Below are positions 1-64,000 of a stretch of DNA of 64,000 bases, piece by piece. Where the stretch lies: NCBI GenBank assembly GCA_963920765.1, contig OY987243.1:12276001-12340000 (forward strand), given 5' to 3'. The stretch's first letter is position 1. Every line of letters begins with the position of its first letter. This stretch comes from Ulota crispa. Lineage: Eukaryota > Streptophyta > Bryopsida > Orthotrichales > Orthotrichaceae. The notes under the pieces are model-generated. The model was not told the origin of the DNA, did no database searches, and saw only the letters and a list, made by a program, of their open reading frames with translations. Position numbers and translations under genes: made by a program.

Positions 1-1144
1 GCTTTTTTGTTATGAGACAGCCAAAACTTTGAAGAGTTACAATTTTCGGACAATATGAAATTTTTTTCTCAAAAATTTAAGTAGTAATATTTTGTTGTCA
101 AAGCTTTTTGAATTGTTTTCAATCATTCCATTTGGAGTCTTATTGAAGAAGTTATAGTGTGTAAAAGCTAGGGTTTTGAGTGCTCTCTAAAAAATTGAGA
201 CCTATACTTTGATTGACTAAAACTTATGGACAAAGTTTTATTTTGAATTGAAAATTTTATAGAATGTAGCCAGTAGTATTGTCTTTTCAAATTGATATCA
301 CGTTTTTATAGATGATGTATAGAACAAAAGTTATAGAAGTTTATAGAGGCAATGTTTAGTTTGCAAGAAGGAAGAAGAGCCTCTACTTTGAACCCGTATA
401 ACTTTTGGACAGTAGCTTAGATTGAATTGAAATATTAAAGAAGTATTAGAAAATTAGAAGAGCTTTTCAAATTACTATTACACTTAGCATTTGGATCCTT
501 AAACCATCTGTGGCATTAGATAGAAGGTCGTAGCTTTTCTAGGACTTGTTATTTGTAATTTTCTCCATTATTTTTATTAAAATATGAAGACCTGAAGATA
601 TGAAGACTTGAAGATCTAAAGATATGAAGATTTTAAGAGGAATGTTTTGGATTTATTTTTTATGTATGTGTGGGATGTGGCTTTGTTATTCTTAGTCGGT
701 TTTGGAGGTTCGTTTATCAATTCATTTCTATTCTGTTTTATAAATCTTGTTGCGGATAGTTTGGGTTAAATCAAACTTAACCTCATTTATTATCGTGGTG
801 ACAAAGTGGGATTGATCATCCACATGATCGAGACTTGCTCTATTCTCACAATCTGGAGTTTTGACCAGCATATCGTGAATTTAAATTTAGGATCCCATCA
901 TACGGACGATAGCTCGTGTCTGCTATCCCAATCTACCCGTCTTGTATCCAGTGGGCTTTTATCCCTACTTTGTCTCTTATACCCCTAGAGCCAGCCACAG
1001 AATAAGCCAACGGAAGACTGAAGACTGAAAATCTGAAGAGTGAAAATCAAGATCGAAGAAAATTTTAGTCAGTAACGCACAAATCGCAACAAGACACCCT
1101 GCGTGTTCCCAAAGTGCGCTCCTCTCAACCTGACAATGGAGCAA
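1..1144. repeat. left arm of a long inverted repeat
   Basis: This stretch is the reverse complement, with scattered differences, of the segment at about 2,751-3,893. The match includes a distinctive GC-richer block near 800-1,140 (for example CCAGCCACAG near 990, mirrored near 2,885). The arm meets the window edge at base 1, so its outer end is not visible. The inner end lies close to the sequence CTCCTCTCAACC at about 1,120. I see no coding potential. It could be one end of a large foldback element, or one of two oppositely oriented copies of an unclassified repeat. Confidence 0.75.
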
Positions 1145-1495
1145 AAGGTATTGGACACCTTGGGTATAGACGCACCAAATGATCTAGCGATGGAAAATGT
1201 GAATTGGGTGACGTGACCATTGGCCATAGTAGCTAATTCTAAACTAACCCTCTCTAATTAGGTTAGTGGGGACTTTAGGAGGGGATTCCAAGCCCATAGT
1301 AACTATCATTTAAACTAACTAAAAACTACTAAATCTCACTAAATCTCTCCTAATGATTTACCAAATGGAGTAGGGTAAATGGCGTATCGCTAACCATTTT
1401 GTCTAACCCAAATAAATTAACATAAATGGCTATTCCACTTATATTAATATAATCTCAATGCAAAGTAAAACAAAAAATGAATTCAAGACTTTTGG
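1145..1495. other. unassigned spacer between repeat arm and LINE
   Basis: AT-rich DNA with no reading frame of note. It contains short repeated strings of the type CTAAATCTC and AACTAAC. It may belong to the 5' side of the LINE or to another old insertion; I recognise nothing in it. Confidence 0.3.
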
Positions 1496-2745
1496 TGCTG
1501 AATTTGGGACTCATAGTTGCATATACAAGATAATTGCCAAAACATTAGCAATACGCCTCAAACCCCTACTTTCCTCCCTAGTAAAATCCAATCAGATATG
1601 ATGCATCTCCGGAAGATGCATCATAGACAATGTAATATTGGCCCAGGAATGCTTAGGGAACGCAGAAAAAAGCAACCAAGATCTAATCCTCCTCCTACTT
1701 GACTTTGAAAAAGTCTTTGACAGGATAAGTTGGTCTTTCATGCAAGCAGTGCTCTCCAAGCTAGGGTTCAACGTAGAATTTTTGAAACTTGTGATGACCC
1801 TATACACACACGCCTTCTCATCAACGATGGTACACGTAGAACTAGGGGCTCCTTTCAACTAACGAGATAAGTCAGGCAAGGTTGTCTATTAGCTCTCTTT
1901 TTCTTTATCATAGTAGTTGACGCTCTAGGATATATGCTCCAACACCCAACCTATGGGATACGAGGATTACTTCTACCTAGAGGTTTAGAGCTCACAGACG
2001 CAACATTTGCGGACGACACTATGCTTTACTTGAAAGGTACGGACTCTAACATGCGTTGTGCAGAGAAAGTACTTAATTCGTTTTGTGCAGCCTTCGGTTC
2101 AAAGATCAACTTGGCATAATCACAAGCTATGTGGGCATCAAGGAAACCACGCAATGTACAATGGGAGGATGATTTTAACCTCAACTAGATAAACTATGGA
2201 GAGACGGCAACATACCTAGGATTACAAGTCGGCTTCAAAATGTCTCCACAAACAAATGGACAAGCACTACTGAGAATCCTAGAAGAGAAACTGCAAAGCT
2301 AGACCGCGCAGAAATTGTCATTGGCAGGTAGAATCCTTGTCAACAATCAAATCCTCCTTGCAACTTGCTGGTACACAGTATTAGCATGCAGATTAGACAA
2401 AACCCAATGCAACATGATAAGAGCACTAATTCAAAACTACATTTGGACAGGCAAACTAACAAACACCTGTAGAACTAGAGTGAGATGGGTCTCATGCATC
2501 CAACCCTACAAAGAAGGAGGTGTTAAACTAATAGATCCTTTCCTATAAACTAAAGCACTCTTAGTCAAATTGGTAGTGAGAGCCTTAAGTCCAAGAGGAG
2601 AACCCTAGAAAATGATGCTAAGATATAGAATCTAAGAGCTTAGACCAGCAGGACGTACGGTCTGGCCTCCCTCCAAAAAGTGGTTGTTCCTTAACCAATC
2701 AGTTACATGCAAGCAAAACACACTACTAGTCAACAATGCCATAGC
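1496..2745 (+). mobile_element. LINE fragment, reverse transcriptase part (plant L1-type), broken
   Basis: Frames on the + strand carry the reverse transcriptase core of a plant non-LTR retrotransposon. In order: a YKIIAKTLAIRLKP-like block near 1,520-1,570; a CI-DNVILAQE-like block near 1,620-1,650; the catalytic-site-A motif LDFEKVFDRISW near 1,697-1,735; and site C as FADD near 2,005-2,020, the form common in plant L1 elements. Further on come the RILVNNQILLATCWY and GGVKLIDPF segments typical of the region after the polymerase core (2,330-2,545). Several in-frame stops and frame changes break it (for example between 1,862 and 1,934, and near 2,119), so it is not a working gene. The endonuclease part is absent. 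The reading is cut at about 2,745 by another repeat and appears to resume near 4,915. Confidence 0.85.
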
Positions 2746-2750
2746 TGCGT

Positions 2751-3893
2751 TGTCGGGTTGAGAGGAGCGCGCCTTGGGAACACGCAGGGTGTCTTGCTGC
2801 GATCGTGCGTTGCCGACTGAAAACGTTGTCAATCTTGATCTTCTCTTCAAATCTTTAGTCTTCAGTCTTCCGTTGGCCTATCCTGTGGCTGGCTCTAAGG
2901 GTATAAGGGTCAAGGTAGGGATAAGAGCCCACTGGATACGGGACGGGTAGATCGGGACAGCAGACACGAGCTGCCGTCCGTATGACGGGATCCTAAAATC
3001 AAATTCACGATCTGCTGGCCAAAACTCCAGATCGTGAGAACAGAGCAAGTCTCGACCATGTGGGTGATCAATCCCACTTCGTCACCACGACAATAAATGG
3101 GGTTAAGTTTGGTTTAACCCAAACTGCCCGCAACAAGGTTTACAAAACAGAATGGAAATGAATTGACAAACGAGCCTCCAAAACCGGCTAGGAATAACAA
3201 AGCCACATCCCACACATACATAAAAAATAAACCCAAAACATTCCTCTTGAAATCTTCATATCTTCAGATCTTCAAATCTTCATGTCTTCAAGTCTTCAAG
3301 TCTTCATGTTTTAATAAAAACAATGGGGAAAATCACAAATAACAAGTCCTAGAAAAGGCAGCAACCTTCTATCTAATGCCACAGATGGCTCAAAGATTCA
3401 AATGCTAAGTGTAATAGCAATTTGAAAAGCTCTCCTAACCTTCTAACATCCCTCTAAATTTCAACTCAATCTAAGATACTGTCCAAAAGTTATGCAAGTT
3501 CAAAGTAGAGGCTCTTCTTCCTCTTTACAAACTAAACACTGCCTCTAAAAACCTCTATAACTTTTGTTCTATACATCACTCATAGAAACGTGATATCAAT
3601 TTAGAAAGATGATATCACTGGCTTCAATCCATAAAATTTGCACTTCAAAACAAAACTTTGTCCGAAAGCTCTAGTCAATCAAAGTGTGGGTCTCAATTTT
3701 TTAGAGAGCACCCAAACCCGCAACTTCTACCCACTATAACTTCTTCAATAAAACTCCAAATGAAATGATTAAAGACAATTTGAAAAGCTATGACAACAAA
3801 CTATCACTCCTAAAATTTTGAGAAGAAAATCTCATACTGTCCAAAAGTTGTAGCTCTTCAAAATCTCGGCTTTCTCCTAACAAAAGGGCAGCC
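2751..3893. repeat. right arm of the long inverted repeat, inserted in the LINE
   Basis: This is the reverse-complement partner of bases 1-1,144. It starts sharply at TGTCGGGTTGAGAGG and interrupts the LINE reading frame. Its match to the left arm runs until the left arm leaves the window, so the true length is unknown and the repeat probably extends towards 4,500. The two arms face each other with the reverse transcriptase fragment between them. The family is not recognised. Confidence 0.75.
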
Positions 3894-4571
3894 ACCTCCA
3901 AACCTTCACACTTCCATAACTTTCTCGTCCAAGCTTCAAACTTCAAGTTTAAAGACTTTCTAGAAAGCCAATAACAAGATAAACACTCTCTCCAAATCTT
4001 GTTGCAAAATGATATACAGATCATAAGTTATGGCTTGTCGAAGTCTCAGCCTTTCTTCATAGTTTGGCTTTTTGACTCCAAAATTCAAACACTCATAACT
4101 TTTGCATCACAACTCCAAATCAAACTTGCAAACTCATTTTGGAAAGGTAATCACACAAGGAACAACCTCCTCAAATTTCAATTCAAAATCATGTATACAC
4201 AGAAAAAAATCTCCTCTCAAAGTTTCGGGATTTTTTCCTTTCTTCCCACCAACACTCATACACTAACTTCCAACAACTAAGGGATCTTTCCTCCACAATT
4301 TCGACCCTATCTAAGGTAGGGAGGTGGGGCACATCAGCCCATGCTCCTCCTTATCCTAACCCCACCATAGATGCCAAAACCCTTTTCCTTTCACACCTTT
4401 CCCATTGACTTCTAAATCCTTAGTATTTTTATTCAAACAAAGGCAAAATATATGAGCCTTCCAAAATCTCTAGATAAACATATGAAAATGATTAAATTAC
4501 AAAATAAACACCATCGTAAAATGGCCACGTGCTCTTGCGAGCATATAATAGCGTCAAACGCTTGTCTTCAG
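3894..4571. other. probable continuation of the right repeat arm
   Basis: AT-rich sequence with no supported gene. By position it is likely the outer part of the repeat that interrupts the LINE, whose mirror copy would lie left of the window. Short frames here have no recognisable domains. Confidence 0.3.
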
Positions 4572-4831
4572 TTGCCAAGTCGTGGACTTGGTTGGCTGGA
4601 AAAGCGGTCGTCTCTGGCCGCCCGCCGGTCCGGGTTCGAATCCCATCGAACTCGTCGAGCGGTGATGGCGGCTCACGGCTTGGCAGCTAGTGAGGCAGGA
4701 AATTGGCCCAGCCAACCCGCTACCTACCCCCCTGAGCTGTGCATGTGACAAGACGGCGCAGCGCATTGGAATCTATGGCCGCTGCGTTGTCACCAAACCG
4801 TGGTCCTCACCACGACCACCCCTTTTGCCTC
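4572..4831 (+). mobile_element. tRNA-related SINE
   Basis: A GC-rich island of about 260 bp in AT-rich DNA. It has the two internal RNA polymerase III control boxes of a tRNA gene at about the right spacing: an A-box-like GGCTGGAAAAGCGG near 4,596-4,609 and a near-perfect B box GGTTCGAATCC near 4,633-4,643. The body downstream (to the CCACCCCTTTT string at about 4,831) is not tRNA. It does not fold as an intact tRNA by eye, so a tRNA-derived SINE is the best reading. It lies inside the insertion that splits the LINE. Confidence 0.6.
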
Positions 4832-4899
4832 AACTGTTGATTTATTGAAATCAACACAAATATAAAGAAATAACAAGTATTTACATGATGGAGGGAAGT

Positions 4900-6785
4900 C
4901 CATCAGGACAGCGTTCATCTCTATGGAGGGCAAAATAATACAACAAGAATCGAAAACCATCCTGAGCCTCCTACGCCAACTCCTTTTTGGAAACCTTCAC
5001 ATTTGGGATGACACAAGAGCTATACTAGAATCCAACAAGACCACAGACCTACATAGATGGTAAATAGCTAGACTCAGACGAGTGGGAGACTTATGGAATT
5101 TTGACCTAGAAGATTGGAAAACAGAACAAAACCTGGCAAACCAGCTATTGCAGCCAAGAGACGAAAATAGATGTAGGAATAACCAAACAACTGTTATCTC
5201 CAAGATACCTTGGGATCCACGATCATGTCTAAAGCTACAAAAAGGAGACTGGCTGGGAGACAATCTAGAAAATGGCATCAAAAACATCTACTTCGTCACC
5301 AGCATCAACGCACAAGCACAAATCGTAAAAGCGGTAAGATTTTCAATTAACAAACACTCAGGGCTCTTAACCTACCAAGAGTCCAACTACATCCTACAAG
5401 ACCAAAGACTACTAGAGGTACAAGTAGCGGTGTGGATGGCGCTCAACCGCAGCTTCACAACATGCAACCCACCTTTGATCTTGTCTGTAGGTAATAGGGT
5501 ACAACTCCTGGGGGATGGCTCCATACTAGACCTTTCATGGGATCCTGCAGATTGGCAATGGCAAAAGCTCAGATTTCATAAAGAAGTTCCCTTCTACAAA
5601 TATACAATAAAAAGGGGCTATAAGATTGGACTTGTTCAACAACAAAACACATCCATAGCCACACAAATCTTAGAAGACAGTGGATTCAATAAGAAAAACA
5701 AGAGAAAATTCTATGAATTCCTATGGCACAACTCAAGACTACAAAAAATAGCTACCTTTATATGGTCACTTGCCAACAAAGGGGTAGCTACTGGAGCATG
5801 GCTGAAGACTATAGGTATGCAAAACCCCCCTCTGTGTGACCTTTGCAGGTATGATCAAGAAGAGACCTACGGTCATCTCTTTTGGAGATATGAATTCATA
5901 GCAGAAGCCTAGCGACGCTACCACACCACCGCGTTGCCACACCGAGGACCAAAATTCAACACTTGGGAGAGAGTACTACTTGGACAATTCAAAGTCCCAA
6001 CCAAAGGAGCATGCCACCTTAAATTCATATTTTGCTACCACCCCTAGGACATTATGAAAGGTTTCATCCTCTAGTACATTTGGCTAGCAAGATGCAAAAC
6101 CAAGTTCAAGAACAAAAATCTAGAGATTGACAAGATAATGACAAGAGTCTAGACTTCTACCATTCTTTCTGGCTTAGCAACGTGGAAAGCCATCCACAAA
6201 CATGAGAGAGACAAAGAAGCCACACAAGCCCTCAAAGATGCATTCAAGCGCAAATGGATAATAAGGCAGCCCATCTTTTGTCAATTCACAGATAACAAGC
6301 TGATATGGATTCACAACCCGCCATTAGCCTTCATAGCACTCCAACAGACCAACACACAGTGAAGACCTTGAGCAATAGCAAACAGAGGAGCCGTAGTTGA
6401 CCAACCTACAAGAACCAGAACTGATCTGCAAAGGCAGTCAAGCAAAGACGTGGCCCCACACAAAGAGCTGCGCAACCCCTCATCTGGCGCAGCCGGCAGA
6501 ACCACACCAATGCGACCAAGCAGGCACACTCCTCCCCATGCAGAGTTGAGCAAATCTTGCCACCTCAAGACACAAAGACAGCCCCTTCTCATCCCGCACC
6601 CACATTCCACTGAGATTCCACCATAGAATCCCAACTGCTGATGCACCCAATTTTCTCCCCTACTTAGGGTTTTTAGGCTTTTTCCCTATGAGTTGGGGTT
6701 TTTTCAGAACCTTTGTAATTCACGTTATAACAATGAAACACAACGTCTAGGGTCGACCATCGTTTTTCCCCACAAGGAGCTTTTT
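4900..6785 (+). mobile_element. LINE fragment, C-terminal part with zinc-binding domain, broken
   Basis: This continues the LINE that is interrupted at about 2,745. An open frame at 5,082-5,912 (276 residues) contains the plant reverse-transcriptase zinc-binding (zf-RVT) domain: W-x-FLWHN-like and IATFIWSLANKG segments, then a Cys cluster PLCDLCRYDQEETYGHLF, near residues 205-270. The frame upstream from about 4,915 also reads as LINE protein but contains stops, as does the segment after 5,912 (TAG directly after IAEA). The 3' end lies near 6,785, where the duplicated gene-flank sequence resumes. No long poly(A) tail is visible. Its sequence is old and inactive. Confidence 0.8.
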
Positions 6786-7286
6786 CCAAAACATGGATTT
6801 AAAGCCATATTAATTGGTATAAAAGAAAAGAAACAATTTGATTCTACCTTTTTAGGTCAAAATCCGTAAAAAGTCCCTAAAATGCAACATTGGATGGATG
6901 CGTTTGTCTAAGTTGTCCAATGTGTCTGCTTGCCTATCTTGTCCTACAACCAAATCTTGCCAAAAGTGACAACCATGGCTAGCGTGCCCAAATCTATAAG
7001 GGTTTTTATTTTTATCCTCAATATAAATTGGACAAAGCTTGGAATGATGGGATGTGGTTGAATTTGATAATTAGTTAATAACCATGACCTCCAATATCAG
7101 TAGCTAAATTGTAGGTGGGGTTCAAATAAGATATTGTGACTCTCTTCCAAGACATAGTGGGGCCTCTTGGAAATGAGCAAGCCCTCAATTTCAAATGCAC
7201 ATTTGGTATTTGGTTTTTGTAGCTTGCAATTACAAGGCTGGGTGTGGATGCTCTTAACCCCTAAAGTCCTATTTGATTAAGCTAAG

Positions 7287-7427
7287 AACACCATATTCAT
7301 TAAATTGGGAAAACAAGATTTCCAAGTTGTCTTCACCTTAAACGTGGAACTTGGTTTAAGTTGGTCAACTTAAACCTAGTTAATGCCCAAAATGTTCACA
7401 AATTCCCAATTTAATGAATATGGTGTT
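7287..7427. mobile_element. MITE, AACACCATATTC-ended family
   Basis: A short palindromic element starting AACACCATATTCATTAAATT and ending in the inverted form GAATATGGTGTT. It is almost the same as the one at 37,231-37,372. The flanks TAAG and TAAA suggest a degraded 4-bp target duplication. It is non-coding. Confidence 0.7.
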
Positions 7428-8158
7428 TAAAATTGTCACCAAATCTGCTCCAAAATTGCCATTTATAGTACAAGTGCCAAATTTTAGATTTTTTTTTACA
7501 TATGTAGCCGTGACATCTTTTACTACACTAGTACCAAAAGATTTTTAAGAAAAATTAGAAATTTTTGCCATCTAGATCATTAGATATTTGAGTTTGAATT
7601 GACAAAAAGCCATTTTTTATCCTTGCAAAAATCTAGGCAATTGTACTTCACAAGGTCATATTTGTGTGAATTTTTTCCAAAATGGTTGTGATTTTTTGGA
7701 TTTGTTCTTCAAAGCAAGTTGGGTACACACTTGAAAATTTTCAAATCATTTGAAATTGTACAACACATGGGAAAAAATAGTTTGTAAGAAAAAGTAGAGA
7801 ATGGTTTAAACCACAAAATTGTTAAGAACTTAATTATGGAAATGAAAAATTCCAATCCCAGTGGTTGTAATGTTGTAATAAACAATCCACATCCTTAGTT
7901 TTTTTTTTTTTTTCTAAAATATTGAAAATTGAGTAAAATAAAGGACTTCAAAGTTTATTTTAGAGGAGAGAATCCATAATTGCTTGCAAACAAAATCTCC
8001 TCAAAGCTTTCATCTCATTGATCAAACTAGAATGATTTAAAGCTTCCCATGTATGTATAGATCTAATGAATCAACTTTCAAAAATAATAATTTTAAAACA
8101 TAAATGTTAAAGAATTTTATTGTTTGCTTGACAAACAAAGAAAACTACATATCATGCA

Positions 8159-8533
8159 TGGTTGTCACATTGGACCACCTGCCTGCCCGTCTGCCTGAAG
8201 TGCCCAATTGAGGTCATGGTCTATCCGGTGAACCATCCAATGAAGTCAACTCATAGTTGATTTTAAAAAATGGTTTGAAATCATAAAACAAACTTACTTT
8301 GTACATGCTAGTGACACACTCATTGTTGCCAACATGAAGTCAAAACATGGATTCAAAGCCATACCACGTAATAAAAATGATTTTTTAAAATTTGATTCTT
8401 CCATTTTAGGTCAAAAACCCTAAAAATGCCCTTAAAAACATGAGTGGACGGACATGTCCGCCCATCCGGTCCAATTTGTCTATTTGTCTGTGCTGTTTGA
8501 TAGCCTCAATTTGCCCAAAGTAACAATGCTATT
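8159..8533. mobile_element. hAT-like non-autonomous element
   Basis: Flanked by a perfect 8-bp direct repeat ATCATGCA (8,151-8,158 and 8,534-8,541). The empty site can be seen in the related TTAA element at about 17,560-17,575, where the same surrounding sequence reads straight through. The ends contain the inverted motif TTGTCACATTGG versus CCAAAGTAACAA. The interior matches the repeats at 31,460-32,110 and 55,800-56,330. An 8-bp duplication is the hallmark of hAT transposons. Confidence 0.6.
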
Positions 8534-8717
8534 ATCATGCAATAACTTTTGAACCATGAAGTCAAGAGTTATGAAAATTGTTGGGCTGTAAAGCTACTCC
8601 TTGGACACATTAGAAGTAAAAATTAACTTTAAAGAAAAAGAATAAAACCTGTTGGTAGTGAGTTGCCCAAAATTGCTATATTGCCAAAAAATTGTTGTTC
8701 AAGGCTTTAAAGGTTAA

Positions 8718-8950
8718 AGTAGACATACCGCCCAATCTTGACCATGTGCCTAATGCCACCCATATGTATCCAAGGTGGTCATTTAAATCCTAAAATCTAG
8801 GTAAGTCATAGATACCTTATCTTCTATGTCACAAAAGATAAGTTATCTATGACTTACCTAAATTTTAGCTCAAATTTTAGAATTAAAATGACCATAGTGA
8901 GTACATACATGAGGCATTAGGTACATGGTTAGAATTGGATTAACCTACCT
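8718..8950. mobile_element. foldback MITE, ACATACC/GGTAGGT family
   Basis: Palindromic: the left part reads CCATGTGCCTAATGCC and the right part GGCATTAGGTACATGG, with an inner hairpin around AAGATAAGTTATCTATGACT. It is related to the element at 33,167-33,383. Non-coding. Confidence 0.55.
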
Positions 8951-8952
8951 TT

Positions 8953-9075
8953 GGGTATGTTCACACTTGCTATTAGGAGGGGTATTAGCAGTATAAATGC
9001 AACCTAAAGGTGTGTCCAAAAGCATCTAATATTCCTTTGCTACTACCACTCTTAATACAAAGTGTGAACATACCC
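8953..9075. mobile_element. MITE with GGGTATGTTCACACTT ends
   Basis: Short element with perfect terminal inverted repeats GGGTATGTTCACACTT and AAGTGTGAACATACCC. The homologous sites in the other units lack it. The target duplication is unclear because three insertions abut here. Superfamily not assigned. Confidence 0.6.
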
Positions 9076-9954
9076 TAAGTATTGTTGCTATGAAATACAT
9101 GGGATCTTGCCTTCAGTTGAGATTTCAAGATCTGGCCCTTACCTTACACTTTGAAATCTAGCATTGCATTGACCCGAGAGTTTGGGATGTAAGGTAACCT
9201 TACATGTACCCAAGAGTTTAAGGGTTTAGGGTACGTCAAGGTCTCAAAAAATTTAGGAAGAAAATTTGTAGGTTTAGCCGTTCAACAAGTTGTCATGAAA
9301 CGTAATTTTTGTGGAAAAAAATATTGTAGATTATCTATTTTATAAAGCATGGTGTGTTTTTCTCATGTTTAAGTGTCTCATGATATAATGACGTGGCATG
9401 CCAAATATTTTCTATTAACACCACAAATTCTAATAGAGAGGAGAGAAAAGAGAGGAAAAGGCACTCAAAGCATGAAACATCACAAAGAGAGAGGAAACGG
9501 CATCCAAAGTGAGGGTGAAAAGTCATTTGAAATGTGAAAACTCATTAATTTTTTTAAAAGTCATTTGGAATTGTGAAGAGTCAGCAAACTTTCTCAAATG
9601 TGAACTTATAACATTTCAATTATGCAAATATCATATGGACCTTGTGCAAAGCATGGGCAAGGCACACTCATAGGGTTCTTAACTTGGTAACTCCCTGTTA
9701 GCAATTATAAACTACCCTTAAAACTACTTAAATATGTTCTTAGACATGTCCTTGACAATCCCAAACCCCATCCTCCCAAACTAACTCCTAAACTTATATG
9801 TGACAAAATTTATTATGCAAGTGACATTCACTGCTCAACATTGGGTACTGGGTACAGTATAGGGAACACCTAAATGTAAAATGCGGCATTGGGGACCGCT
9901 CAATTATAGGGTGGGTTACCTTAGAGTTGAATGACTTGTAGAGCTGGAACCTGA
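9076..9954. other. upstream flank of protease copy 1
   Basis: No supported gene. The first part (9,095-9,230) is shared with the corresponding flank of units 2 and 3. The remainder contains AT-rich unique sequence. Short reverse-strand frames here (for example near 9,335-9,526) are low-complexity and not conserved in the other units. Confidence 0.4.
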
Positions 9955-10040
9955 AATTGAGACGTGGACTGAGGACGTAGAGTTGGCATGTGAATTAGGG
10001 ACGTCAATCAGGGATGTAGATTTGGGACGTGGGACAGAGT
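9955..10040. repeat. minisatellite remnant ahead of copy 1 (GGGACGT-type)
   Basis: Three to four degenerate units containing GGACGT and ATTTGGGACGT about 20-30 bases apart. Similar but longer arrays occupy the same place ahead of copies 2 (33,680-33,945) and 3 (56,955-58,018). This is the shortest of the three. Confidence 0.65.
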
Positions 10041-10375
10041 GTGAACCGCCTTCTCCCTCGCCTCCCAAGTCCCAACCTGCAAAGCCGCAGAATTGCACAA
10101 ACCCACGAGGAATCTGGGACACATCACGATCGTCGACGTCGCAAATCAGAAACGGTCTGTTTAACCGAAGCAATGCATGTCCATCATCCCTCCACAATGC
10201 CTGCAACATCCCCACGGCCCTCGCTACAATGCCACGAGGGTCACGGACGATGCTGGTTCTCGCATCTGACATGTAAACGAAAGTAAATGAAATGTGGAGC
10301 ATCGGATGCTCCTCCATGACTATTGTGAGACAAGGGTGGACTCCATAGCCTGCTGTGTGAGTTAGTTCGTTAGTG
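10041..10375 (+). promoter_or_regulatory. GC-richer block upstream of exon 1 of copy 1 (probable promoter or 5' UTR)
   Basis: Conserved in all three units immediately before the start codon and clearly richer in G and C than its surroundings, with a CT-rich CCTTCTCCCTCGCCTCCC stretch. The likely role is core promoter plus 5' untranslated leader, inferred from position only. It lacks a segment of about 105 bp that copies 2 and 3 carry just before the start codon (about 34,208-34,320 and 58,312-58,420). A reverse-strand open frame also crosses it (9,916-10,437). Confidence 0.45.
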
Positions 10376-13300
10376 ATGAGGCGAGGAGGCCATGGCTTCA
10401 AATTCCAAGCACCATGGCGGCGGCATGACGATCCCACTCAGGTGGGTCACAAGACCTAACAATGCTGATGCTTTGTGGAATTTGGAATTGTAGTCGATTT
10501 GAAAGAAGCTCTCAACAGTCTATGCCCAAATCCAAAGCAATAATGAGAGTATTTTGGGAGTCTCTAATCTTTTGACATCTTCTTTACTTACTTCTAACTG
10601 GTCGGAGTTCAAGAATTGTGACAAAAGAGGCGTCGATCTTATCGATCAGTGCAATAGCTCTTCGGATGAGTAGTCAAAAAGCTGCAGCATGTTGTTGTTG
10701 CACACCATTTTGGAGGACTTTTGATTGAGTCTAAATTATTTTTCATCCAAATCCTCTCATGTTTTGATCTTCTTACATGCTGGCAGTTCAAGAGGAAGAA
10801 GTGTGGACTCTCTTCTGGACGTTTTGATGAATGTTCATGTATCCCAAGGTTTTGCAGTTCCTTTATGGCATTCCGGGTACTCGGGGTAGGCTGCGTCTTG
10901 TGGGTCTTGGATGGCAATACCGTTCAATATCTATGAACCTGAGATAACGAAGTTGTGGATTTGAGCATTGTTTCTGTAATAAAACCTAAGTGGTAAGCAG
11001 ATATTAATTGGAGAATGTTCAATCTTTGAACATTGGAATTAGGGGTAGCATTTAGGAAAGAGAAGAATCTATGCATGGCTTTGAGCTCTTAAAACCTTTG
11101 CGTTGTTTTCAGCCTGTACGACTTTGAGCTTTTATGGCTTTTACATGCAATATGCAAGTGCTCTTTTTGGATTTATTTGCCTAAGTCGAGCAGACCGGCC
11201 TTGTCAGGGGAAGTTTGCTTGTTTTGAGTTGAACTGATGTGTGCAGATGTGGATGTGATATCCTAACCCTAGAATGAGAGTTCAGAAGTTTTTTTATTGA
11301 CTTTGTGGCTGGCTATGTTATTGTTTGTGTGCAGAGTTCCATTCCTTCTGAACAGGTGGAAGGGCTTGGGTTCAGAAGGCTGGTGGCGCTTGCTGCGTTG
11401 ACCATAGCCATCTCAGTTGTCATGCTTCAATGGCGACGTCATGAGCCCACCAAGCATGACCTTGGGGCAAGCAAGCCAGGTTTTCTGTTTCCCTTGTATG
11501 GCTACTCGTACAGGCAGTTTCGGAATGCGAGCACAGACTCGGAAGGGACGCTGTGGCGTGGACACAGAGGAGCAGCACACCACAGGGCCTTACAGCAAAT
11601 TGACAACGACCACTCTAGTCCATTATATGAACTCAGGTTAGTAAGCATTGTCTTTACCCCCCTTGAGATGTAACTTGAATTTCCCGCTATCTGATTTGTC
11701 ATAATCCTTCTTTCCATGTGGATCTCTTTGCACTGGTATTCAAAGTCAGAAATTTTCTATGACCGTGCTCCGGCATAGGTTGTATCATGAGAAAACAAAT
11801 TTTGCTGGAGTAGTAAGTTTTGAGAGCAAAGTTAATGCTTTGAATGCTATGCCGTCATAATCATGCATGCATGTTTGGGGTTCCTCTCTCTTAGAGATCT
11901 TGCTTGCCGCAAAATACCTGCAAGTTTATGGCGACCACCCGCACCTCACTTTCGATAGGTGAAGGAAAGTGGACAAGAAAACTAGGTCCTTCAAACGGAG
12001 TTATCAAGATGTTTTATCAAGTGACTAGGAGAAAATCTTTGCAGGCAATTATGTGGTTGAAGCATTGCAGATGTCAAGTTGTGACCTTGCAGCTTGGTTT
12101 GGTCTGTTTGTGTATTTTTTTGCATGGGGTTTTCAATGGGAGAGTGAGGGTGGAAAAACCTAGTTTTTTCCAGTTTTTCTATGGAGTTAGATAAGCAACG
12201 GGTTATCCTGGATACAATCTGGGTTTGCGTGATACACAGTCTGTTGTCCCAACATTGCATCCCTGAAGAAGAGCAGGAGAAGTTTGTTCAGGATGAGAGT
12301 TCTGTGGTGTTTAGCATATTTTTCAGCTGCATTTTGATGGATGGTGGTGATGTTTTTTCTTGTGCAAATGCGGCACAGGCAGGGCTTTTATATCACAATG
12401 AAACTGGGTATTCCTCCCAAAGAGTTTGACTTTGTTATTGACACTGGAAGTCGGAACACGTGGGTACATTGCAAAAGACCTCACCATGTTTCAAGATTCC
12501 GTGATTTGGTCAGTGCCTTTTTCTCGTTACTTGTATTTGCAATTCTTTTAGCGATATAAAGTGATATCAGACAATACTAGTAAGTTTCCACTTACAATCT
12601 GGTGTCATTGAAGTTGTTTGCATTGATTGACTGCGTCCCTTCCAAAAAAGATGGTGCAAAAGGCAATGATTCAAGGGATCTTATCTCAATCATCTTTTGC
12701 TCAAGAATTATAAAAACAAATATGAAACGTGGAGGATTCTGTAATTTCTGGCTCATAGGCAGATTGATACTAGCAGGAGAATTTAACCCCTGAAGGGCCC
12801 TTGGGCTCTAGAGCTACGGTACCAAATACGATCGCAACCAATATTCAGAAGTTTGAATAAGTTGGAAGTTAAGTGTTACAATCATATATATTGAAGGGTT
12901 GTATGATGGTGGGTGCACAAATTTCTTGGAAAGCCCTCAAAACAGCTCAAATATGTATGTGCATACAACCGTGCATAGGGTGGATGCATGGTCAGTTGAC
13001 CCAAAAATGGCGGATAAAACCTCATAAAAAGTCCAAAACTTTGAGATTTTTACATGTATGGATCATAAAGTGTTTGTTTTTCATTATACAAATACGTGTG
13101 TTATGCAAAAAAGACCAAGCCTATGTAGTCATGAGGAAGGCTTTTGCAAAAGAAAAAAGAAAAATCTAAAAAATGTTAAAATCATTAAGATATTGTTGCC
13201 TAAACATTTAGCCCATAGCTATTATTGTACACCACTTGTTTAAAATTTTAGCACGTTTTTGAAATACTTAAAAGATGTTAAATCACATATGTAGTCCCTA

Positions 13301-16300
13301 TGTACGCATTATAACTAATTTGATACATTATGTCTATCATTTTCATAGGATGCTATGAATGTGACATTCCAAATATATGCATTGAAAGTCCCTTATTTTT
13401 TATATTATCAATTTTAACAAAAATTAATTACACATTTTGTTTTATGAACAAGTATAAAATACATCCATTAATTTAAGATGCTTTCAAGCTCTTTCTTCTA
13501 TTAGAATAAACCATGCAATCAAAACATGTTCTTGAAAATTGAATGAAACACGCATTTTGGGACAACCAACCATGCATCTGCCCCATACGGCTGCAAAGGG
13601 CTTTTGAGCAGTTCAAGGGTTAATAACATGGAAGGGGGCTTCAAAGCTCAAAGATAATCGGTTTTGTTGTGAAGGCAAGTTTGCTTGCAAAATTATTGAT
13701 TTCAACTTCTTTTCTCAAGCAAAAATCTTGTTGTTTTTTTTACCCATCGGAGGGTTTGAAAGGTTGTAGAAAAACGCAGAGTTTTTGAAGGCAGTTCTGC
13801 AGGAGAAATCAAAGGTCTTCTGCACATATCACAAGTCTTCTTGTGAGAAATCAAAATGGTTTTATGCACCTATGGAAAGTGCACAAAAGTGCTACACATG
13901 GGCTCTCTTACGTGAGAAATTAAGGAAGCCATTGTGAAACATTAAATCTCATGAAATCTCTTTCTCTTACAAAAAGGGTTGGAGGGGAAAGTAATCCAGT
14001 TGCGAAAAGTTCGATGACTGGAAACCTCCCAATTGAGAGGTGCGACGGAAGTGCAAGCACAAGCTCTTTTGCATGTGATCATCCACATGTTGATAAGACA
14101 AGTTTCGTAAAGATGTATCAACGTAATTATGTCTTATGATAGCATGGTAATATAGAAGCTCTTATGGAATGAGATATAGAAGCTCTTAAATGAAAAGAGT
14201 ATTTCACCAGGTTAAAAGAAAGTCTTTTAATAGGTACTCTAGGGGTGCTTCTTAAAGTCAAGAAAATTGTGATGATGGCTTTGATTGGGAGAGGAATTTC
14301 TCTCAATAGTACAGCAAGGATGTTGCAAAGAAATCAGGTGACAGGTTTGAATTCCTGGCTCCCATTTTTTTCACTTTCTTTCCTGTTTTGGAATATGAAT
14401 GAATGTAGGGACCCAATGGACTGTATAAGGCTAAGCGCGGATCAACCATGAAGTGCTTAGGAAACACGGCTGATTTATGCATTGAGCTTCAACATCAAAA
14501 CCAGGAGAAGTGCAGTCGTCGTAAACATTATGACTGCTTGTTCCGCTTCGATTATGCGGACTTGACAATCGTTACGGGAGTTTTTGTTATAAACAGCATG
14601 ACTTTGCCCTTGCAGGACAAGAGTGAAGTGGATGTCCACACCTATTTTGGGTACTTTATTTCATCCTTTCTTTCTCATGTGTTCTTCCTTGATTGCATTC
14701 TGATGCGTCATAGATCGTGCAAGGTGCAGTGATGCTTGGATAAGGTCAATTTTTGTAAGAGAAACGTTTGGATAGTAAAGTCATGTTCTTCTTTTTCATG
14801 TTTTGGGCCTAGTTACCACCTAAAATTGATCCGTAGCTTGAAACTAACCTCTCTGATCAATAAGCTCAAAATATCAGACTTTTGTACGAACACTCAAAGT
14901 AGGGTCAAATTTGTTTTTTAATTGGGTTTAGGTGTTCATTTATTTTTTGGCCATCCAAAATGATATATTCCACTTTATGAGTTTCTTAAGAAATTTGAAT
15001 TTCTTGTAGTAAGAGCATAAAAGTGGCTACATGCCTCATTAATTTCTTGATCACCTAATGCTTAAAGAGTTGGGAAAATTTGGAAGGAGGAATTGCTTTG
15101 TTGCAATTGTCATTACACTGAGGAAATTTTATAGAGGTGATTATTGTAGTAATAAATTTCAATTACAACAACCATACGGTGTAAACCTAAAACATCATGG
15201 GGAGTTGCAAGAATGACCTCTCTGTTTTGTCTCAAACACCCTTAGTACTAGTAATACTAATAGAACTATCGAGCTTTTGGAATAATTTTTAAAAATAAAA
15301 TAAAATATGGACAATTTGTAAAGCACTTAAAATAGCATACTTGTGAAAATTCAGACCTAGAAATATAATATTCTAAAAGTTATGCGCAAAACAAAATCAC
15401 CTTAAAAAGCTTTCTTTCTTGCTTTTTAGAAAATAGTAAAATAATTCAAAAAAATAAAATAAAAATTGGCCATTTGAGAACCCATTAAACACATTCACAT
15501 GGTACAATTGCTTTGCTGAGGAATATCTTTGTATTTTGCCAATGAAGGGAGATAGGATGCCCACTTTGAGACAATGTAGATGCCATGGAATTTATAATTT
15601 TGCAAAACCCTTATACAAATGCGTGTAAGCATGCTCCATAAACAACACCTTTGATTTATAGCCCTAGAAAAGTTTTTTTGGACCCAAAATAGTACTAAAA
15701 ACCCCCAAAATGGCCAAGGTAGACACCCATTTGGGGGCTACTTAAAAATAGCAAAATAATTTTAAAAAACACCAAAAAATCCTTGAACGTCAATAACTTG
15801 CATGTTTACATTTCTCTAAAAGGACAAGTCAATATGACTTCTTTTGCAAAAGTTACAAGCAAAAAACAAGCTACACAAGGTGAGGGGGACATAATGTAGT
15901 ACAAGTCATTCTTGCAATCACCCTCATGTGGAGTACCTGCCAAAGTAGCTTTTTTTAAAGTAGAAAAACTAAAATGGAAGTTATTACACAGACATGGGGA
16001 GTTGATTGCTAATTTTACCCATTGATTGAGCCATTGTGAAGTGCGTTTGAACAATTTGTGGGTAATGTCTTCCTTTGATCCTTGTGTTTCTATTAGTTTT
16101 TAAGACTGCCCAAGTTGACACCTAAAGCACATATGGTCTTGTATCTCATTCAAGAATCTTTCATTCTACGTTTGTTTTTGAGGAATGCAAGCTCTTCAAT
16201 ATGAGCACAAACATTTTGTTTTTCTAATCTCGTCTCAAGCATTTATACAAGAAATACTTGATTGAATATCCAAAATGCCCAAAGTGGGCTTCATGGTCCC

Positions 16301-19300
16301 TTAGAAGGTAAATGGAGTGTTTGTGTATTGTCAATACTTGAGTATGGTCAACGTCATTTCCTTGTCCGAGGCATTTACCATATCTAAGCATCATAGTAGC
16401 AAAATCATGGCGGAATTTAAAGTCATCAAGCAAGGGTACATTGATGATACAAGAGCTTCAATGATGGCCTTGAGATCTTACTTCATATGAAGCAATCAAT
16501 TTTCATAACCTAGTTTAGTCCTTTAGTGGTATTGGTAAGATCCCTTAGAAAACCCTAATTGTCAAGGATATACTAATGCAAGAGTTGCAAGATGTCCTTA
16601 TAAAGATCTTACTTCATATGAAGCAACAAGTCTTCAATGACTTGGTTGAGTACTTTAGTGGTACTAGTAAGACTCCTTGCGGAACCCTACCAACAACCTT
16701 ATTAGTGTTTAGGAGGAGTTGCTTATCAACACAAAGTAAGTAGGTTGAAATGGCCAAAATCAAGGTTGGAATTTGAAATTATTGGAATTTCAATTATAGT
16801 GCATTTCTATATAAATGTAAGAAGATATTAGGTATATGTTTGAGAAAAATTGGGTTAAATTGAGAAATGCCAAACTTGGGCAATGAAGTAGAGATTTTTT
16901 GTCCAAATGGTGGACGTTATTCTCTAGAGGTTGTGCATGTTGTAATTTGCATCTGTGATGAGTGACAATCTTAACCCCTAGAAGCCCTTTCTTCTTACCT
17001 AGACAAATTGGATTTTGGGAGACAAATTGGATTTTGGGCAGCCCATTACAAATGGAATATGTGTTTTTTCTTTGAAATTTTATATATAACCCATGTACCC
17101 GAGGAGTAGTTTTAAGGCCCAACAAAGTTTTAGAACTTTGACTACATGGTTCAAAAGTTATTGCATGATATATAGTTATTTTTGAACTTTGGGCAGCTTG
17201 GGCCCTGGGTAGCTCAGAAAACTTCTTTGAAAATCATATTATTTGTTTTAATTTATTGTTGACTTTGGTTCATTAGACTTATGTATATGTGAGAAGCTTT
17301 GATCTATTTGATTTCAATTAATGAAATGAAAGTTATGAGAAGTTTTAGTTTGTGGGTAAGTGTGGTTTTGAGAGATTCCATACCTACCCACAAACTAAAA
17401 CTCCTCATAATTTTCATTTCATTAATAAAAATTGAATGATTCAAAGCTTCCCGCATAAACATAAGTCTAAAGAACCAATTTCAAAAATATATAAAAAATA
17501 ATGTAATTTTTAAAGAAGTTTTCTGAGCTGCCCAAGTTACATGGAGGTAAAAAAAAGAACTACATATCATGCAATAATTGTTAAACCATATAGTCAAAAG
17601 TTATAAAACTTTGTTGGGCCTTAAAGCTACTCCTTGGGCACATATTATATAAAATTTTCAAAGAAAGAAAACAAAAACTCCATTTGTAATGATCTCCCCA
17701 AAATCCAAATTTTCCCCATAGGGATAATGGGCTTTTAGGGATTAATCTTTAAACAACTTTTCAAGTTTTGGTGAGACAACCCAATAATCACTAAAAAAAA
17801 CAAAGTACCAAGTATAGAGTTGAGGCATGCATGGCATGACCAATCACAATAAAGAAATAGCCACGTGAGGAATCAATTAGAGACTTGGGACAAGAATTAA
17901 ATGGTTCATCAATCCTCTCATGTGCACATTGCAAACAAACTTGCTGAACAATCACTATAAAGAAATAGCCACATGAGGAATCAATTAGAGACTTGGGACA
18001 AGAATTAAGTAGTTCTTCAATCCTCTCTTGTGCACATTGCAAACAAACTTGCTGAAAAACTTTGTTGTTGCAAATCAATACAAAGAATGACCTATATTGA
18101 GTTGAATTGAAGGTCCCCATCCAAGGTTACCACATCCAAGTTGTCCTTTTGTACAAATAATTTCTTTGTAAAACACCAAGCCCCTTGGGTTGGGTGCGTA
18201 GTGTAAAGGTAAATTTCAAAAGTTGTGGTTTCTTATAATCAAATAAGAATAGCTAACAATGCTAATCTCAAAGGTTACGGCATAGAAAATGGCAAGTGCT
18301 TACATACACTTGATTAAAATTACAATGTATGGGGTAGTTGCAAAAGAGTTGTAATATTCATCAAGTTGGGAAAAATTTGACTTCAAGACTTTTGGATTTT
18401 ACATTCTTCAAGGAGTCTTTAGTGAATATTCTTTTGAGAACATAAAACTCAAAAGTCCCAAAATCAAGTTATTCCCCAAATTAATAAAAAGCTTTTAAAA
18501 AGTTGGTTTTGGTATACACCTTGGAATTTGTAGAGATCAAAAATAGGAAGAGAGAAGATTCAAGAACGCTTTTGTTTTTTATAAGATAAAATTTTAGGGG
18601 TCAAATGATGAAACTTGTATTAAGTTGTGATTGTTTCAATGCATCCTACAAGAGCACATTTGCAATGTTTAAGGTCATTCTATTTGTGGGTGAATTCAAC
18701 TCATATTTCTATTTGGATGAATGCAAGGATTTATGAGAATGATCGACAAAGGACATGGTTATCATCATTGCAAACATGAATTGTTGTGGATGAATAACAC
18801 ATCATATATAGACACAAATTGGACGATGCTATTTGGTGTGCATAAATTGGTGAGCCATGAGTGGGGATTCAAGATTTTGAGAGCACAAACAGATTCTCAA
18901 CTCAAAATCAACAAAATTGCCTTAAAAGAAAAAAAGTTTTCAAGAGATTGTAGTTTAAGATACTTAATTATAGGGCCCTATGTACACAGTTGTAGCCTAT
19001 AGGTAGAATTTATCATTTTGACCAAAAATCCTTGCTTGCTGCTTATGGCTCATGGTTTTCCGCTCATGAAATAGCATTCTCCAATACAAATCATGATACA
19101 AAATTGTGGTCCACAAACTTAGAGTATATGTGCAGTTAGAATGCAAATACAATTGTTCCTTTTGAATCCACCACTAGAAAACAAAATCCAAATCAACACT
19201 ACTTTGATGATTTGTGCATTTAGATTTGGACATTTTGAACAATGTTGTGTTGATTAAGACCACTTTATTTGGGCCATATTCTCTACTAATGTTGCATCTT

Positions 19301-22300
19301 TGTAGTTTGTTTATTTGCTTATTTCATTTTTTTTGCTAGATGTGCAACGCAAAGGCATGATCCCCCTGTAATTGTTCCAACTGTTGCTGATGGTCTCATT
19401 GGTTTTGGTAATTGCCAATCAACTCTTGCGTACCAATGGTTTGAAAACAATCTTATCAGCCAAAATGTGATTAGTTTTTGTATAGCAAAAACCATAAACC
19501 AAAGAGCAAAAATGGGATATGTTGCTGTTGGGATTGATTTCAATGAGAAGTTTGAAGAAGGCAGCTCGGCTTATTCGGCTTGGGCACCACTAGTTCAACA
19601 TTATAGAAAGTGAGAGTCTTGCCTTAATAACCCTTAAACACAATTCTTGCCTTTACTGCATAGTTGCTTTTTGTTTTTCCTATGGGATATAGTGCGTGAT
19701 ACTTATACTCCACTAAATTGTCCCAAGAAGAAATCCAAATGCTTAGCACATGCATCCATTAGTTCAAAACAAATTCCACCTATACAAAAAATTAGAATGT
19801 AGATTTTGTCTTGGTAGTCTTGGATTTTAGAATTGTTTTGTTTTTTGAACAAAGCAATAGATTGGCCACTCATGTTTGGAAGTTGTTGGATACAAGGGTC
19901 ATGCACAATACAAACTTTTGAATGTAAATCTTATGTTAACACTATATTTAACTAAATATGGGTTGCTCATTTAATTCTAAACTTTGAGTGCAAAAACAAA
20001 GAGATATCTCTTGATGTTCAGTTGTATAGGTCACTCAATGTTTTGCAAAGATTTTTCACTCTTTTGCATACAATGTGTGCAAACATTTGGGAAATCTCTT
20101 AATGTTTTGCATATGGGTGATTGTTTCTCAACTTTTTATAGTTTAAAATAAGTTAAATATGTCATATTTACTATATCTCCAAACATTTTGGACATTTCCC
20201 AATACTTTGCAGTTTGTTTCTTTTCAAAAGTTTAGAGTATCATTTGATTTGGATATGTCTCAAAGCAATTTGCAAATATCTTTGGATTCCTTGCAAGTAT
20301 TTCTCAATATTTTGTAAATGGAAGCAACTCTTGGGTTGTTACTTATGGATATAGGATAGTCTGTATGTTACTAAATATGGCTTATTGGCATATAAAGAAT
20401 ATTTTTGCAATTACAGACTTGCTATGTTTGCAATTGCTTAGAAAGATTCTCTAACATTTTGCTTATATCTTTTGATGTTTTGCATACACAATTACCAAAA
20501 AAGAAAATGCAAATAACATGTATTTTTATTTATTTGAAAGTCTTGTTTTGGACATTTTGAACAAAGTTGTATTGATTTGGACGCATTTGTATTAATTAGG
20601 ACCACTCAATTTGGACCAAGTTTTCATGAGACATACTTCATGATGTTTGGCATGTATCTCTCAACATTTTGTAAACCAACAAAAATCATATGTAACTTTC
20701 AATTGTTCTTTACAGACTTTAGAAAATCCTAAGGTGGCTAAATATGTTTACAATGAATAACTATTATTCTAAGAGACCTTGTTTTGCTATGGGTACAGTG
20801 CATTTTGCGCCTATCCAATAAACCTATTGTACATCACATTTCTAGGAAATATTATTAGGCCTCAAGGAGATAGAGTTCCAATGTTGGTTGACACCGGCAG
20901 TGATAGGACTTATCTAGAAGGTGACTTGTATGATCCTTTATTAAAAGTGGTGCGTACCATGCATATTTTGAATCAAACTCTTGAGCATTTCTAAATGATA
21001 GTTATATTTTCTTTTTCTTTTTTTTTCAATTTGTTTTTATATTTGTTTTAATTTTGTTTTTCAATTCAAATTATGGAGGTTGCAACTTTTTTCGTATAAA
21101 ATAAGTATTTATGGAGTTTATGTGGTGAGAAGTATATTCAAACTCAAAGTCTAGTCAAAAACTTAGGGAGCAGCTTGCACTACATGCCTCTACCAAAGGC
21201 TACATTGAAGTGGGCGATAGCAATAAATTTGATCCCAGTGTACACCGATTATGTTGGATGCCTCCCTCAAGGTCCATCAAAAATAACAAGGCATGTATTT
21301 TCTATATCAATATTACCATGCTAATCTTATGCATACACTCTTCTATCTATCAATATGTCTTGCACACTAGGCTCCGGCTCTCTTAAGTATCAATGTTTGT
21401 TCAAGTGACTTTTCACCCTCCATTTTTTATCAAATTTTTTCCTTCCTCTCCACCTTGCTTTGAGACTACTGATAGTAGAAAACAAGGCCCAAATCAATTG
21501 GTTTAAACTAGCACAAACATGTCCTAATCAACACAGCTTTTTGAAATGTCCAAATCAAGGCATCCTAATCAACAAAGTGATGATGACTTGGGTTCCTTTT
21601 TCTGATAGAGTAAATTTCAAACTTTGGATGACAAACAACCCCACTGCTTGCCACCCAATGTTTTCTAAAAGAGAATTTTGAACTTCAATTGTTGATACAG
21701 AGTTTTCAATTGATAATTGCGTGACAAAGAGACACTTGATGCTTTATACTAAAGATGCTTTTGGTGTGTTCAAACATAAGTTTGTAACATGTTTTGTGGG
21801 GTTCCAGTGTAAAAATACACATTTCAACTTGATTCAAAATCATTCAAGCTCATTATACTCACAAAAAACTGCATACATAGTGACACATGCATAAACAATT
21901 GGTTCACAACAACTGCATATATCTGCATTGACTACATAATCACTCAATTAAATCATTGTAGACATTTATGTTCCTTGTAGAATAATCATTAAAGGCACAT
22001 TTATCTTGTAATGCATATGCAAGCTTATTTTGTATAATCAACTTCTAACCAAATTTGAAACCAAACCATATTTTTAATAGCTAATAAAGGGGAGACAAAA
22101 CTTTTTGCAAATTTAAAGTGTGGGTTATTGGCTTATAGCTCCACCATGCCTTTAACCTTTTGTCACGAGTAGTCATTGCCAACATTTTTTTGGGTTTGGG
22201 CTGCTGTATTTGGAACTTGAAAGCACTTCAACTCAAATAAGAGGATTGATGGTAGACCGGTGGTAGATTGGTGCTCAATTCATGTTGATTTCAAGAATTT

Positions 22301-25300
22301 TGTAAGTGTGAATTGAAAACAAGTGAATCATTATTTACCACCACCTTTTATTGTTTGATGCACCTCAAGTTGCAGTAGCTCTTTCTTGTCATTCTCATCT
22401 TGCAAAATGTGTAGATAATTTTACACTCAATGAATGATTGGCTAGATTGAGAAGGATCTTATGTGAGGAATGTATCCTTGTCCCCCTCAGTGCCCCCACC
22501 ATATACTTGTTGGCATCTTACAATGTTTGTCAATTTATTTGATTGCTTTAAGGGGTTTTTAACAACATAAAGAAATCTTTTTTGAGATTCATGTGAGGAT
22601 TCATGAAGAGATGGTCAAGTTAATGAAATAATTATACCATGCCATCTTTTGTGCATCATGGGCAGGCCTACATGTTATGTCCTCACAAACATGTGGTGAT
22701 CTCTCCATGAATCATGACAAAGATCTTCTCAAAAATACTGCCAAAAAGTTTTTGGTAATTTCAAATTTATGGAAATTTTTAGTAGGGATTTCAAAGCTTG
22801 GTAGATGTTTGTAGCAAAATCTAGTTTCTCAAGTGTCCTTTCTTGACAAGAGAAATACCTTGACATTATATTTACAACGCACGTAGTGCTCCACACCCCA
22901 CTAAAATTTGAGAATATGGTTGGTGTAAAGCCAAAGGTTGGTACTTGGTGCTTCACACTACATCCCAAATCCTACATCTTGGTTCATTGCACTTTGCCTA
23001 CAAGCTTGTTGAAAGAGTTGACGCCAAAGAGGGTGGGACTTCACTCAAGGTTTGAATGGATTCTTTTGCTAGGCCCAACTTTTAGCGCAAGTCCCACCAA
23101 CATTTTTGCATAGAATATTCATGGCTGTTTTTTTAGTACTCATTTTGTCCGACATAACCTAGGGAAGCTAAGATTTTGTTTTAGGGTGAAATTTGCAAAC
23201 TTGGAGGGTGCAATGAGAGGTAGCAGTAGAAAACTATGTGCAAACAAATGATAGGGTGCCTAAAAAACATTTGAGATAAAAATTATAATTTGGTTTTTTA
23301 TACTATAGGGTACAATAAAACCATGATATGTCTTTAAACTACTATAGGGTATAGAAAAATAGGTCCAATTAGAAAAAAATTAGACCTAGGATACCCATTT
23401 TTTATACTTTTTTTTTGCCAAAAGTAGTAGATGCTGCTACATTATGAGTGGCATATTCAAAATTTTTGAAATTTTTATAGACTTTACTAATTTCTACAAT
23501 AGACATTGGCTGGCTTTAGGTGGTTGTCATTTAATTTTGAAAATTGGTTGTTCTTGCTTCAAGTCCTCTGTTTGTTATTCTAATTGTTCAAGGTTCAGGG
23601 TCTAATTTGGGATTTAGGAATCACTCACTTTCTCTTTTCCATTGTCTCCGTTCTTTGGCTACTATTCAAAAAATATATCTTACATACAAGTCTTGTAAAC
23701 CCATTTACCAAGGTAAATATATGCCTTAACACATTCTCAATGTTTGTTTTATCTTTTGTTTGATGTTTTTTTTTCAAAATAGTTACACTTCCAACTTACG
23801 TTACAGTAACAACTCATGAACCTCACTTGCGAGCAAGCATAAATGCTACAAAGTAATTGAAGATGCAAAGATCCAAAACCTCACCGGCAAGCACAAAAAA
23901 AGTGCAAAGATCCACAACCTAACCGCCTAACTCCCAAGTACAATTGCTAGGGTTTTGCAACTCATTGTGGAAGAGACAAAGCCACACTAGCAACCTAATC
24001 GCCTAACATCGGTTACAAACTATTTTTTGACAACAGGTAAACCGATCAGTCAGCGACTCTACAAATAGGTCACCAATGCAAGTTTTTTATTACTTGTAGA
24101 TTATTTTGCATACTGTGAAGACATGTACAGTACCTTGAAGCAAACATACATACTGTATGTTTTTGCCCATCAAAGAGTTTGCATAATGTAAATTATATTT
24201 GACAATTTCTTGTTGTGCACCACAATTTAGTAAAGCATATTATTTTGCATATTGTGAAGACATATATAGTACATTAAAATAAATAATGTAGGTTAAAGTA
24301 AAGTTAATATCAAAAAGCAATCTCTATATTATTCATATTAATCATATAAAAAGGACCTAAACCTAAAGTTTAATTTATAGCATTCAAATATATGATACCT
24401 TTCTAATAAACAAGCGTCACTGACAAATTTTATGGAAGATACAATAGTAGTATTGAGTAGTACACTTTTTTGTTAAGTTATAGTTGAAACTTGAAAATAG
24501 TCATTAGTAGGGGAAAAAAAAGAAATTTTGAAAGAAATTTAATGTCTAACAAAAATTGTGGTAGAATTTTTTGTTTTATCTAATTTACCATATCATTTAT
24601 TCATATCAATTTAGAATTATAAGTAATGCATGCCCCTTCTTTAATAACCCAAAGTAGGAAATTACATAATGATATGGTGTTTAAAAATAAATAAGTATAC
24701 TAATATCCCTCTCAAAAATACTTGATGTTTGCACCTATTCCCTTAGTTTTTAACACACTGACCCCCCCCCCAAGCTTGCAAACTTATGATACATGGGACA
24801 AAGTATGAATTGCTTCTTGAGATGAGTGCTTTATTATAATTGTTTATGTTTTCTAACGCAAGAGATCCCGCACTTGTAGATTTTTCCATTAGATAAGAGT
24901 GTAAAACAATTTGGTTTTTTCATGAGGAAAACTTGGTCCAACTAGTGTGAGAAAATGTTCAACAATATTGCATATACAAAAGTGAAGTTTACTAAAGGTT
25001 TGAAATAATGTACATTTCTAATGAATATGACATGCTAATGTTTTGGATGAAATTGTAATGAAAAAGGATGTGATATGATTTGCAGGGCAAAGAAACATCA
25101 CCAATGAATGATTTTCCGTTGATGAAATTTTTCATTGAAGGAGAAGTGGATGACTCTAGTAGTGATATCATACTTGATCTGACTATTCAGCCGCATGGAT
25201 ATTTGGATTGGAATGTAAGTCAATATATAAACCTTACCCTTCAAACACAATTAACTCATGTTTTTGCAACCCAATTTTTTGCAACTTATAATTTTGCAAC

Positions 25301-28300
25301 CCATATTTTTGCTACCCATGTTTTTGCAACCCATATTTTGCAAACTACTTTTGCAACCCATATTTTGCAAACTACTTTTGCAACCCATTTTATTGCAATC
25401 AATCCTTGGTCTAGAAAAGCTTTTGTTACAATCAAAAGCTTTTTGAGTTTAATTGTTTGTTTTGGAAATTCTTTGTCCAAATATTTGTACAATACTGCAA
25501 TCAACTCTAAAAGTCTTGAAGTGCGCACTTTAGCTGAGGTATAGAAACAAAATCATTTGGGATTATTTTAGAAAAGTGTTTTTAGTATAAAAATTGTATC
25601 CAATAAGTAAGTGTTTTGATAATAAATACAAAAAGAATTCAAAATATCAATAGAACAAGATGAGCAAATTCAAAATCTTTTTGAGATGGTATATTGAACA
25701 AGTGATAGACTATTCAATGTTCACACAACAATCTACAATCAATTTTGACTTTGTTGATTTGCAAAATATTGAGAGATACATGCAAAGCATCTAGAGCTAC
25801 ATGCAAAGCATCTAGAGCTACATGCAAAGCATCTAGAGCTACATGCAAAGCATTTAAAGATATATGCAAAGCTTCTAGAAAAACATTCAAAGCATGGGCT
25901 AATCTCTAGATGTTTCAAGAGGTTAGAAAGATCAAAAGAATACATACAACTCAGAAGTTGTGAACTTAGTTGACAATCAATTCCAATCCAAAGTCATTAA
26001 TGCTTCATTTGGAATCAAAACTAGAAATAAAACAAGCACTTGGTTTTAAATTGTATAATTAAATACTATTGATAATATATTAATATTGGTAAATAAAATC
26101 CTTTGAATGTAATCTGAACTTCAAAACCAACAATTATCATACACATCAACTCCAAAATATTTCTTTCTATTGAATTAGAAAAATCATAATACATGGTCAG
26201 TAAAAGGAGAGATCTTGAGATCTATAGAGATAAATTTTGTAGATTTAACTCATCAAGAAACTTGCATTGTTAAAGCAACATGCTACAAATCCAACCTCCA
26301 TAAAAATTTATTGTAAATCTAAGCCTTTGATCACAAGAGGTTATGGATGATCATAAATACATCTCTAATCTTGTACCGCCTTGGAAGTTCATAGTTTTCA
26401 AATTTTCCCTACAATGCTTTCCAAGAATTATTGAAAAGTTGTTTCAAACACCAAGAAGATCCAGCAAAACCAAGACCATTTAATGATAAAAACCTTGCTT
26501 AGAAGATTGTTAGGTTGTTAGATTGTTTAGTGTAACTAAATTTTTTCAAGCTATTTTACATTTGATTTTGCTCTTACCTAATATAGGAAAAAAAATAAGA
26601 GATTATGTGTGAATATAAACAAAGAAGATAATTTGGTTTCTCCAAATCAAAATTTTGGAGGTAATTAATCCTAACTCTTGGATAGTACTTGTACCCATAT
26701 TAAAATAATACATATTGGCATTCATAAGAACATTACTAAATTTGCAACATGAGTATGCTTTACTTGCACTTGCACTCTACCACATGTTTTTTTTTCTCTC
26801 TTTTTGTTGTTTGTCTTACCTAAATTGTCCTTCTCTACTTTCTTTTTTCACCCTCCTATTCTTTGTCTTTTCTCTTCTTCCCTCAGTCTCTCCCCTCTTT
26901 GATAAAGAATTTCAGATTTTTGGAGTTATTAGAGTTTTCAAATTCTCTTCAGTGACATACACTTGATGCTTTATGTTTTCCAACATTGGTAATCATGAGT
27001 TTCTTGAGGTGTAGAACCATGCAATATACTTTCTTGTCCAATTGCAAAACCTACTAGATCTTGCAATGATTATATCTTGCGTAGTACTATAGTTATAAGT
27101 GTGAATTGATGCAATTTCACACAACACATTTGAAAATTGGAAGTTGTAATGTTCATCTTAGGTAGAAAGTGAAAATTTTGAAGCAATTGACTTGCATTGG
27201 CCAAACTTCCAATAATGGAATGAAAATTGTAGTATCAAATGAACTCAATTGAATCAAGACAAGATGGAAAAAGACAAAAATAGTCTTTGTAGTGACGGGA
27301 TATTTAACATTTTGTCTTCTAGTAGATTGTTTGATGTAAACATTGTAACCTTGAATAATAAAGATATGTACTATAATGATTTTTATTTGGAAAAAAACAA
27401 GAAGTGGTGCAAGTCAATGAAGAGTGAAAAGTAATTCTAAAAGTCATTTTTTGGTTTTCACCTTTGTGATTCATATCTTCAAATGATGTGTCTATGAATA
27501 TTGAGGGAATATTTTTTGCATTATTCCTTGAGAAAGTGGGCCCTTAGAAACTGAATCCATCAATCAATTGAATGGGTGTAACAAACAAAAAATAAAATAG
27601 ATTTCTTATGAATTCTATTTGTGACATATCACATGCCTTGTTTTTTTGTTTCCTATTGAAGATATCATGATTGGTGACATTTAAATGGAGGAAATTCTAC
27701 CTTGTCAAATCAATTGTGGCCATTTTTAACTCACATCTTCACTGATGTGAAGCATTGGACTTATAAATAAAACCAAGGGTATGTTGGTTGAAAGATAAAA
27801 ATATATGGAAAAACTTAAACTATATCTTTCATGTCTTTCATCATATATCATTTGCATTTCTTGCAAAATAGTTTTGATTACATGCCTATTTGCACTAGTA
27901 GGAAACTGCGTTGGAATCCACCTTTTCATATGAAGTACTTCTTGTTGAGTTCCTTATTTCCAAAGCAGAGTTCTTTGTTTTTAACGCAAAATCTATGTTG
28001 GAAACAAGGAACTCAACATGAATTGCTTCATATGAAAAGATGGATTCCAACGCAATTTTCTATTAGTGTTGAAAAATTGGGTTACAAGGATTCAATTACT
28101 TCATGAAAGATGAAATGTTTTGTTGAATCTCCAAGTATATATGACTTTAAGGCAAAAAAGTGAGAGTGCAAGTTAGAATATCAAGGAAGGCCTTCTAAAA
28201 CAAAATGAACATGGTTATCTTGTAAGTCATTAGAATGTGTTTTCCATTTAGCCTTCCTTTCAAAAGAGAATCCAAATAGCAAAATGAATTCTACTTTAAT

Positions 28301-30163
28301 TTTTATTCTTTTGAAATCTTAATAAGGCAAAATTGCACAAATGCATACAACTTTATGTTGTTGTCATTTTGTAAAAAATACAATCTAATTAGTAGTTTTA
28401 GAAATAATCTTTGATATAATTTCTTGTTTAATCCCTAAAATGCTTTGACTATGTTACACAAAAAAATGCTAACAATGAGTTGTTTTGAAGTCTTTTGACA
28501 GCAAAGGCTAAACAAAAATTTAAATTATACCTTGATGTGATTTACCATAAGATCTAGTGATATACTACTTGATGATGATGTGGTAAAATGAAGAAATATA
28601 ATTGTTTCTTGGATTGGGGGATTGCAGGGTTTGAAGTAAGAAATCATTTTTTAGGGCATTTCAATATTGGGAATTTCTAATTTGGGGAGGCTTTTCCACT
28701 AGCTAAACCCTCTTTTTTACTTGTAGTTTTCTTGGATTGATGATTCCAAGAAAGCTGACCATATGTCAAAAAATTTCAAAACATTTTGAATTAGGGGATA
28801 CATTCTGAAAGTCTTGAATGAAAATCTAGCTTCAAGAAAATTCCCATACAAAGCCGTCTTCTCAACAAATTTTGGTTTCCACATACAAAAATCTTCTCAA
28901 AATGTGATTGATGGAGCTTTGGATTTTAGCTAGATTCAAAGGAAGAAACATAAAGGGAAATCAACCAAAAATTGTGGCTTTGACAAGCTTGATCAACATG
29001 GGGCCACTTCCAACAAAAGGTGAACTAAAGGATTTTTATGCAAAAACTTGCCTTCCTAAAATAAAGTTGAATCAAGATTTGACAATGAGATATCTGTGCC
29101 CCTGAGCCTTTGAGCAAAATCCTAAACTCAGGAGCAAAATAAATTTTTCAACTACAAGAAGAAAAGAGTTTCCTACACAATTGGTTCACAATGACTACAA
29201 ATGTCCTAATAAACTATATAATGACTTAATTACAATCAATTAGGACATTTGCAGTTGTTTAGAATCATTTTTTTATTGCATGTTTTTTGCTAGTGTGCCT
29301 ATCTTGCTTGACAAGCAAGCAAAGTTACATTTTCTATCATTACTTTATTTCTGTAAATCAAAATTGTTTGAAATTTATTGTATTGGAAAGCTATTCCTTG
29401 GACAAACATCCTCTAATTTTTTTTATAAGAATTTAGTTTATTAAGTTATGAGTCCTAGCTTGCTCAAAACTACTATGTTGCTAGAAAACACAATTTAGTT
29501 TGTTAGGGGTTATTGTTCATTTGATTTGAGTATATAGATGTTGGGTGCTATTGCATAAAATCTAATATGTTTTTTATATTTAAATATTGGTTTAATTGAT
29601 GATGAGCCACTACTTATGCAAACAACAAAGCAAATCTAATCAGCTGTTCAATTTTGTAAAATTGCCATTATGCACATTTGTTGATACATTTTTAGAGTTA
29701 CAGTCTATACACTAGTAGAAAACTATGTTGAAGTCAACATAAACTACATGATGTTTCCATGCTTCTAACACAAATTTTTGCGTTAGAAACATGGAAACAT
29801 CATGTAGTTTATGTTGACTTCAACATAATTTTCTACTAGTGATAACATGTCTTCATTATTCTAGTAGAATATGGAATGGCAATTGAGATTAACACATAAC
29901 ATCCATTAATAATAGGCACTTACTTCTTCTTTCAAACTTTCTTTGAACTTAACTCTACATTGATTACAATATACAACATGTAGTTCCAATGCGTCTTTTT
30001 TAAATCCAATATTAATTCATCAATGCTAAGTGTCTTTCATCTTACAATAACTCTCACAATGTGTTTTATGTTTTCAGCTCACTCATTGAAAGAGCATCTA
30101 TTTGTAATTGATTATGAAAATCAAAGGGTTAGATGGCAACCAGACACATGTGAGTTGCCATAG
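10376..30163 (+). CDS. membrane-anchored pepsin-like aspartic protease, copy 1 (multi-exon)
   Basis: Predicted endopeptidase of family A1, plant nepenthesin type. Exons: 10,376-10,441; 11,335-11,636; 12,379-12,508; 14,409-14,650; 19,340-19,609; 20,799-20,949; about 21,171-21,290; 25,086-25,214; last 30,078-30,163. Phases agree through exon 8. The start ATG gives MRRGGHGFKF and is conserved in all three copies. Exon 2 encodes a hydrophobic signal-anchor (GFRRLVALAALTIAIS) before a basic patch, so the enzyme is probably a type II secretory-pathway protein with a lumenal catalytic domain. Exon 3 has site 1 (IDTGSRNTWV), exon 4 the flap (FDYAD), exon 5 FGCATQ and DGLIGFGN, exon 6 site 2 (VDTGSDRTYL), exon 7 LCW, and the last exon HLFVIDYENQRVRW then Cys and stop. 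Intron 3 has the weaker donor GTCAGT. Intron 7 appears to be GC-AG. The exon for the Cys/ILG segment between exon 8 and the last exon was not found, so the gene may be non-functional or the exon diverged. About 500 residues is normal for the family. Confidence 0.85.
12787..13619. mobile_element. TTAA-flanked element (CCCCTGAAGGG end), intron 3 of copy 1
   Basis: TTAA occurs at both edges (12,783-12,786 and 13,620-13,623), with termini CCCCTGAAGGGCCC and TTCAAGGG. It is absent at the matching place in copies 2 and 3. Composition and ends resemble the other TTAA elements, but similarity is weaker, so it may be a separate subfamily. No transposase frame. Confidence 0.55.
15204..15923. mobile_element. 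Mutator-like non-autonomous element, intron 4 of copy 1
   Basis: Near-perfect 9-bp direct repeats flank it: TCATGGGGA (15,195-15,203) and TCATGTGGA (15,924-15,932). Inverted ends contain TTGCAAGAATGAC and GTCATTCTTGCAA. The copy 2 intron reads through the site without it (near 38,518). A 9-bp duplication points to the Mutator superfamily. Confidence 0.55.
16440..16725. repeat. imperfect tandem duplication in intron 4 of copy 1
   Basis: Two units of roughly 130 bp share AGATCTTACTTCATATGAAG and TTTAGTGGTA. The same doubled structure is present in copy 2 (about 39,055-39,330), so the tandem event predates the gene duplication. Translation of either strand shows stops; nothing recognised. Confidence 0.5.
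16975..17741. mobile_element. TTAA-flanked foldback element, intron 4 of copy 1
   Basis: TTAA at 16,971-16,974 and 17,742-17,745, with ends CCCCTAGAAGCCC and GGGCTTTTAGGGA. Inner halves are inverted (for example CACAAACTAAAACTCCTCAT near 17,390 against its mirror near 17,335). Copy 2 lacks it at the corresponding site (about 39,598-39,610). No coding capacity. Confidence 0.65.
17842..18055. repeat. direct tandem duplication of about 107 bp
   Basis: Two adjacent copies beginning CAATCAC and sharing AAAGAAATAGCCAC and GAGACTTGGGACAAGAATTA. Copy 2 has one unit only (39,706-39,950, interrupted by a CACTA-type element), so this doubling is specific to copy 1 or was lost from copy 2. Confidence 0.7.
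21291..25085 (+). other. intron 7 of copy 1 with probable GC donor
   Basis: The reading frame of exon 7 leaves at AAG followed by GCATGT, which fits the GC-donor consensus (AG followed by GCAAGT), and re-enters in the same phase at TGCAG before exon 8. Copy 2 has the same GC at the matching base (44,866). A GT two bases downstream would give the wrong phase for exon 8. The intron also carries a 1.57-kb copy-specific insertion. Confidence 0.5.
23203..24775. mobile_element. 1.57-kb insertion with 10-bp direct repeats, intron 7 of copy 1
   Basis: Flanked by the perfect direct repeat TTGCAAACTT (23,193-23,202 and 24,776-24,785). Copy 2 has one related site (near 47,709) and no insertion. The interior is very AT-rich with a run of C near the right end and no reading frame of note. 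Duplications of 9-11 bp are typical of Mutator-like elements, but long terminal inverted repeats were not evident, so the class stays open. Confidence 0.5.
25254..25400. repeat. short-unit minisatellite, TTTTGCAACCCAT type
   Basis: About eight units of TTTGCAACCCATAT and variants, starting 40 bases after the exon 8 donor. Copy 2 has the same array in a different unit arrangement (48,205-48,400). Frames read through it are repeat artefacts. Confidence 0.75.
25778..25880. repeat. 21-bp tandem repeat
   Basis: Four to five units of ACATGCAAAGCATCTAGAGC plus one base, the last units degraded. Copy 2 retains about one and a half units near 48,795-48,845, so the array expanded in copy 1. A cysteine-rich reverse-strand reading is only the translated repeat. 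Confidence 0.75.
27893..28068. mobile_element. CACTA-type hairpin MITE, copy 1
   Basis: Ends CACTAGTAGGAAA and TTTTCTATTAGTG, flanked by the 3-bp duplication TTG on both sides. Copy 2 shows the empty site (near 51,360). The whole element is close to a perfect hairpin whose arms contain ATTCCAACGCA-type sequence. CACTA transposons make 3-bp duplications. Confidence 0.8.
29538..29555 (+). other. possible relic of the missing protease exon (MLGAIA), copy 1
   Basis: The six residues MLGAIA read in the frame that would join the last exon residues AHSLKEH, and they resemble the ILGD/LLGG motif expected there. The upstream frame reads GYCSFDLSI, also like the family, but then a TAG intervenes, and there is no usable donor after MLGAIA. 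The same string is in copy 2 at 54,471-54,488. It may be a degenerated exon or chance. Confidence 0.2.
29710..29841. mobile_element. CACTA-type hairpin MITE, near-perfect palindrome
   Basis: CACTAGTAGAAAA to TTTTCTACTAGTG with the 3-bp duplication ATA. The arms (CTACATGATGTTTCCATG and its inverse) pair almost completely around a short loop. Absent from the matching place in copy 2 (near 54,605), so it is younger than the gene duplication. Confidence 0.8.
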
Positions 30164-30608
30164 CTTTTGAATTTACTTACTGAAAAACTCAAGACTTCTC
30201 TTAGATGTTGTTCTCATCAATTCTATCTACATCATGAGCTCCAACAACACCAAATATGTTGAATTTCTTCACCTTTCAAGGATTGTATTGATAATTGGAT
30301 TGAATTTTTTAGTGTACAAAAAGAGCAATACTTAGTTTTGAAAATATCTATCATGTAATATTCTAGTCTAGATTAAATGTGCATTAATTGTATATTTCTT
30401 CAACTTCTTACAAAATTGTATTGGACGCCATCCAATTTGATTGAAGGCATTGTTGAAGATGAAAATATGAACTTCCATGCATTTTGCTATAAGCACACTG
30501 TATGAACAACCTACATTGTTAGACTTTGAGACCTAAATGTCAGTTAATCCGACTTGTATGATTGAGAGCATATTGCACTAGCTTTTTTGATTTATTGTTG
30601 AAAACATC

Positions 30609-30614
30609 AATAAA
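30609..30614 (+). terminator. candidate polyadenylation signal, copy 1
   Basis: AATAAA about 445 bases after the stop codon, conserved at the same distance class in copy 2 (55,379). The distance is long but possible for a plant 3' UTR. Support is positional only. Confidence 0.25.
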
Positions 30615-30641
30615 ATCTACCTGAATAATTCTTACTCATCG

Positions 30642-30642
<1 letters not shown>

Positions 30643-30669
<27 letters not shown>
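30643..30669. repeat. (TA)n microsatellite
   Basis: About 13 TA units directly before the inserted element at 30,670. Copy 2 has only a short ATATATAT tract here, so the run may have grown with or after the insertion. Confidence 0.8.
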
Positions 30670-30672
<3 letters not shown>

Positions 30673-31079
30673 AATTGCTAAAGCCACACCCAAAATTGCT
30701 AACACCACACCCCCAAGATGTGCTTTGAGCATGAAATGTGAGAATTTGATGCTAATTTTTTTAAATTTGGATAAAAAGATTTGTTTCACCTTTATGATTC
30801 TAAGGTCATACTCAAAAAAATTGGAGGTGCTTGAATTAGAAACTAAAGATATAGGACTTTTGAAATACTCAAAACATAAATAAATCAAAAAAATAACAAT
30901 AGCGCAATAAATGTTCAACAAACATTTTTATTTGTTCTTCTTTCTTCCAAGAAGGTGTTAATACCGTGATTGAATGAAGGATGGATCACTTGGATAAAAA
31001 AAAATAACATTAAATTCTCAAATTGCATGCTTATAGGGGTGTGGCATTAGCAATTTTGGGTGTGGCTTTAGCAATTCCC
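30670..31079. mobile_element. MITE with GGGAATTGCTAAAGCCACACC ends
   Basis: Long terminal inverted repeats beginning GGGAATTGCTAAAGCCACAC and ending in their inverse. Copy 2 lacks it. The target is TA-rich microsatellite, so the size of the duplication cannot be read. Superfamily undecided. Confidence 0.7.
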
Positions 31080-31594
31080 TATATATTTATTACATAACTT
31101 CAAGCCACAAAATATTATTTCAACCAATGGTGTAAAAAATTCAATACATGTATCCATTTAAGTTTTGTTATATTGTAGATTGAAATTATCAACTTTGATG
31201 AGACATTGTTAACTCCACCTCTTGTATAGTCTAATCAGTTGCTACTTTCTCAAGCATGTTGAAAGAGGTTCTTTGTGTTTTACAACCTTGCATCATAACC
31301 ATGTTTTCGTTGTGTTAGAATTGAATTATTAGTGTATTAGAATTGATTTTTTGTGCATTAGAATATACAATGCATCAAAATCACAAATATTTTATGCAAA
31401 CTAGGGCTTGCTCAATTGCATTTGGGAAATGGAAATGCTCAAGGTTTACGTAATTTCCTAGCATCATGGTTGTCACATAAAACCACTTGTACGTTTGCTT
31501 GCTTGTTTGCTTGAAGTGCTCGATTGGTCTCATGTCCTTCTAATGTAGTCAACTAATAGTTGATTTGGATAAATGTTAAAAATATGGTTCCTTT

Positions 31595-31932
31595 AACACC
31601 ATATTTGTTATAATGAGAGTTTTCTAGTGAGATGAGAGGTTTAGGGTCCAAAATTCCAAAAAAATATCAATCTGACAAAAGGTTTTAGGTCAATTCAGCT
31701 CAATTTGAGCTAAATTGACATAAAACCTTTCAAATTTGAGCTAAATTGACCTAAAACCTTACAATTTTAGCCTAAACTTGAAAGGTTTTAAGTCAATTGA
31801 GCTCGATTCAAGCTAGAAACTCTCATTTAAATGGAAATTTGTGATTTTGGATAGAAATATGTGATATTGGCCAAAATCTAACATGTTTATTTGAGAGGTC
31901 CCCATTCTCTCATTATAACAAAGTATGGTGTT
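31595..31932. mobile_element. foldback MITE, AACACCATATT-ended
   Basis: Ends AACACCATATTTGTTATAAT and its inverse ending GGTGTT, with further inverted repeats inside (AGCTCAATTTGAGCT). Flanks CTTT and TTTT suggest a 4-bp duplication. The matching site in unit 2 (near 55,930) lacks it. Same terminal motif as 7,287 and 37,231 but a different interior. Confidence 0.6.
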
Positions 31933-32142
31933 TTTTATAGTTTGTACATGTTGATGACATTCATTGTTGCCAACATGAAGTCAAAATGTGGATTTAAAGC
32001 TGTATTACATAGTAAAAATGAAAAGTAGTCATTCAGTACTACTTTTTTAGGTAAAAAACCCTAAAAAATTCCTGAAACGTGACATTGGATGGACTTTTGT
32101 CCATGTTTTCCAAAGTGCCCTTTGCCTATCTTGTCCTATGTA

Positions 32143-33007
32143 CGGGTACAATAAACATACAAACTGCCATTTTGAGGCTAGTTGTTTTTTGGTGAAATGC
32201 CAAGTATAAACAATACATTTTTTTCAAAAATATTACCATAGCATCCTTGCATAGTATCAATCTAGCATGCCAAATATTAGTTTCAAAAAAGAAAAACTTC
32301 ATTTGTGGTGAATTTTTTTAGTTATTTTTTTTTGTTTTACATGATATTTTATTAAAAACCATTGGTAATGAATTTTTGAGATTTGATTTCATAGATTCAA
32401 AGGAAACATCCATATGCACATCTTCCATGCTAAAAAACACCCCCTTAAGTAACAAGAATTTGATCAACAAAAGATTCAATGAAACTTGTGATAAGCCCAA
32501 ATTTTGTAATTTTTATTTTATTTTAAGAAAATCAAATTTTGTTGTTTGACTCAAATATAGTGACTAAGTTTGTATCTTTAGTCATGATATCTTGCTTACT
32601 TGATGAAAAGCTAGTTAAAAATGAAAGATATGCATTTTACAAAATTTAGGCCTATCACAAGTTTCATTGAATCTTTTGTTGATCAAATTCTTGTTACTTA
32701 AGGGGGTGTTTTCCAGCATGGAAGATGTGCATATGGATGTTTCCTTTGAACCCATGAAATCAAATCTCAAAAATTCATTACTAATTGTTTTTAATAAAAT
32801 ATCATATAAAACCAAAAAAATCACTCAAAAATTTCACCACAAATGAAATTTTTCTTTTCTAAAAGTGATATTTGGCATGCTCGATTGATATTGTGCAAGG
32901 ATACTATGGTAATTTTTTTGAACAAAATGTATCGCTTATACTTGGTATTTCACCAAAAAATCAGACAGCCTCAAAATGGCAGTTTGTATGTTTGTTGTAC
33001 CTGACTG
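32143..33007. mobile_element. TA-flanked palindromic foldback element (CAGTC-ended family)
   Basis: The 865 bp form two inverted arms meeting near 32,575. The right end is CCTGACTG followed by TA; the left end is slightly shortened (TA then CGGGTAC). The same family occurs at 61,466-62,334. Other units read through the site as CCTACAACC. The arms each carry the same short frame (DEFLRFDFMG-like), so any protein reading appears twice, once per strand. Confidence 0.65.
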
Positions 33008-33166
33008 TACAACCAAATCTTGCCTAAAGTGACAACCATAGCTAGTGTGCCCAAATCTATTAGGGTTTTTGTTTTAATCTTCATTATAAGTTGAACAAAG
33101 CTTGCAATGATGGAATGTGGTCGAGTTTGATAATTAGTCACCAATTATGACCTCCAACAACACTAT

Positions 33167-33383
33167 GGTAGGTACACCCATTATTGACCATTAAACCATG
33201 TGCCACTCATATGAACATAGGGCGTACACTTCGATTCTCAAATCTAGGCACGTTATAGATGTATTATTTTTTGTGCACAAAAATAGGACATCTATGACAT
33301 GCCTAGATTTGAGAATCAAATTGTACGACTTGTGTACGTATGAGCAACATTAGGTTCATTGGTTGGAAATGGGTGTACCTACC
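33167..33383. mobile_element. foldback MITE, GGTAGGTACACCC-ended
   Basis: Inverted ends GGTAGGTACACCCATT and AATGGGTGTACCTACC, with an inner hairpin (TTCTCAAATCTAGGCA and its inverse). Related to 8,718-8,950. The other units lack it here. Flanks TAT and TTA are compatible with a 2-3 bp TA-centred target. Confidence 0.65.
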
Positions 33384-33679
33384 TTAGCCATATTGCAGGT
33401 GAGGATCTGAGATAAGATATTGAACTCTCCTCCAAAACACAGTGGGGCCTCTTGAAAATGAGCAAGTCCTCAATCATGAATGCACACTTTGACATTTGAT
33501 TCTTGTAACTTGCGGTTGCAGGGCTCCGTGTGGATGCTCTCAACGTTCTTGTCATGAAATTTTGGAATCTTGCCTTCAACTGGGGTATGAGGATTTGGCC
33601 CTTACCTCACACTTTGGGATCTAGCATTGCATTGATGAGAGTTTGGGATGTGTGGTTGAATTAGAACTTGTAGAGTTGC

Positions 33680-33945
33680 AACGTGAAATTGAGACGTGCA
33701 CTGACGAAGTAGAGGTTGCATGTAAATTTGGGACGTAGACTTAAGATGTTGATTTCGGACGTAACCTCGAGACGTGGATTTGGGACATAGACTCAAAACG
33801 TGGATTTTGGACGAAGACTCGAGACGTGCATCTGGGAGACTGGGACGTACACTCGGGATGTGGATTAGTGATGTGAACTCGAGACGTGCGTTTCGGACGT
33901 CGACTCGAGATGTGGACTAGAGACGTAGACGAGACGTGGGACAGA
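33680..33945. repeat. minisatellite ahead of copy 2 (GACGT-type)
   Basis: About ten degenerate units of roughly 26 bp, such as TTGGGACGTAGACTTAAGA and GGACGTCGACTCGAGATGTG. The position corresponds to 9,955-10,040 and 56,955-58,018. More diverged between units than the array of copy 3. Confidence 0.75.
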
Positions 33946-34367
33946 GTGTGTGAACCGCCTCCTCCCTCGCCTCCCATGCACAAACCACGAGGAATCTGGG
34001 ACACATTACGATAACTTTAGAGTCGACGTCGCAAACCAGAGACGGTCTGTTTAACCGAAGCAATGCATGTCCATCAACACTCCACAATGCCTGCAACATC
34101 CCCATGGCTGTCGCTACAATGCCACGAAGGTCACGGACGATGCTGGTTCTCGCATCTGACGAGTAAAGCAAAGCAAATGAAAGGTGGAGCATCGGATGCA
34201 CATCCATAACTATTGCGTCGTCTGAATTTCCATTCAGATTTCTCCAATACCCCAATTTTAAGAGGCTCGAGGTCATTCATTGCTCCTGGCTTGACAAAGA
34301 AACAAAAGAAGGAAGCATGAGACAAGGGTGGACTCCATAGCCTGCTGTGTTGGTTAGTTCGTTAGTG
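33946..34367 (+). promoter_or_regulatory. GC-richer block upstream of exon 1 of copy 2 (probable promoter or 5' UTR)
   Basis: Homologous to the blocks before copies 1 and 3. Relative to them it has lost short pieces in the first part (after CCTCCCATGCAC). Like copy 3, and unlike copy 1, it carries an extra segment of about 105 bp near 34,210-34,318. Confidence 0.45.
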
Positions 34368-37300
34368 ATGAGGCGAGGAGGCCATGGTTTCAAATTCCAA
34401 GCACCATGGCGGCGGCATGACGATCCCACTCAGGTAGGTCATAAGGCCTAACAATGCAGAAGCTTTGTGGAATTTGGCATTGTAGTCCATTTGAAAGAAG
34501 CTCTCAACAGTCTATGCTCAAATCCAAAGCAATAATGAGAGTACTTTGAGAGTCTCTAGTCTTTTGACATCTTCTTTACTTACTTCTAACTGGTCGGAGT
34601 TCAAGAACTGTGACAAAAGAGGCGTCGATCTTATCAATCACTGCAATAAATCTTCGGATGAGTAATCAAAAAGCTGCATGTTGCCGTTGCACACCATTCT
34701 CGAGAGAGGTTGATTGAGTCTAAATGAATTTTCATCCAAATCCTCTCATGTTTTGATCTTCTTACATGCTGGCAGTTGAAGAGGAAGAATTTTGCACTCT
34801 CTTCTGGATGTTTTGAAGAATGTTTATGTATCCCGAGGTTTTGCAGTTCCTTTTATGGGGCATTCCGGGTACTCAGGGTATGGTGCGTCTTGTGGATCAT
34901 GGATGGTAGTGCCGTTCAATATCTTTGAATCTGAGAGAACGGAGTTGTGGTTTAGAGCAATGTTTCTGTATTAAACCTAAGTGGTAAACAGATACTAATT
35001 CGAGAATGTTCAATCTTTTCAACATTGGGATTAGGGTTAGCGCTTAGGAAAAGAATAATCTATTGTATGGCTTTGAGCTCACAAATCCTTTGCGTTGTTT
35101 TCAGCCTGTACGACTTTGAGCTTTTATGGCTTTTACATGCAATATGCAAGTGTTGTTTTTGGATTTGTTTACCTAAGTTGAGCAGACCTGCCTTGGCGGG
35201 GGAAGTTTGCTTGTTTTGAGCTGAACGGATGTGTACAGATGTGGATGTGATACCCTAACCCTAGAATGAGAGTCTAGAAGTTTTCTATTGACTTTGTTTA
35301 AGGCTAGCTAAGTTGTTGTGTGCAGACTTCCATTCCTTCTGAACAGGTGGAAGGGCTTGGGTTCAGAAGGCTGGTGGCGCTTGCTGCGTTGACCATAGCC
35401 ATCTCAGTTGTCATGCTTCAATGGCAACGTCATGAGCCCACCAAGCATGACCTTGGGGCAAGCAAGCCAGGTTTTCTGTTTCCCTTGTATGGCTACTCGT
35501 ACAGACAGTTTTGGAACGCCAGCATAGACTCGGAAGGGACGCTGTGGCGTGGACACAGAGGAGCAGCTCACCACAGGGCCCTACAGCAAATTGACGAGGA
35601 CTCTGGTCCATTTTTTGAACTAAGGTTAATAAGCATGGTTTCTACCCCCGTTGAGGTGTAACTTGAATTTCCCTCTATCTGAATTTTTTTATTGCTTCTA
35701 TCCTTTGGATGTCGATGCAAAATGGGATTTCAAAGTCAAAATTTTCTATTACTAGGTTTTATCATGATAAAACAAATTTTGCTATAGACGTAAACTTTCA
35801 GAGCAAAGATAATGCTTTGAATGCTATGCCGTCATAATCATGCATGCGTGTTTGAAGTTCCTCACTCTTAGAGATCTTGCTTGCTGCAAAACACTTGCAA
35901 TGGCCACCACCGGCACCTCACTTTCGAAAGGTGAAGAAAAGTGGACAAGAAAACGAGGTCCTTCAAACCGAGTTATCAAGCTATTTTACCAAGTGACTTG
36001 AAGAAAATCTTCGCAGGCAATCATGTGGTTGCAGCATTGGAGACATCACGTTGTGACCTTGCAATTTGGTTTTGTCTGTTTGTTCGCTTTTTTGCATGGG
36101 GTATTCAGTGGGAGAGTGAGGGAGCAACAACCTAGTTTTTTCCAGATTTTCTACCCAGTTAGATAAGCAACCGGTTATCTTGGATACATTCTGAGTTCAA
36201 GTGATTCACGATGCCTGTTGTCTTAACTTTGAATCCCCCTAAGAAGAGCAGGAGAAATTTGTTCATGATGAGAGTTTTGTGGTGTTCAGCATTGCCATGT
36301 TATTTTTCAGCGGCATTTTGATGGATGGTGGTGTTATTTTTTTCCTTATGCAAATGTGCCACAGGAAAGGCTTTTATATTACAATGAAACTGGGTATTCC
36401 TCCCAAAGAGTTTAACTTCCGCATTGACACTGGAAGTCGGAGCACGTGGGTAATTTGCAAAATACCTCGCCGTGTTTCAAGCTTCCGTGTTCTGGTAAGT
36501 GCCTTTGTCTCGCTGTTTCTACTTGCAATTCTGTTTATCTATGCAAAGTGATAACAAAGGTTACTCAGTGAGTTTCCACTTACCATCTGGTGTCATTGAA
36601 GTTGTATGGATTGGTTGTCTACGTAACTTCCAAAAAAGATGGTGCAAAAATCAAGGATTCAAGGGAACACATCTCAATTTTCTTTTGCTCAAGAAGTATA
36701 AAAACAAATTTGAAACATGGAGGATTCTGTAGTTCCTATGGAAGGGGGCTTCAAAGAGCAAAGAGAATTGGTTTTGTTGTGAAGACAATTTGCTTGCAAA
36801 ATCATTGATTTTTTGCAAGAGAAAACCAACTTCTTTTCTCAAGCAAAAATCTTGTTGTTTTTCTTTTCACATCGGAGGATTTGAAAGCTTGTAGAAAAAC
36901 GCGCATTTTTCTGAAGGTGTTTCTGCAGGAGAAAACAAAGGTCGTCTGCACGTATCAGAAGTCTTCTTGTGAGAAATCAAAATGGTTTTATGCACCGAGC
37001 AAAGTGCACAAACGTGTTACGCATGGATTCTCTTACGTGAGAAAATAAGGAAGCTATGGTGAAACATCAAACGTCATGAAATCTCTTTCTCTTTGCAAAA
37101 GGGGTTGGAGGGGAAAGTTGATTCAATTGCAAAAAGTTCAATGACTGGAAACCTGCCAATTGAGAGGTGCTACGCAAGTGCAAGCATATTCTCTTTTGCA
37201 TGTGATCACCTACATGTTAATAAGACAAGTAACACCATATTCATTAAATTGGGAAACCCAGATTCCCAAGTTGTACTTCACTTTAAGCCTGGAACTCGGT

Positions 37301-40300
37301 TTAAGTTGGTCAACTTAAACCTTGTTATTGGCCAAAATGTTCACAAATTCCCAATTTAACGAATATGGTGTTAAGTTCGGTAAAGATGTAACAACGTATG
37401 TTTTATGATAGCATGGGGTTGTAGAAGCTATTATACAATGGTGATATAGAAGCTCTTATAGAAAGAGATTGTCACCAAGTTAAGAGAAAGTTCTTCAAAA
37501 GATACTACAGGGGTGCTTCTAAACGTGAAGAAAAGTGTGATGATGGCAATAATTGGGAGAGGGATTACTCTCAATAGTACAGCAAGGATGTTGCATAGAA
37601 ATCAAGGGACAGAAGTCTAAAATCCTGTCTCCAGTTTTTTTCACTTTCTTTCTTGTATTGGAAATATGAATGAATGCAGGGACCCAATGGAATGTATGAG
37701 GCTAAGCGCGGATCAACCATGAAGTGCTTAGGAGACACGGCTGATTTATGCGCTGAGCTTCAAGACCAGAGCAAGGAAAAGTGCATTCGCCTTAATCAGT
37801 ATGACTGCTTGTTCCGCTTCCAGTATGCGGACTTGACAACCAGTATGGGAGTTTTTGTTACAGGCATCATGACTTTGCCCTTGCAGGACAAGAGTGAAGT
37901 GGATGTCCACGCCTATTTTGGGTACTTTATTTCATCCTTTCTTTCTCATTGTGTTGTTTCTTTCTCATGTAATGTTCCTTGATTGCATTCTGCTGCATTA
38001 TAGATTGTGCAAGGTACAGTGATGCTTGGATATGGTCAACCTTTGTAAGAGAAACAATTGGATAACAAAGTCCTATTCTTTTTTTGTGTGTTTTGGGCCT
38101 AGTTAACACCTAAAACTGATCCGTGCTTAGGTGCTCAAATGGCTTGAAACTAACCTCTCTCATTAAAATGATCAACATTAAGCTCAAAATTTTAGACTTT
38201 TGTAAGAACACTCAATGTAGGGTCGACAAATTTGTAGTTGCGATTTTACTTTAGGTGTACATTTTTTATTGGCCATCCAAAATGATATCTTCCACTTTAT
38301 GAGTTCCTTGAGCAATTTGAAGTTCTTGTGGAGCATGAAGGTGGCTACATGCCTCATAAATTTCACAATTACGCAATGCTTAAAACATAAAAAAAACAAT
38401 TTGAAAGAGAGGAATTGTTTTGTTGAAATTGTTATTACATTGAGGAAATTTCAGAGAAGTGATCATTGTAGTAATAAATTTCAATATCAAAAACCATATG
38501 GTGTAAACCTAAAACATCTTGTGGAGTACTTGCCAAAGTAATTTTTTTATAAAACAAGCACTAAAATGAAAATTATTACATAGACATGGGTAGTTGATTG
38601 CCAATCTTGCCCATTGATTGAGCCATTGTAAAGCGCGTTTGAACAATTTGTGGGCAATGCCCTCCTTTGATCCTTGAGTTTCTATTTGTTTTTAAGAATG
38701 CCCAAGTTGACACCTAAAGCACATAATTATGGTAATGTATCTCATTCAAGAATCTTTCATTCCACATTTGTTTACAAAGAATGCAAGTTCTTCAATATGA
38801 GCACAAACATCTTTTTTTCCCTAATCTTGTCTCAAGCATTTACATAAGAAATGCTTGTTTGAATATCCAAAATGTTCAAAGTGGGCTTCATGGTCATTTA
38901 CAAGTTAAATGGAGTGTTTGTGTACAATTAGTGCTTGAGTATGATCAAGGCCTTTTTCTTGTCTAAGGCATTTACCTTGTCTAAGCATCACTATAGCATA
39001 ATCATGGCAAACTTCAAAGCCATCAAGCAAAGATACATTGATGATACAAGAGCTTCAAAGATGGCCTTGAGATCTTACTTCATATGAAGCAATTGATTTT
39101 CACAACCTAGTTTAGTTCTTTAGTGGTATTGGTAAGATCCCTCAGACACCCCTAACTATTAAGGATACACTAATGATGCAAGAGTTGCAAGATGACCTTA
39201 TAAAGATCTTACTTCATATGAAGCAACAAGTCTTCAATGACTTGATTGAGTACTTTAGTGGTACCGGTAAGATTCCTTGGAGAACCCTATCGACAACCTT
39301 ATTAGGGTTTAGGAAGAGTTGGTTATCAACACAAAGTAAGCTTGTTGAAATGGCAAAAAAATCTAAATTAAGATTTGAATTTAATAGATAAATGATTGAT
39401 AAAATATAACAAAAGTTTGAAGTCTAGTACATTATTATACAAATGAACAAAGATATTTGGTGCATGCTTGAGAATAATTGGTTGAAAAAGGAAAATGCCA
39501 AAACTTAGGCAACAAAGCAAAATGTTTCCTTCCAAATGGTGGACATAATTCTCTAAAAGGTTGTGCATGCTGCAATTTGCATTGGTGAAGATAGACAACC
39601 TTAATCCATAAATAGCATTTTAGGTTTTGGTGAGAGAACTCTTATCATAGAAAAAAAAAGAAAAAAAAGGTAGTAAGTATAGAGATGAGGCATGCATGGC
39701 ATGACCAATCACAATAAATAAATAGCCACATGAGGAATCTATTGGAGTCTTGGGACAAGAATTAAATCACTGCAAGAAAATAGTGTCCAAACTCCAAAGT
39801 GACATGTCCAAATTGACTAAACTTGTCTGAATTGACAAAATAATGTCCAAATTGACACATTTGAATCTACAAAAAATGACCAAATTGATAGCGTTTTCTT
39901 GTAGCAAATGATTCTTCAATCCTCTCATGTGCACATTGCAATCAGACATGAAAAACTTTGTTGTTGCAAATAAGTACAAAGAATGACATGTATTGAGTTA
40001 AATTGAAGGACCCCATCCAAGGTTACCACAACCAAGTCGTCTTCTTGCACAAAGAATTTCTTTGTGAACACTAAGCCCCTTGGATTGGGTGTGGATTTTA
40101 AAGGTTAATCTCAAAGGTTTTGGTCTCTTATAATCAAAAAAGAATAGCTAACAATGCTATCTCAAAGGTTGTGGCATAGACAATGGCAAGTGCTTCCATG
40201 CACTTAATTAGAATTAGAATGTACGGTGTAATTGCAAAAAAATTGTAATATTCATCAATTTGGGGAAAAGACTTGACTTTAGGACTTTCAGATTTTGCAT

Positions 40301-43300
40301 TCTTTAAGGAATTTTTTGTGAATAAACATTTAAGGACGTCAAACTCAAGTGTCCTGAAATCAAGTTTCCTCCAAATTAATAAAAAGCTTTTAAAAGGTTA
40401 GTTTTGGTATACACCTTGGAATTTGTAGAGATCACAAATAGGAAGGGAGAAGATTCAAGAACAATTTTATCTTGTATAAGATAAAATTTTAGGGGTCAAA
40501 TGGTGAAAATAGTATGATGTTGTGATTGTTTCAATGCATCCACCAAGAGCGCATCTGCAATGTTAAAGGTCATTCTATTTAGGCTTAAATTAAATTTGTA
40601 TGGCTATATTCTGGATGAGTGTGAGGTTTTATGAGAATGATAAAAAGGCAAAGAATATATTCATCATTATTGCAAATATTAAATACTCTCCATGGATATA
40701 AATCATCGTGTGTAGATACAAATTGCATGATGCTATTTGGTGAGCGTAAAATGGTGAGCCATGAGTGGGGATTCAAGATCCTATGAGCACAAATGGGTTC
40801 TCAACTCAAAATCAACAAAATGATCATAAAAGAAAAAAGGTTTTCAAGAGATGGTAGTTTAAAATGCATACTTATAAAGCCCCACGTACACGGTTATATG
40901 TGGAATTTATCATTTTGACCAAAAATCCCTGCTCTTTGCTCATGGCTCAAAGATTCCCGCTCATGAAACATCATTCTCCAATACAAATCATGATACAAAA
41001 CTGTGTTCCACAAACTTAGAGTATATGTGCAGCTAGAATGCAAATCAATTACATGATGCAAATACAATTGTTCCTTTTGAATCCACCACTAGGAAACAAA
41101 ATCCAAATCAATACTACTTTGATGATTTGTGCATTTAGATTTGGACGTTTTGAACAACATTGTGTTGATTAACCCCTAAAGGCCCAAGCCTTTTTTTTTG
41201 TGAAAGTCATTGAAAACTGCCACTTTTAGGGGAATGAATAGAAAAGTAGGAAACAAGGTTTTTTTTTGGAAATCCAACTATAGGGTCTTGTTCTAGACTA
41301 TGGGAAGTACTTGTGGGAAAAAATCAGCTTATGATAGATAGTGAGGAGTGAGATATTGACATTTGAAGTGAAAAAAAACGTTTTTTTCCTTACTGCCCAA
41401 ATATTTCAGAAGCTTTTGACCACTTTTATATCAAAAAAATTGCTCTACGCAAAGTTGAGGTGGATTTTTTCCTTATAGAAGATCAAGTTAGGAATGTGTG
41501 GGAGAATTCTCAAATGAATTGGAGGTGTGAATCATACTTTGTAAAATGCTGCAATGCCAAAAGGTCATGGAATTTTCATATACATGCACTAGGTGAAATT
41601 GGAAGCTTTATGTAACTTACACTCATAAATTTAAATCACATTGATCAAAACTGAAAACAAGGGGTTCTTAGCCTACTACAACTTCAAGATAAAACTAACC
41701 AAAAAATAAATACTCAAAGTGCTCAATAAACTAAAGCACCAAATTTTATAAGGGGAAAAATGAATGGAGGTTTGGGAGTCCCCCAAGATGGGCACCTTCC
41801 ACTCCACTCCCCTTTGCCCAAGTGTTCACACCTTGTGCCCACAAGGGCTGACCTTCTTTGGAGTCAACACCCCATTACAAAGCCGAGGCCTTGTCCAAAC
41901 TACCCCTTCTTGCCTAGTTTTAGAAAATTCTTGATAACTTCTTCATCAAATGTTGAAATGAAGAAAAAATTAGATACCTGCGTAAGTCTTGGAATTTCCC
42001 ACCTTCTGTAAAAGTTTCAATCCGTAAAAGTTTCAAATAATCACACATACTAGTTTAGCTGTAGGTACATGCCCAAAATCCATTTGTCTCCCAAGAGGAT
42101 AATTGGGTCTTTAGGGGTTAAGACATGTATGTGTTGATTATGACCACTATATTTGGATCATATTTTCAATAAATGATGCATGTTTGTAGTTTGTTTATTT
42201 TTTTGTTTCTTTTTTTGCTAGATGTGCAACGCAAAGGCATGACCCCCCTGAACCTGTTCCAACTATTTCTGATGGTGTCATTGGTTTGGGTAATTGCAAA
42301 TCAACTCTTGCATACCAGTGGTTTGAAAACAATCTTATCAGCCAAAATGTGATTAGTTTTTGTATAGCAAAAACCATGGATCCTGTAATAGAAAGAGCCA
42401 AAATAGGTTATGTTGCTGTTGGGATAGACTTCAATGAGAAGTTTGAAGAAGGCAACTCGGCTTATCTGGCTTGGGCACCACTAGTTCAACATTATAGAAA
42501 GTGAGAGTCTTGCCTTAATAACATTTAAACACAATTCTTGCTTTTAACTTATAGTTAGTTTTTATTTTTCTATGAAGTATAGTGCATGATACTTATATTC
42601 CACTATATTGTCCCAAGAAGAAATCCAAATGTGCAGCACATGTGTCCACTAGTTCAAATGCAATTCCACCAAAATGAAGATTAGAATGTAAAATTTGTCC
42701 TGGTGGTCTTGGATTTTTGAACTATTTTATTTTTTGAAAAAGCAATTGACTAGCCACTCAACATTTACACTAGAAGAAATACATGCCATAAACAATTGTC
42801 ACAAATTTTCATGACTATGTCACAATAATTGCCTTACAACCGCATAAACAACTGCACAACAATTGCACAACTACAATCTAGTCGTGTAATTATTGTACAG
42901 TTGTTATGCAGTTGTTTGTGCAATTGTAAGGTAGTTATTGTGACCTAGTCATGAAAATTTGTAGCAATCGTTTATGGCAGGTTTTTCTTCTAGTGAATTA
43001 GAAGTTGTTGGTTAGAAGGATCATGCACACCATACAAGTTTTGAATTTAACTTATGTCAACAACATATTTAACTAAATATGGGGTGCTCACTTAATTCTA
43101 AATATTGAATGTACAAACAAAGAGAAATCTCTTGATGTTGGGTTGCTTAGGTCACTTGATGTTTTGCAAAGATTTTTCACTATTTTGAATACAATGTGTG
43201 CAATTGTTTTGGAAAATCTCTCAGTGTTTGCATATGGGTGATTTTTTTCAACTTTGTATAGTCCAAAGTAAGTTAAATATGTCATATTTTCTATGTCTCC

Positions 43301-46300
43301 AAACATTTTGGACGTTTTCCAATACTTTGCACTTTGCTTTTTTTCCAAAGTTTTGTATATCTTCTCAATTAGGTGTATTTCTAAGCATTTTGCAAATTTC
43401 TTTGGATGTCTTGCAGGTACTTCAAAGTTTTTTGTAAATGGAAGCAATTCTTGAGTTGTTGCTTATGGATACATGATAGTCTATATTTTACTAACATGGC
43501 ATATTGGCATATATATAATATTTATGCAATTATGGACTTGCTATGTTTGTGACTGTTTAGAAAGATTCCCAAATGTTTCAGTTGGTTGTATATATCTCTT
43601 GATGTTTTACATGCATCTCATGACTGCATATATCATTACCAAAAAACAAATTTCAAATAAGCTATGTTTTAATTATTTGGATGTCTTGATTTGGACATTT
43701 TGAACAAACCTGTAAGGATTTAAACAAGTTTGTGTTAATTAGGACCACTTGTTTTGGGCCTTGTTTTCATGAGATATACTTCCTTGATGTTTGGCTTGTA
43801 TCTCTCAACATTTTGCAAACCAATAAAAGTTAAAGTGTAATTTTCAATTGTTGTTTACAAACTTTGGATAATCCTAAGGTGGCTAAGGAAATTGATACAT
43901 GTACCACCCCTTCTTGACTATTCTACTAGTCACATCCTACTATATATGGTCAATATTTACAATATTAAAATTGGTGTGGACCACAAGAAAAACATCACTA
44001 ATTTGAAAATATAACTTGACATAAAAGTTGCAATTTTAATGTTGTTTTTTAGCTTTAGATTCTGCTTATAGTATAAATTAAAAATAAATAAATTATGTTT
44101 AGTTTAATTCATATTATTTTAAATTGGTACTATGAATATGATTTAAACCTAAAAAATAAATTTAAAATCGCATCTTCTATGACAAGTTGTATTTTCAAAT
44201 TAGTGATGTGTTTCTTTTGGTCCACACCTATTTAATATTATAAATATTGACCATATATAGTAGGGTGTGGTAGTATAATCAAGAAGGGGTGGTACATGCA
44301 TCAATTCCTAATTACCAAATATGTTTGTAATGAGTAACTATTTTTCTAAGAGACCTTGTTTTGTTGTGGGTACAGTGCACTTTGCGCTTATCCAATAAAC
44401 CTATTATGTATCACATTTCTAGGCAATATTGTTAGGCCTCAAGCAAATAGAGTTCCAATGTTGGTTGACACTGGCAGTGAAAGGACTTATCTAGAAGGTG
44501 AATTGTATAATCCTCTATTAAAAATGGTGCGTACCATGCATATTTTGAATCAAACTCTTGAGCATTTCTAAATGATAATTACATGTTGTTTTTTTTTTTT
44601 TCAATATATTCATGTAATTGTTTTAATTATTTTTTTCAATTCAGTGTATGGAGGTTGCAACTTTTTATAGTATAAGATGTTTTCTATGGAGTTTATGTGG
44701 TGAGGAGTACATTCCAACTCAAATTCTAGTAAAAAACGTGGGGAGCAGCTTGCATTATATGCCTCTACCAAAGGTTATGTTGAAGTGGGTGAAAGCCATG
44801 AATTTAATCCAAGTATACACCGATTATGTTGGACGCCTCCTTCAAGGTCCATCAAAAATGATGAGGCATGTATTTTCTATACCAATATTACCATGCTAAT
44901 TTTATGCATACACTCTTTTATCTATTAGTATATCTTGCACACTCTAGGCCCTGGCTCTCTTAATTTCAATGTTTGTTCAAGTGACTTTTCACCCTCCTTT
45001 TTCTTATCAATTTTTTTCATTCCTCTCCTCCTTGCTTTGACACTACCCGCACTAGAAAACCAAGCTCAAATAAAGTGATTTTAACCCCTAAAGCCTTGGG
45101 GCCTTTATTTTGTCAAAACTCAAAAGACACTCAAACTGCCATTTCTATTGTAAAGAGTAAAAAAGTTTGAAAATTGGTCTTTTTGCATATCCAATAGTAG
45201 GGCCTTGTACTATAATAATATAAGAATGTGGAAAAAAAATTCTAAAACTTTGATTGCACAGATTGCAAGATATTTGCGTTTAAATTGTAAAAACTAAACT
45301 TTTTTGCACCGTACATGACTAGATTATTTGACTTTGAGCTTTTTTAACTTAAAATTTTTGCACCACAAAGTTTGAAGTTTTTATTTTTTATGGTGGAAAA
45401 TTGAGTTGAGGATCTTTGGAAAAAAATCAAAACAAAAAAAACTTAATTTTCATTCTTAATAATAACATTAGGTAGAAGAAAGTATGAGATTGAACAAAAA
45501 CTTAAATTGTTAATAACCTTGCATTGGAATTGAAACGCAATAATTCCAATGAAAAAATTGTTCTAGAAAGCAAACTTCACCCTTTCCAATAATGTTTTTT
45601 GAAGAAATGTTAAACTTGCTTTCAAAAATGTAGTTTATAAGTTATGTTTTCAAGAAGATGCTTGAATTGCCCAAAAAACAAGATTGTCCATGACTTTCTC
45701 ATAGCTAGTCCAAATGGAATGAATCAAAGCTTCAAATGTAAACAAAACTATAAACTATGAGAAAAAAGACTAAAAAAAATTCAAGTTTTTGTAAAAAAAA
45801 AAATTGCTCCTCAATCTCTCCAAATTTGTGTTTATCTAGGCAAAACTTTTGCTCGTATGCATAGATCAAAATAAAAATTATATTCCTCAAAAGTTAATGT
45901 GTTTTTCTATCTTCAAAAAAAGTTTCAAAAAATCAAGACAAATATTGAGGCCATAGGTACTTGCTCAAAATCCCATTTGTCCCTCAAGGGGACAACATGG
46001 CTTTAGGGGTAACTATCACAAACATATCCTAATCAACACAATTTTGTTTGAAATATCCAAATCAAGACATCCTAATCAATTAAGTGATGATGAATTTGGT
46101 CTCTTTTTCTCATAGTGTAAATACCAAACTTTGAGTGACAAGCAACTACTCAATGCTTGGCACCCAATGCTTTCTAATAGAGAATTTTGAACTTCTATTG
46201 TTGATAAAGAGTTTTGATAATTGCTTGACAAAAAGAGACACTTGAGGCTTTGTACACTAGATGCTTTGGTGTGTCCAAAAATAGGTTTGTAACTCATTTT

Positions 46301-49300
46301 GTGGGGTTCAAGTGGAAAAATATACATTTTGACTTTGATTCAAAATCATTCAAGCTCATTATACTCACAAACAACTGCATACATAGTGGCACATGCATAA
46401 ACAATTGGTTCACAACAACTGCATATATCCACATTGACTACATAATCACTCAATTAAGTCATTGTGGACACTTATATTCATTGTGGAATTACCATTTATG
46501 ACACATTTTTCTAGCCATGTATATGCAAGCTTATTTTGTATAATCAACTTCTAACCAAATTTGAAACTAAACAATATTTTTAAGAGCTAATAAAGGGGAG
46601 ACAAAACTTGTTGCAAATTTGAAGTGTGGGTTATAGCTCCACCATGCCTTTAACCTATTGTCAAGAGTAGTTGTCATTGCCAACATTTTTTTGGGTTTGG
46701 ATTGCTGTATTTGGGAACTTGAAAGCAATTCAACTCAAACAAGAGGATTAGTGATAGATTGGTGGTAGACCGGTGGTAGATTAGTGCTCAACTCATGTTG
46801 ATTTAAAGAATTTTGTAAGTGTGATTTGAAAAAACAAGTGAATCATTATTTACCACCAGCTTTTATTGTTTGATGCACTTGAAGTTGCAGCAGCTCTTTC
46901 TTATCATTCTCATCTTCCAAAATATGTAGATAGTTTTAAACTCAATGAAGGATTGGCTAGATTGGGAAGGATCTTTATGAGGAATGTATCCTTGGTCCCC
47001 CACCATATACTTTCTAGCATCTTACAATGTTTATCGATTGATTTGATTGCCTCAAGGGGTTTCCAACAAGTTGATTGCTTCAAGGGATTTTCATCTATGT
47101 AAGGAACTTTTTTTTTTAAGATTCACAAGGAGATGATCATGTTTATGAAGTAAATATATCAAGGCGTCTTTTGTGCATTAAAGGCAAGCCTACATGTTAT
47201 GTCTTCACAAACATGTGGTGATCTCTCCATGAATTGTGATGAAGATCTTCTCTAGAATAGTGTTAAAAAGTTTTTGGTAATTTCAAATTTATGGAAATTT
47301 TTAGGAGGGTTTCAAAGCTTGGTAGAATGTTTGTAGCAAAATCTAGTTTCTCAAGTGTCCTTTCTTGATAAGAGAAATACCTTGACATTGTAAATATGGT
47401 TCACATAGTGCCCCACATCCCACTAAAATCCAAGAATATGATTGGTGTAAAGCCAAAAGTTGGTACTTGGCACTTCACACTACATCTACAACCCTACATC
47501 TTGGTTCACTGCATTTTGCCTACAAGCTTTTTGAAAGAGCTAGTGCCAAAGAGGGTGGGACTTTATTCAAGGTTTGAGTATTGGACTCTTTTGCTAGGCC
47601 CCACTTTTAGCTCACGTCCCACCAACATTTTTTGCATAGAATATTCATGACTTTCTTTAGTACTCCTTTTTGTCAGACATAACCTAGTGAAGCTAAGATT
47701 TTGTTATAGGGTGAGACTTGCAAAGATGAGACATGAGTCAAAGTGAGAATTGCTTCTTGAGATGAGTGCTTCATTATAGTTGTTTATGTTTCCTCATGCA
47801 AGAAATCCCACATTTGTAGATTTTTGCATTAGGTAAGGGCGTAGAACTATATGGTTTTCTCATGAGGGAAACTTGGTCCAACTAGTGTGAGAAAATGTTC
47901 AACAACATTGCATAAACAAAAGCATAGTTTGCTAGAGGCTTGAAACACATAAATATTGTACATTTCTAATGAATATGACTCATGCTAATGTTTTGGATGA
48001 CCTCGGAATGAGAGAAGATGTGATAAGATCTGCAGGGCAAAGAAATATCACCAATGAATGATTTTCCGTTGATAATATTTTCCATTGAAGGAGAAGTGGA
48101 CGACTTTGGTGGTGATGTCATACTTGATTTGAATGTTCAACCGCATGGTTATTTAGATTGGAATGTAAGTCAATTCTTAAACCTTACTCTTCAAAACCCA
48201 ATCAGCCCATGTTTTTGCAACCCAATTTTTTGCAACTTGAGTAATTTTGCAACCCATATTCTTGCTATTCATGTTTTTGCAACCCATATTTTTTCTACTC
48301 ATGTTTTTTGCAACCTAAGTTTTTGCAACTTATAATTTTACAACCCATACATTTGCAACTCACATTTGCATACGTAATGGTTTTGCAAGCTTTTCTCTTG
48401 CAACTAGTCCTAGGTTCATAAAAGCTTTTGTTACAGTCCAATGTTTTTTGAGTATTATTGTTGGTTTTGGAAGTACTTTGTCCAAGTATTTGTACAATTT
48501 GCAATCATTTCTAAAATTGTTGAAGTGTGCAATTTTGTTGAGGTATAGAAACATAAACATGTGGAAGTATTTTGGAAAGGGGTTTTTAGTATAAAATTTT
48601 TTACCCAAAAAATAAGTATGTCAATAATAAATACAAAAAGGAACTCAAAATATCACTAGAATTAGTTGAGGAAATTTAAAATCTTTTTTAGATGGCATAT
48701 TGAATAAGTGATAGATTATTCAACATCCACACACAACAATCTACAATCAATCTTGATTGTGTTGATTTGGAAAATATTGAGAGATATGTAGATGCAAAGC
48801 ATCTAGAGCTACATGCAAAGAATTTAAAGATATATGCAAAGCTTCTAGAGAAACATGCAAAACCATGGGGAGATCCCTAGATATTTCAAGAGAGTAGAAA
48901 GTCCATATATATATATAGCTCATAAGCGGTGAACTTGGTTGACAATCAATTCCAATCCAAAATCATTAATGATTTTTGTGTAATCAAAACTAGAAATAAA
49001 ATGAGTTTTAGATTTCAAATTGTATGATCATATGCTGGCAATAGTATTTGTAAATAAAATCCTTCAAATGTAATCTAAACTTCAAAACCAACAATTGTCA
49101 TTCACATGTCAAGTCCAAATATTTCTCTCTATTGAGTAAGAAAATCATTTATACATCTATACTACTAAGTGGGAGGATTTCTCTAAGTGTGCCCTTTTCC
49201 AATTAAACCTTCTAGAAATTTTTGTTGATAAGTTGAAGCAATAAAAGGACGCCCAGATATAGAACACCAAGTGCCCTACAACCACCTACAACCACGTCCA

Positions 49301-52300
49301 TTTCCAAAATTTTGTAGAACTTTTTGGTGGAAGTTGAAACAATAAAGAATGCCCTAAATATAGAACTCCAAACACCCTCCAAACATGTGCTAGAAATAAA
49401 TAAAATGCCAAGCACCTCCTAGAAAAATATAAAAGGGTAGCATTGTGATGAAAGCAATTGGTATTGATGGTTTCAAAAAAGGACCAAAATGATGGTGCAT
49501 GTGGATTAGATTCTACACCAATTTTGAGATATTGATTTTTTGTATTTGTATAGTACATCAAGGTTGGATCCTAAAACCAATGGATTTGTGATATATCAAT
49601 TTTTTGTAAAGTTGAATGTTGCATTATTCATCCATGTCCTACTCACGCAAAGCTTATGCATGTGTAATGGTGGTCAATAAAAAGAGAGATCATGAGGTTT
49701 TTAGAGACAATTTTTGTTGATTAATTCGTCAAGAAACTTGCATTGTTAAAGCAGTATGCTACAAATCCAACCTCTATAAAAATTTATTGTAAATCTAAGC
49801 CTTTGATCACAAAAGGTTATGGATGATCATAAACACATCTTTAATCTTGCAACACCTTGGAAGTTCATAGTTTTTTCAAAATTTGCCCAAACAATGATTC
49901 TTGAGAAATTTTGAAAAGCTATTTCAAACACCAATAAGACCCAACAAAACCAAGACCATTTAATGATAATAGCCTTGCTTAGAAGATTATTAGGTTGTTA
50001 GGTTATTAAGTGGAGTTGGTTTGTTTCAAGCTATTTATCATTTAGTTTTGCTCTTACCAAATGTAGGCAAGATATAAGAGATTATGTGTGAATATAAACA
50101 AAGAGGATCATTTGGTTTATCCAGTGCAAAATTTTGGAGGTAACTAATCCCAACTCTTAGATAGTACTTGTATCCATATTAAAATAATACATATTGGCAT
50201 TCATAAGAACATTACTAAATTTGCAACATGAGCACGCTTTACTTGCATTTTGCACTCTACCACATGTTTTTTTTCTTTTTTTTTGTTAGTCTTGTCTAAG
50301 TTGTCCTTCTCTCTACTTTCTTTTTTCACCCTCCTATTCTTTGTCTTTTATCTTCCTCCCCCCTCTTTAATAGAGAATTTCTTTTGGTGTTGATACATAA
50401 TTTCAAATTTCTCTTGAGTCTTGACTGACATACGCTTGATGCTTTATGTTTTACAATATTGGTAATCATGAGTGTCTTGAGGTGTAGAATCGTGCAGTAT
50501 ATATATTTTTCCAATTACAAAACCTACTAGATCTTGCAATGATTATATTTTGCATATTAGCATAGTCATAAGTGTGAATTGATGCAATTTCACACAACAC
50601 ATTTGGAAATTGGAAGTTGTAATGTCATATGGGGTAGAAACTAGAAAGTGACAAATTTGAAACAACTAACTTTCATTGGCCAAGCTTCCATTAATGGAAT
50701 GAAAACTGTCATATGAAATGAACTCAATCTAATCAAAACAAGATGGAAGCGGACCAAAATAGTCTTTGTAATGACGGGCTATTCAACCTTTTGTCTTCTA
50801 GTAGATTGTTTGATGTAAACATTGCAACCTTGAGAAATAGAGATATTTACTCAAATAATTATGAGCTTTTTGAAGAAATCTAAAACTAGTGCAAGTCAAT
50901 GAAGAGTAATTCAAAATGCTATTTTTCTAGTTTTTAGCTTTGTGATTCATGCCTTCAAATGATGTGTATGTGACTATTCAAGGAGGTGTTTCTACATTCC
51001 TTATGTAAGTGGGCCTTAAAAAACTCAATCCTTCAATCAATTTAATGGGTGTAATAAACAAGAAATACAATAGATTTGTTATGAAATTCATTGGTGACAA
51101 TCACATGTCTTGCTTTTTTGTTTCCCGTTGAAGATATGCTAGTCATTGATATTTTACTGGAGGAAATTCTACCAAGTCAAATCAGTTGCGCCCTTTTTGA
51201 CTCACATCTACAAAGATGTGAAGCATTGGACTTATAAATAAAACCAAGGCTATGTTGGTTGTAAGATAAGAATATGTTGAAATGCTTAAAATGTATCTTT
51301 CATGTCTTCCATCATCTATTTTTTGCATTTCTTGCAAAGTAGTTTTGATTAGATTCATATTTGAAAAAGGGAAAACTTCATGGATACCTATGAAGTTTGC
51401 AAGATTTACATAGACACCCCTTCTTTTTCATGAATTACACAAATGCCCTTGAACCAAAATTTTCAGGCATTTGATTTGTTGTGCATGCCATTGCTTTTCT
51501 TCCTTTGTGTGCATGTTGTTTCTTTTTGATTTCATTACATTCTGTTTTTCAACGTTGGTCATGAAGGAAGTACAAGCACAACAAACAAATGCCTAAAAAC
51601 TTTGGTCCAAGGGTATTTGTGTAGTTTCCGAAAAAGCAAGAGTATTCATGAAAATATTGCAAACTTTAGAGGTATCCATGAAATTTTCCCTTTGAAAAAT
51701 TGGGTTACAAGGATTTGGTTACTTCATGAAAGATGAAATGTTTTGTTGAATCTCTGAGTATATACAACTTTGAGGCACAAAAGTGAGAATGCAAGTTGGA
51801 ATATCAGGGAAAGCCTTCTAAAACAAATTCAATATGGTTATCTTGTCAGTCACTGACTAAAAAGTGTTTTCCATTTAGCCTTCTTTTCAAAAAAAAATCT
51901 AAATTGCAAAATGAATTCTAATTTAAATTTCATTCTTTTGAAATCTTAATAAGGCAAAATTGCACAAGCATACATACAACTTAAATATGTTGTTGTCATT
52001 TTGTAAAAATTACAACTTGATTAGTAGTTTTAGAAGTGATTTTGGATAAAAGTTCTAGTTTTATTTCTAAAGTGCTCTGGCTATGTTACGCCAAAAAACG
52101 CTAAGAATGAGATGTTAAGATAGCAAAGGTAAAATAAAATTTGAATTCAGCCTTGGTACAATTTATCAAAGGATCTAGTCATAGATTACTTCATTATTAT
52201 ATGGTAAAAAGAAAATAGATATGTGTGCCATGGATTGGGAGATTGTAGAGTTTGAAGTGAGAAATTATTTTTTTGGAGAATTTAAATACTAGGCAATTCT

Positions 52301-54933
52301 AGTTTGGGGAGGTTTTTCCACTAGCTAATCTCTCTATTTTGCTTCTCATTTTCTTAGATTCATGATTCCAAGAAAGCTGACCGTATGCCCAGAAAATTCA
52401 AAACATTTGAATTGGGGGACATATTTTAGAAGTCATGAATAGGAAACTAGCTTCAAGAAAATTCTCATACAAAGCCATCTTTCCAACAATTTTTGGTTTC
52501 CACATACAAAAGTCTTCTCAAAATGTGATTGGTGGAGCTTTAGACTTTAGGTAGCTTCAAAGGAAGAAACATAAAGGGGAATCAACCAAAAATTGTGGCT
52601 TTGACAAGCTTGATCAACATATTACCAGTTTCAATGAAAGGTGAACTAAAGAGTCGTAAGCAAAAACTATTGCCTTCATGGAATGAGGTTGGGTTAAGGT
52701 ATGCAAAGGAAATATCGGTGCCCCTCAATCCTTGGACAAAATTCCAAAGTTTAGGTGCAAAATAAACATGAGAAAATATCAAAACTAGGCCTGACAATTG
52801 GCCGTATTTCAAAAACAGTCCTGACTATTTTGAAATATCAAAAATATGCATCATCCAAGTCTTGAGTTTTTGAGGTTTTGCAGTTGATTTTTTTCAATTC
52901 CCAAGCTAGTTGGTCAAGGGTTTTTTTTTGTTATTTTCTCTATATTGGATTATAAATATTGAAAAACTAGATTTTCAACTGGCTTTTCAGCCAATGTTTA
53001 CAAATTGCAAATTGTTTTTTCTCATTTTAAAGGGTTAGCTTTGACCTAGCTATTGATTCTTCCCGGACTGCCTCACCATATATAAAAAGTAGGCCTTGCA
53101 ACTAAAGTGACCAAAAATTTGTACATGTTTCTATATGGGAACTGATATGAGCACACTCAGGGTTTGATATATGCACACAAGGAGAGGGGTGAATTTAAGA
53201 TATTTACCATGTACAAGTCAAATTTGGAAAGTTCAAATTCAGATTTGGATTTAGAGACCTTGATTTAGCCTAGAACCACAATAGAGGTTACAATTGAACT
53301 ACGCCCAATGGAAAAGTTTAGCTGGAGGCAAATTATAACTTTTGCCCTTATTTATAAAAACAGCTAAGCTTTTCCATTGGGCGTAGTTCAATTGTAACCT
53401 CCATTGTGGTTCTAGGTTAAATCAAGGTCTCTAAATCCAGATCTGAATTTGAACTATCCAAATTTGACTTGTACATGGTAAATATCTTAAATTTACCCCT
53501 CTCCTTGTGTGCATATATCAAACCTCGGGTGTGCTCATATTAGTTTCCATATAGAAACATGTACAAAATTTTGGTCACTTTAGTTGCAAGGCCTACTTTT
53601 TATATATGATGAGGCAGTTTGGGAAGAATCAATAGCTAGGTCAAAGCTAATTCATTAAAATGAGAAAAAACAATTTGCAATTTATAAACATTGGCTGAAA
53701 AGCGAGTTGAAAATCTAGTTTTTCAATATTCATAATCCAATATAGAGAAAGTAACAAAAAAAATCCTTGACCAACTAGTTTGGGAATTGAAAAAAATCAA
53801 CCGCAAAACCTCAAAAACTCAGGACTTGGATGAGGCATATTTTTGATATTTCAAAATAGTCAGGACTGTTTTTGAAATACGGCCAATTGTCAAGCCTAGT
53901 TTTGATATTTTCCCAATAAACATACCTGCCACAAGAAGAAAAGAGTTTCTTAAACCATTGGTTCACAATGATTACTAATGTCCTAATAAACTATATAATG
54001 ACTTAATTACAATCATCTAGGACATTTGCAGTCATTTACACTAGAAGAAAACCATGTTCTAAATGACTGGTTCACAATGATTACAAATGTCCTAAACAAC
54101 TAAACAATGACTAAATTACAATGAAATTGAGTTGTTTAGGACATTTGTAGTTGTTGTGAACCAGTTGTTTAATGCAAGATTTCTTCTAGTGTTAGAACCA
54201 ATTGTTTATTCATGTGTTATGCTAGTGTGCATGTCTTGCCTCACAAGCAAGCATAGTTACATTTTCTATCATTACTTTATTTCTGCAAATTAAAATTGTT
54301 TGAAATTTATTACATTAGAAAGCTATTCTTTGGACACACATCCTCTAAATTTTTTTTGTAGGAATTGGATTTATTAGCTTATGGATTCTAGCTTGCTCAA
54401 AACTACTATGTTGCCAAAAAACACTATTTCCTTTGTTAAACATTATTCTTCATTTGATTTGAGTGTATAGATGTTGGGTGCTATTGCATAAAATCTAAGG
54501 GGTTTTTGATATTTAAAAATTGGTTTTGTTGCAAAGAAAATCTAATAGTTGTTCAGTTAATTTTGTAAGATTGCCATTATGGACATTTGTTGATACATTT
54601 TAGAGTTGCATAAAGGATGCCTTCATTATTCTAGTAGAATATGGAATGGCAATTGAGATAAATACATTATATCCATTAAAACTTGGCAATTGCTTGTTCT
54701 TTCATATTCTCTTTGAGTTTAACTCTACGTTGCCTATAATATACAACATGTAGTTCCAAGGCGTCCTTTTTAAATCCAATATTAATTCATCAATGTTATG
54801 TGTCTTTCATTTTGCAATAACTTTTACAATGTGCTTTTTGTTTTCAGCTCACTCATTGGAAGAACATTTATTTGTAATTGATTTTGATAATCAAAGGATT
54901 AGATGGCAACCAGACACATGTGAGTTGCCATAG
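34368..54933 (+). CDS. membrane-anchored pepsin-like aspartic protease, copy 2 (multi-exon)
   Basis: Same product and architecture as copy 1. Exons: 34,368-34,433; 35,326-35,624; 36,365-36,494; 37,680-37,921; 42,222-42,500; 44,376-44,526; about 44,746-44,865; 48,036-48,164; last 54,848-54,933. Exon lengths equal those of copy 1 except exon 2 (one codon shorter) and exon 5 (three codons longer, TMDPVIERAK). All located exons are open and phase-compatible. Key residues are kept: site 1 IDTGSRSTWV, flap FQYAD, FGCATQ, DGVIGLGN, site 2 VDTGSERTYL, LCW, and C-terminal HLFVIDFDNQRIRW. Intron 3 has the strong donor GTAAGT. As in copy 1, no exon was found for the Cys/ILG segment before the last exon. 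A second open frame at 44,648-44,899 overlaps exon 7 in another frame and is a shadow. The long last intron (6.7 kb) is swollen by four young DNA elements. Confidence 0.85.
37231..37372. mobile_element. MITE, AACACCATATTC-ended family, intron 3 of copy 2
   Basis: Perfect 4-bp duplication AAGT on both sides (37,227-37,230 and 37,373-37,376); copy 1 shows the empty site GACAAGTTTCG near 14,098. Nearly identical to 7,287-7,427, so the family moved after the gene duplication. Confidence 0.8.
39768..39906. mobile_element. CACTA-type MITE, intron 4 of copy 2
   Basis: Starts CACTGCAAGAAAATAG and ends with TTTTCTTGTAG, with AAT flanks. It splits the unit that is duplicated in copy 1 at 17,842-18,055. 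The interior repeats the string TGTCCAAATTGAC several times. Confidence 0.65.
41173..42117. mobile_element. TTAA-flanked element (piggyBac-like signature), intron 4 of copy 2
   Basis: TTAA at 41,169-41,172 and 42,118-42,121; ends CCCCTAAAGGCCCAA and TTGGGTCTTTAGGGG. Copy 1 shows the empty site GATTAAGACC near 19,253. The 945-bp interior has no transposase; an 83-residue frame at 41,760 lacks recognisable domains. Confidence 0.7.
42768..42995. mobile_element. CACTA-type hairpin MITE, intron 5 of copy 2
   Basis: CACTAGAAGAAATACATGCC to its inverse ending TTCTTCTAGTG. The arms pair over about 100 bases. Absent from copy 1 (near 19,868). The flanking 3-bp duplication is not clean. Confidence 0.75.
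43887..44308. mobile_element. PIF/Harbinger-like (Tourist-type) MITE, intron 5 of copy 2
   Basis: Perfect 3-bp duplication TAA on both sides and inverted ends GGAAATTGATACATGTACC and GGTACATGCATCAATTCC. Inner sequences are also inverted (GGTCCACACC). Copy 1 lacks it (near 20,735). TAA/TTA targets with GG ends fit PIF/Harbinger. Confidence 0.7.
45085..46009. mobile_element. TTAA-flanked element (piggyBac-like signature), intron 7 of copy 2
   Basis: TTAA at 45,081-45,084; the right flank is TAAC, one change from TTAA. Ends CCCCTAAAGCC and GGCTTTAGGGG. The interior and right end (AAAATCCCATTTGTCCC) resemble 41,173-42,117. Copy 1 has the empty site TTTAAACTAG near 21,503. Confidence 0.7.
48205..48400. 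repeat. short-unit minisatellite, TTTTGCAACCCAT type
   Basis: Homologue of 25,254-25,400, just after the exon 8 donor of copy 2. Unit order and number differ, showing independent slippage after duplication. Confidence 0.75.
49156..49670 (+). mobile_element. candidate non-autonomous Helitron, last intron of copy 2
   Basis: Begins TCTATACTACTAAG, the 5' terminus typical of plant Helitrons. It sits exactly between A and T of the empty site seen in copy 1 (ATACATGGTCAG near 26,194), with no target duplication and no terminal inverted repeats. The 3' end reads GTGTAATGG, not the usual CTRR, so the end may be decayed. No Rep/helicase frame. Confidence 0.55.
51369..51691. mobile_element. Mutator-like foldback element, last intron of copy 2
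   Basis: Perfect 9-bp duplication TTTGAAAAA (51,360-51,368 and 51,692-51,700). Inverted ends GGGAAAACTTCATGGATACC and GGTATCCATGAAATTTTCCC. Copy 1 has the single site, itself used by a CACTA hairpin at 27,893. A decayed relative lies at 56,015-56,263. Confidence 0.8.
52770..53914. mobile_element. Mutator-like 1.1-kb near-perfect palindrome, last intron of copy 2
   Basis: Perfect 9-bp duplication AATAAACAT on both sides. The two arms, each about 545 bp, are inverted copies with few differences, meeting near 53,342. Ends GAGAAAATATCAAAACTAGG and its inverse ending TTTTCCC. Copy 1 has the uninterrupted site near 29,135. No coding capacity. High arm identity implies a recent insertion. Confidence 0.85.
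54039..54191. mobile_element. CACTA-type hairpin MITE inside an older relative
   Basis: CACTAGAAGAAAACCATG to its inverse ending TTCTTCTAGTG, with TTA duplicated on both sides. The flanking sequence (53,955-54,036, present also in copy 1 at 29,176-29,268) carries the same inner motif (TTCACAATGA and AGGACATTTG), so a new copy landed in an older degenerate copy of its own family. Confidence 0.75.
54471..54488 (+). other. possible relic of the missing protease exon (MLGAIA), copy 2
   Basis: Counterpart of 29,538-29,555. The preceding residues differ (the Cys of copy 1 is replaced), and the same intervening TAG and missing donor apply. Support is weak. Confidence 0.2.
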
Positions 54934-55378
54934 CTTTTGAATTTACTTACTGAAAATTCAAGACTTCTCTTAGATCTTGTTCTCATCAATTCTACCACTA
55001 CTTCAACAGCTCCAAAGACACCAAATATGTTGAATTTCTTAACCTTTTAAGGATTGTATTGATAATTGGATTGACCTTTTTAGTGTACAGAAAGAGCAAT
55101 ACTTAATCTTCAACAGATTTGTCATGTAATGTTTTACTCTAGATTAAACATGCATTATTTGTGTATCACTTCAACTTCTTACAAGATTGTATTGGACGCC
55201 ATCCAATTTGATTGATGTCATTGTTAAGGATGAAAATGTGACTTTCCATGAGTTTAGCTATAAGAACACCATATAAACAACCTAAATTGTTAGACTTTGA
55301 GAACTAAATGTTAATTAATCCAACTTGTATGATTAAGAGCATACTACACCAATTTTTTGATTTATTGTTGAAAACTTC

Positions 55379-55384
55379 AATAAA
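55379..55384 (+). terminator. candidate polyadenylation signal, copy 2
   Basis: AATAAA about 446 bases past the stop, in a conserved context with copy 1 (30,609). Positional evidence only. Confidence 0.25.
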
Positions 55385-55804
55385 ATCTACATGAATAACT
55401 CTTACTTGCTATATATATTGCATAACATCAAACCACAAAAAATTATTTCAACCAATGGTGTAAAAAAATTCAATATATGCATCCATTTAAATCTTGTAAT
55501 ATTGTAGATTGAAACTATCAACTTCAACAAGGCATTGTTAACTCCACACTTATGGTACAGTCAAATCAATTGCTACTTCCTCAAGCATGTTGAAAGAAGT
55601 TCTTTATGTTTTACAACCTTGCAACATAACCATGTTTTTATTGCACTAGAATCTCAATTAGAATTGAAGTTCTAGTGTATTATAATTCAATTTTTGTGCA
55701 TTAGATTACATTTTTTTCTGCATTAGAATGTTGTATGCAAATTAGGGCTTGCTCAATTGCATTTGGAAATTGGAAACGCTCAAGGTTTATTTTTAAAAAT
55801 TTGA

Positions 55805-56405
55805 GTGTCATGGTTGTCACATCAGACCACTTGTCCATCCACTTGCTTTTTGCCCAAAGTGCCCAATTGAGCTCATGTTCTTCTACTGTAGTCAACTCAT
55901 AGTTGATTTGGAAATATGATAAAAGAATGCTTGCTTTGTAAATGCTTATGACACTCATTGTTGCCAACATGAAGTCAAAATGTGGATTGATCCCATATCA
56001 CATAGTAAAAATGAAATGCACTAAACCCTTGAACCAAAATTTTCAAGCTTTTGTTTTGTTGTGCATGTCACTTCCTTTTTTCCTTTGTGCACACGCATAA
56101 CAAGAAAGAAGTAGTGTGTGCACAAAGGGAGAAGGAAGTGCCATGCACAACAAAACAAACGCCTGAAAATTTTGGTCCAAGGGTATTTGTGAGGTTTTTG
56201 AAATTGGAGGGGTAACAATGAAAACATGAAGAGCTTCAAGGGTATCCATGTATTTCTTGCTTTTTTTTGGTCAAGAACCCCAAAATTAGTATTCTTAAAA
56301 CGTGATGTTGGATGGACACATTGTCCATGTTGTCCAAAGTGCTTGTTTGCCTATCTTGTCCTATTATAATCAAATCTTGTCCAAAGTGACAACTGTGGAT
56401 AGCAT
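55805..56405. mobile_element. hAT-like repeat in the 3' flank of unit 2
   Basis: Starts ATGGTTGTCACATCAGACC and ends CCAAAGTGACAACTG. Same element as 31,455-33,050 without that copy's nested foldbacks. Instead it contains, at about 56,015-56,263, a decayed relative of the Mutator-like element at 51,369 (shared CTTGAACCAAAATTTTCA and GGTATCCATG). Confidence 0.5.
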
Positions 56406-56709
56406 GCCCAAATATATTAGGATTTTTTTTTTATCTTCATTGTTAATTAGACAAAGCTTGCAATGATGGGATGTGGTCAAGTTCGATAACTAGTTGACAA
56501 CTAGGACCTACAATGACAATAGCTAAATTGCAAAAGGGGATGTGAGATAAGATATTGGGACTCTCCTCCAAGACACGGTGGTGCCTCTTGAGAATGAGTG
56601 AGCCCTCAATCATGGATGCAACACTTGAACATTTGATTCTTGTAACTTGCGGTTACTAGGCTCGTTGTGGATGCTCTTAGCGTCCTTGTCATGAAATTTT
56701 GGAATCTTG

Positions 56710-56839
56710 CACTACAAAGAAACCATGGTCAAATGTACAAAAAGTTGACAAAGATTGTGACCCAATCTATAGTATAGTGTAGATTAGGTCACAATCTTAG
56801 TAAACTTTTTGTACATTCAACTATGGTTTTCTTGTAGTG
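56710..56839. mobile_element. CACTA-type hairpin MITE, 5' flank of unit 3
   Basis: CACTACAAAGAAACCATGG to its inverse ending TTTTCTTGTAGTG, flanked by TTG on both sides. The other units read through as TCTTGCCTTC. The termini match the classical CACTA consensus CACTACAAGAAA. Confidence 0.85.
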
Positions 56840-56954
56840 TTGCCTGCAATTGGGGTATGAGGATTTGGCCCTTACCTCACACTTTGGGATCTAGCATTGC
56901 AGTGATATGAGAGTTTGGGATGTATGCTTGAATTACAACTTGTCAAGTGGTAAC

Positions 56955-58018
56955 GTGAAACTGAAACGTGGATTGAGGGAGTAGAGTTGGCACATGGACT
57001 TGAGATGTAGACTCGCAACATGGATTTGGGACATAGATTTGAGATGTGCATCTGGGACGTAGACTCTAGATATGCATATGGGACATAGACTCAAGATATG
57101 CATCTAGGACGTAGACTCAAGATGTGCATCTGGAAGTATGGTTGTCTTCCCCGACATAGCAACAATTCAACAAGTCTAATGTCATAGACGGACAAGAGAC
57201 CCTTTGTCCGTCTAGTAGAGTCAATTTTAATGTTAATTTTTAAATAAAGCACTTTCTTTTTCCAATCTTGACATATTAATGTTTCATTTTATTAAAGTAT
57301 CTCAATTCAATATACACTTATTAGATTGTACATTTTGGGTCATATTTAAAGTAGATTTTCAAATAATATTAGTTGTTAAATAGGGCTTTATTAGACAAGA
57401 TTGTCACTCATACTTGACAATTGTCATGCTCGACATCATACGTTAGACAGACAACACAACAACCAAACCTCAAAACTTGTTCAACAAGACAACTCTGCAG
57501 ACTGGGGCATAGACTCAAGATATACATTTGGGACATAGACTTGAGATATGCATCTAGGACGTAGACTTGAGATATGCATTTGGGACGTAGACTCAAGATA
57601 TGCATTTGGGACGTAGACTCGAGATATGCATCTGGGACATAAACTTGAGATATGCATCTGGGACATAGACTCAAGATATGCATCTAGGACATAGACTCGA
57701 GATATACATCTGAGACGTCGACTCACGATGTGGATTTGGGACGTCGACTCACGATGTGGATTTGGGATATCGACTCACGATGTGAATTTGGGACGTCGAC
57801 TCACGATGTGAATTTGGGACGTCGACTCACGATGTGAATTTGGGACGTCGACTCACGATGTGAATTTGGGACGTCGACTCACGATGTGAATTTGGGACGT
57901 CGACTCACGATGTGAATTTGGGACGTCGACTCACGATGTGAATTTGGGACGTCGACTCACGATGTGAATTTGGGACATAAAATCGGGACGTGGATTCGGG
58001 ACGTGGATTCGGGACGTG
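56955..58018. repeat. expanded 26-bp minisatellite ahead of copy 3
   Basis: Degenerate units at 56,955-57,137, an insertion at 57,138-57,505, variant units (GGGACGTAGACTCGAGATA type) at 57,506-57,711, then ten consecutive near-identical 26-bp units at 57,712-57,971 containing GGGACGTCGACTCACGATG. Each unit holds the palindrome GACGTC with an ACGT core, the type of site bound by plant bZIP factors, and GTCGAC. It lies about 0.5 kb before the start codon. Homogeneity indicates recent expansion. Reverse-strand frames across it are translated repeats. Confidence 0.9.
57138..57505. mobile_element. unclassified insertion in the minisatellite
   Basis: About 370 bp of unrelated AT-rich sequence splitting the minisatellite. 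Both edges contain GTTGTCTT in inverted orientation (near 57,143 and 57,486). No target duplication could be fixed because the flanks are themselves repeats. Confidence 0.45.
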
Positions 58019-58471
58019 GGACAGAGTGCGTGAACCGCCTCCTCCCTCGCCTCCCAAGTCCCAACCCGCAACGCCGCAGAACTGCACAAACCCACGAGGA
58101 ATCTGGGACACATCACGATAGTCGACGTCGCAAACCAGAGACGGTCTGTGTAACCGACGCAATGCATGTCCATCAACACTCCACAATGCCTGCAACAACT
58201 CCATGCCCCACGCTACAATGCCACGAGGGTCACGGACGATGCTGGTTCTCGCATCTGACATGTAAACGAAAGTAAATGAAATGTGGAGCATCGGATGCTC
58301 CTCCATGACTTAACTATTGCAACGTCTGGACTTCCATTCAGATTTCTCCAATACCCCAATTTTAAGAGGCTCGAGGTCATTCATTGCTCCTGGCTTGACA
58401 AAGAAACAAAAGAAGGAAGCATGAGACAAGGGTGGACTCCATAGCCTGCTGTGTTGGTTAGTTCGTTAGTG
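58019..58471 (+). promoter_or_regulatory. GC-richer block upstream of exon 1 of copy 3 (probable promoter or 5' UTR)
   Basis: Homologue of the blocks before copies 1 and 2, here intact in both parts: the CCTCCTCCCTCGCCTCCC stretch and the extra segment near 58,312-58,420. Proposed promoter or leader by position and conservation. Confidence 0.45.
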
Positions 58472-61400
58472 ATGAGGCGAGGAGGCCATGGTTTCAAATT
58501 CCAAGCACCATGGCGGCGGCATGACGATCCCACTCAGGTAGGTCGTAAGGCCTAACAATGCAGAAGCTTTGTGGAATTTGGCATTGTAGTCCATTTGAAA
58601 GAAGCTCTCAACAGTCTATGCCAAATCCAAAGCAATAATGAGGGTATTTTGAGAGTTTAATCTTTTGACATCTTCTTTACAAACTTCTAACTTGTCTAAG
58701 TTCAAGAACTGTGACAAAAGAAGCTTCTCTCACATAAATCACTGCAATAAATCTTCGGATGAGTAATCAAAAAGCTGCATGTTACTGTTGCACACCATTC
58801 TCGAGAGAGGTTGATTGAGTCTAAATGAATTTTCATCCAAATCCTCTCATGTTTTGATCTTCTTACATGCTAGCAGTTGAAGAGGAAGAATTGTGGACTC
58901 TCTTCTGGATGTTTTGAAGAATGGTTATGTATCCCGAGGTTTTGCAGTTCCTTTTATGGCATTCCGGGTACTCAGGGTAGGCTGCGTCTTGTGGATCTTG
59001 GATGGCAATACCGTTCAATATCTTTGAATCTGAGAGAACGAAATTGTGGATTTGAGCATCCTTTCTGTAATAAACCCAAGTGGTAAACAGATGCTAATTC
59101 GAGAATGTTCAATCTTTTGAACATTGGGATTAGGGTTAGCGCTTTAGAAACAAAAAACTGTTGGATGGCTTTGAGCTCACAAAACTTTTACGTTATTTTC
59201 ATACCTCACCTAACTATTGTACAACTTTGAGCTTTTATGGCTTTTTCATACAGTAAGGGCAGTCACACGTTCTTCACCCCATTTTCAATTTTTAAAGAAT
59301 GGGGGACATGGCACTCTCTCCTTTGCGGAGGCCACATTCTTTTAAGATTGAGAAGTTCTCTTCTTCACCTCCAGCGGACAAGCATGCGGGTGAAGAAGTT
59401 TTAGCATGTGAAGTTTTTACCTCTGTGTGTCTCTTTGTCACCTTGCTCGTCTTGCTTTCACCCTTGTTCTTGTTTTAATGAAAATGCAACTTGAATTATT
59501 ACTGCATCACCATTTTCGAAATGAACTCATTTCCCATTCTCCATTCTTCACCGCCCACCAAAGGGAAGTCACACCTTCTTCATGAAGAAGCGCTCTTAGT
59601 GGCTCCTATTCCAACTCCTATTTCAACTCCACAACCTCTTATTCTTTATAAAAAGTTTCATTTTTAAAGTAAGTGTGACTACCACTACTATCCAAGTGTT
59701 GTTGGTTTTTTCACATAAGTTGAGCAGACCTGCCTTGTTGGGGAAAGTTCGCTTGGTTTGAGTTGAACTGTTGTGTGCAGATGTGGATGTGACACCCTAA
59801 CCCTTAGAATGAGAGCTCAGAAAAGGTCTATTGACATTGTGTAAGGCTGGCTATGTTATTGTATGCAGAGTTCCAGTCCTTTTGAGCAAGTGGAAGGACT
59901 TGGGTTTAGAAGGCTGGTGGTGCTTGCTGCGATGACCATAGCCATCTCAGTTGTCATGCTTCAATGGCGACGTCATGAGCCCACAACGCGTGACCTTGGG
60001 GCAAGCAAGCCAGGTTTTCTGTTTCCTTTGTATGGCTACTCGTACAGACAGTTTCGGAATGAGAGCACAGACTCTGAAGGGATGCTGTGGCGTGGACGCA
60101 GAGAAGCAGCACACCACAGGGCCCTACAACAAATTGATGACAACGAGGACTCTGGTCCATTTTTTAAACTGAGGTTGGTGGGCGTTGTCTTTAACCCCCT
60201 TGAGATGCAACTTGAATTTTCCTCTTTTTAAAGTTTTCATTCCTTCTTTCCTTCGGATGTCGATGCAATACGGGATTTCAAAGTCAGAAGTTTTTATGAC
60301 CATGCTTCGACCCAGACTTTATCATGAATTTTTTTTTTGCTGGAGTAGTAAGTTTTCAGAGCAAAGTTTATGTTCTGGATCCTATGCCGTCATAATCATG
60401 CATGCATGTTTGGGGTTCCTCACGCGCTTAGAGATCTTGCTTGCCGCAAAATACCTGCAAGTTTATGGCGACCAATCGCACCTCACTTTCTTTAAGTGAA
60501 GAAAAGTGGGGAAGTAGGTCCTTCAAACCGAGTTATCAAGCAAGCTATTTTATCAAGTGACTAGAAGAAAACCATTTGCAGGCACTTATGAGGCCGGGGA
60601 GGTATGGGGTGTGTCTGTGGTTGAGGTCAAATCAACTTATTATGTAGTTTCATTGACATAATAGGGGTAGTCACATTTCTCCAAGAAATGGAGAAGGTGT
60701 GACTCCCTTTTTTTTGTGGGTAGTGAAGAATGGAAAATAATTTTACCAAAAAAATGGTCATGCAATAAGAAAGTAAGTTGCGTTCACACACTCAACCAAG
60801 GTCTCCAACTACAAGGAGGGTGAAAACAAGAAGAGTAGGATGAAAAAGAGACTTACACTGCCAAAAACAACATGTGCTAAATCTTCTTCACACCCATTCT
60901 TCTCCTCTAGAGGTGAAGGAAAAAACTTCTCAATCTTTAAAGAATGAGACCTTTGCAAATCAAGGAAAGAGTGCCACAACCCCAATTGAAGATTGAGAAT
61001 GGGGGTGAAGAAGGTGTGACTACCCTAATGTCCATGAAAAAAAGAGAAAAACCAGGTGGACAAATGTTCAACCTAGTTTTTTCCAGTCTTTTTGCCCAGT
61101 TAGATATGGTAAGCAACGGGTTTTCCTGTATAAAATCTGAGTTTGCGTGATACACGGTGTTTGTTGTCCTAACTTTGAAACCCCCAAAGAAGAGCAGGAG
61201 AAGTTTGTTTATGATGAGAATTTTGTGGTGTTTAGCATTGCCATTTTATTCTTCAGCAGCATTTTGATGGGTGGTGTGTGTTACTTTTTCTTATGCAAAT
61301 GTGCCACAGGCCAAGCTTTTATATTACAATGAAACTGGGTGTCCCTCCCAAGAAGTTTACCTTCCTCATGGACACTGGAAGTCGGAGCACGTGGGTATAC

Positions 61401-64000
61401 TGCAAAGTACCTGGCCATGTTTCAAGCATCCGTATTTTGGTAAGTGCCTTTTCTCGTTATTTGTACAGTCGGGTCCATTAATCTTACAAACTGCAATTTT
61501 GAGGAATCTAGATTTTTAAATGAAATGTGGAGCACAATTGTTATAGTTTTGTCCAAAAATTTATCATTGCATTCTCACATAATCCCAATCAAGCATACCA
61601 AACATCAATTTCAGAAAAGCAAAACTTCATTTGTGGTGAAATTTTAAAGCAAAATTCCATGGTTTTACATGGTATTTTATTAAAAACAATTGGTGATGAA
61701 TTTTTGAGATTTGATTTCATGGGTACAAAGGAAACATCCATATGCACATCTTCCATGCTAAAAAGTATCCCCTTAAGTAACAAAAATTTGATCAATAAAA
61801 GATTCAATGAAACTTGTGATAGGCCCAAATCTTGAATTTTTATTTTATTTAATGAATATCAAATTTTGTTGTTTGACTCAAATATTGTGACCAAGTATGT
61901 ATCTTTGAACATGATATCTTGTTTACTTGATGAAAAGCTAGTTAAAAAATAAAGATATGTATTTTCAAGATTTGGACCTATCACAAGTTTCATTGAATCT
62001 TTTATTGATCAAATTTTTGTTACTTAAGGGGATATTTTTTAGCATGGAAGATGTGCATATGGATGTTTCCTTTGTACCCATGAAATCAAATCTCAAAAAT
62101 TCATCACCAATTGTTTTTAATAAAATACCATGTAAAACCATGGAATTTTGCTTTAAAATTTCACCACAAATGAAGTTTTGCTTTTCTGAAAATGATATTT
62201 GGTATGCTTGATTGGGATTACGTAAGGATGCAATGATAAATTTTTGGACAAAAATGCACCATCCGTACTCCAAGTTTCATTAAAAAATATGAATGCCTCA
62301 AAACGGCAGTTCGTAAGACTAATGGACCCGACTGTACTTGCAGTTTTTTTTCTGTGCAAAGTGATGCAAAGTGATAACAGACGTTACTAGTGAGTTTTCA
62401 CTTACCATCTGGTCTTATTGAATTTGTACGGATTGGTTGTCTGCATAACTTCCAAAAAAGATGGTGCAAAAAGCAAGAATTCAAGGGATCTCATCTCAAT
62501 TATCTTTTGCTTAACAAGTATAAAATCAAGGGAAAACATCAAAAATACCCCTCAATTCTTTCAAAATATCAAATATACCCATGTATTAGTTGAAATATCA
62601 AAAATACCCTTGGCTTTATGTAGAAATATCAATTTTACCCCTAGTCATCTTTGAGAATATCATTAATACCCCTAGTTTTTTGTGCCTCTTCACTTGCAAT
62701 TTTTTTTCAACATCAAAATGTCAACAAAAAGTTCTATGTAATCATTGCAATGGCTTTGACCACAATAGACTTACATGCAAACACCGTATATAGAGCTCAT
62801 AGAGCTTGCTTCCAAGATTTGGCTTACATTCATCTTACATCTAATTTTTGTAATTTCTATTATCATCCAAGTATTTACAAAAATTTGCAAAAAGAGGCAC
62901 AAGAGAGTTGGGGATATTTCATGATTCAAACGGTACAAGGTATGTTTGATGTTTCATAATAATTGAGAGTCCCAAAAAACTAAGGGTATGATTGATATTC
63001 CTACACAAAGCTAGGGATATTTTTGATATTTTGAAAGAATTGAGGGGTATTTTTCATATTTTCTCTAAAATCAAACATTGAAAATGAATGATTCTCTAGT
63101 TTCTGGCTAAAGTTGGATTGATACTGGCAGGAGAGTTGACAATGTTGAAGGGGGTTTGTAAAGCTCAAAGATAATTGGTTTGTTGTGAGGACGGTTTTGC
63201 TTGCAGAATCGACAGTTTTTGCAAGCGAAACCCAACTTCTCTTCTCACGTAAATTTTTTGATTTTTACACACTAGAGGGTTTCTAAGATTGTTGTATTGA
63301 GGGAATTCCTTGAGGTTTCAAAGGTGGTGAAAATTTCGCACTTCTAAAAGGGGCATTTTTTGCGGTTTGGTTATCACATTTTTGTACCACGGGTAATAGA
63401 GTGTACCTTTACACTCCACTCCAAATTTTCACAATTTTTTTGATATTAAACCGCCTTTGGTGGGTCCGGGAAGTGATCCATGTTGCCGTGAGAGGCCTTT
63501 AAAGTGAGGGTTTTAAATCTCGTAGAAAAGAACACAATTTTCTCAAGGTTTTTTTTGCAAGAAAAATAAAGTCCTCTTGCACTATTCACAAGTCCTCTTC
63601 TTGTGAGAAGTCAAAATTGTTTTATGCATTGTGGGAAGTGCGCAAAAGTGCTAAGCATGGGCTCTCTTACGTAAGAAAATAAGGGAGCCAGCGAGAAAAT
63701 TCAAATGTTCTTTCTTTCTTGCAAATGGCTTGGAGGGCAAAATAGCCGCACTTGCAAACAGTACTATGCTTTTGAACCTCCCAATTGAGAGCTTAAAACC
63801 TCCCCTCCCTCTTGTTTTTTTCAAACTTTTGCCTGCACTGGAGTATGAATGAATGCAGGGACCCAATGGAATGTATGAGGCTAAGCGCGGATCAACCATG
63901 AAGTGCTTAGGAGACACGGCTGATTTATGCGCTGAGCTTCAAGACCAAAGCGAGGAAAAGTGCACTGACAATAATCAGTATGAATGCCCGGTCTTCATCC
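58472..64000 (+). CDS. membrane-anchored pepsin-like aspartic protease, copy 3 (5' part, runs off window)
   Basis: Exons visible: 58,472-58,537; 59,869-60,173; 61,310-61,439; 63,859 to the window end. All are open and join in the same phases as copies 1 and 2. Exon 1 is identical in protein to the other copies; exon 2 keeps the signal-anchor with a few changes (SSSPFEQ; AAMTIAIS); exon 3 has site 1 as MDTGSRSTWV with donor GTAAGT. Exon 4 matches copy 2 more closely than copy 1 (GPNGMYEAKRG, GDTADLCAELQDQ) but ends in a diverged stretch (CTDNNQYECPVFI) at the window edge. Introns 1 and 2 each hold an inserted element of one family in opposite orientation; intron 3 holds two foldback elements. 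Whether the rest of the gene is complete cannot be seen. Confidence 0.8.
59256..59685. mobile_element. MITE with AGGGCAGTCACAC ends, intron 1 of copy 3
   Basis: Inverted ends AGGGCAGTCACACGTTCTTC and GTGTGACTACC. Copies 1 and 2 lack it. The same family lies at 60,664-61,025 in the opposite orientation. The short flanking duplication is ambiguous (a TA core). Non-coding. Confidence 0.65.
60664..61025. mobile_element. MITE with GGGGTAGTCACA ends, intron 2 of copy 3
   Basis: Ends GGGGTAGTCACATTTCTCC and GGTGTGACTACCC. Its reverse complement aligns with the start of the element at 59,256 (TTCTTCACCCC, GGCACTCT). Absent from copies 1 and 2. Confidence 0.65.
61466..62334. mobile_element. TA-flanked palindromic foldback element (CAGTCGGGTCC-ended), intron 3 of copy 3
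   Basis: TA on both sides, ends CAGTCGGGTCCATTA and its exact inverse. The 869 bp consist of two arms, each about 430 bp, meeting near 61,900, plus a small centre. Copies 1 and 2 read through (TTTCTACTTGCAATTC near 36,518). TA target plus CAGT termini resemble the Tc1/mariner/pogo group. A roughly 100-residue frame occurs once on each strand because the arms are inverted copies. Confidence 0.75.
62530..63065. mobile_element. Mutator-like foldback element, intron 3 of copy 3
   Basis: Perfect 9-bp duplication TAAAATCAA (62,521-62,529 and 63,066-63,074). Ends GGGAAAACATCAAAAATACC and GGTATTTTTCATATTTTCTC. Repeated ATATCAAAAATACCC-type strings form the arms. A 102-residue frame inside (62,651) has no recognised domain. 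Confidence 0.8.

Follow-up and report, generated by a model that had tools for sequence, protein, structure and literature searches.

Five insertions in a 64,000-nucleotide stretch of moss DNA (the window, by which we mean the whole stretch analysed) raise the question of whether piggyBac transposons, which are best known from animals and have been studied mostly in animals, fungi and protists, have also populated the genome of a land plant. A first-pass annotation of the window had placed the insertions at TTAA, with TTAA on both sides and one copy decayed, had given them inverted ends of the type CCCCTRAA, and had proposed one family of possible piggyBac type. We find that all five, E1–E5, are non-coding, non-autonomous copies, and we consider it close to certain that they are of MITE type and belong to a piggyBac population of the moss nuclear genome that is large, old and diverse. 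The five elements and the copies of their target sites are the following.

7254..7257, strand., left target site copy of E1, TTAA
7258..8713, strand., E1, non-autonomous piggyBac-type element, 1456 bp
8714..8717, strand., right target site copy of E1, TTAA
12783..12786, strand., left target site copy of E2, TTAA
12787..13619, strand., E2, 833 bp, ends CCCCTGAAGGGCCC / rc CCCTTGAACTGC
13620..13623, strand., right target site copy of E2, TTAA
16971..16974, strand., left target site copy of E3, TTAA
16975..17741, strand., E3, 767 bp, near-palindromic MITE with an interior related to E1
17742..17745, strand., right target site copy of E3, TTAA
41169..41172, strand., left target site copy of E4, TTAA
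41173..42117, strand., E4, 945 bp, ends CCCCTAAAGGCCCAAG / rc CCCCTAAAGACCCAAT, 14/16 matching
42118..42121, strand., right target site copy of E4, TTAA
45081..45084, strand., left target site copy of E5, TTAA
45085..46009, strand., E5, 925 bp, CCCCTAAAG at both ends
46010..46013, strand., right target site copy of E5, decayed, TAAC

The positions and the target sites proposed earlier were borne out, with TTAA immediately 5′ of the left end in all five elements and immediately 3′ of the right end in four of the five, E5 having TAAC instead. The left end reads CCCCTAAAG in E1, E4 and E5, CCCCTGAAG in E2 and CCCCTAGAAG in E3, and the right end, read inward, is CCTTTAAAG in E1, CCCTTGAAC in E2, TCCCTAAAAG in E3 and again CCCCTAAAG in E4 and E5. 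The inverted ends of the CCCCTRAA type therefore stand for E4 and E5 and are imperfect in E1–E3, where the right ends deviate. By their coordinates the five elements cover 4,926 bp, or 7.7% of the window. The motif CCCCTRAAG, with at most one mismatch, is found at 32 sites in the 64-kb window, as compared with a mean of 16.6 and a largest count of 28 in 100 shuffles. For the pattern WWWWCCCCTAAAG the window holds 4 sites against the 4.4 per 64 kb expected from the genome, so the window is typical in this respect.

Pairwise comparison of the five elements revealed blocks in common between E1 and E3, related terminal regions in E4 and E5, and short matches of E3 to both E4 and E5; E2 matched itself alone and gave no match to the other four. 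Judged by the sequence of their interiors, the five belong to more than one family. When E3 is aligned with its own reverse complement, 79% of the 714 aligned positions agree. Elsewhere in the genome E1 has 39 scored relatives with 80–84% identity over E1 positions about 173–901, most of them with a second match starting at about E1 1276; this comparison, like that of L009 with L018 given below, covered the plus strand only and misses matches to '-' loci. About 370 bp inside E1 (window about 8159–8532) are absent from these relatives. We also observed that E1 1084–1269, within the segment that the relatives lack, resembles window 6787–6972, shortly upstream of E1, at 69%.

The window contains a tandem array with units of about 24 kb, lying near 10–20 kb, 34–44 kb and 58–64 kb and with blocks that are 60–95% identical, and this array is the source of paralogous empty sites. 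The flanks of each element (300 or 120 bp) were joined and compared with the tandem paralogues in the window, which gave informative comparisons for three of the five elements. A single TTAA is present in the paralogue of the E3 site at about 39.5–39.7 kb and in that of the E4 site at about 19.1–19.4 kb, the latter with a 20-nt gap directly beside it. The E5 site in the paralogue at about 21.4–21.6 kb is TTTAAA, which is compatible with TTAA and from which the decayed right copy of E5 could be derived. In the paralogue of E2 the element is absent, but the insertion site falls within a gap, and for E1 we found no clean empty site in the window, since the paralogue aligns with the left flank as far as TTA and then diverges. 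Thus the empty sites that had been reported in paralogues could be confirmed for E3 and E4, with a compatible site for E5, but not for E1 and E2. Two open reading frames of the tandem array, at 11278 and 9916, gave no Pfam match. Further features of the window are a long nested inverted repeat at 72–3819, whose arms reach 465 nt and are 84–90% complementary; an open frame at 5064–5912 with zf-RVT (PF13966), a retrotransposon remnant; and an array at 56897–58074 with copies spaced 26 bases, which adjoins the third tandem unit and has one distant copy at 33651.

The end sequences were then searched for in the assembly that contains the window (274.8 Mb, 157 contigs). CCCCTAAAGGNCC has 13,028 genome sites, whereas its control, the reversed pattern, has 9. 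Of the 13,028 sites, 10,998 (84%) lie directly after TTAA, a figure that is zero for the reversed control; the flank is not part of the CCCCTAAAGGNCC query and is hence not presupposed by it. For WWWWCCCCTAAAG there are 18,979 sites (326 reversed) with TTAA at 92 of the 100 sites listed, and for the wider pattern WWWWCCCYTNANNGNCC 32,996 sites (123 reversed) with TTAA at 93 of the 100 listed; these two patterns overlap, so that their counts are not additive. Among the sites listed, the end variants CCCCTAAAGGACC, CCCCTAAATGCCC, CCCTTAAACGACC, CCCCTAAGCGCCC and CCCCTGAGCGCCC are found. On contig C1 below 720 kb, 8 of the 24 listed plus-strand TTAA-CCCCTAAAGGNCC sites have a listed minus-strand partner within 1 kb, and these pairs are 827–963 bp apart with both TTAA counted in. 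A fold-back MITE of about 725 bp was noticed on C3 at about 13128829–13129554 (within L039), upstream of the L009 transposase element described below; it is near-perfect, being 96% self-complementary, and its ends are TTAACCCCTAAAGG / GGGATTAA.

E1 and E2, which have weak right ends and for which clean empty sites were not found, might be composite or unrelated repeats that start at TTAACCCC by coincidence. We regard this as improbable, given that the E1 relatives L002, L005 and L008 begin at TTAACCCCTAAAG and that L002 and L005 finish at GGGTTAA, that the left end of E2 fits the abundant WWWWCCCYTNANNGNCC-type pattern, and that TTAA flanks E2 at either end while its paralogue lacks the element.

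The TTAA alone does not fix the superfamily. Kolobok and Sola3 also duplicate TTAA, and the TWA of PIF/Harbinger is contained in it. The five could in principle be MITEs of another TTAA-duplicating superfamily, or of PIF/Harbinger (TTA/TAA), with the piggyBac genes of the genome as unrelated neighbours. PIF/Harbinger with a 3-bp TWA duplication is ruled out by the conservation of the four-base TTAA, and the full TTAA before 84% of the CCCCTAAAGGNCC sites speaks against the wider proposal as well.

In a profile search, the piggyBac transposase domain PF13843 gave 120 matches in the moss genome, a few genes being counted twice, exon by exon, with a best E-value of 1.3e-73, and no match in the 14 control genomes. 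The matches are distributed over contigs C1–C11, and stops are present in most of them. Some transposase pairs, with the same score and facing opposite ways on a single contig, resemble segmental duplications. With the L044 frame (476 aa) as query, structure 6x67, which we take to be piggyBac, was matched at 4e-20 and piggyBat (9c0f) at 6e-17, and aligned VDE / DN / GV..DQ motifs are common to the moss transposase and both structures. Simple patterns, placed at what we assume to be the positions of the piggyBac catalytic triad, were searched for in 35 contexts; the motifs of all three aspartates are present in 10 of them, and the single motifs in 18, 24 and 23. L044 has N at the third position. 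When the open frames of L044, L047 and L048 were scanned against Pfam at E 0.001, PF13843 was the one domain reported, and the C-terminal cysteine-rich zinc domain was not among the matches of these frames.

L047 (C1:1177600-1185000) has two open exons, 3050–3541 and 3812–4738, which carry all three catalytic motifs and are separated by a plausible GT-AG intron, and no TTAA-flanked end pair was found within about 3 kb on either side. With the L047 protein as query, copies outside the list of 120 PF13843 matches are recovered. Its relatives are many, at 58–73% identity and with stops in most, for which reason we rejected L047 as a single-copy host gene; at least two long relatives are without stops (C8:8688505-8689278 and C5:11629480-11630220). 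Domestication or host retention of L047 is possible.

The presence of PF13843 could also be explained by contamination, with the repeats real but the piggyBac DNA derived from an associated animal or fungus, and the association of piggyBac with animals is what makes this worth considering. We find it hardly credible. The matches lie on C1–C11, the ends number tens of thousands in the genome, E1–E5 lie within a tandem array whose paralogous sites are without them, and a moss LEAFY gene is present in the same genome. The DNA-binding exon of the latter matched chain 4bhk ('Floricaula/Leafy homolog 1'), presumably LEAFY of the moss Physcomitrium patens, with two differences in 96 residues (E 1e-65); the next-best chains were at 2e-44 and weaker, and the D and C residues seen in the exon are, we assume, typical of moss LEAFY. 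The host, earlier given as a land plant, can on this basis be narrowed to a moss, and we take the piggyBac genes to belong to its genome.

An initial search up to 1.5 kb from 30 transposase matches gave only four right-end-like sites, and longer flanks were needed. In 14 long contexts, oriented by genome coordinates, we scored as an end pair any two TTAA-flanked ends that agree at 12 or more of 18 bases. Such pairs bracket the transposase in 8 of the 14, whereas 40 rounds of dinucleotide shuffles averaged 0.075 and never exceeded 1. The 14 are a non-random sample: L009, L011, L012, L014, L018, L025, L031 and L033 had been given longer flanks because they showed a right end beforehand, and 6 of these 8 have pairs, and L019 and L044–L048 had been picked for open frames, of which 2 of 6 (L046 and L048) have pairs. 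No pair reached the threshold in L018, L044, L019, L025, L045 and L047; L018 has a pair with TTCA as the left flank, the best pair of L044 matches at 11 of 18, and a left end of L025 was looked for within 5 kb and not found. The transposase-bearing relatives are 5.0–8.0 kb in size between CCYT-type terminal inverted repeats, and the 8.0 kb pair of L011 may include a nested insertion. Five of them are given here.

C5:10867270-10873007, L012 element, 5738 bp, ends CCCCTAAATGCCTAA
L033 element, 5516 bp, ends CCCCAAAGTGACA
L046 element, 6988 bp, ends CCCCTGAGCGCC
L014 element, 5094 bp, ends CCCTTGACCGCC
L009 element, 5019 bp, ends CCCCTCATCGCCAA

L009 on C3 and L018 on C10 are copies of 5.0 kb with 90% identity, and the limits of their homology are these ends. 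L012 and its relative L022 have the right border in common.

Among E1–E5, only E4 could be tied to a particular transposase lineage. Its positions 1–443 match L025, 88–512 match L026, 132–412 match L038 and 274–513 match L034, the matches to the last two stopping where the available sequence stops; L011 matches E4 in shorter pieces. In L025, L026, L038 and L034 the matching region has one and the same orientation and follows the DDE domain at a similar distance, about 1.2–1.7 kb, and in L025, L026 and L011 a TTTAGGGG|TTAA end is found where the start of E4 lies or would lie. Since E4 thus matches the 3′ region of a transposase lineage that has an end at the E4 start, it is most likely, as far as homology can tell, an internally deleted derivative of the L025-type lineage. 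Nesting of MITEs near transposase copies is common, and complete E4-like MITEs adjoin L031 and L033, but for the lineage of E4 nesting is disfavoured by the similar position of the matches in four separate copies. A query of 1,501 bases from the 3′ side of L025 had 39 scored relatives, of which 28 begin within 1,145–1,184 and reach the query end; the query ends about 200 bases short of the L025 end, so that the comparison covers the relatives up to that point. Short elements in which the terminal part is retained would give this pattern.

An origin of E1–E5 in another superfamily, to which the closeness of MITEs to transposase copies might seem to lend weight, is very unlikely in light of these results, namely the PF13843 domains inside elements with TTAA and this type of end, and the E4 homology at a similar distance from the DDE domain in four copies. 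The first-pass annotation had named TTAA flanks of further copies and a transposase in the same genome as the points on which its piggyBac proposal should turn, and both came out in its favour. The TTAA flanks, the CCYT ends, PF13843 and the sequence match between E4 and one transposase lineage all support the assignment to piggyBac.

We suggest that a piggyBac transposase would recognise the ends, excise the element and reinsert it at TTAA, with the cut-and-paste chemistry and seamless excision described as a feature of the superfamily in the accessible text of PMC7351741. MITEs such as E4 would be born by internal deletion of transposase-bearing elements with the recognised ends kept, as the homology supports in the case of E4, and would have been amplified and mobilised in trans by piggyBac transposase acting on the CCYT ends. 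Most transposase copies are by now broken. As the copies compared are about 80–90% identical, that is, with differences of 10% or more, and as most transposases carry stops, the wave looks old from its sequences, and recent movement finds no support in the copies compared.

The superfamily itself is already known, and what is new is the host, the scale and the diversity. The moss elements have in common with the piggyBac superfamily (6x67, 9c0f) the PF13843 DDE domain, its VDE / DN / GV..DQ motifs, the TTAA target and CCYT-type ends. They differ from piggyBac itself, which is 2472 bp long, in that they are 5–8 kb, with many end variants and with short copies in very large number. The piggyBac-related MITEs of animals, as described in the accessible portions of reports on coral (PMC2872659) and on Daphnia Pokey mPok (PMC4912750), are likewise short, non-coding and of the same superfamily; the moss set differs from these in its host and in that some members are near-palindromic. 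The earlier remark on the rarity of piggyBac reports from land plants is fair, but plant repeats and MITEs that bear the piggyBac label do appear in print. In the text available for each, 1,230 PiggyBac repeat hits totalling 122 kb are given for Ceratopteris (PMC6890710), PiggyBac is counted among seven angiosperm MITE superfamilies (PMC10004981) and is listed in a review of plant transposable elements (PMC10794571), and an animal study states that piggyBac has been isolated from plants too (PMC10813416). The first two of these, in the same text, share the label with our elements and give labels or repeat totals, whereas the moss data tie transposase, ends, target site and empty sites together. 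For the term, the accessible text of the Niphotrichum moss genome paper has only 'piggybacking' (PMC10619864). We found no description of piggyBac elements in mosses in the openly accessible papers searched, and existing repeat libraries or papers may hold a moss entry.

We tentatively propose a broader reading, which could well be correct but which we would not yet call probable: that there has been a long-lived piggyBac radiation in mosses, or at least in this lineage, in which transposase lineages and ends diversified side by side, that it is among the main DNA-transposon loads of a land-plant genome, and that some intact intron-bearing transposase genes, e.g. C1:1180709-1182337, may be host-retained. 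In conclusion, with its 120 transposase matches and its TTAA-flanked ends in the tens of thousands, this moss offers a plant system for the co-diversification of ends and transposases. It lets the origin of MITEs be studied, and also bryophyte ancestry versus horizontal transfer, and it suggests that unclassified MITEs of mosses may be piggyBac.
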